IMG/VR virus record: IMGVR_UViG_3300024433_000013
Coordinates: 1 to 43,781 of that record
From: a virus
DNA: 43,781 nt
Direction: 5' to 3' (one strand)
In this document: positions 1 to 43,781 of the stretch, in pieces
Layout of the letters: each line of letters starts with the position of its first letter
Numbering within the stretch: the first letter of the stretch is position 1
Notes under the pieces: model-generated
Seen by the model: the letters and a program-made list of their open reading frames with translations, nothing else
What the model was told of the DNA's origin: nothing
The model's database searches: none
Translations under genes and position numbers: made by a program

Positions 1-51
1 AGCAACATTGTTTACATCTATAGGGGTCTGGTCGGTAGGATTTCCTAACAT
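1..51 (-). CDS. 5' end of a gene leaving the window (partial)
   Basis: An ATG at 49-51 is preceded by a GGAG Shine-Dalgarno site and opens a frame that leaves the left edge after 17 codons (it begins MLGNPTDQTPIDVN). It lies directly after the 822-residue probable ejection protein. If the genome is circular, this could be the start of the gene whose end appears at 43613-43781. Function unknown. Confidence 0.6.
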   Translation of the reverse strand, partial: MLGNPTDQTPIDVNNVA

Positions 52-62
52 TTATTTTCTCC

Positions 63-90
63 TTGACTTTTAGAAATTATGTGGTATGCT
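63..90 (+). promoter_or_regulatory. Sigma70-type promoter on the plus strand
   Basis: A -35 box TTGACT (63-68) and a -10 box TATGCT (85-90) are separated by 16 bp, with an extended -10 TG. The predicted start, 7 nt after the -10 box, falls on the ATG at 97. The 15-mer ATGTGGTATGCTTTA around the -10 is identical to one in the minus-strand promoter at 37686-37714, so the two promoters are related. Confidence 0.7.
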
Positions 91-96
91 TTAGAT

Positions 97-231
97 ATGA
101 TAATTCTGTTAATCGCTAAATGGTTTTTCGGTGTCATCATTTCCTTTTTCGTTCTTCTACATATAAGATATTTTTTAGCAATATCAGCCTTTTTTACCCT
201 TGTTGCTGTTATCGCTCTCGTATTCTCCTAA
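97..231 (+). CDS. Small membrane protein, plus-strand moron gene
   Basis: A 44-residue, almost wholly hydrophobic protein starting MIILLIAKWFFGVIIS, with one or two membrane segments. It is one of only two convincing plus-strand genes. It has no Shine-Dalgarno site. The ATG coincides with the predicted transcription start of the promoter at 63-90, so the mRNA should be leaderless. Its last 23 bases overlap the 3' end of the convergent 822-codon gene. A private promoter on the opposite strand is the classic arrangement of a phage moron, a gene expressed independently of the lytic programme. A role in the host envelope or superinfection exclusion is only inference. Confidence 0.6.
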   Translation: MIILLIAKWFFGVIISFFVLLHIRYFLAISAFFTLVAVIALVFS

Positions 232-2677
232 TCTTTTCTAAAGTTTCTCTTTTAACTCTTTCCTTTTCTTCTCTGCTAATTCCCTTATGCCGGTAAGTCC
301 TTCTCATTTTTCGCAATGCTTCCTGAATGTCAGATTGTTTTTTATAACTTTCAAATCTAACTCCCTCTCTAACACTTACAGGTTGAATTTTTAATCCAGC
401 AAATATATCTAACATTACCTGCTCGGGGCTTCTAACTCTCCCTAAATAGTCCCCTCTTTTTTCTAATGAAGCCTTTAATTTTTCCCAAGAATAACCACCT
501 TTAATTCTTGGAAGTCCGGGAGCAAATGAAGGCATTGCCTGTCTATAAAGATATTCTGCTATTTTGAAGTTTCTTTCTTTGGCGGTATCTGTTTCCGAAT
601 AAATTTCTTTACCTCTAAAATCTCTATTGCTTTTTATCTCCGTAAAAGCCGTAAGGGCGGGATTGGTAATTAACCCTCTCATAATTCCTCTTTCGGCTAT
701 TTCAGGAGCCATACCAACTGGCAGAATGTATTCAAGGTTAAGATATTGTGTCCTTCCATATTCGTCTTTGGCAGGCATAAGGAGTTGTGTAGGCATACCG
801 GGGATTTTTGTCTTCATCCATTCAGGCATATACCTTCTTTCCCGTTCCATTTCTTCTTCAGTTAAACCTATCTGTTTAGCAGAGGCATTATTGAAAGCAT
901 TGGCAAAGGCATAGTATTTGTATAATTTTAGAGGATTATTAACGGCAGTTTCAGCAACCCGGGGAATTGCTTTGTAAGAAAATGTTACAAAAGGAGAGCC
1001 GAACCGCCTACCCCATTCAATAAACTTAGGTATTTTCTGATAATTGAAAAGCCATTTTTCGCCTTCTTTAGCTGCTAATGTAGCCCCAGCACCTTTAAGC
1101 CTCATATCAGTAAATTTTATCATCTTGGCAAGTTGTTCTTCAAACTGATAAGTTTCTCCTGCTTTTCTGAAAGGCACTTTTAATACATTCATTATTCTGG
1201 ACAAATGAGTATCCGCCGGAGTTAAATTGTAACTATTTAAAAATTGGCTTGCTTCTACTCTATAAAATTCTGTCCCTAATAATCCCTGTGCTTTTGCTTC
1301 TTGGTAAAATTTGCCTTTACTGGTATAGTCTCTGATTACACGGGGTAAAAGTTGCGCCTGCCTTAAATGGTTTACTCCACTCATATCTAATAACATTGTA
1401 TTGGACATTATGTTCCTTGCGTGGGTAGCAGGATTTAATACAACCTTGCCGAATTTCCACGCCGATAGAGCCTTATCATATATTTTTAATGCCTGACTTC
1501 TGGCCACTACAAGCCCATTTATATCGTTTCCTATTTCGGGAATTACCCATTTTCCTTTTAAAGCTCCCATAGAAACAGTATTAGGCATTTGAACCATACG
1601 GCCTGTAATGTTTGTATTTGCCGCCCAGTTGGGATTTCTGGCTACTGTATTAAATAATTCCGCATTAGCGGAAGTCGTGGCGAGTTCCCTAACTCTTATT
1701 GCGGTAGGCAAGGCTGGTTCCTTAATTACTTCTAATTTCTTTAACACACTTTCGCTTAAATTTTTGCGATGCTTAAGTCCAGCAAGCCTTAATCTTAAGG
1801 GTTTTCTTGGAAATCCTACTCCCCGTTCCAATAATCGAGGGGCAAACATTCGAGGCATATAACGACCTATATTTTCTTCAATAACTTTTGTGGCCTGCTT
1901 AGAAGGTATACCAGACTTGACTAATTCTTGAGACCATCTATCCATTATTGCTCTACCCTCTTTGGCAACAGCCTGATATTCCCTAAATTGAGGTTTGGCT
2001 AATAACTTTGGAGTTACTGCTACTTCACCTCTAAATAATCTTCCTACATATTTTTGTTGTGAAGGGCTTAATGTTTTACCTGCTCTTGTGGTAGAAAGCA
2101 CTTTCGCCACTTTAGTTGCTTCCTCTCCACCTAAAACTCTCTTTAATGTTGCTTTTTCTGCTGCCCTTGCGTAAGTTGGAGGCTGTTCATACCTATACTT
2201 AAAAGCCTTGCCTAATATTCTTTTAATAGGCATAGGAGTTATACGAGCAACATCTTTTGCTGCTAAACCTAATCCTTTACCAATAGCCCCAGCTGCTACA
2301 AGCCGAGAAGGTCTATACATAGATATAAGTTCGGAGGCTAAATAACGAGGAAACTCTTTATAGACAGGAAATCTTTTACCTCTTAATCCAGGAACCTCAA
2401 ATGCTACTTCTCGTTCTTTAGGTTCTATAAATCTTTGGAGTGCCTTAACACCTTTTTCTTCAAGTCCCAAAATACGAGAAGGAGTAGGCATATAAGGTTG
2501 GGCAATTCGGAGGGCCTTTTCTACTTTTGTTTCAGGACGCCATTCACCGCCTGCACCACCATATCTTCTTTCTGGCTGAAAGTCAATAGCAGGCTTTATT
2601 GGTTGAAAATCAATGGCAGGTTTCTCCGGCTGGAAATCAATTGTTGTAGTTTTTTCTGGTCTGAAATCAATCGCCAT
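209..2677 (-). CDS. Large probable internal virion / DNA-ejection protein (822 aa)
   Basis: The 822-residue protein starts with degenerate tandem repeats of the form IDFQPEKPA (residues about 3-37), then is basic and mostly helical, with Ala/Gly-rich stretches around 120-145 and a highly charged Lys/Arg C-terminus. Length, composition and position at the end of the head-tail operon, after two smaller helical proteins, fit the large ejection proteins of podoviruses. I see no lytic transglycosylase motif. The ATG overlaps the upstream stop region. The 3' end overlaps the plus-strand moron at 97-231. The role is inferred from position and size, not from a catalytic motif. Confidence 0.6.
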   Translation of the reverse strand: MAIDFRPEKTTTIDFQPEKPAIDFQPIKPAIDFQPERRYGGAGGEWRPETKVEKALRIAQPYMPTPSRILGLEEKGVKALQRFIEPKEREVAFEVPGLRGKRFPVYKEFPRYLASELISMYRPSRLVAAGAIGKGLGLAAKDVARITPMPIKRILGKAFKYRYEQPPTYARAAEKATLKRVLGGEEATKVAKVLSTTRAGKTLSPSQQKYVGRLFRGEVAVTPKLLAKPQFREYQAVAKEGRAIMDRWSQELVKSGIPSKQATKVIEENIGRYMPRMFAPRLLERGVGFPRKPLRLRLAGLKHRKNLSESVLKKLEVIKEPALPTAIRVRELATTSANAELFNTVARNPNWAANTNITGRMVQMPNTVSMGALKGKWVIPEIGNDINGLVVARSQALKIYDKALSAWKFGKVVLNPATHARNIMSNTMLLDMSGVNHLRQAQLLPRVIRDYTSKGKFYQEAKAQGLLGTEFYRVEASQFLNSYNLTPADTHLSRIMNVLKVPFRKAGETYQFEEQLAKMIKFTDMRLKGAGATLAAKEGEKWLFNYQKIPKFIEWGRRFGSPFVTFSYKAIPRVAETAVNNPLKLYKYYAFANAFNNASAKQIGLTEEEMERERRYMPEWMKTKIPGMPTQLLMPAKDEYGRTQYLNLEYILPVGMAPEIAERGIMRGLITNPALTAFTEIKSNRDFRGKEIYSETDTAKERNFKIAEYLYRQAMPSFAPGLPRIKGGYSWEKLKASLEKRGDYLGRVRSPEQVMLDIFAGLKIQPVSVREGVRFESYKKQSDIQEALRKMRRTYRHKGISREEKERVKRETLEKIRRIRER

Positions 2678-2678
2678 A

Positions 2679-3407
2679 TCATCTTACCTGTCTATAACCA
2701 GCTCTTAATGCTTCTTGTAATTGATTTGCCGGTATATTGCCTCGTTCTCCTTGAGGAGATATAACAGTTACCCTGCCTGTTTCTCTTACTCTGGGCATTG
2801 CTGGTCTTGCTTCTGGTTTTCCAGTATATCCATATTGGCCTAAATACTCTTGATAAATCTGGTTTCCTAAATTCTCATATTCTATTTTACTTTCTTCATC
2901 AAGACCTACCATATAGGAGCCACCTAAACGCCTAAATGCTTCATCAAAAGCCTCCTTTTGAAGTTGAAATTTTGTAGGTTTTTTTTCAACTTCACCTTTA
3001 ATTCCTATTTTAGCTCTTTCAAATTTTAACTGTTCTTCTCGTGTTTGGGGTTTCCAAGGTTTTAAACCAGTTTTTGCCCTTTCAAATTCCAACGCTTCTT
3101 CACGAGTTGTAGGTTGATATTTACCAGGGGTTCTCCTATATCCCTGTCCTCTTTCATACTGCGGTTGTCTTATGCCAAAACCCTCCATTATTTTCTGGCC
3201 AATTCCTTGAGGTGCTACTCTTTCTGGGGGGGCGAAGATTGTGCCTTCACTGGTAGGTGCTCTCTCAATTGTGCCCTCCATAACAGCCTTGAGGATTTCT
3301 CTTGCTCTTAATCTTTCTTCTTCTCTGACTGGTTCTTCTTCTAATCGCCGCCTTTCCCGAGCACCTTTGATACCTCCTAATATCCCTCTTAAAATTTCAT
3401 AGGCCAT
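2679..3407 (-). CDS. Charged helical protein, probable virion or ejection component
   Basis: Charged protein with a long Arg/Glu-rich helix at its N-terminus (about residues 10-45) and two near-duplicate segments around residues 105-135 of the type REEALEFERAKTGLK and REEQLKFERAKIGIK. ATG 3407 is preferred because AAGGAG lies about 9 nt upstream; the frame extends two codons further. It overlaps the stop of the preceding gene and is followed at once by the 822-codon gene, so it probably belongs with it. No family recognised. Confidence 0.65.
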   Translation of the reverse strand: MAYEILRGILGGIKGARERRRLEEEPVREEERLRAREILKAVMEGTIERAPTSEGTIFAPPERVAPQGIGQKIMEGFGIRQPQYERGQGYRRTPGKYQPTTREEALEFERAKTGLKPWKPQTREEQLKFERAKIGIKGEVEKKPTKFQLQKEAFDEAFRRLGGSYMVGLDEESKIEYENLGNQIYQEYLGQYGYTGKPEARPAMPRVRETGRVTVISPQGERGNIPANQLQEALRAGYRQVR

Positions 3408-3409
3408 CG

Positions 3410-4270
3410 TCAATATCTCCTTCCTGCTGCTCTGGCGGCCAAAGCCCTTGAGTATGGCGTTTGTTGTTGAAAAGTTGTGCCAGGTTTAACCATTCTACCT
3501 GCTGCAACAGCAGGAGCTGCAGCCCCACCAGTTGCTAAAGTTATTCCCAATTCTGCTAACATCCTGACCAATTCACCTTCTTCTGCACGCTTTTGTCTCT
3601 GTGCTTCTGCTCGTTGTGCAGCATATTCAGCCTCTGTAGTAGCAGCACCTACTCTACCTCTACCATAGGCCTCTTCCCCTGCTACTCCATAAGGAACACC
3701 ACCAGTAACACCGGCAACCTGACGGCTTCTTAATGCTTCGGATAGAATATTTTCTAAATCTTCATAGCGCATAGGCAATGCTCTTGCCTCTGTTCCGTAT
3801 GCCAAACCTCTTTCTATGTCTCTGGATACAGCCTCTGACCTTAAACCTGCCAAAGCAGGTTCAGCACCTTTCATATATTGTTGTGTACCCAAACCTCCGC
3901 CTTCAACTCCAGGGGGTGGAGCAATGCCCCTTGCTTTTAAGGCTCGCCATAAGGGTTCAGTAACTCCGGCTTCATAAGCGGGTAAGTCTCTCTGAAACTC
4001 AAGTCCAGGGGTTTCTACTCTCTCTTGCACTCTCCTTGCTACTGCCTGAGAAATCGGCCCGGCCTGTGTCATTAGAGTTTCCCCGGGCGTTACAGCTTTT
4101 TCCCTATACCGGCCAAGTCTGGCTGTTTCTTCGGCAGTAGGCTTGCCAACCTCAATTATTCTTCTCTCTGCTTCCCGTGCAGTAGCCCGTTCTCTTTCTC
4201 CCGCTGCCCGTTGTTCTCGTGCCTGTAGTCCTCTGGCCTCTGCTTCTTTAGTTTCGCGGCTCTTAGACAT
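3410..4270 (-). CDS. Ala/Arg/Glu-rich protein, probable virion or ejection component
   Basis: 286 residues. The N-terminal third is a highly charged coiled coil rich in Arg, Glu and Ala. The C-terminal part has a short Ala/Gly segment (about residues 240-262) that might interact with a membrane. First of three consecutive genes ending in the large ejection-like protein; all are probably internal virion proteins. An HNH endonuclease gene sits immediately upstream and separates it from the tail genes. No recognisable enzyme motif. Confidence 0.65.
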   Translation of the reverse strand: MSKSRETKEAEARGLQAREQRAAGERERATAREAERRIIEVGKPTAEETARLGRYREKAVTPGETLMTQAGPISQAVARRVQERVETPGLEFQRDLPAYEAGVTEPLWRALKARGIAPPPGVEGGGLGTQQYMKGAEPALAGLRSEAVSRDIERGLAYGTEARALPMRYEDLENILSEALRSRQVAGVTGGVPYGVAGEEAYGRGRVGAATTEAEYAAQRAEAQRQKRAEEGELVRMLAELGITLATGGAAAPAVAAGRMVKPGTTFQQQTPYSRALAARAAGRRY

Positions 4271-4276
4271 AGTTTT

Positions 4277-5065
4277 TCAGAGCTCCTCTATTAGCTTATT
4301 GTGTTTAACACTATTGCAAATTCTACAAGCAATAGCTAAATTTTCATATTTGTTTGTTCCTCCTCTTGAGAGAGGAATTATATGGTCAAGTGTATCTTTC
4401 CCAAAAATAATTGGTTCTAAACAAAGATAGCAAGTAAGAGTTTGAAACTCTTTTATATTGTCTTCATATACTTTTTGAATGGTTTCAATTGTTAACTCTC
4501 CTGCTTCTTTCTCGTTATATTTACGAAGCAATCTATGTTCTCTTTTAGTTAAAGGTTTTAAACCTCCGTATTTATAACTATATTTTTTACTTATACCTAA
4601 CCTATGATTATATTCCCTTCTGTAAACATTTCTTTCCTCTTTTGGTATATTCTGTTGGTATTTCTGGTTGTATTTCTTTTTATCTAAAGAAATCCCACCT
4701 TTCCAACCGTGATTTTTTTCGCCACTATTCAATTCTCTCAATAAATTAAGATGGTTTTCAGTCCTTTTATATTGCCCGCATAAACTTTTATGATGTTCGG
4801 TCATTTTGTATTTTTTGTGATTTTCCCGGTGTTTTTTTGTCCATTTATATCCTTTTTTAAATCTATGACCAATTTTATTTTCTTTTTTAAATCCGTATTT
4901 TTTGCCATTTTCACGCAATATCATTTTTTGCTCTTCGGTTCTTTTATAAACTCCACATTTACCTTTGCAATCTTGGCTATGTTTTATTTTATATTCTTTA
5001 GTCCCTTGACGTTGTCTTAATAAATCTTTATAATATTGTGTTCTTACATAAACACCTTTAGGCAC
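4277..5065 (-). CDS. Free-standing HNH homing endonuclease with NUMOD3-like repeats
   Basis: The C-terminus has an HNH/zinc module: CYLC (near residue 215), DHIIPLSRGGTNKYENL and CRICNSVKHNK. Before it lie repeated basic segments such as YKRTE, FKKGYKWT and NHGWKGG, typical of NUMOD3 DNA-binding modules. GTG 5065 is chosen because GGAGGAG lies 7 nt upstream, while an ATG at 5125 would overlap the upstream gene by 68 nt. The gene is wedged between the acetyltransferase-like gene and the ejection-protein genes, as expected for a mobile endonuclease. Confidence 0.85.
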   Translation of the reverse strand: MPKGVYVRTQYYKDLLRQRQGTKEYKIKHSQDCKGKCGVYKRTEEQKMILRENGKKYGFKKENKIGHRFKKGYKWTKKHRENHKKYKMTEHHKSLCGQYKRTENHLNLLRELNSGEKNHGWKGGISLDKKKYNQKYQQNIPKEERNVYRREYNHRLGISKKYSYKYGGLKPLTKREHRLLRKYNEKEAGELTIETIQKVYEDNIKEFQTLTCYLCLEPIIFGKDTLDHIIPLSRGGTNKYENLAIACRICNSVKHNKLIEEL

Positions 5066-5468
5066 TAACTTTCTCCTCCGTATATTTAAAGAGTCGTTTT
5101 TCCCTGCGTCCACCCTTTGTAACAATGTTATCCCAATAAACAGCTTTGAGTTGCGGATACATCTGCCTGAATTGTTTCCTTAAAGGCAAGTAGTTCGCCT
5201 TCTTTCCCGTAAAGACTACATTTTCATCAATATAAAGATACTTGCCATCAGGTTTATGTTCGGGGATATTGTCCTTTAGATACCTTTCAAGTCCTTCTTT
5301 ATTAAAGATAAAATAAATAAGGTAGCCAACTACATCGCCGTTATTGCGTAGGTAAAGTAATCTGCCTTCCTCTACTGCCTTTTCGTAATAAGTTCTTAAT
5401 TCCTCTGGGTCTTTATATTTAAACTTGCTATTGGATACGGTGATTAAATCCTCAACTATAGTTGGCAT
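5058..5468 (-). CDS. GNAT-like acetyltransferase-type phage protein
   Basis: 136 residues. The strand pattern EEGRLLYLRNNGDVVGYLIYF followed by YLYIDENVVF and a helix resembles the core of small GNAT proteins often found among phage tail and ejection genes. No clear acetyl-CoA loop (Q/RxxGxG/A) is visible, so activity is uncertain. Its 3' end overlaps the start of the HNH gene by 8 nt, so the nuclease may have inserted at its stop codon. Confidence 0.5.
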   Translation of the reverse strand: MPTIVEDLITVSNSKFKYKDPEELRTYYEKAVEEGRLLYLRNNGDVVGYLIYFIFNKEGLERYLKDNIPEHKPDGKYLYIDENVVFTGKKANYLPLRKQFRQMYPQLKAVYWDNIVTKGGRREKRLFKYTEEKVSA

Positions 5469-5707
5469 TTTTTCTCAAACTTCCCGTCTTTGTATTCGTC
5501 GCCTATGGTAATACCTTTATCTTTATCTTCTTGTTTAAGTTCTTCTTTTTTAGCTTTAACACCGTGAAATACGGTTTCGTCATATTCGGCTACTCCGTCA
5601 TAGACTATTACATTTATAATTTCTCCAGTATCTTTATTGTAAACTGCGTAACTATCGGCAAATGCGATATATGGAAATAATAAGATTGCTATAAATAATA
5701 ATTTCAT
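5456..5707 (-). CDS. Secreted small protein resembling tail-assembly accessory proteins
   Basis: 83 residues with a Sec signal peptide (MKLLFIAILLFPYIAFA, cleavage before DSY). The mature part, beginning YAVYNKDTGEIINVIVYDG, resembles the small phage proteins encoded beside tail fibres (AIVNN..G.V.NVVVWDG type). Those are normally cytoplasmic, so the added signal peptide is odd. It follows the Gly-rich fibre gene and overlaps the next gene by 13 nt. Confidence 0.6.
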   Translation of the reverse strand: MKLLFIAILLFPYIAFADSYAVYNKDTGEIINVIVYDGVAEYDETVFHGVKAKKEELKQEDKDKGITIGDEYKDGKFEKKCQL

Positions 5708-5717
5708 CTTAAGCCTC

Positions 5718-6806
5718 CTAATAATAAACGATTACTAATCCAGCAGCACCTGAACCGCCTGTCGAAGCCCCTGCACTTTTTTCTCCACCGCCGCCACCGC
5801 CACCACCGGATACTTGCCCACTATTACCATTTCCCTCGAATCCACCGCCGCCACCGCCAGGACCGCCACAAGGGCTCCCTCCTCCGTTCCCCCCAATACT
5901 TCCGCCTGTATCGCCACCGCCGCCTTGCCCTTGGGCTCCAGTCAAGTTTACAGTTCCTGCTGAACCAACACCACCTGCTCCACCAATAATTCCAGAGGCA
6001 TTACCGCCGCCTGTTGCTTGTGGAGTAGTATCGCCAGCAAAACTACTTGTTCCGGTAGCACCACCAACCGTAACTGTAACATTTCCTGATACGGCAACCA
6101 GACCTTCAGAATAACCACCGCCACCACCGCCTGCGCCACTTGCCGCAGTAGAGCTTGCACTTCCAGCCCCGCCACCGCCCCAGACTTTAACATAAGCAAT
6201 AGAAACATTAGCAGGTTTTGTCCAAGTGCCAGATGATGTAAATACTTGGATATTCTTGGGAATAGCAGATGTAAGAGAACCGTGAGCATCAGCATCTAAA
6301 GTCGGATTAGGATGTGTCCCTGTTAGGTCGCCGCCTGCTGCATCGCCTTGTGCCATAATGGTTCCTGTTACCCCATCAAGACGGTCTATCTCATCATAAG
6401 TAACTCCCGTTACTCCGTCCAATATATTCAATTCAGCAGCAGAAGAAGTTAAGTTTGTATTGTTTATTTTAATTGTGCCGTTAAGATAAACTATGCCAAC
6501 AGAGGTCAAATCGGACGAAAATTCCGCTGCTCCTGCTACAGTTAAATCCCCTGAAATAGCAACATCATCTGTAATAGTAAGATCGCCGGATATGTCCAAG
6601 TCTTGTGTTTGACTAATGTATTTGCTATTGCTTCCGTCGTGGTCGTGGCCGCCAATAGTAGAAAATTTGGTCTCGAAATAGGAAAAATTAGTGTTTACCT
6701 CTATGGCAGAGGCAACTGTTCCTGTAGTAAAAGTAACAGGAACAGCAGCATAAATGTTTTGACATAAAAACAATAATCCAATAGTCAGAAAAAGTATTTT
6801 TTTCAT
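5718..6806 (-). CDS. Tail fibre / receptor-binding protein with signal peptide and poly-Gly tip
   Basis: 362 residues in this order: a signal peptide (ending NIYA), an HDHDGSNSKYI motif around residue 55, repeated DLTITDDVAISGDLTVAG beta segments, the common fibre motif AELNILDGVTG near residue 130, TWTKPANVSIAYVKVWGGGG near 195-215, and a glycine-rich C-terminal domain (about 205-362) ending LVIVYY. Gly-rich tips of this kind form polyglycine-helix receptor-binding ends in tailed phages. The signal peptide is exceptional for a virion protein. The start overlaps the stop of the upstream gene. Confidence 0.8.
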   Translation of the reverse strand: MKKILFLTIGLLFLCQNIYAAVPVTFTTGTVASAIEVNTNFSYFETKFSTIGGHDHDGSNSKYISQTQDLDISGDLTITDDVAISGDLTVAGAAEFSSDLTSVGIVYLNGTIKINNTNLTSSAAELNILDGVTGVTYDEIDRLDGVTGTIMAQGDAAGGDLTGTHPNPTLDADAHGSLTSAIPKNIQVFTSSGTWTKPANVSIAYVKVWGGGGAGSASSTAASGAGGGGGGYSEGLVAVSGNVTVTVGGATGTSSFAGDTTPQATGGGNASGIIGGAGGVGSAGTVNLTGAQGQGGGGDTGGSIGGNGGGSPCGGPGGGGGGFEGNGNSGQVSGGGGGGGGEKSAGASTGGSGAAGLVIVYY

Positions 6807-7165
6807 TCAATAATCCGTTCAATAGTTAAATTAAAGAACTCATCTTTATAGTTTTTTACATCTTTCGGCTTAATCTTTTTCTTTGATAATTCCCATTCCC
6901 AGCCTGCTCGGACGTGTTCCATAATTTTCTCAAAGTCAGCCTCGGTTACGATTGCACTTTTATCTACCGCTAAAGGCATATGAGAATTGTTAGATAATTC
7001 AAACCAGATAATTCTGTAATTAGGTAAAATTTTTCTGCTTCGGCTGATTATTCGTTTATTGGTTATCGGACATTTTCCAGGAATATAATTACCTGCCTCA
7101 AGGTGTATCGGAGAGCAAAAAGCCACGCCAGACAGTAGTGCCAGCACCAACACATATTTCAACAT
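6803..7165 (-). CDS. Secreted hypothetical protein in the tail cluster
   Basis: 120 residues with a signal peptide (MLKYVLVLALLSGVAFC, then SPIHLEAGN). The mature part has one further Cys and an acidic/basic helix near the end. A Shine-Dalgarno GAGGAA lies upstream of the ATG. The gene overlaps the preceding one by 68 nt and the fibre gene by 4 nt, so it is translated within the tail operon. No family recognised. Confidence 0.6.
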   Translation of the reverse strand: MLKYVLVLALLSGVAFCSPIHLEAGNYIPGKCPITNKRIISRSRKILPNYRIIWFELSNNSHMPLAVDKSAIVTEADFEKIMEHVRAGWEWELSKKKIKPKDVKNYKDEFFNLTIERIIE

Positions 7166-7340
7166 AATAATTTCCTCCGCTTTTCAATAAGACTGCTTCT
7201 CCTGTATATCTGCCAACTCTTGAACCGTCGGGATTTGTTTCTGTATATTCCAATCTTGAAACATAATCAAAAAGAGTTTTAACATCCCTATCTATTTCCC
7301 TATTCTCAATATATGTAAACGCTTTCTGTGGTTTTGCCAT
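7098..7340 (-). CDS. Small tail-operon protein, unknown
   Basis: 80 residues, mixed alpha/beta, no signal peptide. It lies directly after the gp10-like tail gene (2-nt gap) and overlaps the next gene by 68 nt. It is probably a small tail or fibre-associated protein by position; no motif is recognised. Confidence 0.55.
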   Translation of the reverse strand: MAKPQKAFTYIENREIDRDVKTLFDYVSRLEYTETNPDGSRVGRYTGEAVLLKSGGNYYVEICVGAGTTVWRGFLLSDTP

Positions 7341-7342
7341 TT

Positions 7343-8878
7343 TTACCTATAGACGACACTTCTGCCCGCACCTTTAAGTTGGGCAAGTAATGAAAACCCG
7401 TGAATAACTACATTTTCATCAGCATTGTCATTTGAAAAAAGTAGTTCCAAATGTTGTCCTTGTGCTTTCAGTCCTATGCGTGATTTAATAACGCTTGAAC
7501 CGCCCCACGTTGAAACTCCCCAAATCATACTTCCCCACAGAGAAGCATCTGTTGTTTGTCGCATACTAACAGTAGTCGTAGTATCTCCGGGAGCAAAATC
7601 CGTTTTATAAGAAATATTAAGGTCAAATGCCCCGATTTGTTTTATAAATAACCATAGAAAACGAAACCTTTTAAATGTTTCAGGGGCGTCCATATCAATA
7701 GGCGGCAATTTAACTACAAAATCTATCCCGCTACCGTTGTCGTTAGTTCCAGAGTCTTGTTGGTAGACAAGTCCGCCGTAATCTCCGGCATATAATCTGT
7801 CAATTTCCGTATCGGATGTTTCAAGGCCAAAAGCATTAAAGGCCATACCGGTATAGTTAGCAAAGGAAACATTATTCGTTCTTATTCCTGCTCCTTCGGA
7901 GGCAGTCGGTTCATAAGTTATACAAATAACCTCGTTGTTATTACCGCTTGAACCAGTAGATACTGCAAACCATATCTGGTTTTTTGCTTTGTAAAGTTCC
8001 GCTACGACTTGTGCTATCCTGGCATAATTAAGACCGGCAATAGTAGATTCAATTTTCTGGGAAAGGTAATGGACATTTATTCCATCATAAGAATAAATAC
8101 CCCTGTCCGATAAAAATATTAAATTATTATCTACTCGCACTATTGACTTATAAGCCACACAACCTACCGAAAGGCTTACCTCGTCTACCGCAAAAGTATC
8201 TCTATCATATCCCCTTAATTCATAAATCGCCCTACGGGTAAAGATATAAAGTTTTCCGAATAATACCGCAAGTCCCGTAATAGGATTAGTTAAATCCCCT
8301 ATATCAATATAATCTGTTCCCGACCAAGTAGTTTCATCACCGTCGTTTGAGAAGTAAAGTCGGTAGGGATAAGTGTCATTACCGGCCAAAAAGACAAAGT
8401 TCTGAAAGGTTGCGATAATTTCCGCTATGGGCGGTGAACCTCCCAGAATAGCCGCATTGTTGTCTATATCCCAACTCCATACTACCTCTATACCATTAGT
8501 TCCTATTGCTTTGTTATTAAAGGTAATAAATGACATAAAGTTCTCACCGGTAATTCCGGGAGTAAAAGTCAGGCCTCCGGGTATTTCTGTAGCTGAAGTA
8601 GCCCCCTGAACACTATAGTAAATTTTATCGCTTGCAGCAATGAACCTTTTTGTTCCGTCTCTTTTTACCAATTCGTATAATCCGGTGAGTATAGGAGTTC
8701 CAGTCAGGGCATTTGTAAATCTTTTTATATAACCAGCCCTTTTAGTCAGAGACCCGCTTTCAAAATAATGGACATTACGGGCTATCTGGAGTTCGGAGGT
8801 ATCAATAACAAGAGGTGAAGTTTTCTCCTGAAGGCCTTTGGCAGAAAAATAATAGCGTTTGGTCTGAAACGGTATCAA
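7343..8878 (-). CDS. P22 gp10-like tail hub / stabilization protein
   Basis: 511 residues of beta-rich sequence with repeated blade-like motifs such as RFIAASDKIYYS, YRLYFSNDGDETTWSG, KLYIFTRRAIYEL and NLIFLSDRGIYSYDG, as in beta-propeller tail proteins of short-tailed phages (P22 gp10 type). The N-terminus has the usual form in which RNVHYFESGSLTKRAGY introduces the first blade. It lies between the head adaptor genes and the fibres, as in P22-like tails. No signal peptide, unlike several neighbours. Confidence 0.7.
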   Translation of the reverse strand: MIPFQTKRYYFSAKGLQEKTSPLVIDTSELQIARNVHYFESGSLTKRAGYIKRFTNALTGTPILTGLYELVKRDGTKRFIAASDKIYYSVQGATSATEIPGGLTFTPGITGENFMSFITFNNKAIGTNGIEVVWSWDIDNNAAILGGSPPIAEIIATFQNFVFLAGNDTYPYRLYFSNDGDETTWSGTDYIDIGDLTNPITGLAVLFGKLYIFTRRAIYELRGYDRDTFAVDEVSLSVGCVAYKSIVRVDNNLIFLSDRGIYSYDGINVHYLSQKIESTIAGLNYARIAQVVAELYKAKNQIWFAVSTGSSGNNNEVICITYEPTASEGAGIRTNNVSFANYTGMAFNAFGLETSDTEIDRLYAGDYGGLVYQQDSGTNDNGSGIDFVVKLPPIDMDAPETFKRFRFLWLFIKQIGAFDLNISYKTDFAPGDTTTTVSMRQTTDASLWGSMIWGVSTWGGSSVIKSRIGLKAQGQHLELLFSNDNADENVVIHGFSLLAQLKGAGRSVVYR

Positions 8879-8888
8879 AACTGTCTCC

Positions 8889-8917
8889 TTGACTTCTAAT
8901 CAATTATATGCTATACT
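8889..8917 (+). promoter_or_regulatory. Sigma70-type promoter on the plus strand
   Basis: TTGACT (8889-8894), a 17-bp spacer, and TATACT (8912-8917) with an extended -10 TG. The start is predicted at about 8924, one base before the ATG at 8925. It fires away from the minus-strand tail operon. Confidence 0.75.
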
Positions 8918-8924
8918 TATATTG

Positions 8925-9152
8925 ATGAAAAAATTACTTTGGTTAATACTAATTTTGTCTGTTTGTGGAAATTTTAGTTTTGCTGATGAAACTCCATTAC
9001 CAAACACAAGCACTTTAGAATACATTAAGCCAGAAGATTTATGGTTATTTTATAAAGCTGAAAATTATGTTTTACCTTCCAGAGATTATTGGAACAAATT
9101 TCCAGAAAATCCAAAAATACCTTCGGACATTCTACATATTCAACAATTTTAA
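8925..9152 (+). CDS. Small secreted protein, plus-strand moron gene
   Basis: 75 residues with a strong signal peptide (MKKLLWLILILSVCGNFSFA, then DETPLPN). The mature region of about 55 residues is rich in Trp, Tyr and Pro, with no known family. ATG 8925 is chosen over an in-frame ATG at 8889 because the promoter lies between them. No Shine-Dalgarno site is present and the mRNA should be leaderless. The 3' end overlaps the convergent gene at 9132-9461 by 21 nt, mirroring the other plus-strand moron. A periplasmic or surface role in the lysogen or infected cell is inference. Confidence 0.7.
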   Translation: MKKLLWLILILSVCGNFSFADETPLPNTSTLEYIKPEDLWLFYKAENYVLPSRDYWNKFPENPKIPSDILHIQQF

Positions 9153-9461
9153 CTTTCCTTTTTTCCATTTTTTTTCATACTTTTTAAAAATTCTCTGTTT
9201 ATCTTTTTCCCATTCCTTAGAAGTTCCCCAGCGTTCCTTTAAGTCAAAATAAAGATTTTTAAGATTTTTTCCACGCCATAACCCCCGTCGTCTTATTGCT
9301 TCACTAAGGATAACACCAGGTTTAGTTTTAAAATGTTTTGCTGCTTTGTCTACATATTTAAGAGTTTGTTCTTTAGTAAATTGCCCTTCTAATGGCTTTG
9401 TTGTTAATGCCTTTGCTAACTCTTTTCTATTACCTGCGGGCTTTGGTTTTGTTTTAGCCAT
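9132..9461 (-). CDS. Basic small protein in the tail cluster
   Basis: 109 residues, very Lys-rich, with a charged helical C-terminus (KKWKKGKLKLL). The middle (residues 25-60) looks like a small helical fold. Position suggests a structural or assembly factor. Its 3' end is overlapped by the convergent moron. No family recognised. Confidence 0.55.
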   Translation of the reverse strand: MAKTKPKPAGNRKELAKALTTKPLEGQFTKEQTLKYVDKAAKHFKTKPGVILSEAIRRRGLWRGKNLKNLYFDLKERWGTSKEWEKDKQRIFKKYEKKWKKGKLKLLNM

Positions 9462-9471
9462 TTATAAAAAA

Positions 9472-9909
9472 TCATAGTTTTTGGGTCAATTTAACAATTT
9501 GGGCTAAAACCTCTTTTTTGCCCTCTATCTTGCCTTCTCTTTTGCTTAATACTTCGTATTTCGTATCAAGCTCACTTTGTTTTTTTTCCAAGCCTGCGTT
9601 TGTCTTAGCCAATTCAGCTTTAAGCCCTTCCAGCCTTTTCACTTCAGGAACAGCCGAAGTAGCCAGATTAGAGCGTTTTGCCTCTAACAATTTTATATTG
9701 CTTTCAAGTTGTCGTATTTGCTCATCCCGTTCTTTTTTATCCTGTTCGTATTCCTGTTGTTCTTCGGCATTTGCCTTTTTTAGAATAACGATATTCTTCT
9801 CAAGTTTTGCTTTCTCAAGTTTTGCCTCTTGAATATCACTTTTAAGTTTCTTTAAATCATCAAGAGACTTACCTAATTCAATAGCTTTGGCAATGTCATT
9901 AGCATCCAT
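9472..9909 (-). CDS. Coiled-coil protein
   Basis: 145 residues, almost entirely heptad-like coiled coil rich in Lys, Glu, Leu and Ala (residues 15-135). It lies between the secreted protein gene and the tail hub gene. It might be a trimeric tail-needle or rod-like protein, but nothing beyond the coiled coil supports that. Confidence 0.6.
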   Translation of the reverse strand: MDANDIAKAIELGKSLDDLKKLKSDIQEAKLEKAKLEKNIVILKKANAEEQQEYEQDKKERDEQIRQLESNIKLLEAKRSNLATSAVPEVKRLEGLKAELAKTNAGLEKKQSELDTKYEVLSKREGKIEGKKEVLAQIVKLTQKL

Positions 9910-9920
9910 AGTTCTCTCCT

Positions 9921-10391
9921 TTACCTTTCAAGGTTAGTAAATATACCTTCTATGTCAATGTGGGATGTTCCAGTTGCCCCGTGAGTTTTTATTCCTATTC
10001 TTAAGAAGTCCACATATTCGGTAACATCCACTATTTTATTTATAGCACTATCAGCAGAAGCAGAACCGAAATCTACGGTATCTAAAATAGCCCAGTTAGC
10101 CACTCCGCTTTGTAGATTAGAACGTAGATTTGTTTGGTCCTTGGAACGGCCTTCTATGCTTATTCTTATATCTTCTCCTACTGTAAGGCCTGTAATCTGG
10201 ATAGATTTTTGTTTATAAGTATTTACTGCTACTTGGTCTCCTGTAGAAGATGCACCATCATCATTATAAACAAAACTCCCCGAGGTCGGGTCATACCTGT
10301 TATAGAAATTATGCCTTTCTATAATCTGCCCTGCTTCCGCCACTTGAGCAATAAAAAAACTCAATACAAACAACATCAAAAACTTTTTCAT
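9921..10391 (-). CDS. Secreted beta-rich protein in the tail cluster
   Basis: About 156 residues with a signal peptide (MKKFLMLFVLSFFIAQVAEA). The mature region is beta-rich, with IQITGLTVGEDIRISIEG near the middle and HIDIEGIFTNLER at the end. ATG 10391 is chosen because AAGGAGGGAGAGG lies immediately upstream; the frame could extend 11 codons further. It lies directly after the adaptor gene. It could be a surface-decorating or tail protein that uses host export. Confidence 0.65.
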   Translation of the reverse strand: MKKFLMLFVLSFFIAQVAEAGQIIERHNFYNRYDPTSGSFVYNDDGASSTGDQVAVNTYKQKSIQITGLTVGEDIRISIEGRSKDQTNLRSNLQSGVANWAILDTVDFGSASADSAINKIVDVTEYVDFLRIGIKTHGATGTSHIDIEGIFTNLER

Positions 10392-10410
10392 CCTCTCCCT
10401 CCTTAAGTTA

Positions 10411-11079
10411 TTATACATTGTCATCCGGCCCGAATTGTTCTACATACTGTCTGGTAACTGTTCTTTGCTCTATCGCCTCTTTAAGCATTTGCTCGGTTGT
10501 CAATAAATCCCTGATAAACGGAGTAGTATCTGCCCCGCCACCGGCCACCATTTCCTCTATTTCCTTACATTTGATAGTTGCTCTCAAAACTACGCAGTCT
10601 TCGGCCAAAGACGGATATTCGCTGTCTACATCAACAGCAGCAGTAAGGACAGCAAGAGTTCGCACATATTCCACTTCCACAGCGTTAACTTCCGTAAAAT
10701 CAGGTGCAGGTTCAAAGAGTATTTGCGCTCCTCTAAATCTGTAAGTAGGAAGATTATAGGTAGCGTTCCCTATCGTCTTGGCAATAGGATAATCATACCT
10801 TTCGTGGTATTTTAGGGGAACCTTCTCGTTTGATAGGAGGCGGGATACGAGGCGTGCCTTGAAAAAATCAGCAGGCAAATTATACACACCTGCCGCATTT
10901 GCGTCAAAATCTATATTATCTGTTTTTGTAAAGTAGCCTTCGTGGAGTTTAATAATGAACGCCCAATAATAACGATATGCCTCATTGAGTTGACTATTTA
11001 CTACGGTTTGAGTCCAAAAGGCTGCCGTAGCTTCATCAACCTTCTCCCTCACTTTTGTTACTGCCTGCGCTAGTGTCAT
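10411..11079 (-). CDS. Head-tail adaptor (P22 gp4-like)
   Basis: 222 residues, a helical N-terminus (TLAQAVTKVREKVDEATAAF), then YYWAFIIKLHEGYF and a beta region (YNLPADFFKARLV), ending in a long helix. This layout is typical of the small adaptor/tail-tube proteins (gp4 type) encoded between capsid and tail hub genes in podoviruses. It overlaps the zinc-finger gene by 44 nt. Confidence 0.6.
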   Translation of the reverse strand: MTLAQAVTKVREKVDEATAAFWTQTVVNSQLNEAYRYYWAFIIKLHEGYFTKTDNIDFDANAAGVYNLPADFFKARLVSRLLSNEKVPLKYHERYDYPIAKTIGNATYNLPTYRFRGAQILFEPAPDFTEVNAVEVEYVRTLAVLTAAVDVDSEYPSLAEDCVVLRATIKCKEIEEMVAGGGADTTPFIRDLLTTEQMLKEAIEQRTVTRQYVEQFGPDDNV

Positions 11080-11566
11080 TTTGCTCCTTTTGGTGAGAAC
11101 GCAGATGCCCGAAGTATGCCACTTTTACATCAAATTCCTTATTACAGTAAGGGCAGGCATAAACGGTTTTCTTCTCACCGATTGTTTCCTTTATTTCGTC
11201 TTTGACAGGTTTTCCGTCCTCTATCCATTTTTCGTATTCATCAATAATTCTCTTTGCCTCAACCACTGCCTCGTGCGGCTTTAGTGCCTGAAGTCTCTGT
11301 GCCTCTCTTTCTTCACAATGCTTCTCGTAATCGCCGTATATTTGCATATTCCAGTTGTAGATATTTAAACGGCCTTCAGCATAATGCTCTTCTTTATTAT
11401 CGCCGTCTTTTATCTGAACTAATCCCTTGCCTCTTATTTCTCTTTTGCTTAAAAGGAATACCGCAGTATCATCGGGAAGCACCTCTATTGAGTTAGCCTT
11501 GATAATAACTGCTTGGCTGTTATACCTTTGCTTTATTTCGTTGTCGCCAACATTCCATAACCGCAT
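11036..11566 (-). CDS. Phage protein with a C-terminal C2H2 zinc finger
   Basis: 176 residues. The N-terminal 60 residues are beta-rich (VIIKANSIEVLPDDTAVFLL). Near the C-terminus there is a textbook C2H2 finger: ACPYCNKEFD with spacing C-x2-C-x12-H-x3-H (HLRSH). A GGAGGG site precedes the ATG. It lies between the capsid-proximal genes and the adaptor. The finger may bind DNA or be purely structural. Confidence 0.7.
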   Translation of the reverse strand: MRLWNVGDNEIKQRYNSQAVIIKANSIEVLPDDTAVFLLSKREIRGKGLVQIKDGDNKEEHYAEGRLNIYNWNMQIYGDYEKHCEEREAQRLQALKPHEAVVEAKRIIDEYEKWIEDGKPVKDEIKETIGEKKTVYACPYCNKEFDVKVAYFGHLRSHQKEQNDTSAGSNKSEGEG

Positions 11567-11576
11567 CGTTCCCTCC

Positions 11577-12023
11577 TTATTTAGAGCAGGAAATTATCTT
11601 CCTCTCTTTTTCTTCGGGCGGGTCATTGATTATTCCTGACCTTAAGTTCTCCGCCGCCCTCTGCCAGAGACGCTTATTGTCCTTTATATCGTAACGCAAT
11701 TCGTGGTTCATTTTTTTGTCCTGTTTCTCTCGCCATAGTTTTTGTTTTTCATCAAGATGTTTCTCGTAATTGGCAACTGAACCATATCTTGCGATAATAT
11801 CCATCCTCCATAATTTTTTTATTACTCTGTTATCTAATGAACGGTAGCTTTCATCTTCATTACTCACCTCAAGTATCCAATGGCATCTGCCTTTTGAATG
11901 GCGATATATTTCGAACCTCTCTGTCTGACAATTAAACACTGCTTGCAATTTAGGGTCGAAATTGCGCAATCTGTTCTGAAACTCTTTAGATATTGTGGGG
12001 GCTAAAACTTTTGGAATTGACAT
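11577..12023 (-). CDS. Conserved-looking phage structural-region protein
   Basis: 148 residues. The start FDPKLQAVFNCQTERFEIYR followed by a charged helix resembles small soluble proteins seen in phage head-tail operons. It overlaps the end of the O-antigen ligase-like gene by 38 nt. Exact role unknown. Confidence 0.6.
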   Translation of the reverse strand: MSIPKVLAPTISKEFQNRLRNFDPKLQAVFNCQTERFEIYRHSKGRCHWILEVSNEDESYRSLDNRVIKKLWRMDIIARYGSVANYEKHLDEKQKLWREKQDKKMNHELRYDIKDNKRLWQRAAENLRSGIINDPPEEKERKIISCSK

Positions 12024-13206
12024 AAATGCTCTCCAAAACTGCTAAAAGTAAAACGGCATAAAAAGATATTTGAGCCAAGTGCATCGGAAACATAGATACT
12101 CCCGCTATCAAAAATGCTACCAGACACGTCGCTATACATATTTGTTTATTATTTTTTGCTTGTCTAAAGAACACCACAAATCTTGAAACAATCCAGCCGG
12201 AGAATAAAACAAATCCGATTATTCCAAGTTCTAAAATCATCTGCAAATAATCATTATGTGCTTCTTTCCACGGTGTTCCAGTTTTATCAATAATAAATAA
12301 ATGGGCAAAGAAGTTAATTCCTTTTCCCGTAAATGGTTTTACCTTTATACCATCCTGAAGTAACTTTTGCCAAATAGGAAATCTGTCAAAATTCGGCGCC
12401 TTAATATATACGAAAAATGTGCCGAGCATCACAACAACCAACAGGCAAACAAGGATATATTTCATTTTAAAACGGTATCTGTTCAGCAAATAAAATAATC
12501 CTCCGGAAGCAAAACATATCGCAGTAGTGGCGTTCTTGATAATAAACGCAGAACTTAAAATAACAAAGAACAGAATTGGTAGTTTTCTAATCTTAAAATA
12601 ATGCAATAGCAAAAATGAAGTGCTTGCAAAAAATATTCCCAAAACACAAGGGTTTCCGCTCCAACTTACTAAAGGAACTTTAGTCCCCAACGGCTGGCCT
12701 GAAGCAGTTATGGCATAAAATCCCGGGCCCCATTTCCACCACTCCAAAGGGTCGTAATTAAACATCTGTGTTATCAGCCAGCCAAATTGAAACAATACTG
12801 CTACACAGACAATGCGGAGAATTACATCAACCTTCAAAAAACCTTTTTCAAGCAAGAACTTCAGGCCGATATAAAGAACTAAAGCGGAAAAGACATTAGT
12901 TAATCCGATATAACTTTCTCTTGGCAGGAAGAAATTAACCCACCAGTTTATCACACACCAAATTACAAAATATCTTAACCACCGGCTCCTTTGCAAGAAA
13001 GAGCAAATAATTATCGCAAAAGAATAAAAACCTATTTCTCGTATCTTGCGTAAATCAATAATCCCTCCATCCACTTTCAGGGGATAATACAAAAGTGGAA
13101 CGGCAAATATAAGAAGATACAGGAAACATTTTTCAAGGAAAGCGGGAAACAGCCAAATTAAGGCTGTTTCCCATTTCCCTGTTTTCTTGGCTTTATTCAA
13201 GCACAT
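11986..13206 (-). CDS. O-antigen ligase / polymerase-family membrane protein
   Basis: 406 residues with about ten membrane segments. After residue 310 comes a large loop with AHNDYLQMILELGIIGF, the H-N-x-x-L hallmark of the WaaL/Wzy_C family that joins or polymerises lipid-linked O-polysaccharide in the inner membrane. Phage-borne members alter host O antigen and block superinfection. Here it sits inside the head-tail operon, overlapping the secreted capsid-adjacent gene upstream, so it would be expressed with the virion genes. Which reaction it performs cannot be told from sequence. Confidence 0.75.
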   Translation of the reverse strand: MCLNKAKKTGKWETALIWLFPAFLEKCFLYLLIFAVPLLYYPLKVDGGIIDLRKIREIGFYSFAIIICSFLQRSRWLRYFVIWCVINWWVNFFLPRESYIGLTNVFSALVLYIGLKFLLEKGFLKVDVILRIVCVAVLFQFGWLITQMFNYDPLEWWKWGPGFYAITASGQPLGTKVPLVSWSGNPCVLGIFFASTSFLLLHYFKIRKLPILFFVILSSAFIIKNATTAICFASGGLFYLLNRYRFKMKYILVCLLVVVMLGTFFVYIKAPNFDRFPIWQKLLQDGIKVKPFTGKGINFFAHLFIIDKTGTPWKEAHNDYLQMILELGIIGFVLFSGWIVSRFVVFFRQAKNNKQICIATCLVAFLIAGVSMFPMHLAQISFYAVLLLAVLESIYVNSKSFSPHNI

Positions 13207-13786
13207 AGATTACTACTAGATAATCAGTAGTAGCAGTTGGTGTAAAGCCTGTAGTTGTGTTAATGGTTACTCCTATTCTGTTGCCAGCAGTCAAAGCAGT
13301 AGCCTTACCAAAAGGATGTTCGGCATCGTGATAACCAACTCTATCCAAAGATACCCTAAATCCCCTTGCGACCACACTATCTGCCCTATCCTGCCTGATA
13401 TAGGCATATTGAGGGTCTGCTGCACCGTTTATACCTACTGCTGAACGTGCTGTAGTTGCTGTCGGTTCAATTACAGTTTGAATTCCTGTAACTGCACCAT
13501 TGATAGTTATATCAAATGTAGCTGCTCCTGCTGTGCAGGCTGCACTTCCAGCAACAGACATCCCTACTACTCTGCCGTCTCTTGGAACAACATAGTAGAA
13601 ATTATCATCCAAAGTTGATTCTACAGGAATTTCCCACGCTATTGTGTTTGCCGATATATTATCTGTTGCATAACTAAAGGCAACTTCATAGCCAAAGTTA
13701 TCCCTGTCTACATTATCCGTAACTATCAACCCAAATGCAGGAGTGCAAATTAAGAGAAAGAGGCAAGCAAGTAAAAGTTTCTTCAT
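13193..13786 (-). CDS. Secreted protein next to the major capsid gene
   Basis: 197 residues with a clear signal peptide (MKKLLLACLFLLICTPAFG). The mature part is beta-rich (VGMSVAGSAACTAGAATFDI, YLVVIYVLE), resembling a decoration or coat-like domain. GGAGG precedes the ATG. It lies immediately after the capsid gene, where phages often encode a head decoration protein, yet it is predicted to be exported. Either the hydrophobic N-terminus has another use, or the protein acts at the cell surface. Confidence 0.65.
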   Translation of the reverse strand: MKKLLLACLFLLICTPAFGLIVTDNVDRDNFGYEVAFSYATDNISANTIAWEIPVESTLDDNFYYVVPRDGRVVGMSVAGSAACTAGAATFDITINGAVTGIQTVIEPTATTARSAVGINGAADPQYAYIRQDRADSVVARGFRVSLDRVGYHDAEHPFGKATALTAGNRIGVTINTTTGFTPTATTDYLVVIYVLE

Positions 13787-13803
13787 AGCTTTATCCTCCT
13801 CTC

Positions 13804-14064
13804 TTAGTTAGACCCCGTGGGTTCGTTAAGTTCGGTTAACCTGAAATGTGCATTTGGTTTCAGGCTTCCCAAGTTGGCATATAACCTGTAATATGCCAAG
13901 AATATATCAGCAGTCCCGTTCCATTTGAGGATTGAGTTGTCATCATCCGCCAAATGGATACCACGGACTTCAAACCTCTCAAGGTATTTTGGGGTGATAC
14001 CGATAATTTCTGCTTTAGGACAGTCGACATCAATATCAGGATTGTTACTATTCTGTTTCCAGAA
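13804..14064 (-). CDS. Major capsid protein, C-terminal exon
   Basis: This frame continues the capsid protein after the intron. It reads from about FWKQNSNNPDIDVDCPKAEI through YLERFEVRGIHLADD and the end TELNEPTGSN, stop at 13804-13806. The DCP followed by a late beta region is typical of the last part of HK97-fold capsid proteins of this type, and exon 1 lacks it. The exact 3' splice point is unsure (14064 to about 14074). It is not preceded by a start codon with a ribosome binding site, which supports splicing. Confidence 0.7.
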   Translation of the reverse strand, partial: FWKQNSNNPDIDVDCPKAEIIGITPKYLERFEVRGIHLADDDNSILKWNGTADIFLAYYRLYANLGSLKPNAHFRLTELNEPTGSN

Positions 14065-14656
14065 CGGTCTGGATATTTCTACCAGACTCTACACGTCTCC
14101 GTGTAGCTCGGACTATACCTTCACCCTTTTCAGGGGACTCCCATCTAGTCTCTACACCTTCCCTATTTGGGCTTGGCTCGGAATTGCCTCTGCGATTTAG
14201 TTCTAATGCAGCGTGGTATAATAGATATTGAGATTGCAAAGTTTCTGGAGATATTCTTTTTGCGTAGCCACCTTTTGATTGGTAAAATTTTTTGTATCTA
14301 ATCACAATCTCGGCTACTTCTTTTTTTTGAATTAAATCATCCTTAATCATCTCCAAAATACTTACAATTTTATCTACACCGTAAAGAACCCATTGATAAA
14401 CAACTTTCTGTCCTTTAACTTGTTTTTTGGTATAAACTTTACCACAACCGCATAAATCTTTACATCGCTGACAAATATCAAAATTGGTATTAGAAACAAC
14501 TAATCTAACTTGAAAACGGTAATTGTTTCTATCATTAGCCCAAAGTTTGTGGATAGCGATATATCCTTCACCATCCACAATACCTGCTAACCAACCAATT
14601 TTTCTTTCTGTCATTTTGAGGTGTTCTCCGAATTTGAGAGTATTTTTCATAACCAT
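14048..14656 (-). CDS. LAGLIDADG homing endonuclease within the capsid-gene intron
   Basis: The motif IGWLAGIVDGEGYIAIHKLW is a single LAGLIDADG helix with the catalytic acidic residue, so it probably acts as a homodimer. The core runs to about residue 135. The remaining C-terminal residues are a translation of the intron's folded core and of the start of exon 2, because the frame stays open there. ATG 14614 (GGAG about 11 nt upstream) is the likelier start, giving a protein that begins MTERKIGWLAG. It would cut intronless capsid alleles to spread the intron. Confidence 0.85.
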   Translation of the reverse strand: MVMKNTLKFGEHLKMTERKIGWLAGIVDGEGYIAIHKLWANDRNNYRFQVRLVVSNTNFDICQRCKDLCGCGKVYTKKQVKGQKVVYQWVLYGVDKIVSILEMIKDDLIQKKEVAEIVIRYKKFYQSKGGYAKRISPETLQSQYLLYHAALELNRRGNSEPSPNREGVETRWESPEKGEGIVRATRRRVESGRNIQTVLETE

Positions 14657-14685
14657 TACTAGTTAAGGTGGCCTATTGATGGTTT
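14065..14685 (-). other. Group I intron interrupting the major capsid gene (boundaries approximate)
   Basis: The capsid frame stops shortly after SNKPSIGHLN, then resumes 600 nt later in a conserved-looking C-terminus. The 3' part carries group I core features: GACTAGATGGGAGTCCCC and AAGGTATAGTCC give a P7-like GACTA/TAGTC pairing at 14109-14155. A CTACACG-gaga-CGTGTAG hairpin (P9-like) and a GTCTGG/CCAGAC hairpin follow. A possible P1 pairs exon AACCAT with intron ATGGTT. An intron end at the G of ACCG (14065) fits phase 0; other ends within 25 nt cannot be excluded. Confidence 0.75.
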
Positions 14686-15654
14686 ATTTGACCACTTCAT
14701 CCCATTCCAAAAGATATACTGATAGCCCCTGTCCAGTTTGTCATCGAGGAAGCGTTTGTCCGGTGTAACAAGGTCAAGATATTTTCTGCGCTGGCCGTGC
14801 CTTGAGATGAGAAAATCTATCTTGCCATCACCGACAATCGAAACCTCATCCGCCGACCTCTGAAGCAGGTCATTGGTCAAGTTTACGCTGCCAGCAGCGA
14901 TGATATTTCCCCTCAAAATTGGATAGGTTGTCCTTGACTGGCCCTGGAATGTTGTAGCAACAGTTCCATCGTCAATAATAAAAGTTGTCCCTGCCAATTC
15001 CTTGCCACCAGTAGGAACACTATCTCTTACGCCTGCTCTTGTGAAATAATCATCATCAGTTACGCTAACAGCAGCAGAAAAGGTTATCTGGTTGTTAGCC
15101 CTATCAACAGAAGAAACGGTTATGTCGTCTTCGTCCTGCACTCCTGCCGATGAAAAGCTATCCAAGTGCATACCAGGCTTTACATTGATGACATCATCGC
15201 AAGTTATGGTCGCTGCTGTCTGTGTGCCATTAACAGTAGCAAGTTTACCGCTGCCATCGCTATAACATTGGCGGTTGAGGTCTTTAAGCATATTCTCTAA
15301 GGCTTCGTCTAACTGCCTGACTAAACCTGTAGCGAATGATGCCTCATCCCCCTCTGATACTGCACGGGCAAGGCCACTAATCTGGATTGTCCAAGTGTTA
15401 ATCTTGGGTATAATTGTAAACTGCACAACGGTTTCATTCCCGGCAGTCTTCAGGGCTTCGGACTCATTTATTGCCCCGCCGCCTTGCTGATTGCCCGCAA
15501 CTGAAACAGCAGGATAGAAACCAGTGCCTTTTGGTTTTTCGATAGACTTCGGAAGCATTTTATAGAGAAAGGCTGCTTTATTTTGCATTTGAACCAGCCT
15601 TTTTCCGTAAATACGCTTGAGGAGTCCACCTAAAGTCGTAGTAGTAACTCCCAT
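14659..15654 (-). CDS. Major capsid protein, N-terminal exon
   Basis: 331 codons. It starts MGVTTTTLGGLLKRIYGKRL and shows the features of a HK97-fold coat protein: an N-terminal arm, ALENMLKDLNRQCYSDGSGK (spine helix), an inserted beta domain (residues 140-220), and RRKYLDLVTPDKRFLDDKLD near the end. It follows directly on the acidic scaffold gene. The last codons before the in-frame TAG at 14659 are probably intron sequence. With exon 2 the protein is about 410-420 residues. Confidence 0.85.
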   Translation of the reverse strand: MGVTTTTLGGLLKRIYGKRLVQMQNKAAFLYKMLPKSIEKPKGTGFYPAVSVAGNQQGGGAINESEALKTAGNETVVQFTIIPKINTWTIQISGLARAVSEGDEASFATGLVRQLDEALENMLKDLNRQCYSDGSGKLATVNGTQTAATITCDDVINVKPGMHLDSFSSAGVQDEDDITVSSVDRANNQITFSAAVSVTDDDYFTRAGVRDSVPTGGKELAGTTFIIDDGTVATTFQGQSRTTYPILRGNIIAAGSVNLTNDLLQRSADEVSIVGDGKIDFLISRHGQRRKYLDLVTPDKRFLDDKLDRGYQYIFWNGMKWSNKPSIGHLN

Positions 15655-15658
15655 CTGT

Positions 15659-16501
15659 TTACTCCTTTATAGGTTCTCCACGATGGGCTTTAAGACCTTC
15701 AGCAAGTTCATTAACTACAGAACCAACATCAGTAGCCTCTGACTTTGTAACGATGACTTTACCTTTTTGAGCAGGCGAAGCAGGGACTTTAGTCTCTGAC
15801 TTTTTAGTCTCAATATGAGAAGCCAGCTTCTTACGATAAGCGAGGTTGACATCTTTTAAAGCCTTCTCAAATGCCTGGGGGATGTCTTTAGCGTCAAGTT
15901 TTTGATTTATTACCCTGTTTTCAAGCACTTCCTTAACCAAAGGCTCTATGTCCTTATCAACCTTGTTTTCGGAAATCAATTTATCTACTACCTTATCGTA
16001 TTTGTCCAAAGCCAAATCATAACGCAAGTCCGCTGTTTCCTGCCTTATGGCATCTATCTCACCTTTAGTCTCCTCATTGACATAGGTATGCTCATCAATG
16101 ACCTTCTGGACTTTGGTAGCGAGTTCCGGATATTTGCGTAATAGACTTCCTGCGTTCCTTAGCCTTGTCAGTTCCTCAATAGGTAAGTCGCCTAACTTTT
16201 CCTCTAAGGCATTGGCTACTTTTGCTCGTTCTTCGGCTGTCTCGGCTCGTTCCCTGAGCTTTATCCATCGTGGATGTTTATCAAATCGGGTATCTTCTTC
16301 GGTTTCTTTTTCCGTCTCTTGGGTTTCCTCTTCACTTTTTATCGAGGTTGTGTCCTCGGAGGTTTCCTCTCGAGACTGAGTTTCTTCAGTTTTCTCCTCT
16401 GTGGAAGTTTCCTCAGTTGCCGTTTCCTGAGTGGTTTCTTCCTCACCCGTAATTTTAGCGGCTTCCTCTACCAATTTCTCGGTATCTAATTCATCAAACA
16501 T
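15659..16501 (-). CDS. Scaffold-like acidic protein
   Basis: 280 residues. The first 75 are a low-complexity Glu/Thr/Ser-rich tract, then helical coiled-coil-like regions (80-220) and a Lys-rich end. Highly charged, mostly helical proteins encoded just upstream of the coat protein are typical phage scaffolds that shape the procapsid and then leave. A Shine-Dalgarno AAGGAG precedes the ATG. No protease domain is seen. Confidence 0.7.
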   Translation of the reverse strand: MFDELDTEKLVEEAAKITGEEETTQETATEETSTEEKTEETQSREETSEDTTSIKSEEETQETEKETEEDTRFDKHPRWIKLRERAETAEERAKVANALEEKLGDLPIEELTRLRNAGSLLRKYPELATKVQKVIDEHTYVNEETKGEIDAIRQETADLRYDLALDKYDKVVDKLISENKVDKDIEPLVKEVLENRVINQKLDAKDIPQAFEKALKDVNLAYRKKLASHIETKKSETKVPASPAQKGKVIVTKSEATDVGSVVNELAEGLKAHRGEPIKE

Positions 16502-16543
16502 CTTTTTCTCCTTTTTTATCGTCTTGTTTCGCAGACGAGACGT

Positions 16544-16696
16544 TTAACGGAACAAACCGGAACCTCTGGAAGGCAATCTGCTCGTTCCGTAAAGTTTTTG
16601 ATGTCTTTTGCGTCTTTCGGTGTCTGTGCGAGGTTTGCCAAATCTTCTCTGTTTGCCAAGCCTTCTTCTTAATAAAGCTTCAGAAAAATTTGACAT
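16544..16696 (-). CDS. Very basic 50-residue protein
   Basis: Starts MSNFSEALLRRRLGKQRRFG; about one third Arg or Lys. GGAGG lies upstream and the ATG overlaps the previous stop (TAATG). Small basic proteins in the portal-scaffold interval occur in many podoviruses; the function is unknown. Confidence 0.6.
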   Translation of the reverse strand: MSNFSEALLRRRLGKQRRFGKPRTDTERRKRHQKLYGTSRLPSRGSGLFR

Positions 16697-16917
16697 TATT
16701 GGTGGCCTCCCAAACCGTCCTCTCCAACATTGGTCTGGGCTTTAGGAGTATATTTTGCAGCTCCTAATCCCTTCTCAGCCACTTCACCATCAGATACTCC
16801 ACCGTCGGCGGCGTGTTCCATCTCATAGGGAAATGGATTACCCGCAGCGTCTTTCTTCATTACTTTGGCTTTACCTGAAGGATAATTCAATTTTGGTTTA
16901 TTAGAATCCATTACCAT
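16696..16917 (-). CDS. Small hydrophilic protein between portal and scaffold
   Basis: 73 residues from ATG 16917, low complexity, rich in Gly, Lys, Glu and Asp. An upstream in-frame ATG (16953) is rejected because it overlaps the preceding gene, whereas GAAAGG lies just before 16917. It ends in a TAATG overlap with the next gene. No family recognised. Confidence 0.55.
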   Translation of the reverse strand: MVMDSNKPKLNYPSGKAKVMKKDAAGNPFPYEMEHAADGGVSDGEVAEKGLGAAKYTPKAQTNVGEDGLGGHQ

Positions 16918-16921
16918 TTTT

Positions 16922-17071
16922 TTACCTTTCGTAGTGAACGCTCTTGGTTTCATCCGACCCTTTGGCGGATGAATCTCCGCTGTCTCCTCTGAAAGCAGGG
17001 ACTTGAGGTTTTTCTTTTACATCTCCCGGGCCCTTTTCCACTAAACCACCTTTACCTTTTCCTTTAGGCAT
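16922..17071 (-). CDS. Small Gly/Lys-rich protein
   Basis: 49 residues starting MPKGKGKGGLVEKGPGDVKE, with an ideal GGAGG site 5 nt before the ATG. Disordered composition. It belongs to the run of four small basic or disordered genes between portal and scaffold; a part in head assembly is inferred from position only. Confidence 0.55.
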   Translation of the reverse strand: MPKGKGKGGLVEKGPGDVKEKPQVPAFRGDSGDSSAKGSDETKSVHYER

Positions 17072-17073
17072 TT

Positions 17074-17262
17074 TTACCTCCTTCCTCTTCTTTTTCTAAG
17101 TGCATTTGACAATGTTCCCTTTTTTTCTGGCAAACCTTTATATTTAACGCCCCTTAAACGTTCTCTTGCTTCCGAGGCTGGGAACTTTTCAAACCTGTGG
17201 TCTCCTCCTCCTGCTATGTATCCAAATAATTTGGCTTGGGCACGTGATTTTGGTGGTGGCAT
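17074..17262 (-). CDS. Small basic portal-adjacent protein
   Basis: 62 residues. The pattern KSRAQAKLFGYIAGG near the start followed by GLPEKK resembles a common small phage protein encoded next to portal genes. Basic C-terminus RKRRGRR. It starts 1 nt after the portal stop and is probably translationally coupled. Function unknown. Confidence 0.6.
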   Translation of the reverse strand: MPPPKSRAQAKLFGYIAGGGDHRFEKFPASEARERLRGVKYKGLPEKKGTLSNALRKRRGRR

Positions 17263-17263
17263 T

Positions 17264-19516
17264 TTACACTCCTTCCGGCGTTACTGCCTCTTGTGCCTGT
17301 TCTCCGCTAACTGCCCTTGTTTTTTGCTCTGCTGGTGATTCTGCTACTGGTGCCTGCTGTTGGGCTTCCATTGCTGACCTTAAGAATTCCAAATGCTCCT
17401 CAATGTGCATAAGATATTTTTGTCTTGTTTCTGGGATTACATTAGGGTCTTTCATACGGGCTGAGTGAATAACAATGTGTGTTTCGTGGTCGTCAAGTTC
17501 CAGAACTGTTGAGGCAGGAACATCTACCATTTCACCTGTCGTCGGGTCTGGCTGTTGTGAAGCCTCTTTTACAACCAAGTTCTGCATATCACCATTTTCA
17601 ATAATGGAGTTTTCCCATTGCGCACGCTTAACATCAGGAGAGGACTGATAGTCAAATCCTTTAATACCCATTTTATCTAAGAATTCTCTTTTATTTACAG
17701 AGTTCTGCACTACATCTAAAATATTATTCTGAACCATTTCTCGCAGGACAGCATTTTCTCCTGCCTTAGAGCGGGGAATAGACGAACCCATCTCGACCCT
17801 GACATTCACATTGTCTCTTAAATCTTCCCCCATAAACATCTCAAGTTCTATGTCGGTAATATCCTTGTTTATTGCTTGGAGTTTCTTTCCAAACCCAGGT
17901 CTTGGTTCCTTGTATTTTTTGGCAATTAAGAGGAGTTTTTTGGTTTCCTCCCGTTCAATGGATTTTTCCCACCTCTGGAATGTTGCGCCTAAAGAAGCAA
18001 GGGCATTTTCCAATAATTGTTCTAACTGATAGGCAGTCTTAACGCCTTGAGGATTTGTCCCCTCTAAAACATCTCTGGTCATTCCTACCCGTTTAATATC
18101 CTCAACCGCTTGTTCCCGTTCCTGATAAACCTGCTGTGGAAGTGGGGTTCCAGGGACTTTTTCCGGTTTGGCCCCGGCTGCACCTACAGGACGATAGGGA
18201 ATGTTAAGACCTGGCCTGCCATTGATATATCCATTAGGCACACCACAACCTTCAGGAAGAAGCCACTGTCCTATTGCTATAGTTTTGCGGTTCAATATAA
18301 TAAGACTATCTATAGCATTTATCCTTCTGTTTAAAGGAATTTGCTCCTCAACAAGACCTTTCCCCCAACATCTTCCGGGAACTATCTTTGCTCGCCATTC
18401 AACATAAGGGTTCCAACTGTCCTCAAATCCTTCCTCGTAATATGGACTGTCTCCCATAAAAAGTGTCTTTCCATTGGCCACAACAACCATTCTGCCTTTG
18501 GGATATTTTTTATCCGGCTTGGCATAGTATTCTTTCAGGATAGCGGAGTTCTTGAGGTCAATAAATCCTGCTGCACCGGTAGAATATCCTCCACCGGAAC
18601 GCCTGCCTGTAAGGGTTCTAAGACGATATTCAAGTTGCATAACGGCTGAAAGTTCTTTTTCCTCTGTAACATCTTTGGCTTGACCGGTATATCCATTTCC
18701 TGTTTTTCCGTATTGCTCTTTAATCCAGTCAATTTTCTGGACGGAATACTCCATAATCCAGTCAATCTCTAATGGACTTCTGGCTTGCAGAGGCAGGGCA
18801 ATATTGAAAGGCGGGATGATTGCGGTATCCACATCCCCTACATCAAACTCATCAAAGGCATCTTCGCCGTTCTCATCTTGGGCTTGGCGTTCTATCTCTT
18901 GAGTTTGGTATCTGGGGAGTCCTGTTAATTCATCCATTGAAGGTTGACCCAACTCATCAAGAACAGGAGTAGGTTGACCTTGCTCATCCAGAATATTTTC
19001 CTCGGCCATCTCCATTCTGGGCAAGCGGATGACTTTAGTGGTAGTTTCGTTCCAGAAGATTTTTTTGAATACTGTTCCGCAAATCACTCCCCAATACGCC
19101 TTCTCCTGTGTCTTTTCGTCCTCTCGCAATTCCTCGTGTTTGACATCCAAGACTAAATCTCCCACTTTTCCCCCTGCTATATCTTTGGGACTCTGGGAGT
19201 TCGCCCTAACCTTTGGTTGAGGTTTCTGTTTGGTAAGAAGCGAGACAATAGTCTCTACATTGTTTAAAATGTAGTTAGTGATAGGTCGGGGGATAAAGTC
19301 GTTATTGCGAGTTACTGTAACTTGTTGGAACCTGTTTGTAGAAATGTTATACTCAATGTGTTGATCGCCGTCATAGAAACGAATTGCCTCATCCCAGGAA
19401 TACGCACGCAAGAGTTTATCTGACATATCCTGTTTGTAGTAGGTTTCTATTTTGGAGGCAAGAGCATCTAAATCGCCTTTTTCTACATCAGTTAAGTCCA
19501 ACTCTTCAAATGGCAT
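17264..19516 (-). CDS. Portal protein
   Basis: 750 residues, the size of P22-like podoviral portals. The N-terminal helix and wing (DGDQHIEYN, RNNDFIPRPITNYILNNVET) are followed by KAYWGVICGTVFKKIFWNE, a clip region, and a long central helix around residues 480-520. The C-terminus has a Gln/Ala-rich barrel-like tail. It lies downstream of the large terminase gene and upstream of the scaffold and coat genes, the usual order. It forms the ring through which DNA enters and leaves the head. Confidence 0.85.
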   Translation of the reverse strand: MPFEELDLTDVEKGDLDALASKIETYYKQDMSDKLLRAYSWDEAIRFYDGDQHIEYNISTNRFQQVTVTRNNDFIPRPITNYILNNVETIVSLLTKQKPQPKVRANSQSPKDIAGGKVGDLVLDVKHEELREDEKTQEKAYWGVICGTVFKKIFWNETTTKVIRLPRMEMAEENILDEQGQPTPVLDELGQPSMDELTGLPRYQTQEIERQAQDENGEDAFDEFDVGDVDTAIIPPFNIALPLQARSPLEIDWIMEYSVQKIDWIKEQYGKTGNGYTGQAKDVTEEKELSAVMQLEYRLRTLTGRRSGGGYSTGAAGFIDLKNSAILKEYYAKPDKKYPKGRMVVVANGKTLFMGDSPYYEEGFEDSWNPYVEWRAKIVPGRCWGKGLVEEQIPLNRRINAIDSLIILNRKTIAIGQWLLPEGCGVPNGYINGRPGLNIPYRPVGAAGAKPEKVPGTPLPQQVYQEREQAVEDIKRVGMTRDVLEGTNPQGVKTAYQLEQLLENALASLGATFQRWEKSIEREETKKLLLIAKKYKEPRPGFGKKLQAINKDITDIELEMFMGEDLRDNVNVRVEMGSSIPRSKAGENAVLREMVQNNILDVVQNSVNKREFLDKMGIKGFDYQSSPDVKRAQWENSIIENGDMQNLVVKEASQQPDPTTGEMVDVPASTVLELDDHETHIVIHSARMKDPNVIPETRQKYLMHIEEHLEFLRSAMEAQQQAPVAESPAEQKTRAVSGEQAQEAVTPEGV

Positions 19517-19803
19517 TATGTTTTAATAACCTCTTCCGGTTCTTCCACTGTTATTGGTTCTTCTCCCATTGCCCTGAAAATCTCATCCCTTGCCACTACT
19601 GGGTCAGTATCGCCATAATTGATTTGCTTTCCGTCTTTATCCAGTCCAATAGGATATAAAGGTTTACCTGTTTTGGTTTCCGCCTTATAATGGACAAAGG
19701 CATCTTTATTAAAGGCCATTAGGCGGTCGTAGAGGTCTTTATTTTGTTCCTTTAGGAAAGAAATTATTTTATCTTTTTCTCTGCACGACTTGCATCTAAA
19801 CAT
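19516..19803 (-). CDS. Small protein with an N-terminal CxxC
   Basis: 95 residues, starting MFRCKSCREKDKIISFL, followed by a coiled-coil-like helix and an acidic end. The single CxxC could bind zinc only in a dimer. It overlaps the portal start by one base. Similar short genes lie between terminase and portal in many environmental phages; the role is unknown. Confidence 0.55.
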   Translation of the reverse strand: MFRCKSCREKDKIISFLKEQNKDLYDRLMAFNKDAFVHYKAETKTGKPLYPIGLDKDGKQINYGDTDPVVARDEIFRAMGEEPITVEEPEEVIKT

Positions 19804-20017
19804 TTTTCTTTTTCCGTCCTGTTTCCTTCTTTACAGGTTTTTCAACAACAAGGGTATTCTCTTCAATCGGCGCTATATTCGTAGTTACTATTTTTTTGGC
19901 AGGAAATCTTTCATTCAATTCTCGGCAGAGTTTTACAAGCAAACCGTTAGTGCTATTTAGTGAGGGGTTCTGACTGAGTAAGTTTGCTTTTTCTAACAAT
20001 TCTTTGAAATTTCCCAT
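19796..20017 (-). CDS. Small basic-tailed protein
   Basis: 73 residues with a helical N-terminus (MGNFKELLEKANLL) and a Lys-rich end. GGAGGG lies 11 nt before the ATG. It overlaps the upstream zinc-binding gene by 65 nt and the next gene by 8 nt. No family recognised. Confidence 0.5.
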   Translation of the reverse strand: MGNFKELLEKANLLSQNPSLNSTNGLLVKLCRELNERFPAKKIVTTNIAPIEENTLVVEKPVKKETGRKKKNV

Positions 20018-20198
20018 TGCTTTTTCCCTCCAAGTTTTTTATTTCCTTGCAAAACCAGCAAGTCAATGTCCCGTCTTTTTTATTGAATGCGTGGAATACC
20101 CTTCTCTTACCAAATCCTGTTCTTAGGATTAACCTATCACCTTCCTCTCTTGCTAAAATTGAATTACAACTCGGACACCTTATCCAATGGCTTGACAT
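19953..20198 (-). CDS. Small zinc-ribbon protein (Com-like layout)
   Basis: 81 residues with two Cys pairs, CPSCNSILA near the N-terminus and CWFCKEI near residue 49, an arrangement like that of Com-type zinc-binding translational regulators. The ATG overlaps the previous stop (TAATG). A regulatory function is inference from the zinc ribbon only. Confidence 0.6.
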   Translation of the reverse strand: MSSHWIRCPSCNSILAREEGDRLILRTGFGKRRVFHAFNKKDGTLTCWFCKEIKNLEGKSNGKFQRIVRKSKLTQSEPLTK

Positions 20199-20395
20199 TA
20201 TACCGGCTCATCTACCACTGCTTTACCGTCTTTGGCAAGCGAATGGAATTCCCCCTCGCCATAGACGATATTATTTTCGTCAAGATACTGTAAGAATAAT
20301 TTAATAACCTTCTCCACGCTGATTGCCTGATTGCCTGTGGCGTCATAAAGACATCTGTCTTTAATGTATTTTGCGATGTGATATAGTCTGTTCAT
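20198..20395 (-). CDS. Small helical protein
   Basis: 65 residues starting MNRLYHIAKYIKDRC. ATG 20395 overlaps the TGA of the upstream gene (ATGA), which fixes the start; a longer frame to 20410 is not needed. Its middle (VIKLFLQYLDENNIVYGEGEF) is a helix-strand unit. Unknown function in the terminase-portal interval. Confidence 0.6.
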   Translation of the reverse strand: MNRLYHIAKYIKDRCLYDATGNQAISVEKVIKLFLQYLDENNIVYGEGEFHSLAKDGKAVVDEPV

Positions 20396-20568
20396 TCGCC
20401 CCACTTCCATTCGGGATAACTTCTGATGTCCATAATAAGTTTTCCTACTTTGTCAACAGGGACACCTTGAGTTATAACCCAAGAGGCAAAATTGGCCAAG
20501 ACTTCTTCTTTGGAATTGTCTTTTTGTTTCTTTAAGAATTTTGATATTTCAGTTCTGTCGGGTATCAT
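20392..20568 (-). CDS. Small protein, unknown
   Basis: 58 residues starting MIPDRTEISKFLKKQK, ending YPEWKWGE. The stop overlaps the next ATG. Its 5' part overlaps the preceding gene by 20 nt. It is dense, in frame and keeps the operon continuous between terminase and portal. No motif recognised. Confidence 0.55.
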   Translation of the reverse strand: MIPDRTEISKFLKKQKDNSKEEVLANFASWVITQGVPVDKVGKLIMDIRSYPEWKWGE

Positions 20569-20719
20569 CTTTTAACTTGTTTATTTCTTGAAACTGCCTA
20601 AATAACATCCCTATAAGTTGTGCTTCTCTATATGTTACTTTTTGATTTCTCCATTTATACTTATTCGCATCCATATAAACATCGGTTCCACCATTACTAA
20701 AAAGAAAGACCTTATTCAT
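20549..20719 (-). CDS. Small protein following the large terminase
   Basis: 56 residues starting MNKVFLFSNGGTDVYMDANK. The ATG overlaps the TGA of the large terminase gene, so translation is probably coupled to it. A short beta hairpin followed by a helix is likely. No family recognised. Confidence 0.6.
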   Translation of the reverse strand: MNKVFLFSNGGTDVYMDANKYKWRNQKVTYREAQLIGMLFRQFQEINKLKDDTRQN

Positions 20720-22392
20720 AAGTTATCCACCATTTGCATTTCCTCTGGTGCCCTAAAACCATTCTCTTTCCACTTATCCCAGCCGTGCCAAAACACCTCG
20801 GTATTGCCCCTCTGGACAGGGTCTTTGATGTGGGCGAATTTTGAGACTTCGGGTTTGGCTATTTTGTCGCCCTTAATCAGGTCTATCTGAAGCATAAAAC
20901 TTTCCGCATCCAGCAAATCCTTGTGCGACACAAGAGGAAATCCCAAGAACTCATACTCCTGCGCCTTGACAATATCAATAGTTTTTCCCTCAAAGCGTGA
21001 GTAGTAGAGCATCTTCGGCGGCCAGAATATCTTGTGCCGTGAATACCTGTCGTTAAGTCCCAAAATTCTGTCATCCTTACTCGTTCTTGAGGCCTTGATT
21101 TCCCTGACTTGGCAATGCTTCAAGCCTGACACTTCACGCCTGCGTCGCTCGAAGTTGCGGGCATCTGTCCTGCCGAATGAAATACTCTCCCACAAGACCT
21201 CAAATGCGTTCCATTTAAGGGCAAGCCTTATCGCTTCATCTATTCTTTCCCGGTCATCTATCTTGTCAAAAAGGCCGTCTGTCCAATACCAGTTTTCCTC
21301 GTTATCTATCCCTATAACCTTCATTGCCGTATAGCAGGCCCGCTTCTCCTCGCTGTCGGCGGGGTCGACTAAAAGGTAGTAATTCAGGCCCTGCGGGATA
21401 GAGGTATATGTCTGTATCATTCCTTTGGTAAATTTGACTTTCTTGGGGTCTTCCGGATTTAACTGATATTGACAGTTAAAAATATAGGCGTCTTCTTTTA
21501 ATCCCTTTATCCCTTCCTCACTGAACATCTCAGGCAAAACACATTTTCCGTTTTTCAATAAAGGCACTTTAAGAGTTTCTACTTCCGAGTTTTCTTCCAG
21601 AGCAGAATAAGCATCGGCAAAGTGATACTTCGTTCCACAGTAATCCTCCACCCGAACACTCGGATTGACGAACAGGGATTTATGGAGTTCAAGATAATCA
21701 CGGGACTGCTTTAATTGCTCCTCATTGGTAACGGACTTTTCCGTAACAATATCATCGTTCTTGAAGATGTGATACTTGCGACCAGTAACCTCTGTTCCTA
21801 TCCCTATTGCCTCAAGATTATCCCCTTTCATCACGAAGTCCCTGCGACAGGCTACGGAAAAGCCGGTTTTGTTCCCCCATTCCTTTGAATTAGGGATGTA
21901 TTCGGGAAAAATCCTTGCCAATTCAGTAGTTAAAAAAAGGTTTTTAATTCCCTCCAAAATGTCAGAAGCATTGACTTGGGTGTTGTGTGAGAGGGCGATG
22001 TGGATTTCGGGGAAGTTCAGGAGAAGCTGAATGGTATGCAAGGTAATGTCAATAGTGGTCTTAAAGGCGGAACGAAAGTAAAGAAAAAGTCTCTGGTATT
22101 TTCCAAGTTCATCAACTTCATCAACCCTAAGCATCCCCTCAGAAGGGGGCATCATCCCTAAGTTAACTACTCTCCAGTTCATCAAAGAAACGTGGTCGCA
22201 GAAGGGTTTATGGAAATGTTCAATTAACTTATCATGTCCTGTAAACTGGGCAAGGAAGTAGAGGTCATTCCGGCAGAGCCACCTTTTCTTGTCCCTTAGA
22301 AGCCGGATACCTACATTTTCGTTAGAGGCCTGCCTGATAGCGTTATCCCAGAGTTGGACTTTCCTGTCTATTGCTTCTCTTAGTTTTATCAT
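20716..22392 (-). CDS. Terminase large subunit
   Basis: About 558 residues. The ATPase has a Walker A-like YFRSAFKTTIDI near residue 107 and the following strand HIALSHN. The C-terminal RNase H-like nuclease begins at YYLLVDPADSEEK, with later acidic residues in VLWESISFGRTDARNFERR and the final HKDLLDAESFM. It cuts and pumps DNA into the head through the portal. ATG 22392 is preferred over a TTG at 22407 inside the hairpin. No Shine-Dalgarno site is visible; a terminator-like stem sits right before the start. Confidence 0.88.
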   Translation of the reverse strand: MIKLREAIDRKVQLWDNAIRQASNENVGIRLLRDKKRWLCRNDLYFLAQFTGHDKLIEHFHKPFCDHVSLMNWRVVNLGMMPPSEGMLRVDEVDELGKYQRLFLYFRSAFKTTIDITLHTIQLLLNFPEIHIALSHNTQVNASDILEGIKNLFLTTELARIFPEYIPNSKEWGNKTGFSVACRRDFVMKGDNLEAIGIGTEVTGRKYHIFKNDDIVTEKSVTNEEQLKQSRDYLELHKSLFVNPSVRVEDYCGTKYHFADAYSALEENSEVETLKVPLLKNGKCVLPEMFSEEGIKGLKEDAYIFNCQYQLNPEDPKKVKFTKGMIQTYTSIPQGLNYYLLVDPADSEEKRACYTAMKVIGIDNEENWYWTDGLFDKIDDRERIDEAIRLALKWNAFEVLWESISFGRTDARNFERRRREVSGLKHCQVREIKASRTSKDDRILGLNDRYSRHKIFWPPKMLYYSRFEGKTIDIVKAQEYEFLGFPLVSHKDLLDAESFMLQIDLIKGDKIAKPEVSKFAHIKDPVQRGNTEVFWHGWDKWKENGFRAPEEMQMVDNL

Positions 22393-22398
22393 AATAAA

Positions 22399-22447
22399 AA
22401 AGGGCAACTACACCATAGGTAATGAAACTATGACGGAATTGCCCTTT
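22399..22447 (-). terminator. Terminator-like hairpin directly upstream of the large terminase gene
   Basis: On the minus strand AAAGGGCAA (22447-22439) pairs with TTGCCCTTT (22407-22399), followed by more T. A nested CATAG/CTATG stem lies inside the loop. It ends 7 nt before the terminase ATG. It may terminate the upstream transcript or regulate terminase expression. Confidence 0.65.
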
Positions 22448-22485
22448 AGTTAAATTTGGGGCGTTATTATGAACCGTCTCTTGCT

Positions 22486-22656
22486 TTAATCTTCTTCATC
22501 ATCTCTCGCTATTATAAATCTCCTGCTATCCTTCCCGCACTCTATAAACACACTTGTCTGGTCTTTTCCTATCGGGCCAACATTTAGGGTTAACTTTCCA
22601 AGTCCGTTTCTGACGATTTCCTTGCCGAGACGCTCGAAATGCTGTTGCCATTTCAC
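22486..22656 (-). CDS. Small protein, GTG start
   Basis: 56 residues, starting with GTG and then KWQQHFERLGKEIVRNGLGK; the end is acidic (RDDEED). The GTG follows the preceding stop codon without a gap. Mixed alpha/beta with no recognised family. Weak Shine-Dalgarno. It lies in the interval between the two terminase subunits. Confidence 0.4.
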   Translation of the reverse strand: MKWQQHFERLGKEIVRNGLGKLTLNVGPIGKDQTSVFIECGKDSRRFIIARDDEED

Positions 22657-22767
22657 CTATCCCTTACCCTCCACCACCTTAATTAAATCTCTCTGTAATA
22701 AATCAACAAATCTGCCAAGGCTGAATATTCCAATTTCACGGATGATGAAGTAGTAGAGCAGGCTCAT
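22657..22767 (-). CDS. Short ORF ending like the acyl-carrier-like protein
   Basis: 36 residues starting MSLLYYFIIREIGIFSLGRF. Its C-terminus LIKVVEGKG matches the end of the acyl-carrier-like protein at 29976 (LIKVVEGKVKNG). At DNA level about 23 of 25 bases agree. It may be a fragment left by recombination. No Shine-Dalgarno site, so expression is doubtful. Confidence 0.35.
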   Translation of the reverse strand: MSLLYYFIIREIGIFSLGRFVDLLQRDLIKVVEGKG

Positions 22768-22815
22768 AAAATTTTTCTAAAATTTTCCCAGAAATTTAGA
22801 GGGTCGGGTTAATAA

Positions 22816-22965
22816 TTATCGTGGGGGTGGGGATGGGTTGGTGCCCCCCCCCGGCCCGGCCTCCTTATAACATCGTTTGCGCTCCCGTTTATCCCTGTCT
22901 TGTTCAAGAAGCCTTAATACTCTTCGTATCTCTTTAAAGTATTTGGAGAATTCCATATCTGACAC
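22816..22965 (-). CDS. Short ORF with a G9 tract
   Basis: 46-49 residues (ATG 22956 or GTG 22965), a charged helix MEFSKYFKEIRRVLRLLEQD followed by a Gly/Pro-rich tail. The frame crosses a run of nine G (22844-22852 on the plus strand as C), so slippage or an assembly error would change its end. It follows the small terminase gene. No Shine-Dalgarno site. Confidence 0.4.
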   Translation of the reverse strand: MSDMEFSKYFKEIRRVLRLLEQDRDKRERKRCYKEAGPGGGTNPSPPPR

Positions 22966-22969
22966 TTGG

Positions 22970-22988
22970 TGGTATAATAAAACTTATG
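22970..22988 (+). promoter_or_regulatory. Possible plus-strand extended -10 promoter antisense to terS
   Basis: TGGTATAAT (extended -10, TATAAT at 22973-22978) is followed 7 nt later by ATG 22986, which opens only a 12-codon frame. The -35 (TTCCAT) is poor. A transcript from here would run antisense into the small terminase gene. Confidence 0.35.
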
Positions 22989-23012
22989 TTAACTTCGCTG
23001 ATTTACATAACT

Positions 23013-23432
23013 TCAACTGAGTAAAGGAATTGTGTCATTTATCCTATTCCGAAGTCGGTTGTACTCTTCTTTTTCCGCTTGGGTATGCTCAATTGTGCCG
23101 GAGTGTTCCGTCTTGTCAGTAAACATCGCAAGGTATTTGCCTAATAGTTCCCAAGCTCTCACTTTGTTTGCTTCTTGCTTTCCTTCTTTTGCAATTTTAT
23201 TCAATCCTTCTAATATATATTCATCTGTTATCTTACTCTTATCAAAGACGTTAGCCCTTTCTGTTTCTATCTGTATTTTGATGTTATCATTTGTCTCCAA
23301 TCTTGACCCTACTGCTCTTGCTACTTCACCTATACCTTTATAACCTGCTTTCTTCATACTTTCTTCTATTGTATAATTCCTTGCTCTATAATAGCAATAT
23401 GCTAATTGTCTTTTATTAAGTTTTCTTGCCAT
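23013..23432 (-). CDS. Terminase small subunit
   Basis: 139 residues. The N-terminal helix-turn-helix (NKRQLAYCYYRARNYTIEESMKKAGYKG) is followed by the typical oligomerisation region (ILEGLNKIAKEGKQEANKVRAWELLGKYLAMF). It recognises phage DNA and regulates the large subunit. About 600 nt separate it from the large terminase start. No good Shine-Dalgarno site is visible before the ATG. Confidence 0.8.
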   Translation of the reverse strand: MARKLNKRQLAYCYYRARNYTIEESMKKAGYKGIGEVARAVGSRLETNDNIKIQIETERANVFDKSKITDEYILEGLNKIAKEGKQEANKVRAWELLGKYLAMFTDKTEHSGTIEHTQAEKEEYNRLRNRINDTIPLLS

Positions 23433-23491
23433 TTTGGGTTTTTAAGGGCTAATTGTCTTTGGAGAGATTCTATACATTATACATTTCTTCA

Positions 23492-23770
23492 TTACTTCTC
23501 TGCCTTAATCAGCATTTTAATGACTTTGAGCCGTTCTAAGAACTTATTACTATTATTGGCTAAATCCTTTAAATTGACCTTTATCCGGTGGGTTTCTTTC
23601 TGGGCTTCCAATAGGGTATTCTGGGCTGTGATTAAAGAAGTGTATTTATCCTGCCTTTTGTCCTGGAGGATTTCAATGGCTTTCTGGGCCAGGGCTAACT
23701 GCTCTATCAGGCCTGCCACATCAAGGCTTCGCAGTTCTTCTGCGGTTAATACATTGGGGAGTTTAAGCAT
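23492..23770 (-). CDS. Coiled-coil protein upstream of terS
   Basis: 92 residues, predicted helical coiled coil through most of its length (EELRSLDVAGLIEQLALAQK and onward). First gene after the promoter at 23828-23856, with an AT-only leader. Probably an early packaging-operon protein; function unknown. Confidence 0.6.
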   Translation of the reverse strand: MLKLPNVLTAEELRSLDVAGLIEQLALAQKAIEILQDKRQDKYTSLITAQNTLLEAQKETHRIKVNLKDLANNSNKFLERLKVIKMLIKAEK

Positions 23771-23827
23771 AATAAATAAATATATTTTTATTTATTTTAA
23801 ATATAATACTTGAAAGTCTATGCACTA

Positions 23828-23856
23828 AATATACCATATAATTATATTTCTGTCAA
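23828..23856 (-). promoter_or_regulatory. Sigma70-type promoter for the packaging operon
   Basis: On the minus strand TTGACA (23856-23851), a 17-bp spacer and TATATT (23833-23828) with extended -10 TGG. The start is near 23821, giving a 50-nt AT-rich leader before ATG 23770. It could drive terS, terL and the head genes. Confidence 0.75.
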
Positions 23857-23867
23857 ATGGATTATTT

Positions 23868-24089
23868 TTAGGAATATGTCTTGCGGAGGACTTTCTCGAC
23901 GAGAGATTGGAAATGGCGGAGATAGTTAATTACTTTCTCAATATGCTTTAAAATGTTACCCAATTTTCGTATCTCTTTCGGAGTAAGCGGTTTTGTACTA
24001 TATAAACGCCTCAATATGTATTTGCGAGCTACATATATTATTATCTTTTTTAACGGTAAAAGTATTGGTTCTTTAAACTGTTTCTTCAA
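23868..24089 (-). CDS. Small basic protein, TTG start
   Basis: 73 residues, Lys/Arg-rich with a hydrophobic patch (LLPLKKIIIYVARKYIL) and a helical end. It begins with TTG immediately after the stop of the small membrane protein, with GAGAG 5 nt upstream. Last gene of the lysis-region operon before the packaging promoter. Confidence 0.5.
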   Translation of the reverse strand: MKKQFKEPILLPLKKIIIYVARKYILRRLYSTKPLTPKEIRKLGNILKHIEKVINYLRHFQSLVEKVLRKTYS

Positions 24090-24266
24090 TTATCTCTCTT
24101 TTGTTATTTTTCTATCTACCCATCTCCATATTGTCCAAGGCGCCTTATCAAATACATCTATCAAGGTGATGATTAGGAGGCTTGTGGTAATTACAAATAT
24201 TGCCGCAACGGACATTCGTTCTGAGGATTGTTGATATGGAGCTATCTTTTTATCTTGCTCTGCCAC
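24090..24266 (-). CDS. Small membrane protein (holin candidate)
   Basis: 58 residues from a GTG with AGAAGGA upstream. A polar N-terminus (AEQDKKIAPYQQSSERM) is followed by one membrane helix (SVAAIFVITTSLLIITLI) and a charged C-terminus. Its place in the lysozyme region and single helix would fit a pinholin or spanin component, but nothing is diagnostic. It overlaps the upstream membrane gene by 17 nt. Confidence 0.6.
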   Translation of the reverse strand: MAEQDKKIAPYQQSSERMSVAAIFVITTSLLIITLIDVFDKAPWTIWRWVDRKITKER

Positions 24267-24555
24267 TTTTGTATCCTTCTTTATACCCCGATTGCCAAAT
24301 CTTGTGTTCCGTTCCTCTTTCCAATACCTCTAAATCCAAAGTATTCGCATAAGCGTTAAGCCTTTGCAGTTGTTTCTCTTTCGGCAATGTTAAATCAAGA
24401 TAAGGCCGTTTGACTATCTTCTCCTTTTCCTCAATCTGTATTTTAACCTCTCTGCCTACCCGGCCTAAACCAAATCCAGTGCCAAGCCCCAGGACAAATA
24501 TAAAAACAATAAGCATAATCCCTAACCACTGCTCGATTGTCCATTTCTTATCCAT
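24250..24555 (-). CDS. Single-pass membrane protein, possible inner-membrane spanin
   Basis: 101 residues: N-terminal membrane helix (WLGIMLIVFIFVLGLGTGFGLG, residues 10-31), then a charged helical ectodomain. N-terminal anchor plus charged periplasmic helix is the layout of i-spanins. It overlaps its neighbours on both sides within the small-protein operon. The spanin idea is inference. Confidence 0.55.
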   Translation of the reverse strand: MDKKWTIEQWLGIMLIVFIFVLGLGTGFGLGRVGREVKIQIEEKEKIVKRPYLDLTLPKEKQLQRLNAYANTLDLEVLERGTEHKIWQSGYKEGYKSGRAR

Positions 24556-24779
24556 TATTGCCTCCTTATCTGCTTAAATACCTTTTCTAATTTCCGGCCT
24601 TGAGTTTTGGTAAGTAAAAGAACCTCCAACCGTTCTCTAAACTCCCGCACCACTGGCTGCATAATAAGCCAGAATTCTTTACCGCAATTTTCCTCATAAC
24701 CGTTCTTAGTTACATATTCCCTGATTTGATAAATCTGTCGTTTGGTAAGAGATATAGTTAGGCTCTCTACTTTTTTCAT
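24555..24779 (-). CDS. Small helical protein
   Basis: 74 residues from ATG 24779, which overlaps the TGA of the upstream gene and has GAGGAGG 8 nt before it; a longer start at 24809 is rejected. Begins MKKVESLTISLTKRQIYQIR. A ligand or function is not recognisable. Confidence 0.6.
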   Translation of the reverse strand: MKKVESLTISLTKRQIYQIREYVTKNGYEENCGKEFWLIMQPVVREFRERLEVLLLTKTQGRKLEKVFKQIRRQ

Positions 24780-24928
24780 CTTGGCCTCCTCTCGGTAAAC
24801 ATTATCCATAAAACTATCAATATCACAATACCCCAGGCCACTTTGCAGTCAAGGGGCATTGCGTCCCACCAGTTATCTATTGCGCTGAAGCCTTGGCCGG
24901 TATTAGCAAGGCTATCGTAATAATTCAT
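24776..24928 (-). CDS. Small C-terminally anchored membrane protein
   Basis: 50 residues starting MNYYDSLANTGQGFSAIDNW, with one membrane helix near the C-terminus (VAWGIVILIVLWIMF). Stop and start overlap both neighbours by ATGA. Candidate holin-type gene by location. Confidence 0.6.
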   Translation of the reverse strand: MNYYDSLANTGQGFSAIDNWWDAMPLDCKVAWGIVILIVLWIMFTERRPR

Positions 24929-25167
24929 AACTTATGCTCTCGCTTATCCCAATTTTTTACATCAGCATCTTCTAAGTTAAGTCCTCTTTCTCTTGCCCAT
25001 TTTTGTAAGTGGTCTATTATGGGGGAAGCAAAATTTTTACTACCCACCGTGATTTCTTTTTTTAAAGTTGTTAAATATCCGCAAAAGTCGAATAATGCGC
25101 CTGCTATTCTTGTGTCTTCCATTTTCTTCTTCCTCACTGATAGCTGTGTTTCCGGTTTCGTCTTCAT
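24925..25167 (-). CDS. Small hydrophilic protein
   Basis: 80 residues with a basic N-terminus and a central helix-strand region (AGALFDFCGYLTTLKKEI). ATGA overlaps on both sides. The middle resembles small phage early proteins, but no family is recognised. Confidence 0.55.
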   Translation of the reverse strand: MKTKPETQLSVRKKKMEDTRIAGALFDFCGYLTTLKKEITVGSKNFASPIIDHLQKWARERGLNLEDADVKNWDKREHKL

Positions 25168-25583
25168 TTTAATAGCTTCCCCTCATCCATCACGACATCC
25201 TCAATAGTTTTGCTCTGTATATTAGGAAATTTGGGAACAAGATAAATCCAATCAGTAATATCTTTGACTCCACCACCTTCAGGATGAGGGTCGTGAACCA
25301 TATCGCCGTCAAAATAAATTACTGAATGTTTTAATCCACGAGGACTTGTTCCACCTACCATTGCATAAACTTTTGGTCTGCCTTCTGGAAAATCATCCCA
25401 ATTAGAGATGGCTACCAAATCTAATCCAAATTGATTTAACCATCGCTTATATTTTATATACCATTCTCCTTTTGGCCCTCGAAAAGTCGGCGCTTTCTCA
25501 ATATCAATTTCTAATATAGAAGCAAGACAAGCAGAAAAACAATTACCTTCCTTGCCAAATTTTGTCTGATAAACTTTTTTCAT
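25164..25583 (-). CDS. C39/papain-like cysteine protein
   Basis: 139 residues. GNCFSACLASILE carries a candidate catalytic Cys, and LKHSVIYFDGDMVHDPHPEGGG supplies His and Asp in the order expected for a C39-like papain fold. Small proteins with this layout are widespread in phage genomes and their substrate is unknown. Here it lies among the lysis and small membrane genes. Confidence 0.65.
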   Translation of the reverse strand: MKKVYQTKFGKEGNCFSACLASILEIDIEKAPTFRGPKGEWYIKYKRWLNQFGLDLVAISNWDDFPEGRPKVYAMVGGTSPRGLKHSVIYFDGDMVHDPHPEGGGVKDITDWIYLVPKFPNIQSKTIEDVVMDEGKLLK

Positions 25584-25799
25584 TTAATCTCCTAACGGCT
25601 TCTTGCTCTGTATATAAGAGGCTATTGCTTGGGCAAGTTTCTTCTGGATTTCGTCATCTAATAATCTTGCTAATCTTTTAAACGGTTCAATTTGCTCAAA
25701 AGAGATAAGTTCATTCACTGCTAATTGAGTAACTTTATTTATGCAAATATCTTTAAGCACTATCCCCTCCACCATTCTCTTGTCAGATTTCTTACTCAT
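25584..25799 (-). CDS. Small helical protein
   Basis: 71 residues. GGAGGAGGG precedes the ATG. The sequence LARLLDDEIQKKLAQAIASYIQSK is an amphipathic helix. It starts the small-gene operon below the lysozyme; the role is unknown. Confidence 0.6.
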   Translation of the reverse strand: MSKKSDKRMVEGIVLKDICINKVTQLAVNELISFEQIEPFKRLARLLDDEIQKKLAQAIASYIQSKKPLGD

Positions 25800-25931
25800 C
25801 CCTCCTCCTCATTTTTGGCAGGTATTTGCGATTTTCGGTTTTTAGGGCATTCTTACTGGCTTATCTGCCGTTCGTGGTAAATCGTGCCTTAAAACCCCTG
25901 TCAGATTTAATTCTCTAAATATATCACAGAG
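25800..25931 (-). other. Noncoding interval with complementary segments
   Basis: I find no gene here. On the minus strand GGCAG (25869-25865) can pair with CTGCC (25821-25817), CGATTT (25884-25879) with AAATCG (25834-25829), and GGTTTTAAGGCA (25896-25885) imperfectly with TGCCCTAAAAACC (25849-25837). Some of these cross. It may be a regulatory leader for the genes downstream; only the last pairing is longer than chance would easily give. Confidence 0.3.
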
Positions 25932-26576
25932 TCATTTTGCAGGTCTGCGATAAAGTTTCAATACCTTACGAACATAATTGACGCTCTCACGGGGCATATC
26001 CTGCCAATCTTTGCCTTGTCTTAATAAACGCCTCATTCTTGTTGGGCCACCATTATAAGCCGCCAACATCCGTTCAATAGTAAAATTGTTTTTTAGATAA
26101 TGGTCTTTAAGCCGTTTAAGATACCAAGTGCCGATTTTGATATTGATATTTGGGTTATATAAATCTCCTAAAGTATGAAAGGAACATTTGCTTTTTATCC
26201 AATCATAATCAATCGGAAACGGATGTCCCTTTTCTAACATTTTATATCTCTTATCCATTGCATTATTCCATTCCGCCAATGCTCCTTTAGGATTTATCTG
26301 CATAAGTCCGATGCAGCCTGCTTTAGATACTGCTTGGGGATTGCCCGAACTTTCTATCTGTATTACAGTAGCAACTAAATCATCCCAGCGTATTTCTTCT
26401 ATTTGTGATTTTCTATATAAAATCAAAACTGGATTTATGGGTTCATTACTAAAAGGAAATTTACATTCAGGGTCAAGATACATCTGTTCAGGCCAAACCT
26501 TCTGAACCCATACTGTGGCGCACAGGATTAGGCCGATGACTAAGTATAAAAGTAAGGCAAATTTGTAGGGGTTCAT
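25932..26576 (-). CDS. SLT-type lytic transglycosylase (endolysin)
   Basis: 214 residues: an N-terminal hydrophobic helix (residues 6-26, signal anchor), then the lysozyme-like fold with the catalytic Glu in VIQIESSGNPQAVS, then GCIGLMQINPKG, AAYNGGPTRM and RESVNYVRKV, all in the order of SLT goose-type transglycosylases. It cleaves peptidoglycan; with an uncleaved anchor it could be a SAR-like endolysin or a virion entry enzyme. Membrane protein genes downstream support a lysis cassette. Confidence 0.85.
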   Translation of the reverse strand: MNPYKFALLLYLVIGLILCATVWVQKVWPEQMYLDPECKFPFSNEPINPVLILYRKSQIEEIRWDDLVATVIQIESSGNPQAVSKAGCIGLMQINPKGALAEWNNAMDKRYKMLEKGHPFPIDYDWIKSKCSFHTLGDLYNPNINIKIGTWYLKRLKDHYLKNNFTIERMLAAYNGGPTRMRRLLRQGKDWQDMPRESVNYVRKVLKLYRRPAK

Positions 26577-26621
26577 CTTATCTACTCTTTTGCTTTTTAA
26601 ATGGGTTATCTGTCATTGGTT

Positions 26622-26834
26622 TTATTGGTTGGGGTGATTGTCCAATTCATTTAAGTAGTTAGTTATCGCTTTCGAAATCTCAAGTCCATATTCAAGTACT
26701 TTACCTATATTTGCTTGTAGAACATAACAAGACCATATTTTTGCAACATCTCTTAAATCTTTTGAATCTGATTTTGGTAAACAACTATTTAAATCGCCTA
26801 TTTCTTCTTGTAAACCTTCTCTTAATGTATCCAT
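26622..26834 (-). CDS. Small protein, unknown
   Basis: 70 residues, helical (NIGKVLEYGLEISKAITNYL). GGGAGGAAGAGG precedes the ATG. It lies just upstream of the SLT gene. No family recognised. Confidence 0.55.
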   Translation of the reverse strand: MDTLREGLQEEIGDLNSCLPKSDSKDLRDVAKIWSCYVLQANIGKVLEYGLEISKAITNYLNELDNHPNQ

Positions 26835-26879
26835 TATCCTCTTCCTCCCTTCATATCGTTCGTGAACGAATTGCTTGAA

Positions 26880-26984
26880 CTACTTCCCTAACCTTGCTAT
26901 TGGTGGACATATCCCCCTCTCTTTCATAGTATTACTTATTTTTCGCATTTCCAATCTTTTTATTTGTTTCTCATCTCTATTCAT
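26880..26984 (-). CDS. Small basic peptide gene
   Basis: 34 residues starting MNRDEKQIKRLEMRK, with GGGAGG upstream and its ATG overlapping the stop of the membrane peptide before it. Likely translated; function unknown. Confidence 0.5.
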   Translation of the reverse strand: MNRDEKQIKRLEMRKISNTMKERGICPPIARLGK

Positions 26985-27136
26985 CTTATCCTCCCATTCG
27001 ACCAAACAGCCACTCCGATTAAAACTGAAATACATATTAGATAAAATATTACTTTATGTAAATTAGCGTAGTTAATTGTTTGTAGCATATTTTCCGGACA
27101 GTTGGCCCAAGATTTTTTTACGAGGAAAGTAAACAT
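26981..27136 (-). CDS. Small membrane peptide
   Basis: 51 residues from ATG 27136 (GAGAGGA about 10 nt upstream). A membrane helix (VIFYLICISVLIGVAVW) lies in the second half. An internal ATG at 27088 is possible. It overlaps the next gene by ATGA. Lysis-region location suggests a holin-like role, not provable here. Confidence 0.5.
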   Translation of the reverse strand: MFTFLVKKSWANCPENMLQTINYANLHKVIFYLICISVLIGVAVWSNGRIR

Positions 27137-27163
27137 CAATTTTGTCCTCTCACCCTCCAAACT

Positions 27164-27913
27164 TTAATACTGAATTGCCAACAAAACCATTTTCTTTAAA
27201 ATAGTAAATTGCTCTTTAGTCATCTGGGTTTTTGCTGAACATTTTTCATATTGCAAAGTTTTGATTTCTTTATGTTGCCATTTTTCACAACCGCAAAAGA
27301 TATAATTCGGAGTTATGGAAATACAATATTGGAAAACTTGAATTGTTTTTAAAATGGTAATAATTTTGTCCCCAGAAACCCAAGCGTCCCCAGAAACCCG
27401 AGCGTTCCCAGAAACCTGGGCGTTCCCAGAAACCTGGGCGTTCCCAGAAACCCGAGCGTCCCCACAAACCCGAGCGTCCCCAGAAACCCAAGCGTCCCCA
27501 CAAACCCGAGCGTTCCCAGAAACCTGGGCGTTCCCAGAAACCTGGGCGTTCCCAGAAACCTGGGCGTTCCCAGAAACCTGGGCGTTCCCACAAACCCGAG
27601 CGTCCCCAGAAACCCAAGCGTTCCCAGAAACCCAAGCGTCCCCACAAACCCGAGCGTTCCCAGAAACCTGGGCGTTCCCAGAAACCTGGGCGTTCCCAGA
27701 AACCCGAGCGTCCCCACAAACCCGAGCGTTCCCAGAAACCTGGGCGTTCCCAGAAACCCGAGCAGTAACTTCTACCCTTGCAGTTTTTGCTACAAAGCCA
27801 CCAATACTGCCATCTGGATTTTTGTGTCTGGTATAAATTATCTTCTTATATTCTACTTGTCTTATTTTAATAGAAAGATTTTTAAATTCATCCCAATTAT
27901 TTATTTTCTTCAT
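27164..27913 (-). CDS. Hexapeptide-repeat (left-handed beta-helix) protein
   Basis: 249 residues. Residues about 55-187 are 22 nearly identical hexapeptides of the form A(R/Q/W)V(S/C)G(N/D), the pattern of left-handed parallel beta-helix proteins with three hexapeptides per coil, so about seven coils. The short N-terminal domain ends KTARVEVTARV and the last 60 residues are a separate Cys-containing cap. GGAG precedes the ATG. Many phage and bacterial genomes encode such proteins; the target is unknown. Its DNA is an 18-bp tandem array likely to vary in copy number. Confidence 0.75.
   Translation of the reverse strand: MKKINNWDEFKNLSIKIRQVEYKKIIYTRHKNPDGSIGGFVAKTARVEVTARVSGNAQVSGNARVCGDARVSGNAQVSGNAQVSGNARVCGDAWVSGNAWVSGDARVCGNAQVSGNAQVSGNAQVSGNAQVSGNARVCGDAWVSGDARVCGDARVSGNAQVSGNAQVSGNARVSGDAWVSGDKIITILKTIQVFQYCISITPNYIFCGCEKWQHKEIKTLQYEKCSAKTQMTKEQFTILKKMVLLAIQY
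27369..27767 (-). repeat. 18-bp tandem repeat array inside the beta-helix gene
   Basis: About 22 units of an 18-bp consensus (plus strand CCCAGAAACC-TGGGCGTT with variants at a few positions) encode the hexapeptides. Variation is limited to a handful of sites (R/Q/W, S/C, N/D codons), which indicates recent expansion or recombination between units. All frames stay open through it. Confidence 0.9.
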
Positions 27914-27946
27914 CCTAGTTTCTCCTTTCTTAATTTTTATTCCTCA

Positions 27947-28114
27947 TTATTCTTGCATATATTTATTTTTTGCTTCTTTACTTTTCTGGGTTTTTTTATC
28001 TTGCACTACACAAACTTTACAATAGGAATGATAATATCCTTTATTCACTCCGCTTTTGTATCGCCTAAATTCTGTCAATAGCTTTTCTTGCTTACATTTA
28101 TAACAAACTTTCAT
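27947..28114 (-). CDS. Small zinc-finger protein of HNH-nuclease N-terminal type
   Basis: 55 residues from ATG 28114 (GGGGAG upstream). CYKCKQEKLLTEFRRYKSG and YCKVC form a four-Cys zinc site like the first domain of some phage HNH proteins, but no nuclease domain follows. The ATG overlaps the previous stop. Confidence 0.6.
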   Translation of the reverse strand: MKVCYKCKQEKLLTEFRRYKSGVNKGYYHSYCKVCVVQDKKTQKSKEAKNKYMQE

Positions 28115-28188
28115 TTTACTCCCCACCATCTCATATGGTAAGAATAAACAATCAGAAATATCGCTAATGGCCAGAGTAGGATAATCAT
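28111..28188 (-). CDS. Very small membrane peptide
   Basis: 25 residues, MIILLWPLAIFLIVYSYHMR and a basic end; nearly one membrane helix. Its stop overlaps the ATG of the zinc-finger gene. Weak Shine-Dalgarno, so expression is uncertain. Confidence 0.4.
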   Translation of the reverse strand: MIILLWPLAIFLIVYSYHMRWWGVK

Positions 28189-28250
28189 TTTCTTCGCAAG
28201 GTTAGGGGTTAAATTTTTCTTCCGTCTGGAGTAAAAATCGGTGTATCAAT

Positions 28251-28751
28251 TTATCTAATCAAAAATTCAAATCCGCATTTAGGGCATAACCAAGGATGCC
28301 AATTTTTGCCTTCAACAAAAAGTTTAAGATTTTCAGGGCGGTTGTCATCCCTTATACCATTTTTATGATGGACTTTTTCAAATGGCTTAAGATAACGACC
28401 AAGTATTTTTTCCATAATCAATCTGTGTTCTGTTATATATCCCACACTATTACAAAAAGGATGTTCACGTTTAAGAATACGAATATAACCTTGGTCAGTT
28501 TTAAATCTTCCACCTTTCCAATTATTATTTTTTTCTCCAAAGACTCCTTTATTCCAAGCGATTTGACCTTTTTTAAATCCGTATATAGATTTATTTCCTT
28601 TTTGATAACCAAATGTCTTAATCCTATGTGCCTTTTTAATTGCTCTACCTAATCTTTTTTTATGCTTTAAAGAAAACTTCCTTTTTATATTGATTTTATG
28701 GCCTTTTTGAAAACCAAGTTTAGAGCCATCTTCATTTCTAAAACCTCGCAT
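28251..28751 (-). CDS. Free-standing HNH endonuclease
   Basis: 166 residues from ATG 28751, which has GGAGG 6 nt upstream. NUMOD-like basic repeats ([31 protein letters not shown]) precede NNWKGGRF and the HNH core [31 protein letters not shown]. The C-terminus has [11 protein letters not shown]. The frame stays open 50 codons further upstream but runs through the promoter. It follows a promoter with a structured leader. Confidence 0.85.
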
Positions 28752-28761
28752 TCTATCCTCC

Positions 28762-28901
28762 AAAAAAAGAGGCGCAATTCGGTTCGTGATAGGAAAATGG
28801 TTTATTCTCCGTAACCTACTATGCGCCCTGTTCTTTAGGCATAAAAAATCCACTCCCCTATCACTACCTAATACTATATCAAATTTATTGGAGTTTGTCA
28901 A
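28762..28901 (-). promoter_or_regulatory. Promoter and structured leader upstream of the HNH gene
   Basis: Minus strand: TTGACA (28901-28896), 17-bp spacer, TATAGT (28878-28873) with extended -10 TG, then ATTAGGTA and a GTG at 28864-28862. GTGATAGG (28864-28857) is complementary to CCTATCAC (28793-28786) and GGCGCA (28827-28822) to TGCGCC (28776-28771), which is followed by TCTTTTTTT. The two pairings cross (order A-B-A'-B'). It resembles an attenuator or pseudoknot. Confidence 0.6.
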
Positions 28902-29644
28902 GACTTTTTTCCTATTTTCTTTATAAGATTTTGCAATTTCTCTTTGGGAATTAGCCCCTCTTTCTCAATTTGTTCTTTAGTTTTTGCTTGTTTCTGTATA
29001 AAATCTTCTGCCCTCCCCCAGTGCATTGCTTTAGGTTTCTTTTCAAGCATATTTAACCATTTCTCAAAGTTATCTATCTTATTTCTAACACCCAAACAAT
29101 AAATCAAATCCATAAACTTTGAACGGTCTTCCCAATCATCTTGAATGAAATTATCTATTGCTTTTTTTAATTCCTCTATTGTTTTGCCATTCTTATATCG
29201 CTTTTCAATAATAGCCTTGCGTTCAGATGTTAATTGAAGTTTCTGTTTGGTCTTTAAGAGAAAATAATCAAAAGTTTCTGTAACGAACTTCTTTCTTTTT
29301 TCTATTTCTTCTTCTACTTCTTTATCTATATCTACGCCACGCACTTTTTCATCTTCTGTATACAACATTATAAAGTTGTGTAACATCTTTAAAGTTAGAG
29401 AGATAGCACGCTTTTTAAAGTTAAATCCTTTTCTTGTTAAATATCTTTCATCTAAAGGTATTGGTTTCTTACTTTGTATCTCTAACATTATAAAGGCCAT
29501 AAATCGCCATTTGTCTATTTCTTCAAGCATTTCAAATTCAGGGTCTGCATTTATCATACTAAAATATGTTTTACACCAGATAAGATTACGGTCTTTGTAT
29601 GTCGGATGATACTTTTCAAGATTTTTTATATGCAAATAATCCAT
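28898..29644 (-). CDS. Phage replication protein (Phg_2220_C-like C-terminus)
   Basis: 248 residues. The C-terminal third has the pattern [34 protein letters not shown] and [13 protein letters not shown], typical of the conserved C-terminal domain of phage replisome organisers. The N-terminal half is helical and may bind the origin. The ATG overlaps the stop of a leader peptide (TAATG). Its 3' end contains the -35 of the HNH promoter. Confidence 0.65.
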
Positions 29645-29736
29645 TATCTACTCCAATAAAAGAGGGTAGCCTTCAGGCGACTAACAGAAGCACGGTTAAA
29701 TACTTCAAGCCATCCAACTACCCATTGTTTTGACAT
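29644..29736 (-). CDS. Leader peptide ORF ahead of the replication gene
   Basis: 30 residues starting MSKQWVVGWLEVFNRASVSR. It lies between a strong promoter and the replication gene and its stop overlaps that ATG, so its translation would couple to it. GGGAGG lies about 12 nt upstream. It could be a real small protein or a regulatory leader. GACTAAC/GTTAGTC (29760-29754 with 29685-29679) and GGGTAG/CTACCC (29723-29718 with 29669-29664) pair in crossing order. Confidence 0.5.
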   Translation of the reverse strand: MSKQWVVGWLEVFNRASVSRLKATLFYWSR

Positions 29737-29766
29737 AAAAAAACCCGCCTCCCGTTAGTCCCTTAT

Positions 29767-29795
29767 ATTCTACACCCCTTTGGTCTGTCTGTCAA
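29767..29795 (-). promoter_or_regulatory. Sigma70-type promoter for the replication gene
   Basis: TTGACA (29795-29790), a 17-bp spacer and TAGAAT (29772-29767) on the minus strand, close to consensus. Transcription would start near 29760 and include the leader ORF. Confidence 0.8.
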
Positions 29796-29983
29796 GCCTT
29801 TTCTTTTATTAATTGCCTATGTCTTTTTTTAATCAAATCAAGCCTTGTTTGCTTGTTTTTCCACCAATCCTTTTTGTATTCCGAAATGGAGTCTTTATTG
29901 CGTTCATAATAATCTTTCACTCTGGCTAAAACCTTTTGGCGATTACGCTGATAATACCGGCGGTCGATTTCCCGTTTATCCAT
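29792..29983 (-). CDS. Small basic helical protein
   Basis: 63 residues with many Arg, Lys and Tyr (RRYYQRNRQKVLARVKDYYERN), predicted helix, possibly nucleic-acid binding. It overlaps the acyl-carrier-like gene by 8 nt and ends at the replication promoter. Confidence 0.55.
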   Translation of the reverse strand: MDKREIDRRYYQRNRQKVLARVKDYYERNKDSISEYKKDWWKNKQTRLDLIKKRHRQLIKEKA

Positions 29984-30215
29984 TCTTTACCTTACCCTCA
30001 ACCACCTTAATCAACTCCCCAACCGTCTTAATCCCCTCTACATCCGGCAGGGAAATGTCAAATTCATCCATTATCGCCCCTATCAAATCCATAAACATCA
30101 AGTCGTCAACCGCCAATTCCTCAAAAGTAGTCGTGTCCTTCAGGTTCTTGGCCTCGGTAGGGGTGAGGATTAGTTCGTCAATGAGGAGTTTTAGAAGTTT
30201 GTCTTTAATGGACAT
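29976..30215 (-). CDS. Acyl-carrier-protein-like protein lacking the phosphopantetheine serine
   Basis: 79 residues matching the whole acyl carrier fold: helix 1 (KDKLLKLLIDEL), TTFEELAVDDLMFMDLIGAI, then EFDISLPD and GIKTVGELIKVVEG. In true carriers the DSL motif supplies the Ser that holds phosphopantetheine; here the aligned site is D-D-L, with Asp in place of Ser. So it should not carry acyl chains in the usual way. The reading is clear in the DNA (GTT GAC GAC TTG). It may mimic the host carrier or bind its partners. The gene is in an early-type cluster. Confidence 0.75.
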   Translation of the reverse strand: MSIKDKLLKLLIDELILTPTEAKNLKDTTTFEELAVDDLMFMDLIGAIMDEFDISLPDVEGIKTVGELIKVVEGKVKNG

Positions 30216-30271
30216 CTCAATTCATCCCATCTGCCATCAATTGTTTTCCTTCTACGGGTTGTTTAAGTTAT

Positions 30272-30556
30272 TTAAAACCCACAAGAAACTCTGGCTTCAC
30301 CTTTTTTTTGAATAGTCTTTATTATCTCATTAAAAGATTGTTCAATATCTTCCGCATAATCAAAAGGCTTTTCTTTTTGACCTTTATATTGCCTCTTTGC
30401 TATACGCATTAAGGTAGGAATATCATAATCCATAAAGATAAATTCTGTTCCATATTGCGTATGAATACAACCAAAATTGTCTGTCATAAGTCTATACATC
30501 ATAGACCGCCAGCCTGGAGTTATATTTTTTTTGCCAAGTATAATTGAAACTCCCAT
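30272..30556 (-). CDS. Small protein, unknown
   Basis: 94 residues, MGVSIILGKKNITPGWRSMM onward, with FIFMDYDIPTLMRIAKRQY in the middle. The start context GAATTGAGATG is the same as that of the acyl-carrier-like gene. No family recognised. Confidence 0.55.
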   Translation of the reverse strand: MGVSIILGKKNITPGWRSMMYRLMTDNFGCIHTQYGTEFIFMDYDIPTLMRIAKRQYKGQKEKPFDYAEDIEQSFNEIIKTIQKKGEARVSCGF

Positions 30557-30557
30557 C

Positions 30558-30644
30558 TCAATTCACCCTCTCCATCATCAAACAAGCCAATGCCATCAAA
30601 ATACGCTTATTCATTAGGTCTTGGGTTGGGATGGTGGTGGTCAT
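30558..30644 (-). CDS. Very small ORF between operon genes
   Basis: 28 residues (MTTTIPTQDLMNKRILMALA and a short end). It fills the gap between two neighbours, one base or so from each. Shine-Dalgarno poor. Could be a translated linker gene. Confidence 0.35.
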   Translation of the reverse strand: MTTTIPTQDLMNKRILMALACLMMERVN

Positions 30645-30645
30645 T

Positions 30646-30834
30646 CTAATCTTTTATCCATCCCTTTTCAGCAAAACCTAATTTGGTCAACAAGGCGTCT
30701 AATTCCTTCGTCCATATTTGTGTGCTTATACCATTTCCAAAATCGCCTCGCCAAACTTTTAATGCATTTATTACTAACTTATATTCAAGTTCGGATAAAT
30801 TAGGTATATTAAATCTTACTTCTTCCATCTCCAT
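30646..30834 (-). CDS. Small protein, unknown
   Basis: 62 residues; start either ATG 30834 or, better spaced from AGGAG, ATG 30828 (MEEVRFNIPNLSELEYKLV). A helix-rich small phage protein in the early region. No recognised motif. Confidence 0.55.
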   Translation of the reverse strand: MEMEEVRFNIPNLSELEYKLVINALKVWRGDFGNGISTQIWTKELDALLTKLGFAEKGWIKD

Positions 30835-30843
30835 TCTCCTATC

Positions 30844-31143
30844 TTATTCTTGTGGGGTTGGTTCTCCAATAAATTCGTATATTGCTAAATCAGGGTTCTT
30901 AAAACCTCGGAATATCTTCTCTCGCCTATCTAATCTGCGCATAACGCCTTTGGGGTTCTCCTCTGTCCTTGCCAATGCCCGCCATTCTCGGTGTATTCTT
31001 AATAAACCCTTTACATTACCTTCTGTCCTACGAATATGGTCTTTAAGGTTCTCTATATCTATACTTGAAACATAGATTTTAACTTTGCAGTAATCTATTA
31101 CTCTCTGACGCATTGATATAGGCTTTATAAAGAGGTCAACCAT
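30844..31143 (-). CDS. Small basic protein, possible DNA-binding
   Basis: 99 residues. MRQRVIDYCKVKIYVSSIDI then a charged helix-rich middle (RRTEGNVKGLLRIHREWRAL), which could form a winged-helix-like DNA-binding unit. It is preceded by a GC-rich hairpin (31157-31190). No family assigned. Confidence 0.55.
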   Translation of the reverse strand: MVDLFIKPISMRQRVIDYCKVKIYVSSIDIENLKDHIRRTEGNVKGLLRIHREWRALARTEENPKGVMRRLDRREKIFRGFKNPDLAIYEFIGEPTPQE

Positions 31144-31156
31144 AGTGAGTTTCCTT

Positions 31157-31190
31157 TATCCCCCGCTCCCCGAGCCAAGAAAGGGGGATA
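31157..31190 (-). other. GC-rich hairpin upstream of a small gene
   Basis: Minus strand TATCCCCC (31190-31183) pairs with GGGGGATA (31164-31157) around an 18-nt loop. It lies 14 nt before ATG 31143, and the A/G-rich sequence AAAGGA follows. No T-tract, so it is more likely a translational or processing element than a terminator. Confidence 0.5.
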
Positions 31191-31210
31191 GAAAGCCCGG
31201 GGATTGGCGG

Positions 31211-31483
31211 TTAATGTAAATAATTTTCATAGATTTTTGCTTCCCCGTCAGTAATATTAAATAAATGTGTATTGTTCGTATGGCAGGAAAAGCATAAACC
31301 TACTGCATTAAAAACGCTCTGAATGAATTTAGGATATAGTTTTCTATTGACCGCAGTATTTCGGAGTTTATGATGAATGCTATGGATTGGTTCGCAACAA
31401 TTTAATACTCGGCAGTAATTGTGCTGCGCTTGCATAATCGCCTGTTTTACTTCTGGAGAAAAGTTGCCTTTAGAATGTGCCAT
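31211..31483 (-). CDS. HNH-like protein at the end of the recombination cassette
   Basis: 90 residues from ATG 31483 (a longer frame to 31537 overlaps NinB). C-x4-C (YCRVLNCCEP), SIHHKLRNTAVNRKLYP and GLCFSCHTNNTH follow the zinc/HNH layout of small phage nucleases (HH at about residue 45). It follows the NinB-like gene, where such recombination nucleases (compare NinG) are usual. Catalytic completeness is uncertain. Confidence 0.6.
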   Translation of the reverse strand: MAHSKGNFSPEVKQAIMQAQHNYCRVLNCCEPIHSIHHKLRNTAVNRKLYPKFIQSVFNAVGLCFSCHTNNTHLFNITDGEAKIYENYLH

Positions 31484-31898
31484 AGTTTTCTCTATACTCC
31501 TCAAAAAATGGGCTGGTGTCAATTTTGCAATAATCAACCATTACTTTGTCAATTTTATCGATATATTCTCCAAAAGCCAATTTATCCAATTCGGTCGTCG
31601 AGCCTATTCTTATGGTTTGAAAGCCTAAATTAGTCTGCACCTTTTTCGAGAGGAAGCGTCCTTTCAATGTTTCGTGCAATTCTTCTACGCTTAAATACTC
31701 GTCTTTTAATCCGCCGTGTTCTAAAATCCACTCAAGATATAGCCAATAAAATTTGTTCTGTTGAGTGCTCCGCTGGCTTCCCCATTTGCAAGTTATAATA
31801 TCGCCTACTTTCGGGAGCTTGCCATTGAATTGAAGCAAGGCTTTCAATTCGCCTTTTGTTGGTTGGGTTTTTAATACCCTGGCTTTAACACGAGGCAT
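31470..31898 (-). CDS. NinB/Orf-like recombination protein
   Basis: 142 residues. RSTQQNKFYWLYLEWILEH matches the R/S..QN+..W..L core of lambda NinB (Orf), a recombination mediator that helps load the single-strand annealing protein. LSVEELHETLKGRFLSK and the C-terminal YCKIDTSPFFEEY are also family-like. It lies in the ERF-exonuclease cassette. Start ATG follows the coiled-coil gene stop directly. Confidence 0.65.
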   Translation of the reverse strand: MPRVKARVLKTQPTKGELKALLQFNGKLPKVGDIITCKWGSQRSTQQNKFYWLYLEWILEHGGLKDEYLSVEELHETLKGRFLSKKVQTNLGFQTIRIGSTTELDKLAFGEYIDKIDKVMVDYCKIDTSPFFEEYRENYGTF

Positions 31899-32770
31899 TA
31901 TTTATCCTTATTTAATTGGAATTTATGCCCGCATTTAGGACAAGTTACTTGATTTTTTAATAGCTCCGCAAGGCGTTCTTTCTCCTTGCGTTCGGCTTCC
32001 GCTTTGGCTTGTGCCGCCTTTTCTTTCCTAAGAGCATCTACCTCTGCTATTCTCTTGAGTCGTTCTGCTTTAGCCTTTTCTTTGGCGAGTTTCTTTTCCT
32101 GTGCTTCTTTTTCCTTGCGAGCTTTTTCCTCTATTGCTTTTTGTTTTGCTTCGGCTTCTTCTCGTTCAAGCCTTGCTTTTTCTTCTATAGCCTTGCGCTC
32201 TGCATCGGCTTTAGCTTTTTGCTCGGCAAGTTTGGCTTCTTGTTCTTTTCTTTCCCTAGCCATTTTACGTTCACGCACTTCGGCTTCCTTTTTAAGTCTT
32301 TCATTCTCAAGTTTAATGCGCTCCCTTTCTTCGGCTTCGGCTTTTTCCTTAGCAATCTGTTCTTCTTCCATACGCTTCTCAACCTCAAGGCGTTTGGCCT
32401 CTCGTTTTTGTTCTTCTTGTATCTCGATAAACTTTTCCTGATTACCAAGATATTCCTCAATAGGAACGATTAGAGCCTTCAAGACATTGGCTATTCCGTC
32501 AATAGCCTTGCCTTCCCTCAATGCCTGCTCTTTTAATTCTTTCCGGGCCTTCTCTATGGCAATTCGTTTTTCTCTTAGGAATAGTCGACCAGTGCGAGCC
32601 ATTTCCATCTCAGCTGTTTGAGTTTCGTTAGTAACTACAAGACTCTTAGCTTTAGTTTCCCATTCAGACGCAATTTCAAAGTAATTCTGGAATTTTTCAA
32701 GAATAACTTTTGCTTTCGTTGGTTCAAGGCCACTTTCTTTAACAATAACTTGTAACTGATTTTCTTTCAT
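31898..32770 (-). CDS. Coiled-coil protein with C-terminal zinc ribbon
   Basis: 290 residues. After a helical N-terminal domain (residues 1-105, DUF1351-like region) there is a very long charged coiled coil (about 110-275, Lys/Glu/Ala-rich), then CPKCGHKF near the end. GGGGG lies upstream of the ATG. It is nested between exonuclease and NinB genes and may be a partner of the recombinase. The antisense frames through it are low-complexity shadows. Confidence 0.65.
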   Translation of the reverse strand: MKENQLQVIVKESGLEPTKAKVILEKFQNYFEIASEWETKAKSLVVTNETQTAEMEMARTGRLFLREKRIAIEKARKELKEQALREGKAIDGIANVLKALIVPIEEYLGNQEKFIEIQEEQKREAKRLEVEKRMEEEQIAKEKAEAEERERIKLENERLKKEAEVRERKMARERKEQEAKLAEQKAKADAERKAIEEKARLEREEAEAKQKAIEEKARKEKEAQEKKLAKEKAKAERLKRIAEVDALRKEKAAQAKAEAERKEKERLAELLKNQVTCPKCGHKFQLNKDK

Positions 32771-32794
32771 AGTTACCCCCTTATTTTTTCAATA

Positions 32795-33385
32795 TCATTT
32801 TATTTTCTTTACTAATTCGGCGAGTTCCTTTGTAAAAATCTCAAGCTCTACTCTCAAGGCTTTGAGGAATACCTCATCCCTATTGACACGCATAATCAAA
32901 GGTTTGAGGCTTGGGTAATATGAGACGAAATCTACCCATTCCCTTTCGGTTACTAATAACTGCCCCTGCAACTGTTGGAAATACTCAACAGGCACAACAT
33001 TCTTGAGTAGGTATCCGACCTGGGTTGATATAATCGGGCATTTGAGTTCGACTAAGCCTTTATCCCCCACAAGCCCGTCCGGGCTACAGCCATATCCGTC
33101 AGCAAGACAGAACCCTACCTCTTTGACTTCCTGTCCGGTAACGAATTGATACATTTCCCGGGCAGAGGCTTCAAGTTCAATTCCCTGAAGCATCGCTGCG
33201 CTCTGGTAGGTTTCCTCGGCTACTCCAGCGATAACCTCTCCGGCTAATTTATATAGATATTTGATGCGTTGCTTTGAGGGCTTACCATCTGCGGTTATTA
33301 TTTTATCAAAATTGGAAGCCGAAGGTATTCCTACTTTGGCCGTAAACCATTCAGGCAAGTTCTGGATACACTCGATAATTTTCAT
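32795..33385 (-). CDS. YqaJ / lambda-exonuclease-like nuclease
   Basis: 196 residues. GIPSASNFDKIITADG, EASAREMYQFVTG, GCSPDGLVGDKGLVELKCP and YFQQLQGQLLVTERE give the PD-(D/E)xK catalytic core (D in SPDG, E and K in ELKCP, Q in the QLQGQL motif). A 5'-3' exonuclease that makes the 3' overhangs annealed by the ERF protein encoded just upstream. The ATG overlaps the ERF gene end. Confidence 0.85.
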   Translation of the reverse strand: MKIIECIQNLPEWFTAKVGIPSASNFDKIITADGKPSKQRIKYLYKLAGEVIAGVAEETYQSAAMLQGIELEASAREMYQFVTGQEVKEVGFCLADGYGCSPDGLVGDKGLVELKCPIISTQVGYLLKNVVPVEYFQQLQGQLLVTEREWVDFVSYYPSLKPLIMRVNRDEVFLKALRVELEIFTKELAELVKKIK

Positions 33386-34110
33386 TCCTTCACCTGTTTT
33401 TTCTTAAGCTCAAGGGCATTGATTGCCTTTTTGAAATCAGCCTTGAGGATCTTTTCTACGCTCTCGGCCTGCATATATGTAAGGAACAAAGCTCTGTCTG
33501 CTCCCGCTTCTGTGGCCAAATCCAGTATCTGCTTAATCTGTTTCTCATCAATGTATTCTACCGGCTTACCTGCTGCATTGCCGTCATCATCTTGGTCGTG
33601 GGTGGCTAAACCTGTTGCACACAGCAATGTATAGCGACACAAATATGAAATCGTGCTGCCTATGGCTTGGATGGCGTTCTTTGAACCAGATGTATCAGCC
33701 GGGGCCGAAAGGCTGGTCTGTTCGCTATGCCCCATTTCGTGGGTAATCTTGCAGGTTACGATAATCTGTCCGTTCTGCTGGGTCTGCCAAGAGGCAGAGA
33801 GGCCGTATTTGCTAAGCTCGGAGCTAATCTTCTCGGTTACATTGGCAAGAGTAGCGTGATGGTAACTGGTGGCCCCAACCGAGGTTTTAAAAGATACAAT
33901 TTTGTCCTTGTCTATCTTAGGCGGGTTAGCTTTGAAGGCGGCCATCGCCTTGTGATAGGCTTTCTTGGCCTCGTTTGCTTCCCACTTTTCCTGTAATGCA
34001 AGCAACTTCTCTAATTTCTCTAAATCAGCTCGGCCTTCAACCGCCCGCATAATCATATCAGCCGGAGAATTACCAGAGCTTGCTACTAATCCTTCTTTTT
34101 GCTTTTCCAT
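33382..34110 (-). CDS. ERF-family single-strand annealing protein
   Basis: About 242 residues. TSYHHATLANVTEKISSELS, GLSASWQTQQNG and the motif SYLCRYTLLCATGLATHDQD-DDGN are the ERF core. It anneals complementary single strands for recombination and genome circularisation. ATG 34110 is preceded by AAGGTG; a GTG at 34119 is also possible. It leads the recombination cassette with exonuclease, coiled coil and NinB. Confidence 0.85.
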   Translation of the reverse strand: MEKQKEGLVASSGNSPADMIMRAVEGRADLEKLEKLLALQEKWEANEAKKAYHKAMAAFKANPPKIDKDKIVSFKTSVGATSYHHATLANVTEKISSELSKYGLSASWQTQQNGQIIVTCKITHEMGHSEQTSLSAPADTSGSKNAIQAIGSTISYLCRYTLLCATGLATHDQDDDGNAAGKPVEYIDEKQIKQILDLATEAGADRALFLTYMQAESVEKILKADFKKAINALELKKKQVKE

Positions 34111-34115
34111 CGTCT

Positions 34116-34268
34116 TCACCTTATCCTTTCTGTTTCTAACCTCGTTATCTCATCCGCACAAAACTTCATCCGCTTTACCATATCTATTATTGACATCGGC
34201 TCTCGGTCTTGTTCCTCGCAGGCTTCTACTGCAAGGTCATCAAGTCGGCGGTCGTTATCGAAAATCAT
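34116..34268 (-). CDS. Small acidic protein
   Basis: 50 residues from ATG 34268, with GGAGGAGG upstream and a TGATG overlap with the repeat-protein stop; a 73-residue reading from further up is rejected. MIFDNDRRLDDLAVEACEEQ onward. Unknown. Confidence 0.55.
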   Translation of the reverse strand: MIFDNDRRLDDLAVEACEEQDREPMSIIDMVKRMKFCADEITRLETERIR

Positions 34269-34606
34269 CAAACACCTCCTCCTATTAAATCCTCTATCTT
34301 TATGCCTTTTTTGCGTTCTTCCTCCGTTATCTCGCATAAATCTATGTCGCCCCAGATACCGCTGACGTCGCCCCTGATATTGCTGACGTCGCCTGTGATA
34401 CCGCTGACCTTGCCTGTGATATTGCTGACATCGCCTGTGATACCGTTGACGTCGCCCCAGATACCGCTGACGTCGCCCCTGATATTGCTGACGTCGCCTG
34501 TGATACCGCTGACGTTGCCTGTGATTTTATCGTGCACGCCAGTTATTTTCTTGCCATCCCTATAGTAATATAATTCTTTTTTTATTCTCTTTAGTTCACG
34601 TTTCAT
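34268..34606 (-). CDS. Heptapeptide-repeat GDVSGI protein
   Basis: 112 residues from ATG 34606 (GGAGGTG upstream). After a basic helix (MKRELKRIKKELYYYRDGKK) come about ten heptads of the form GDVSGIT, GDVSNIR, GDVSGIW. The regular Ile and Asp pattern suggests a beta-helix or solenoid. It ends with a charged tail. Similar repeats are widespread in phages, of unknown function. With the hexapeptide protein this is the second solenoid-like repeat protein in the genome. Confidence 0.7.
   Translation of the reverse strand: MKRELKRIKKELYYYRDGKKITGVHDKITGNVSGITGDVSNIRGDVSGIWGDVNGITGDVSNITGKVSGITGDVSNIRGDVSGIWGDIDLCEITEEERKKGIKIEDLIGGGV
34345..34525 (-). repeat. 21-bp tandem repeats in the GDVSGI gene
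   Basis: About eight to nine imperfect 21-bp units (plus strand GATACCGCTGACGTCGCC type) encode the heptapeptides. Units differ at a few positions only (CAG/CTG, ATA/ATT), indicating in-gene duplication. Confidence 0.8.
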
Positions 34607-34695
34607 ACTGCACCTCCGTTTTTGTCTGTGATAATCGGCGCAATCGCCATACTCCCGTAGAGAACAAATGTAATTATGGTAATCAATGCGGCCAT
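34603..34695 (-). CDS. Small membrane peptide
   Basis: 30 residues, MAALITIITFVLYGSMAIAP then a polar end. AAGGTGG upstream; start overlaps the previous stop (TAATG) and its stop overlaps the repeat-protein ATG. Translation is likely. Confidence 0.5.
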   Translation of the reverse strand: MAALITIITFVLYGSMAIAPIITDKNGGAV

Positions 34696-35084
34696 TATTT
34701 ACCACCTTCCGCTTTGATGATGGCTTGTTGTCTTTCTGTGCGATACCAAGACTTGTAAGTGTTATAGAATTGTTCCAAAGTTTCCGTTTTTAATTTAATA
34801 GGAGCAGTTCGTAACGCTTCATAACAATCAGGTGCGGAAGCGATAAGGCGGGCGTTACCGTCTGGATTTCCCTTGCGGATGTCTTTGCTAATATGACAAA
34901 CAATATCGAAAGCAATGCCTATCTTTGAATGTGGAATGGTAACAGCTGTTTGCCCAAGTGTTTCGGTTACTTCCCACGGCCCTGAAGTATATTGAGGCAC
35001 CAATGAGCAATTTCCACAAATGCCTTCAATTAAATCTGTCTCTATATTGCATACTTTACATATACCTGTATAAGTATCAGCCAT
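34695..35084 (-). CDS. Phage early-region protein with zinc ribbon
   Basis: 129 residues. Two Cys pairs near the N-terminus (CKVCNIE, CGNCS) suggest a zinc ribbon. GPWEVTE and GNPDGNARLIASAPDCYEAL follow the pattern of a common phage protein of unknown function (ARLIAAAPEL type). GGAGG lies just before the ATG. It is the gene after the structured element at 35107-35177. Confidence 0.6.
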   Translation of the reverse strand: MADTYTGICKVCNIETDLIEGICGNCSLVPQYTSGPWEVTETLGQTAVTIPHSKIGIAFDIVCHISKDIRKGNPDGNARLIASAPDCYEALRTAPIKLKTETLEQFYNTYKSWYRTERQQAIIKAEGGK

Positions 35085-35214
35085 CGCTTGCCTCCTTTAT
35101 ATAATCGCACAGGCAAAAAAAGACCGATATTAAAAAATATCGGCTCTCCCGCTTTTCAGCGCTTCCTTTGCCCGTGCTTATTTTTTGACTTTTATGGGAG
35201 ACTTTGTTAGACAT
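35077..35214 (-). CDS. Doubtful ORF reading through the RNA element
   Basis: 45 residues starting MSNKVSHKSQKISTGKGSAE. ATG 35214 follows the RHH stop directly (TAAATG) with AAGGA upstream, but the frame reads through the hairpin and ends inside the next gene. It may be fortuitous. Confidence 0.3.
   Translation of the reverse strand: MSNKVSHKSQKISTGKGSAEKRESRYFLISVFFCLCDYIKEASDG
35107..35177 (-). ncRNA. Structured RNA element with three stems and a terminator
   Basis: Minus strand: an outer 11-bp stem GCACGGGCAAA (35177-35167) with TTTGCCTGTGC (35117-35107), one pair being G-U, valid only in the minus-strand RNA. Inside are CGCT-GAAA-AGCG with a GNRA loop, and CCGATATT-TTTT-AATATCGG (35143-35124) followed by TCTTTTTTT. 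It looks like a three-way junction containing an intrinsic terminator between the repressor gene and the next operon. Confidence 0.6.
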
Positions 35215-35346
35215 TTAGGTTTTCCTTTTTAAATACAAATCAAAACTTGCTTGAATAATTGCTGTCATTGGCCTGTCTTCTTTTTTGGATAAAGCCTTTA
35301 ATCTTTTGTAAGTTTCTTCTCGTATTTTAATTGTTCTTTGTTTCAT
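35215..35346 (-). CDS. Ribbon-helix-helix (CopG/Arc-like) repressor, leaderless
   Basis: 43 residues. MKQRTIKIREETYKRLKALS supplies the DNA-contact strand and the first helix, and DRPMTAIIQASFDLYLKRKT the second; this is the minimal RHH fold, which works as a dimer. The ATG coincides with the predicted transcription start of the promoter at 35353-35381, so the mRNA is leaderless with no Shine-Dalgarno site. A terminator lies about 100 nt after its stop. It is the best candidate for a regulator of the early promoters. Confidence 0.8.
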   Translation of the reverse strand: MKQRTIKIREETYKRLKALSKKEDRPMTAIIQASFDLYLKRKT

Positions 35347-35352
35347 AATTGG

Positions 35353-35381
35353 AGTATATCACATTACTATGATGTTGTCAA
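35353..35381 (-). promoter_or_regulatory. Sigma70-type promoter for the RHH gene
   Basis: TTGACA (35381-35376), 17-bp spacer, TATACT (35358-35353) with extended -10 TG on the minus strand. The expected start at 35346 is the A of the ATG. Confidence 0.8.
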
Positions 35382-35439
35382 GTAGTTTTTTATCTTTTTT
35401 TTCTCAAGCGTTCAATAAATGAACACGATAGGCGACAAA

Positions 35440-35817
35440 TCACACTAATACCAACTTTAAGGCAGGATAATTATATTCAAACATCTTTTGCTTGAGTAAA
35501 AAAACCCTGTTTTTCTTGAAGCCTTTAACATCTTCTATTGTTATTCTTTTTTTCATAAAGTCAAAATATTGAAAATCAGCAACATAATAAATTGGCCGAT
35601 ATTTAACATTATCTTTTTCAAAGCCTTCTTGGAGTAAAAAACGGGGTTGTAACTCTAATCCTCTTATATTCCCATTTTTCTGGAGTAATTTTAAAGTTTG
35701 ATACCTGCGGGCTTCTTTGCGGGAGGCAAATCTATGGTCGTCTATAATAACTGACTTATTATAATATTTACTGCGGGTAGGTTTATTAAGATAATCTATT
35801 GGCATATCTCTTGGCAT
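35440..35817 (-). CDS. DUF1064 family protein (predicted nuclease)
   Basis: 125 residues. KYYNKSVIIDDHRFASRKEARRY, ELQPRFLL, YYVADFQYF and ITIEDVKGF follow the DUF1064 pattern (N+ .. F.S+.EA+RY .. QP .. ADF .. EDVKG), a predicted PD-(D/E)xK-like phage nuclease. Start 35817 or 35805 (both Met). It overlaps the small zinc gene upstream by 32 nt. Confidence 0.75.
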   Translation of the reverse strand: MPRDMPIDYLNKPTRSKYYNKSVIIDDHRFASRKEARRYQTLKLLQKNGNIRGLELQPRFLLQEGFEKDNVKYRPIYYVADFQYFDFMKKRITIEDVKGFKKNRVFLLKQKMFEYNYPALKLVLV

Positions 35818-35944
35818 ACTTTTCGTTCTGTTTCTTCCTTAAACACTCATCACAGTATCGTTTTTTCGGGCCAGCGTGTCCATTTCTGTGGTAATGCTCA
35901 AATTTTTGACCACAATTTTGGCAAATAAGAAGTTGCTTTGTCAT
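35786..35944 (-). CDS. Small four-Cys zinc protein
   Basis: 52 residues. CQNCGQKFEHYHRNGHAG and CDECLRKKQ form a zinc-binding site. It starts MTKQLLIC and overlaps the DUF1064 gene. Small zinc proteins in phage early regions are common; role unknown. Confidence 0.6.
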   Translation of the reverse strand: MTKQLLICQNCGQKFEHYHRNGHAGPKKRYCDECLRKKQNEKYAKRYANRLS

Positions 35945-35998
35945 AATCCGCCTTTGGGGGCCGACAGGAAATATCAGCCGACCCCCGTTAAACTTAAG

Positions 35999-36283
35999 TC
36001 AGAATTCTAAACCAGCATCTATCCTATGTATCCTTACATTATCATCTTTACCCAATTTCCCGGGAGAATACTTTATCCTCAAGTTCTTGGGAATAATGGG
36101 AATACTGCCAATTTTAAAAGTATCTTTGGTAGTATAGGCAACATAAGGATGAAGTTCTACATTATCCTTACGACCAGACATAATGTCACCAAATTCATCC
36201 AGGAGATTTGTTCCTTCGGCAAACACCGGCAAAGATATGGCCATTATCCCTGCCAAGCAAATTAGACTAATAAATCTTATCAT
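35999..36283 (-). CDS. Secreted small protein
   Basis: 94 residues with a signal peptide (ending SLPVFA). The mature part is beta-rich and Lys-containing (PYVAYTTKDTFKIG, PIIPKNLRIKYS) and ends in Phe (AGLEF), as outer-membrane strand proteins do. No clear family. It is in the early region, not the virion cluster, so it may modify the envelope. Confidence 0.6.
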   Translation of the reverse strand: MIRFISLICLAGIMAISLPVFAEGTNLLDEFGDIMSGRKDNVELHPYVAYTTKDTFKIGSIPIIPKNLRIKYSPGKLGKDDNVRIHRIDAGLEF

Positions 36284-36286
36284 TTT

Positions 36287-36484
36287 CTATTTCACCTCCT
36301 TTGGTATTTCGGTTTCTATGGTCATAAAACCAAGACCTGTTTGCTCATCTGGGCTTGAAAATAGAGCAAAGCCCTTATTCTCTCCTTTTTCAAGTGCAGT
36401 AATTATAGGAGCTAACCACTCTTCTTCAAATTTACTCTCACAGCGAATTGTAAGAGCATTATGTTTTAGCATTATTGCTTTCAT
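36287..36484 (-). CDS. Small protein, unknown
   Basis: 65 residues, MKAIMLKHNALTIRCESKFE onward. A mixed alpha/beta protein. Its start overlaps the RNase H stop. Its Shine-Dalgarno is GAGGTG. No family. Confidence 0.55.
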   Translation of the reverse strand: MKAIMLKHNALTIRCESKFEEEWLAPIITALEKGENKGFALFSSPDEQTGLGFMTIETEIPKEVK

Positions 36485-36930
36485 ACTTTCACCTCCTCTG
36501 GTTGGATTTTAAATCTTACTTTCATATTTCGCAAAACATCTTTAGCCAACTTATCGCAAATTTCGTTTTCTTCTCTTGGTATCCATTGGCCATCAATTTT
36601 TTTAAAATTCTCTAATAATTTTTTTGCTTTATATGCAAAAGGAAGATACAATCCTTTTCGAATTTGCCAATATCCAAACATCTGTTCAATTACTAATTTG
36701 CTATCACCTTTAATAATAATACTCTTTTTATTCAGTTTCTTTTTTTTAAGGATTTTTAAAATATGGATAAAACCACTATATTCAGCAACATTGTTACTAA
36801 TACCTTTTCCGTGGCCTACAAACACCCCTTCTTTCAATATCTCTTGACTATTGACAATATATATCCCATATGCGGCATAACCACAAGGATTGATAGGCTC
36901 ACAAACTCCGTCAAAATAGGCTTTAATCAT
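36481..36930 (-). CDS. RNase H-like protein
   Basis: 149 residues in the RNase HI fold: the first strand with Asp (KAYFDGVCEPINPCGYAAYG), Glu in NNVAEYSGF, Asp in IKGDSKLV, and Asp in NEICDKLAKDVL, so the four metal-binding acids are present. It could remove RNA primers or RNA in hybrids during phage replication. It lies after an HNH gene in the early region. Confidence 0.8.
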   Translation of the reverse strand: MIKAYFDGVCEPINPCGYAAYGIYIVNSQEILKEGVFVGHGKGISNNVAEYSGFIHILKILKKKKLNKKSIIIKGDSKLVIEQMFGYWQIRKGLYLPFAYKAKKLLENFKKIDGQWIPREENEICDKLAKDVLRNMKVRFKIQPEEVKV

Positions 36931-36936
36931 TTAAAG

Positions 36937-37257
36937 TCAACTGCACCTCTCTATAAATCTACTAAGAATTTGATAAATTTTTTCTTCACTATATCCTCTT
37001 TTATATAACTCTTTCTCTATTTTTTTAAATATACCTGCCAAAATTCTGGTATCTTTATATTGTTGAGCAGTAATCTTTTTATGACATTTTTTGCAAAGAG
37101 TTTGTAAATTTGCCCAACCACTAAATCCACCACAAGCAATAGGTATTTTATGATGAACTTCTAATTCTTTATTTATTCCACAAAATTCGCATAATTTATG
37201 ATATTTTAAGAATACTTTTCTTACTCGACTTCTATAATTATAATTTTTATATTTCAT
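36937..37257 (-). CDS. HNH endonuclease
   Basis: 106 residues. CEFCG, LEVHHKIPIACGGFSGWANL and CKKCHKKI give a classical zinc-HNH core; the C-terminal 45 residues are helical. ATG 37257 lies one base after the stop of a leader ORF. There is a promoter, then a terminator-type hairpin, before it, so expression may be attenuated. Confidence 0.85.
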   Translation of the reverse strand: MKYKNYNYRSRVRKVFLKYHKLCEFCGINKELEVHHKIPIACGGFSGWANLQTLCKKCHKKITAQQYKDTRILAGIFKKIEKELYKRGYSEEKIYQILSRFIERCS

Positions 37258-37258
37258 T

Positions 37259-37339
37259 TTAAATAAAAAAGGCAGAAGAACCGACTAAGGAAACTTCTGC
37301 CCGTGAACGTCCACCAAATTCTTTAGCCGGTTTTTTCAT
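37259..37339 (-). CDS. Leader ORF upstream of the HNH gene, leaderless start
   Basis: 26 residues, MKKPAKEFGGRSRAEVSLVG onward. The ATG lies 8 nt after the -10 box, so it would be at the mRNA 5' end. It covers the hairpin. Stop and next ATG are one base apart. May be a regulatory peptide or no protein. Confidence 0.45.
   Translation of the reverse strand: MKKPAKEFGGRSRAEVSLVGSSAFFI
37264..37302 (-). terminator. Terminator in the HNH leader
   Basis: GGCAGAAG (37301-37294) pairs with CTTCTGCC (37278-37271), followed by TTTTTT. A competing 10-bp pairing, AACCGGCTAA with TTAGTCGGTT, uses the loop; the two cross (A-B-A'-B'). Confidence 0.65.
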
Positions 37340-37347
37340 TGCCCTAA

Positions 37348-37376
37348 ATTATACATTATAAGAAAAGTTTTGTCAA
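37348..37376 (-). promoter_or_regulatory. Sigma70-type promoter for the HNH leader
   Basis: TTGACA (37376-37371), 17-bp spacer, TATAAT (37353-37348): near-perfect consensus. The start is predicted at 37341, two bases before the leader ATG. Confidence 0.85.
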
Positions 37377-37388
37377 GCAAATTATTTT

Positions 37389-37514
37389 TTATCTAACAAA
37401 CGGCATATAAAGAACTTTTGCCCGATTAGATAATTTCTGCCACTCTGGGTCTTTCAGTAAGTCTTTCCTCACCATTACAAAAGGTGAAGGCGATTTGGGT
37501 TTTTTTCTTCCCAT
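37389..37514 (-). pseudogene. Truncated replication-initiator-like N-terminus
   Basis: 41 residues. PFVMVRKDLLKDPEWQKLSN and RAKVLY are the start of the winged-helix domain of phage replication initiators (FV.V..DLL.SP.W..L.P.AK.LY), but the frame ends just after. No continuation is found downstream. It is probably a remnant left when the HNH unit inserted, or a very short regulator. Confidence 0.55.
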
Positions 37515-37541
37515 AGATGTTTATAAAAAATGAGCCCAGCC

Positions 37542-37652
37542 TCAAGCGACCATATTTCTATGGCTGGTGTCTCGTTCTCTACCCCAAATCAAAGTAGAAA
37601 ATAAGGCTCGAAACTGGGCGATTATATAAAATAAAAAAAGATTTGGTTTCAT
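37542..37652 (-). CDS. Short ORF in the leader RNA after the 37.7 kb promoter
   Basis: 36 residues (MKPNLFLFYIIAQFRALFST and a basic end) overlapped in another frame by a GTG ORF of 32 residues at 37579-37677. The GTG (37677) sits 8 nt after the -10 box, in the context TTAAGGTAGTGA also found after the 28.9 kb promoter. Which, if either, is translated is unclear. Stems such as TTTCTATG/CATAGAAA and CCAGCC/GGCTGG followed by TTTTTT surround them. Confidence 0.35.
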   Translation of the reverse strand: MKPNLFLFYIIAQFRALFSTLIWGRERDTSHRNMVA

Positions 37653-37685
37653 AGAAAGACACCCTTTCTTTTTTCACTACCTTAA

Positions 37686-37714
37686 AGCATACCACATCTT
37701 TTATCCAAAGTCAA
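37686..37714 (-). promoter_or_regulatory. Sigma70-type promoter, near 37.7 kb
   Basis: TTGACT (37714-37709), 17-bp spacer, TATGCT (37691-37686), extended -10. The 15-mer ATGTGGTATGCTTTA is identical to the moron promoter at 63-90. Confidence 0.75.
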
Positions 37715-37729
37715 GGGGAGATTTAAAAT

Positions 37730-38041
37730 TTATTCAAATTCAATTTTATCAATTACCTTCAACGCCTCAACCGGCGATTTGCTCTCTCCCTCTGCGCTGG
37801 GGCTCTTGGCCTTGATGTTGCCTTTGACTGTAACTACTTCCTTGCCTACCAAAACATCTTGGCCGTCAATTACATCGTATTTTTCGTAGATGAGTTTGCC
37901 TCCGCAACCGCAAAGTAACAAAGGAATCAGTATATACGCGAACTTAATCCGGACCTTAAACCCCTTCGTCTTCTTCCCCATTGGCGTTCTGGCTATTGGT
38001 TCAATGGATATCCGGCGCTTCTTCTTCCTGGGTTTCTTCAC
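37730..38041 (-). CDS. Small lipoprotein (possible outer-membrane spanin)
   Basis: 103 residues. A long basic N-terminus, then a hydrophobic stretch with a lipobox-like end, LIPLLLCGCGGKL, with the modified Cys at about residue 46. The mature part is short (about 57 residues). GTG 38041 overlaps the stop of the preceding gene. Such short lipoproteins can be o-spanins, but no partner adjoins it. Alternatively a signal peptide with an internal start at MGKKTKGF. Confidence 0.5.
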   Translation of the reverse strand: MKKPRKKKRRISIEPIARTPMGKKTKGFKVRIKFAYILIPLLLCGCGGKLIYEKYDVIDGQDVLVGKEVVTVKGNIKAKSPSAEGESKSPVEALKVIDKIEFE

Positions 38042-38136
38042 TTTTCTTTCTTCTCCTTTTTCTTTATGCTAATACAGATATTTATGGCATATTGAGCAAG
38101 TAGGTCTAAAATCTCCTTAAGTCTTTTGAGTTTCAT
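38038..38136 (-). CDS. Small basic helical peptide
   Basis: 32 residues (MKLKRLKEILDLLAQYAINI and a Lys-rich end). Overlaps both neighbours by ATGA and GTGA. Possibly a translation-coupling gene. Confidence 0.45.
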   Translation of the reverse strand: MKLKRLKEILDLLAQYAINICISIKKKEKKEK

Positions 38137-38684
38137 TGAATATATCCTTCCCAAACACACTCAAATTGTTTCGATGCAATAAAATCCGCAGGCATTGTTT
38201 TGCTTGCAGGCACAGGAAAACAACGGGGATATAGTGTCTTAAAGTCAGCCACCGCAGCTTCATTGCAAAACCATAAGCGATTGTTTTGCTTAATCCATTT
38301 GAACACAAAAGCCAAAACTCCCAATACATCATAGCGGGTATTGCATTTTGTTGCGGCCAACCAGGATATTTTGGCCCGGCCCCATTTTTCGTAATGCTCA
38401 TTCTTATAGCGCAGAATTTTGACATACCTGCCCTGATGATGTTTAAGCATATCAATCTTTTTGACTTTGGGAAAGGCAACATTGATACTATACCGAATAT
38501 CCTTTAACTTTATTCCAATTATCTCTACGTGCGTATACTCCGCCTCTTCATCCGAAAAACCCTTATCAAGTTGTTTCCTGACTATTATCCGGTTAACCAG
38601 TGAACCATTACTCCTGTAGGCGGCAACATATCCCGTTTTTAAGGCGTCAAGCAAACTTCCCTGTTCTTTTTGTTGGTCTTCCAT
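38133..38684 (-). CDS. YiiX-like permuted papain-fold protein
   Basis: 183 residues. YTHVEIIGIKL gives the His, WFCNEAAVADF the Cys, in reversed order as in permuted NlpC/P60 (YiiX/DUF830-like) enzymes. RYDVLGVLAFVFKW precedes the Cys. These enzymes cleave amide or ester bonds of lipids or peptidoglycan; in a phage it may be lysis or entry related. Downstream lies the lipoprotein gene. Confidence 0.7.
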   Translation of the reverse strand: MEDQQKEQGSLLDALKTGYVAAYRSNGSLVNRIIVRKQLDKGFSDEEAEYTHVEIIGIKLKDIRYSINVAFPKVKKIDMLKHHQGRYVKILRYKNEHYEKWGRAKISWLAATKCNTRYDVLGVLAFVFKWIKQNNRLWFCNEAAVADFKTLYPRCFPVPASKTMPADFIASKQFECVWEGYIQ

Positions 38685-38758
38685 ATCTTCACCTCAATCC
38701 CCACTACCAACCCCACGGCTATCAACATAATTAGAATTAGAGCTAAAATCGGGTTCAC
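38639..38758 (-). CDS. Small membrane protein
   Basis: 39 residues from a GTG (NPILALILIMLIAVGLVVGI), one membrane helix. AAGGAT upstream. It overlaps the YiiX-like gene by 46 nt and the next gene's stop by GTGA. Possible holin by size. Confidence 0.55.
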   Translation of the reverse strand: MNPILALILIMLIAVGLVVGIEVKIWKTNKKNREVCLTP

Positions 38759-38988
38759 CTATCCTTCTCCCTAACCTTCTTGTATTCCTTCAATATCAAA
38801 TCCGTAACCGCACCCTCTAACTTCTCTACGGCTTTAAGGATGGCGCTGGTGTCGTATTCCACTACTAAGGATCCTTGTTTTTTTATCTGTTCGGCGTGTT
38901 CCTTAACTGTTTTAACAAAAGGCGTTATCTTATGTTCAAGTGCCTCTAAGACGGCTCGTTTATAGTCTTTATTGTATTTAGCGGCCAT
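38755..38988 (-). CDS. Small helical protein
   Basis: 77 residues, two amphipathic helices (KRAVLEALEHKITPFVKTVK and AILKAVEKLEGAVTDLILKE). Probably an oligomer or structural helper. It overlaps the upstream gene by 11 nt. Confidence 0.55.
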   Translation of the reverse strand: MAAKYNKDYKRAVLEALEHKITPFVKTVKEHAEQIKKQGSLVVEYDTSAILKAVEKLEGAVTDLILKEYKKVREKDR

Positions 38989-39478
38989 TTATCTTCTCCA
39001 GTTCCTCAAAATCCTTAAGTAATCTTTCATAAGTATTTCGCTTTAAATCTGTTAATCCCATTCCGCTCCTATTAAACATTAACCACAAAGCCGAAGCTTT
39101 ATTATTTACACAATGCCCTACATCATCCACAAATTTAGGGTCTAATCCCTGTTTCGGTAAATCTTCCTTGATATATCTTGTTACTTCCCATAGTTTGTCT
39201 TTGATTTCTTGATGATTTGTCTGGGGCCGGATAGCATAAAACTGAAAGCATAAGCCTATCCATTTAAGGTCTTGCTCAATTTTCTTTAAGCATTCGCCAT
39301 TCTTGGCATTGTATTCTTTTGTATTCTCTTGGATAGGCGACGACATTTTAACCCCATATTTCCTCAATCCCTTTTTTGTTCTTTTCAGAGGCGGTATCTC
39401 ATTGTGTTTTCGTGTTTGTTTATTATCAAGTTGTGAGTTTTTTAACTGATGGTCTTGTGGCTTATTGCCCGAAGCCAT
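38978..39478 (-). CDS. Hypothetical helical protein
   Basis: 166 residues: disordered Lys/Gln-rich first 50, then alternating helices (LKKIEQDLKWIGLCFQFYAI, DVGHCVNNKASALWLMF). No match recognised. Confidence 0.55.
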   Translation of the reverse strand: MASGNKPQDHQLKNSQLDNKQTRKHNEIPPLKRTKKGLRKYGVKMSSPIQENTKEYNAKNGECLKKIEQDLKWIGLCFQFYAIRPQTNHQEIKDKLWEVTRYIKEDLPKQGLDPKFVDDVGHCVNNKASALWLMFNRSGMGLTDLKRNTYERLLKDFEELEKINGR

Positions 39479-39479
39479 A

Positions 39480-39656
39480 CTACACCATTTTTAATTTCCG
39501 CAAATCCGCCCACACCCGATTACCTGCCCTATACAAATCGTTTAAATCTTTCTCTACTTTGCTCATTCCTTTAGCGGGAAACTGCATCAAAAAATTACTA
39601 ATTGTCAATACGGCTTTATGAATGGATAGTGCCTCTCGGGCAATAGGAGCAATCAT
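39480..39656 (-). CDS. Small protein in the membrane-protein operon
   Basis: 58 residues (MIAPIAREALSIHKAVLTIS onward), with GGGAGG upstream of ATG 39656. Helical. Sits between the membrane/coiled-coil gene and a hypothetical. No family. Confidence 0.6.
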   Translation of the reverse strand: MIAPIAREALSIHKAVLTISNFLMQFPAKGMSKVEKDLNDLYRAGNRVWADLRKLKMV

Positions 39657-39926
39657 TTATTTCCTCCCGTTCTTCTCAATCAACGATTTGAGGTCGTCAA
39701 ATCTCTCTGAAATATGCTCTTTAAGATTATCTATCTTCTCCTCAATATTCCCTGCTCGTTCGTTGCAGAATGACTTACTTTGCATATTCTTATAGACTTC
39801 ATTCTTTGAGATATGATTTCTGGTCAGCACTTTTACCGTCGTGCCAATAATTGCTATTATCCCTACTCCTATACCCCATAAAATATTGGGGTTAAAATTT
39901 ATCTTGGCGTCAAAAAGTGCAAACAT
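39657..39926 (-). CDS. Membrane-anchored coiled-coil protein (holin-associated candidate)
   Basis: 89 residues: one membrane helix (WGIGVGIIAIIGTTVKVL, residues 17-34) followed by a charged coiled coil (NIEEKIDNLKEHISERFDDL). Reverse order of XhlA-like hemolysin proteins, but the same ingredients. A lysis role is possible. Confidence 0.55.
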   Translation of the reverse strand: MFALFDAKINFNPNILWGIGVGIIAIIGTTVKVLTRNHISKNEVYKNMQSKSFCNERAGNIEEKIDNLKEHISERFDDLKSLIEKNGRK

Positions 39927-39939
39927 CCATCATCTCACT

Positions 39940-40335
39940 TTAAGGTAATTCCATTTCTCTAATCGCCTGCTTGACTTTTGCCTTTGATAGGCCGAGTTTC
40001 TGCATAAACACATTAAAGTCATTGCAGGTTTCATCTATTTCTAAAGTTTCCGGGTTGTCTATAATATTCATATATATAAACTGCCTCCCCGCCCTCTGAC
40101 TTACCACATTACCCCCTGCGTCTAACTCTTTTACAATAGTGCGGATTACGCAGGTTTCTGTCGTCGGAAGGATAACCATATTGTCAAAATCCAATGCCTT
40201 GCTTACTGCCACCTGCGATAAATCCTCGCTTTCAATATAATCTTGTGCAAAACAATATCCCCCAAAACTCAACACAAATATCACTACTACCATAAAACAT
40301 AAGTCCTTCAAAACCTCGTCTGCTTTCCTTACCAT
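39940..40335 (-). CDS. Secreted or membrane-anchored protein
   Basis: 131 residues. A hydrophobic stretch FMVVVIFVLSFGGYCFA (residues 14-30) followed by QDYIESED looks like a signal peptide. The mature part has two Cys about 50 residues apart. GAAAGGAG upstream. Lies after the LamG gene in the fibre cluster. Unknown function. Confidence 0.6.
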   Translation of the reverse strand: MVRKADEVLKDLCFMVVVIFVLSFGGYCFAQDYIESEDLSQVAVSKALDFDNMVILPTTETCVIRTIVKELDAGGNVVSQRAGRQFIYMNIIDNPETLEIDETCNDFNVFMQKLGLSKAKVKQAIREMELP

Positions 40336-40357
40336 TTTAATCTCCTTTCTTTAATAA

Positions 40358-41125
40358 CTAATCTGGATGCGATAAAACTTCCTCGGCCTTACCAATGCTT
40401 TCTCCACCCGCATCTGAACCTGTGCCGTCATTAGTTCCTGCTCTATCTTTGAAAGTCTGGGCATTTATACTTGTGCTATCGGCAAGGTCATCAAGAGGCC
40501 AATACCCTACTAAACTTGCAGGTTGTATTTGATAAGGCATACCTTTTATCTTTGAGTCTGTCAATAATGTTCTTTCTTGAGCAGTTAATTGAGCATTCCA
40601 CATAGCCACTTCAGTTATGTGCCCATCAAAAAACTCATAACCTGAATTATAACATCCAATGTTAGCTTCTGTATTATCTAAACAATCTGCTAAATTCGTA
40701 TTAGCGTATGAAGTAGATGCTTTCGATACATTATCTACCCAAATTTCAGAATCTAAACTGGTTCCATTTTGCACTAACTCTCCTAAAAAATGGTGCCATA
40801 CTCCTGTAGAAACTCCTGAAGCAACAAAATTATCTATATGAAAACTGCCATCTCCACAAAACCATTGAAAAATGTTTGATGCCCCGCCTCTTACATTTAA
40901 AGAATAATTAGCTATTTGTGAACCAGCAGGCCTTTTGGCAATTAGTGTTTGCCATTGGTCTCGCCAAGAACTCGCATACACCCACAAAGAAATAGTTGCA
41001 GCAGTAGAATCTACATCAACATCACCTAAATTGATAAAACCATCTGTCCCGTCAAAATCACAACCACAATAGGCGTTAAAAGAAAAAAGATAGATTAGAA
41101 AGGTTAGAAAAAGTTTTTTAATCAT
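40358..41125 (-). CDS. Secreted LamG / concanavalin-like protein, probable fibre or adhesin
   Basis: 255 residues: signal peptide (ending FNAYC), then a laminin-G-like jelly roll with CDFDGTDGFINLGDV, ATISLWVYASSWRD, WHHFLGELVQNGT, EIWVDNVSKASTS, TEVAMWNAQLTAQERTLL and LVGYWPLDD, in the order of LamG_3 domains. LamG domains bind glycans, so this could take part in adsorption. Its signal peptide again points to host export. It overlaps the neighbouring gene by 4 nt. Confidence 0.75.
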   Translation of the reverse strand: MIKKLFLTFLIYLFSFNAYCGCDFDGTDGFINLGDVDVDSTAATISLWVYASSWRDQWQTLIAKRPAGSQIANYSLNVRGGASNIFQWFCGDGSFHIDNFVASGVSTGVWHHFLGELVQNGTSLDSEIWVDNVSKASTSYANTNLADCLDNTEANIGCYNSGYEFFDGHITEVAMWNAQLTAQERTLLTDSKIKGMPYQIQPASLVGYWPLDDLADSTSINAQTFKDRAGTNDGTGSDAGGESIGKAEEVLSHPD

Positions 41126-41490
41126 AGTCCTAAATCGCTTTTTATCTGGTCTATTATTTCTTGCTTGGTTATAGGGTTGCTTGGTATTCTCGCATTTATC
41201 CTTTTTACTAAAGCGGTAAGCAAATCAAGATTACTAATCTCGTATTTATCTATTCTATCCAACAGCATCTGTTTTTCTGCGTCAACCTCCGCCTGCAAAA
41301 TAGCGTCTTGCTCGGCTTGGGACATTTCTACCACTTGCCCATTATCTACCTTGTGGAATTTAGTTATAAGGTCTAAAGTAGCCCTGTCTACTAAAAGAAT
41401 ATCAGGCAAGTCTTTTATATCTGCCCCGTCAACGGATTGATACTTTTTAGTGATTATTCCATTTCCATCAAATCTTATATAGTCAGCCAT
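41122..41490 (-). CDS. Fibre-associated protein
   Basis: 122 residues. VVEMSQAEQDAILQAEVDAE and the C-terminal SNPITKQEIIDQIKSDL form the helical layout seen in short proteins encoded beside phage tail fibres. No signal peptide. It sits between the large fibre and the LamG gene. Confidence 0.55.
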   Translation of the reverse strand: MADYIRFDGNGIITKKYQSVDGADIKDLPDILLVDRATLDLITKFHKVDNGQVVEMSQAEQDAILQAEVDAEKQMLLDRIDKYEISNLDLLTALVKRINARIPSNPITKQEIIDQIKSDLGL

Positions 41491-41493
41491 AAT

Positions 41494-43269
41494 TTACTCC
41501 CTTATTATCACCATTCTTAATTCTCTGTCCCCTGTTGCGTCATCGTTAGTAGCGTCGTCAGAGTCGGTAGATACCTTTATCCTTATCATATCTCCTGCCG
41601 CCAAACTATCATCGTTAGTTAAAGTTATCGTTTGCTTGTAGGGTCTGCCCGCGGTTGCCGCTACGGTAGTTACGCCTACATTCTCGGTATCATAACTATC
41701 AGTGTCCCAGTCAGCGTCATCCGTAGTAGCCGTAACTGCCATTACATAAACTTCAAACTGAACCTCATCTGCCTCACCAGAAGCCATTGAGAAATAAACA
41801 TCAGCATATAAAGTCCCACTACCATAATCATCGTCAAGTATAAACTCCCAAACAGCAGTTTCTTGGGTTGTATCATCAAAGAGCAGACGCCACCCGGAAT
41901 TGCCTGCGTCTATTACTGCGGGGTTGGAAGTAGGGAGTTTGGCGGATTGTGGCTTGAGCATCACACTTACTTCGGCTGCTCCACCTGCACCTGCATCTGC
42001 TTCCCAACCCAAAGTAGTGCCATCAATCTTTAGAATTTCATTATCAGCACCAACGGCGTTAGGAAAGGTATAGTTGGGAAGATAGAGGGCAGCCGTTGCA
42101 CCCGATACAGTCAAATCACTTGATACCGTTACATCCCCCACCACATCCAACACAGCCGAAGGCGTGTTCGTTCCTATCCCTATCCTATCATTACCCGCAT
42201 CCCCGTAGAATAAATTGGTTTCATTGTTGCCTGAAATCAAAAAGTCAACATCATTCTTCTGCTGATTAAAAATACCCTGTCCGGTAACTCCCAAGAATAT
42301 ATCCGCACCTGCCTGATTAACTGCTCCGATAGCAACACTGTCGGCGTCTTGTTCGTTAGGGTGTAAAATAGCCCCTGTGTCTGTCCATTCCCCGCCTGCT
42401 ACAGAGTCGTCAGTGTCCCAATAAACACCGCCCGCTGCGTCAGTATGTAAGACCTGTGCGGCAGTTCCGTCAGAGGCAGGCCAGTTGTAGGCTACGCTGT
42501 TAAAATGGGTTGCGCCACCTATAGTCAAATCACTCGTTATAATACAATCCCCTTCTACATCAAGTTTGGCGTCGGGGTAGCCGTCGCCGATGCCAATATT
42601 GCCGTTACTTAATATTGTCATTTTATTCGCATTACCAACTTGAAAATAAATCTCATGACCTGCTACTGTGTTGAAATAGGTATCTCCAGTTGTGGCAACA
42701 GCAAAACCAAGGTTGGCAGCTGTTGGAGTATCTGTATTCGCCCACAAACCCATTAAATCCCAGTCCCCTGCGGGAGATTTATATATACCAAACATTATTT
42801 TTCCATCTAATCCAGTTTCAGTCACTTTAGTTCCAATAAACCCTGAATTAGCGGTTAATCCGCTTATCTCCAATTGGCTTGCAGGTGCCGTCGTCCCAAT
42901 CCCCACTCTATTATTCGTGCTGTCTACATATAAAGTCCCTGTATCAACATCAAGGCTTCCGTCAATGTCGGCAAAGCCTTCAACATAGAGGTTAGAGGTT
43001 GAGCCAGAGAGGGTTAAATCGGATGAGAGAGTGGCTGTGCCGCTGATTATATCTCCAAATGTCCCTGTGCCTGTGGTAGTGAGGTTATCATCGTCAAAAG
43101 AGATTGTTCCAGTTGAATCGGTATAAGAGCCAGGATATATTGTTACATTTTCATCAATGGCATTTACAAAAATCATTTCACCATTTACATCACCACCGAT
43201 ACCACCATCTAATCCAAGATATGCAAATCCGTTTGCTACTGCATCGCTACCAACTACTAATCCGAGCAT
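41494..43269 (-). CDS. Long tail-fibre protein, main part (5' end broken by frameshift)
   Basis: 591 residues from an internal Met. It consists of repeated fibre motifs DLTLSGSTSNLYVEG, DSTNNRVGIGTTAPASQLEI, NDRIGIGTNTPSAVLDVVGD (GIGT..P repeats), and a C-terminal beta-sandwich-like domain (about 420-591). The same frame is open further upstream to about 43407 and continues the N-terminal piece at 43350-43616 if one base is added in a C8 tract. So the intact gene would be about 725 residues with a signal peptide. Confidence 0.8.
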   Translation of the reverse strand: MLGLVVGSDAVANGFAYLGLDGGIGGDVNGEMIFVNAIDENVTIYPGSYTDSTGTISFDDDNLTTTGTGTFGDIISGTATLSSDLTLSGSTSNLYVEGFADIDGSLDVDTGTLYVDSTNNRVGIGTTAPASQLEISGLTANSGFIGTKVTETGLDGKIMFGIYKSPAGDWDLMGLWANTDTPTAANLGFAVATTGDTYFNTVAGHEIYFQVGNANKMTILSNGNIGIGDGYPDAKLDVEGDCIITSDLTIGGATHFNSVAYNWPASDGTAAQVLHTDAAGGVYWDTDDSVAGGEWTDTGAILHPNEQDADSVAIGAVNQAGADIFLGVTGQGIFNQQKNDVDFLISGNNETNLFYGDAGNDRIGIGTNTPSAVLDVVGDVTVSSDLTVSGATAALYLPNYTFPNAVGADNEILKIDGTTLGWEADAGAGGAAEVSVMLKPQSAKLPTSNPAVIDAGNSGWRLLFDDTTQETAVWEFILDDDYGSGTLYADVYFSMASGEADEVQFEVYVMAVTATTDDADWDTDSYDTENVGVTTVAATAGRPYKQTITLTNDDSLAAGDMIRIKVSTDSDDATNDDATGDRELRMVIIRE

Positions 43270-43349
43270 ATATTCATCACTACCTGCAATAGGAGTTGAG
43301 ACACTGCTTCCACTTGGGATAATGATATTTCCAACTGTGGCCGTGCCGC

Positions 43350-43616
43350 CTACTGTGAGGTCGCCGGATATGCCGGTGTTGCCTGCGATGTAAAATTTAT
43401 CTCCTGCGGGGGGGGTTCTCCTATGCCTATGGGGCCGACTAAAAGAGTTGAACCAGAAACAGTAAGGTGAGATGAAATGGTAACATCTTCTTCAAAGGTT
43501 ACAGGATATGTGCCTACAGGGGGGAGTTCGTAACCGATTTCAGAACCAGAAAGATTTTGGGCAGAAGCAATAGAGGAAAATAAAAATAGACTTATCAATA
43601 AAGATAAATATTTCAT
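43350..43616 (-). CDS. Tail-fibre N-terminus with signal peptide (out of frame with its body)
   Basis: ATG 43616 overlaps the stop of the upstream gene (ATGA). The protein begins MKYLSLLISLFLFSSIASAQ (signal peptide), then EDVTISSHLTVSGSTLLVG in the style of the fibre shaft. After the C8 run it goes off frame and stops. Adding one C restores PAGDKFYIAGNTGISGDLTV and continues into the fibre body. Confidence 0.75.
   Translation of the reverse strand: MKYLSLLISLFLFSSIASAQNLSGSEIGYELPPVGTYPVTFEEDVTISSHLTVSGSTLLVGPIGIGEPPPQEINFTSQATPAYPATSQ
43408..43415 (-). repeat. Homopolymer C8 tract at the fibre frameshift
   Basis: Eight G on the plus strand (C8 on the coding strand) inside the fibre gene. 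Nine C would keep the frame open. It may be slippage-prone, variable in length in the population, or an assembly error. Confidence 0.7.
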
Positions 43617-43781
43617 ATGTAATCCACTCTCCGCAACGTAGAAGTCCCAGAAGCAGTAATGAAAGATATGCGCCATCCTGCACTTATATTTTCAAAAGTT
43701 CTTCTTCCGCCATTTTTAAAAATGCGTGCACCTCTGTCTGAGGTTAACGTCGAAAGTTTTCCGAAATATACATCTACGTTA
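43613..43781 (-). CDS. 3' end of a gene entering from the right edge (partial)
   Basis: 56 codons reading NVDVYFGKLSTLTSDRGARI and ending TLRRVDYI, stop overlapping the fibre ATG. Beta-rich with Gly and Arg; unknown family. It could be the end of the gene begun at 1-51 if the genome is circular. Confidence 0.6.
   Translation of the reverse strand, partial: NVDVYFGKLSTLTSDRGARIFKNGGRRTFENISAGWRISFITASGTSTLRRVDYI

Follow-up and report, generated by a model that had tools for sequence, protein, structure and literature searches.

Leaderless phage repressor messages, with lambda cI as the type, are a known kind of transcript. Attenuators of the trp type comprise a promoter, a leader ORF, RNA structures that compete as nested hairpins, a U-tract and the controlled gene, and type III toxin-antitoxin loci consist of tandem pseudoknot repeats, a terminator and a gene for a ToxN-like toxin. 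A pseudoknot motif repeated two or three times has been described as STAXI (PMC2864571). RNA control of phage homing endonucleases is already known from T4-like phages, where RNA structures at I-TevI, mobE and segB sequester the ribosome site of the gene itself (PMC3014915).

The DNA compared here with these systems is a 43.8-kb tailed-phage record (the window, i.e. the whole stretch that was analysed), with 39.6% G+C and nearly all genes on the minus strand, that encodes an N4-like terminase and an Erf/RecE recombination cassette. An earlier note had described seven promoters with an ATG or GTG 6–8 nt behind the -10 box and had attributed them to a single regulon of leaderless genes. The spacing signal is genuine but mixes two different things. 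Our best explanation, which we hold to be rather probable as a whole, reads transcription starts from the -10 boxes, sorts the sites into transcription units of two kinds, both under host-sigma70-type promoters, instead of one regulon, and joins promoter, leader and mostly stand-alone endonuclease into one cassette at the type-I RNA leaders described below.

Most genes of the window do possess Shine-Dalgarno (SD) sites, as the earlier note had stated, and six of its seven promoters have the -35/-10 pairs described. The seventh, a claimed promoter at 22973..22978 (+), was rejected, being an extended -10 only: the place of the -35 reads TTCCAT and the site is absent among the hits listed in two promoter scans. 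The leaderless gene proposed behind it was likewise rejected, as ATG 22986 opens a frame of just 12 codons after a promoter without a -35. An extended -10 TG is present in six of the seven promoters, since the one at 37348, a 12/12 match to the consensus, is without it. The word TTA(A/G)GG(T/C)A(A/G)TGA, which three sites were thought to share, has only two exact occurrences (37336-37347 and 37674-37685), with no more than a shifted variant at 28873 (ATTAGGTAGTGA). A single regulon does not emerge from it, as the word sits at promoters of RNA leaders and not at leaderless genes. Two further strong promoters, at 29795 and 23856, both on the minus strand, were not on the earlier list; the latter (23828-23856), with an extended -10, is followed by a leader rich in A/T, and then by a gene for 92 aa that lacks an SD. 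A search of viral contigs with the promoter word TGTGGTAT(A/G)CTTTA led to no phage that could be recognised as related.

Start codons were counted by their offset behind 70 distinct strong promoters of the window and its relatives, the expectation being taken from neighbouring offsets. An ATG or GTG occurs 6–8 nt after the -10 in 18 cases, where about 4.5 are expected (six each at 6, 7 and 8 nt vs about 1.5 nearby), and for frames of at least 25 codons the count is 13 against about 1.1 (5, 5 and 3 at the three offsets vs about 0.4). Control phages showed no clear excess at 6–8 nt, with 2 observed and 0.9 expected among only 17 promoters. Some of the 18 start codons belong to pseudoknot leaders. 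The remaining genes in relatives include a ribbon-helix-helix (RHH) gene at 6 nt (L067), two Cro-like genes (L099 and L124) and genes for a zinc ribbon (L093) and a membrane-type protein (L081), while the RHH gene of L057 also has a second, SD-led ATG and is thus not a clean leaderless case. The spacing is kept in relatives for the promoters as a group only, but not for the type-I pseudoknot leaders, where just 3 of 11 copies have an ATG or GTG at this distance.

Where the -10 lies 6–8 nt ahead of the start codon of a gene, a message without a leader is predicted, and in this first kind of unit (35346, 8925 and probably 97) such messages would encode a regulator and membrane or secreted proteins, all of them small. 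That 35346 and 8925 start leaderless messages, with candidate 5' ends read from the -10 boxes, is well supported, and for 97 it is plausible; the same claim is doubtful for 37339 and unsupported for 28864, 37677 and 22986. The promoter TTGACA-17-TATACT with TG (35353..35381, -) would start transcription at, or directly beside, ATG 35346, which is the first codon of a 43-aa ribbon-helix-helix (Arc-like) regulator (35215..35346, -) upstream of the Erf/RecE genes; this protein matches Pfam RHH_1 just under the cut-off as well as an Arc-like repressor in PHROG. The distance from -10 to ATG is 6–7 nt, and the sole SD-like word, GTGA, lies 12 nt upstream, within the promoter. Behind the gene, the segment 35090-35214 (-) contains a terminator hairpin (CCGATATT..AATATCGG, T-rich thereafter), enclosed by an outer helix (GCACGGGCAAA:TTTGCCTGTGC), and a 45-codon frame that overlaps the next gene.

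The other two promoters of this kind came up in the promoter scan and lie on the plus strand. TTGACT-17-TATACT with TG (8889..8917) precedes a gene that opposes the operon direction and encodes a 75-aa protein with a signal-peptide-like N-terminus (8925..9152, +); the distance from -10 to ATG is again 6–7 nt, and an SD word of at least four letters is absent. TTGACT-16-TATGCT with TG (63..90), which has a 14-base word (spacer end and -10) in common with the promoter at 37714, lies at the same 6–7 nt from the ATG of a candidate leaderless gene for a 44-aa hydrophobic (membrane-type) protein (97..231, +). A family search with the latter protein gave no match, relatives of the 8925 protein were found only in a near-identical contig, and diverged relatives were found for neither. 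The near-identical contig (L003/L005/L020) was too similar to inform on conservation; in comparison with it, the copies of a G+C-rich tandem repeat in the gene at 27164-27913 (-), which has collagen-like tail matches, yield many offset self-alignments.

In the second kind of unit, the region behind the promoter has the topology of a pseudoknot. The strands of the elements behind the promoters at 37714, 28901, 29795 and 37376, and of one from the relative L015, follow in the order H1 5', H2 5', H1 3', H2 3' and U-tract, and 13–19 nt separate their U-tracts from the next start codon, the distance being 13–17 nt in the four leaders of the window. Of 300 dinucleotide-shuffled versions of each of these five elements, one at most formed an equally good U-tract-anchored pseudoknot. 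In a scan of the whole window, the pseudoknots behind the promoters at 37714, 28901 and 29795 rank as the three strongest, and a combined scan for promoter and pseudoknot in the window and its relatives gave 28 matches (including a few duplicates from overlapping records) against 1–4 in shuffled sequence, where no pseudoknot was stronger than -32.8 kcal/mol. When strands were swapped among 22 distinct elements, the native H1 was best in all 22 rows and the native H2 in 19.

Two of these elements, leaders A and B, are designated type I. Behind the promoter of A (TTGACA-17-TATAGT with TG, 28873..28901, -), the predicted RNA extends over 28762..28866 (-) with its U-tract at 28768-28762. H1 pairs 28864-28850 with 28800-28786, H2 pairs 28828-28822 with 28776-28770 and H3 pairs 28816-28813 with 28784-28781, and an internal loop is formed by AGUA (28820-28817) and GAA (28780-28778). 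The GTG at 28864, formerly taken for the start of a leaderless gene, is the first base of helix 1. A putative leader ORF (MPKEQGA, 28819..28842, -) has its start codon in the UUUUUUAUG loop and its stop just past the 5' strand of H2, and the SD (GGAGG) of the following HNH_3 endonuclease gene (28251..28751, -) comes immediately after the U-tract. Leader B has the promoter TTGACA-17-TAGAAT (29767..29795, -) and an RNA at 29657..29763 (-), with H1 at 29760-29749 and 29690-29679 and H2 at 29723-29716 and 29671-29664. Its leader ORF is 30 codons long and has its stop on the start codon that follows (TAATG), which belongs to a replication-type gene (28898..29644, -), an exception to the rule that endonucleases follow.

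Among relatives fetched through a RecE alignment, the type-I RNA, about 100 bases long, was recovered so that 11 distinct copies are available from 9 phages (A and B of the window, L015, L060, L061 and L147 from one phage, L066, L072, L077, L078 and L080). Loop sequences are conserved across copies and the helices differ, with changes on both sides at 19 of the 26 pairs in the three covarying helices H1, H2 and H3. In the alignment, which had been fitted to H2 and H3, 85.9% of the cells are paired vs 68.2% after shuffling, a level attained by none of 500 shuffles, and slid alignments used as controls reached 43–56%. Ten of the 11 copies have H3 with GUA/GAA as its internal loop, and leader B has a GGAU variant. 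AGUA/GAA is also the consensus for loop E, or the sarcin-ricin module, to which the internal loop bears a resemblance. Loop 1 reads UUUUUUAUG or a near variant with a purine-rich stretch ahead, the leader start codon (AUG or UUG) is at the same place in 10 of the copies and unclear in L077, and wherever it is clear the leader frame overlaps the 5' strand of H2. The type-I model also found L072 and L147, both outside its training set. On this comparative evidence, a type-I RNA family is well supported. Its copies all come from one set of Erf/RecE-bearing phages known from metagenomes alone, partly because relatives were sought that way. Rfam 15 contains no match at the gathering threshold, and low-threshold scans gave weak, unrelated matches or none. 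The model R2 found no copies in two sets of bacterial genomes, 200 and 149 in number and drawn from two phyla, which says little because these phyla need not include the host of the phage. BLAST of the elements against annotated phages returned nothing or short matches, probably to promoters, and a search of viral contigs with a core DNA pattern (GGGGAG...TTTTTTATG) recovered A and C as the only real elements, all other hits resembling ordinary gene starts or terminators.

Homing endonucleases are characterised by an HNH, PD-(D/E)XK or similar nuclease domain, and the genes that follow 9 of the 11 type-I copies match nuclease families; those represented are HNH_3, HNH_5, HNH, NUMOD3, DUF559 and phrog_2340-type endonucleases. 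The exceptions are leader B and L080, which is truncated where its contig stops. The promoter, RNA and endonuclease of L078 make up a block between two genes whose homologues in L066 adjoin without it, and the block is also missing from that place in the window. The SD of the downstream gene falls after the U-tract, outside the structure. A reading of the elements as partners of an RNA-guided nuclease was dropped, as the helices pair inside the element, where no unpaired stretch that might act as a guide was seen.

The same topology, without the type-I sequence motif, is seen in leaders of type II and in leader E, which may be unrelated to type I; the genes behind them are Erf, replication-type and HNH genes. 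Leader D of type II has its promoter at 37686..37714 (-) and its RNA at 37524..37683 (-), with H1 GGUGUCUU:GAGACACC and H2 GCCCAGUUUCGAGC:GCUUGAGGCUGGGC followed by the U-tract; over 37515-37680 its fold has z = -6.1 relative to shuffles. The next ORF, of 41 codons and apparently truncated (37389..37514, -), lies just before a block of promoter, RNA E and HNH gene, and may be a gene interrupted by the cassette. This block consists of the promoter at 37348..37376 (-), the compact RNA E at 37264..37345 (-; H1 AACCGGCUAAAGAA:UUCCUUAGUCGGUU, H2 GGCAGAAG:CUUCUGCC, U-tract), whose crossing helices could be alternative rather than simultaneous, and the endonuclease gene at 36937..37257 (-). ATG 37339 opens a leader frame of 26 codons that runs through RNA E and its terminator-like hairpin. 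Several of five type-II leaders (L060:386, L060:3713, L075:2630, L084:11545 and that at 37714 in the window) contain a second terminator-like hairpin in loop 1, and in the same five an early segment around the leader start codon could pair with the stretch that separates H1 3' from H2 3'. A helix sequestering the type-II start codon was given up as weakly supported, since 10–42 of 300 shuffles were as good in five elements. Pseudoknots at L014:1789-1948 and L078:7722 lie about 41–44 nt behind the -10 and have 43-codon leader frames beginning MKxxRP.

The mechanism that we favour is an attenuator opened by translation of the leader ORF, where the RNA, its termination and the role of translation are all deduced from the sequence. 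At 28873, 37686, 37348 and 29767, RNA synthesis would start about 7 nt after the -10, and the helices H1 and H2 of the product would interlock as a pseudoknot with the U-tract after H2. In type I, H1 would begin at or next to the 5' end of the RNA, H3 would stack behind H2 across the AGUA/GAA loop, and the purine-rich 5' strand of H1 would serve as the ribosome site of the leader ORF. With no ribosome on this ORF, H1 and H2 would form and RNA polymerase would stop at the U-tract; a ribosome translating it would open both helices, so that transcription reaches the gene. Established computationally are the promoters, the three covarying helices, the position before a gene and the association with endonucleases. 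In leader-peptide attenuators the leader ORF overlaps the terminator or its competitor, and here, in the copies with a clear start codon, it extends across the 5' strand of H2. Its translation is suggested by the start codon and the purine-rich H1, but each of these could be there for structural reasons instead, and classical terminators lack a loop as large as that within H2.

It is very improbable that every site is a leaderless gene of one regulon and the downstream folds are incidental. This would agree with the overall enrichment of start codons at 6–8 nt, but the frames at 28864 (9 codons), 22986 and 37677 (32 codons, with an alternative ATG at 37652) are unconvincing, the pseudoknots covary, and the few type-I copies with a start codon at that distance also speak against it. 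Nearly as improbable is a sole function of blocking translation of transcripts initiated upstream, with no role in termination. T4 I-TevI and Aeh1 mobE do use RNA structure against early translation (PMC3014915), but here the SD of the downstream gene is past the U-tract and outside the structure.

The elements might also be free-standing small RNAs acting in trans, with H2 and the U-tract as terminator and the gene read from upstream operon transcripts. An own strong promoter, a compact fold, a U-tract and variable helices would all suit such RNAs, and the genes do sit in co-directional operons. However, most elements stop just ahead of a start codon, in type I with an endonuclease gene in almost every case, and at a variable junction the promoter, the RNA and the gene behind it make up a single block; both features favour action in cis, and we think a trans-acting RNA unlikely. 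A somewhat better chance, though still a low one, is given to a switch in cis that is run by a ligand or protein, and not by the ribosome, at the loop-E-like AGUA/GAA or the U-rich loop 1. Conserved loops within variable helices speak for such a switch. Against it, 10 of 11 copies share the position of a start codon preceded by a purine-rich stretch, and there is neither a candidate ligand or protein nor an Rfam match. The attenuator opened by leader translation remains our preferred reading.

More tentatively, and with rather less than even confidence, we suggest that type I represents a new class of phage RNA, in which a promoter-proximal pseudoknot with a loop-E-like core senses translation of a very short leader ORF and gates transcription into stand-alone endonuclease genes, travelling with the nuclease as one mobile cassette, and that type II is related in architecture and acts before replication and recombination genes. 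If the favoured explanation is right, unrelated families of selfish endonucleases have one RNA control module in common, which would help to account for their establishment in genomes that they do not harm, and phages would offer a defined system for the coupling of ribosome and RNA polymerase. The case is also a warning: a start codon that lies a few bases behind a -10 box need not belong to a leaderless gene and may instead mark the first base of an RNA helix. Searches of Rfam and of open-access papers turned up no pseudoknot leader shared by unrelated nucleases, the absence from the papers being weak evidence.

Among the described systems, the lambda cI message resembles our first kind of unit in that a small DNA-binding regulator has its start codon at the 5' terminus of the message, right behind the promoter; the units described here differ in that the regulators are of the RHH or Cro-like type and belong to recombination operons in phages that are uncultured, with predicted starts. 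The second kind resembles trp-type attenuators in its sequence of promoter, short leader ORF, structures that a ribosome could disrupt, U-tract and gene, but has a pseudoknot in place of nested hairpins and leader peptides without a run of a single codon, and its mechanism is deduced. Type III toxin-antitoxin leaders also combine promoter, pseudoknot RNA, terminator and gene; in our elements there are no tandem repeats and no ToxN-like gene, and HNH, DUF559 and other endonucleases lie downstream. STAXI (PMC2864571) is likewise a pseudoknot RNA near genes for DNA-acting proteins, whereas the elements described here are single copies with a promoter and U-tract of their own. As in T4-like phages, an RNA structure precedes homing-type endonuclease genes; unlike there, the SD of the downstream gene comes after the U-tract and not inside a helix, and the structure is a promoter-proximal pseudoknot with H3 and a U-tract that ends before the SD of the gene.

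Follow-up and report, generated by a model that had tools for sequence, protein, structure and literature searches.

Predicted Sec signal peptides on tail fibres, tail spikes and lectins of a podovirus-like phage lineage

The window, that is, the whole stretch of 43,781 bases analysed here, is an IMG/VR virus record in which nearly all genes lie on the minus strand; the recognisable products include a terminase, a portal, a coat, a gp10-like head-closure protein and fibres. The first exon of the major coat gene (14659-15654, minus strand) was identified by its match to phrog_14242 (E 3.9e-33). The gene is interrupted by a group I intron (14048-14656; Intron_gpI E 2e-8, below gathering), inside which lies an endonuclease ORF of the LAGLIDADG type, and the coat gene of a relative, L003, whose product is 77-78% identical, is intact and uninterrupted. 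The gp10-like tail-stabilisation/head-closure protein (7343-8878, minus strand; phrog_3287, phrog_578 Hc3) is encoded upstream of a fibre module. When genomes were scanned with the portal profile for a host, the sole result was a distant relative in a genome of Paenibacillus.

Ten N-termini of this phage had been listed as Sec-like in a sequence-only reading, and they were scored with two purpose-built scorers, a rule and a weight matrix (PWM). The rule is based on a charged n-region, an uncharged 9-residue core with a mean Kyte-Doolittle value of at least 2, A, G, S or C at position -1, a small residue at -3, and no later transmembrane segment; the matrix was built from 28 E. coli signal peptides, 24 of which are recovered by the rule. 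The rule called 10 of 2170 internal-Met starts, and shuffled window N-termini gave a mean of 1.4 calls per genome with a maximum of 4 (200 trials). Among the control phages, P22 and CVT22 had two calls each, T7 and CRP-5 one each, lambda two plus the Bor lipoprotein, and N65 and DS1 none, spanins and Lom being among these calls; an oyster Zobellviridae genome (L014) had five, none of them in head-tail genes. Eight of the ten listed N-termini (5456, 6803, 8925, 9921, 13193, 35999, 40358 and 43350) passed the strict Sec/SPase-I rule, while 5718 was accepted by the matrix only and 39940 is weak. No lipoprotein was called at 37730 (37730-38041), where one had been proposed; the basic N-terminus is very long there, and the lipobox that follows it, LCGC, is imperfect. 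A Shine-Dalgarno sequence stands directly 5' of most peptide-bearing starts (AGGAGG at 5707, AAGGAGG at 10391, GAGGAGG at 13786), which makes a wrong choice of start there unlikely. The window set as a whole very probably consists of real signal peptides.

The listed proteins are a mixture of three things: fibre-module proteins (5718, 43350 together with 41494, 40358, 5456 and 6803), a coat-adjacent protein (13193), and an independent moron (8925). All peptide-bearing genes of the window described below lie on the minus strand except 8925-9152, and a slash marks the predicted cleavage site. The fibre module is opened, after the gp10-like gene, by a 120-aa protein (6803-7165; MLKYVLVLALLSGVAFC; rule passed, Shine-Dalgarno GGAGG). 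The tail fibre at 5718-6806 (MKKILFLTIGLLFLCQNIYA/AVPV; phrog_863 tail fibre, E 1.7e-23) is composed of a signal peptide, a fibre N-terminal domain and a Gly-rich C-terminal domain, in this order; its peptide scored 6.4 with the PWM and failed the strict rule. Its 83-aa module partner at 5456-5707 carries MKLLFIAILLFPYIAFA/DSYA (rule 5.2, PWM 8.9, Shine-Dalgarno AGGAGG).

The reading frame at 43350-43616 begins with MKYLSLLISLFLFSSIASA/QNLS (rule 4.4, PWM 12.3) and had been taken for a separate protein. It is in fact the start of a fibre: at a C8 run (43408-43415, minus strand) the frame changes and the protein runs on as ...PPAGDKFYIAGNTGISGDLTVGG... into the second tail-fibre body at 41494-43269 (minus strand), so that the second fibre also starts with a signal peptide. 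The run may reflect phase variation, slippage (possibly programmed) or an assembly error. The body contains VGIGTTAP-type repeats, matches phrog_9942 tail fibre, and gave tblastn matches to fibres of CRP-1, HTVC168P and S-PM2. Two of the listed proteins had been described as tail fibres; 5718 is one, but the product of 40358-41125 is a LamG/ConA-like lectin (PF13385, E 2.3e-14), whose peptide MIKKLFLTFLIYLFSFNAYC was accepted by the rule and not by the PWM (-1.4). The neighbouring 131-aa protein (39940-40335; MVRKADEVLKDLCFMVVVIFVLSFGGYCFA/QDYI) has a weak peptide (PWM 3.6 only), and the product of 41122-41490, also in the fibre module, has none.

One signal-peptide protein does follow the coat gene, as had been claimed. 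It is a 197-aa protein (13193-13786; MKKLLLACLFLLICTPAFG/LIVT; Shine-Dalgarno GAGGAGG) with a homologue in L003, and its gene overlaps by 14 bp, in the window and in L003, that of an O-antigen polymerase/ligase-like membrane protein (11986-13206, minus strand; PF04932 Wzy_C, E 1.6e-6, just under the gathering score); the gene order is the same in L003. The O-antigen polymerase-like gene stands between the coat and tail genes, a place that is occupied in ctKR88 (L008) by a glycosyltransferase and methyltransferase cluster. An AlphaFold2 model of 13193-13786 was too poor to use (pLDDT 30). Adjoining the gp4-like gene is a 156-aa beta-rich protein (9921-10391; MKKFLMLFVLSFFIAQVAEA/GQII; rule 4.6, PWM 7.5), with AAGGAGG at an internal ATG. 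Its AlphaFold2 model was also too poor (pLDDT 47), and Foldseek gave generic beta-sandwich matches only. A PDB profile match of A4 (oxidoreductase 3k1y, E 9e-4) came from a two-sequence profile and was judged spurious. Outside the structural region lies a 94-aa predicted exported protein (35999-36283; MIRFISLICLAGIMAISLPVFA/EGT; rule 4.5, PWM 9.6, Shine-Dalgarno AAGGAGGTG). Tblastn searches of 13193, 40358 and 5456 against isolate phages gave no useful match.

The 75-aa predicted exported protein at 8925-9152 (MKKLLWLILILSVCGNFSFA/DETP; PWM 9.8) is encoded on the plus strand within the minus-strand late region, and it has its own sigma70-type promoter (TTGACT-17 bp-TATACT) ending 7 nt before the ATG. 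It looks, from these features, like a moron-like gene with a leaderless start. Promoter-like TTGAC-N16/18-TATnnT sites were found 6-8 nt before start codons at window positions 97, 8925, 35346, 37339 and 37677, and the pattern with a start codon occurs seven times in the window, where 0.5 occurrences would be expected. These sites possibly mark leaderless starts. Not every one of them leads into a long ORF, and the site at 97 opens a 44-aa hydrophobic protein.

Whether the peptides are kept in relatives had been proposed as a check, and they are. In the coat-adjacent protein of L003, MKKLLLSLSFLLLVSSPVYA replaces MKKLLLACLFLLICTPAFG; the peptide is diverged and one residue longer, and the -3/-1 rule is still obeyed, so that the site AFG of the window is VYA in L003 and the cleavage rule is conserved but the sequence is not. 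A more distant relative, L005 (MW202554.1, ctLwi270, a podovirus from Manatee Spring; complete and circular), has a portal 29% and a coat 28% identical to those of the window. Like the window, it has signal peptides on a fibre, a LamG protein and a coat-region protein, and it differs in its fibre repertoire and in a spike module placed between portal and scaffold. The peptides of L005 are found on a collar-domain fibre after the gp10-like gene (13349; PF07484, phrog tail), where the matrix was passed and the rule, for want of a basic n-region, was not; on a GH28/pectin-lyase tail spike (24079; phrog_2234), whose GTG start codon overlaps the stop codon of the gene before it; on the LamG protein in its own fibre module; and on two fibre-module neighbours and one protein downstream of the coat. 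Its product of 12031-13095, a weak Peptidase_S74 match, has no peptide. Tail-fibre or tail-spike domains were thus found in 5718 and 41494 of the window and in 13349 and 24079 of L005. In other relatives a signal peptide was detected on a 1235-aa fibre downstream of gp10 (L037), on a fibre (L031), and on a small protein whose gene follows a conserved gene of the coat region (L024).

In a portal tree of 73 rows, several long branches of which were flagged by the tree itself, the six phages for which the case is convincing all belong to a single clade of 15 rows, the other nine rows being mostly short fragments that end before the fibre genes. Among genes downstream of the portal, 12 of 119 were called in this clade and 3 of 487 in the other 58 rows (Fisher p 5e-7, a post hoc comparison). 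The three calls in the large portal clade (L034, L040, L041) are non-canonical by eye and were considered spurious. The type of host envelope could be a confounder here, as the large portal clade includes phages of Actinobacteria.

The domain behind the 5718 peptide is also present in fibres of the Roseobacter phages CRP-1 and CRP-345, the genes of which likewise adjoin a tail structural gene. The mature N-terminal region of 5718 aligned with residues 17-59 of the CRP-1 fibre (score 68) and residues 17-47 of the CRP-345 fibre (score 56), neither score being reached in 1000 shuffles. In contrast to 5718, the domain begins near Met1 in these fibres, which have no signal peptide; none of the peptide-free comparison fibres scores as one. 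The L005 fibre likewise aligned with CRP-345 and with a peptide-free protein after gp10 in L043. The fibre N-termini of ctKR88 and L043 were not significantly like that of window 5718 (45 and 980 of 1000 shuffles). The N-terminus of a fibre is the usual point of its attachment to the tail. Since the domain that follows the 5718 peptide sits at the extreme N-terminus of peptide-free fibres, the peptide is an addition to what is otherwise an ordinary fibre.

The sequence evidence supports export well, export being the plainest way to read the architecture, and we infer from it that the proteins are actually exported and cleaved. Assembly of tailed phages is held to be cytoplasmic, and a tailed phage requires a receptor-binding protein. 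No clear peptide-free fibre or spike was recognised in the window or in L005, so at least some of the exported proteins should be receptor-binding and should meet the virion outside the cytoplasm, most simply at lysis. We therefore put forward, tentatively and at somewhat less than an even chance, that the peptides are genuine Sec/SPase-I signals in front of virion-type fibre, tail-spike and lectin proteins, and that the fibre-module proteins may be exported and join the virions at lysis. Under this proposal the peptides would have been added before ordinary fibre, tail-spike and lectin proteins in one podovirus-like lineage. Late in infection, fibre-module proteins would pass through Sec, lose their signal peptides, and fold in the periplasm or otherwise beyond the cytoplasmic membrane. 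Capsids and tail stubs would be assembled in the cytoplasm as usual, and the exported adhesins would be picked up through their exposed N-terminal attachment domains once lysis opens the cell. Any excess of adhesin would in addition coat host glycans and make the phages less prone to adsorb again to debris. The attachment to the virion after export is speculative, and we know of no tailed phage that attaches exported fibres. Against this reading, the peptide set is uneven: a 1021-aa fibre-like protein in L024/L113 has no signal peptide, nor have the fibres of ctKR88.

The predicted exported proteins may instead never enter the virion and act late in infection, in lytic conversion or superinfection exclusion, from the periplasm or the surface of the infected cell. 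There they would mask or alter receptors together with the Wzy-like protein, which would remodel surface polysaccharide. This is the main alternative, and we rate it only a little below the virion proposal. Receptor-blocking phage proteins that are exported into the host envelope are well established, as in T5 Llp and the Cor-type superinfection-exclusion lipoproteins (PMC9586334, PMC4936722); these are lipoproteins that jam an outer-membrane receptor rather than fibre or tail-spike proteins, and no lipobox was called among the fibre-module proteins of the window. Lambda Lom, which has a strong signal peptide and is encoded among the tail-fibre genes, between J and the side-tail-fibre gene, is a further likeness, but it is annotated as an outer-membrane protein and not a fibre. 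The moron-like gene at 8925-9152, with a promoter of its own, also suits such a role. This explanation fits best for 13193 alone, since the overlap couples that gene to the Wzy-like gene and is kept in L003. It is hard to extend to the collar-domain fibre and the GH28 tail spike, which are standard virion parts in the position of virion fibres, and it would leave the two best-covered genomes with no obvious receptor-binding protein.

The sequence-only reading had left the choice between export and a hydrophobic anchor or some other cleavage unmade, and conservation, clade distribution, Shine-Dalgarno placement and cleavage-site motifs together favour Sec signal peptides over uncleaved anchors. 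That the N-termini stay uncleaved and anchor the proteins in the membrane, or serve as hydrophobic plugs for holding fibres at the assembly site or docking them on the tail, is accordingly unlikely. Single hydrophobic segments and imperfect sites at 5718, 39940 and 40358 would suit it. In most of the N-termini, however, the n-region is short and basic, the core is as long as that of a signal peptide, and the site is A-x-A-like; the change from AFG to VYA in L003 obeys the cleavage rule without preserving the sequence, and other phages have a working fibre N-terminal domain that begins at Met1. Loss of N-terminal residues from a phage structural protein has a parallel in P22 gp7, which loses ~20 residues according to its record, although the processing is ascribed there to the host OpdA protease and not to Sec signal peptidase. 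Signal peptides or membrane anchors are reported as typical of the cellular adhesin targets in studies of diversity-generating retroelements (PMC8144416), and fibre-like host surface proteins might have been acquired together with their signal peptides, gaining or losing a phage function. Such a capture is quite improbable, as the matches of the mature domains are to phage fibres and phage tail families, third-position G+C does not clearly separate these genes from the rest, and the trait recurs within the same clade. Chance hydrophobic N-termini or wrong start codons could account for two or three weak calls, and the frame change at 43350 may be counted on that side. As an explanation of the set, chance or misplaced starts would be very hard to credit given eight calls against 1.4 in shuffles, the excess over control phages, the relatives, and the Shine-Dalgarno sequences before most starts.

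Exported phage proteins are already known (Llp, Cor, Lom), and Sec peptides on fibres or spikes appear to be the new part; a literature search of partial coverage, without most subscription journals, returned no paper that describes them on such tail proteins. The broader idea, that a lineage of tailed phages moved receptor-binding assembly out of the cytoplasm by Sec secretion, maturation in the envelope and attachment during lysis, may hold but is on the unlikely side. If receptor-binding proteins are secreted before use, views of host range, of folding (disulfides, periplasmic chaperones) and of superinfection exclusion in these phages would change. On a milder reading, a clade of phages exports fibre-like proteins to the host surface. 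A signal peptide followed by a fibre domain would then be a marker that can be searched for across viromes.

Single-protein scans of IMG/VR returned a single match, the contig IMGVR 3300009529_000028, which is nearly identical to the window across 1-31345. The end of this contig coincides exactly with window position 1, where an ORF with its start at 52 is cut off by the end of the sequence; position 1 is likely a shared assembly break and not a natural genome end, and the window may be incomplete at its ends. The protein of 27164-27913 consists of VSGNAQ/VSGDAR-type repeats, and the two contigs, which are out of register from 27561, probably differ in its repeat number. A second repeat protein (ITGDVSNIRGDVSGIWGDV) is encoded at 34268-34705.
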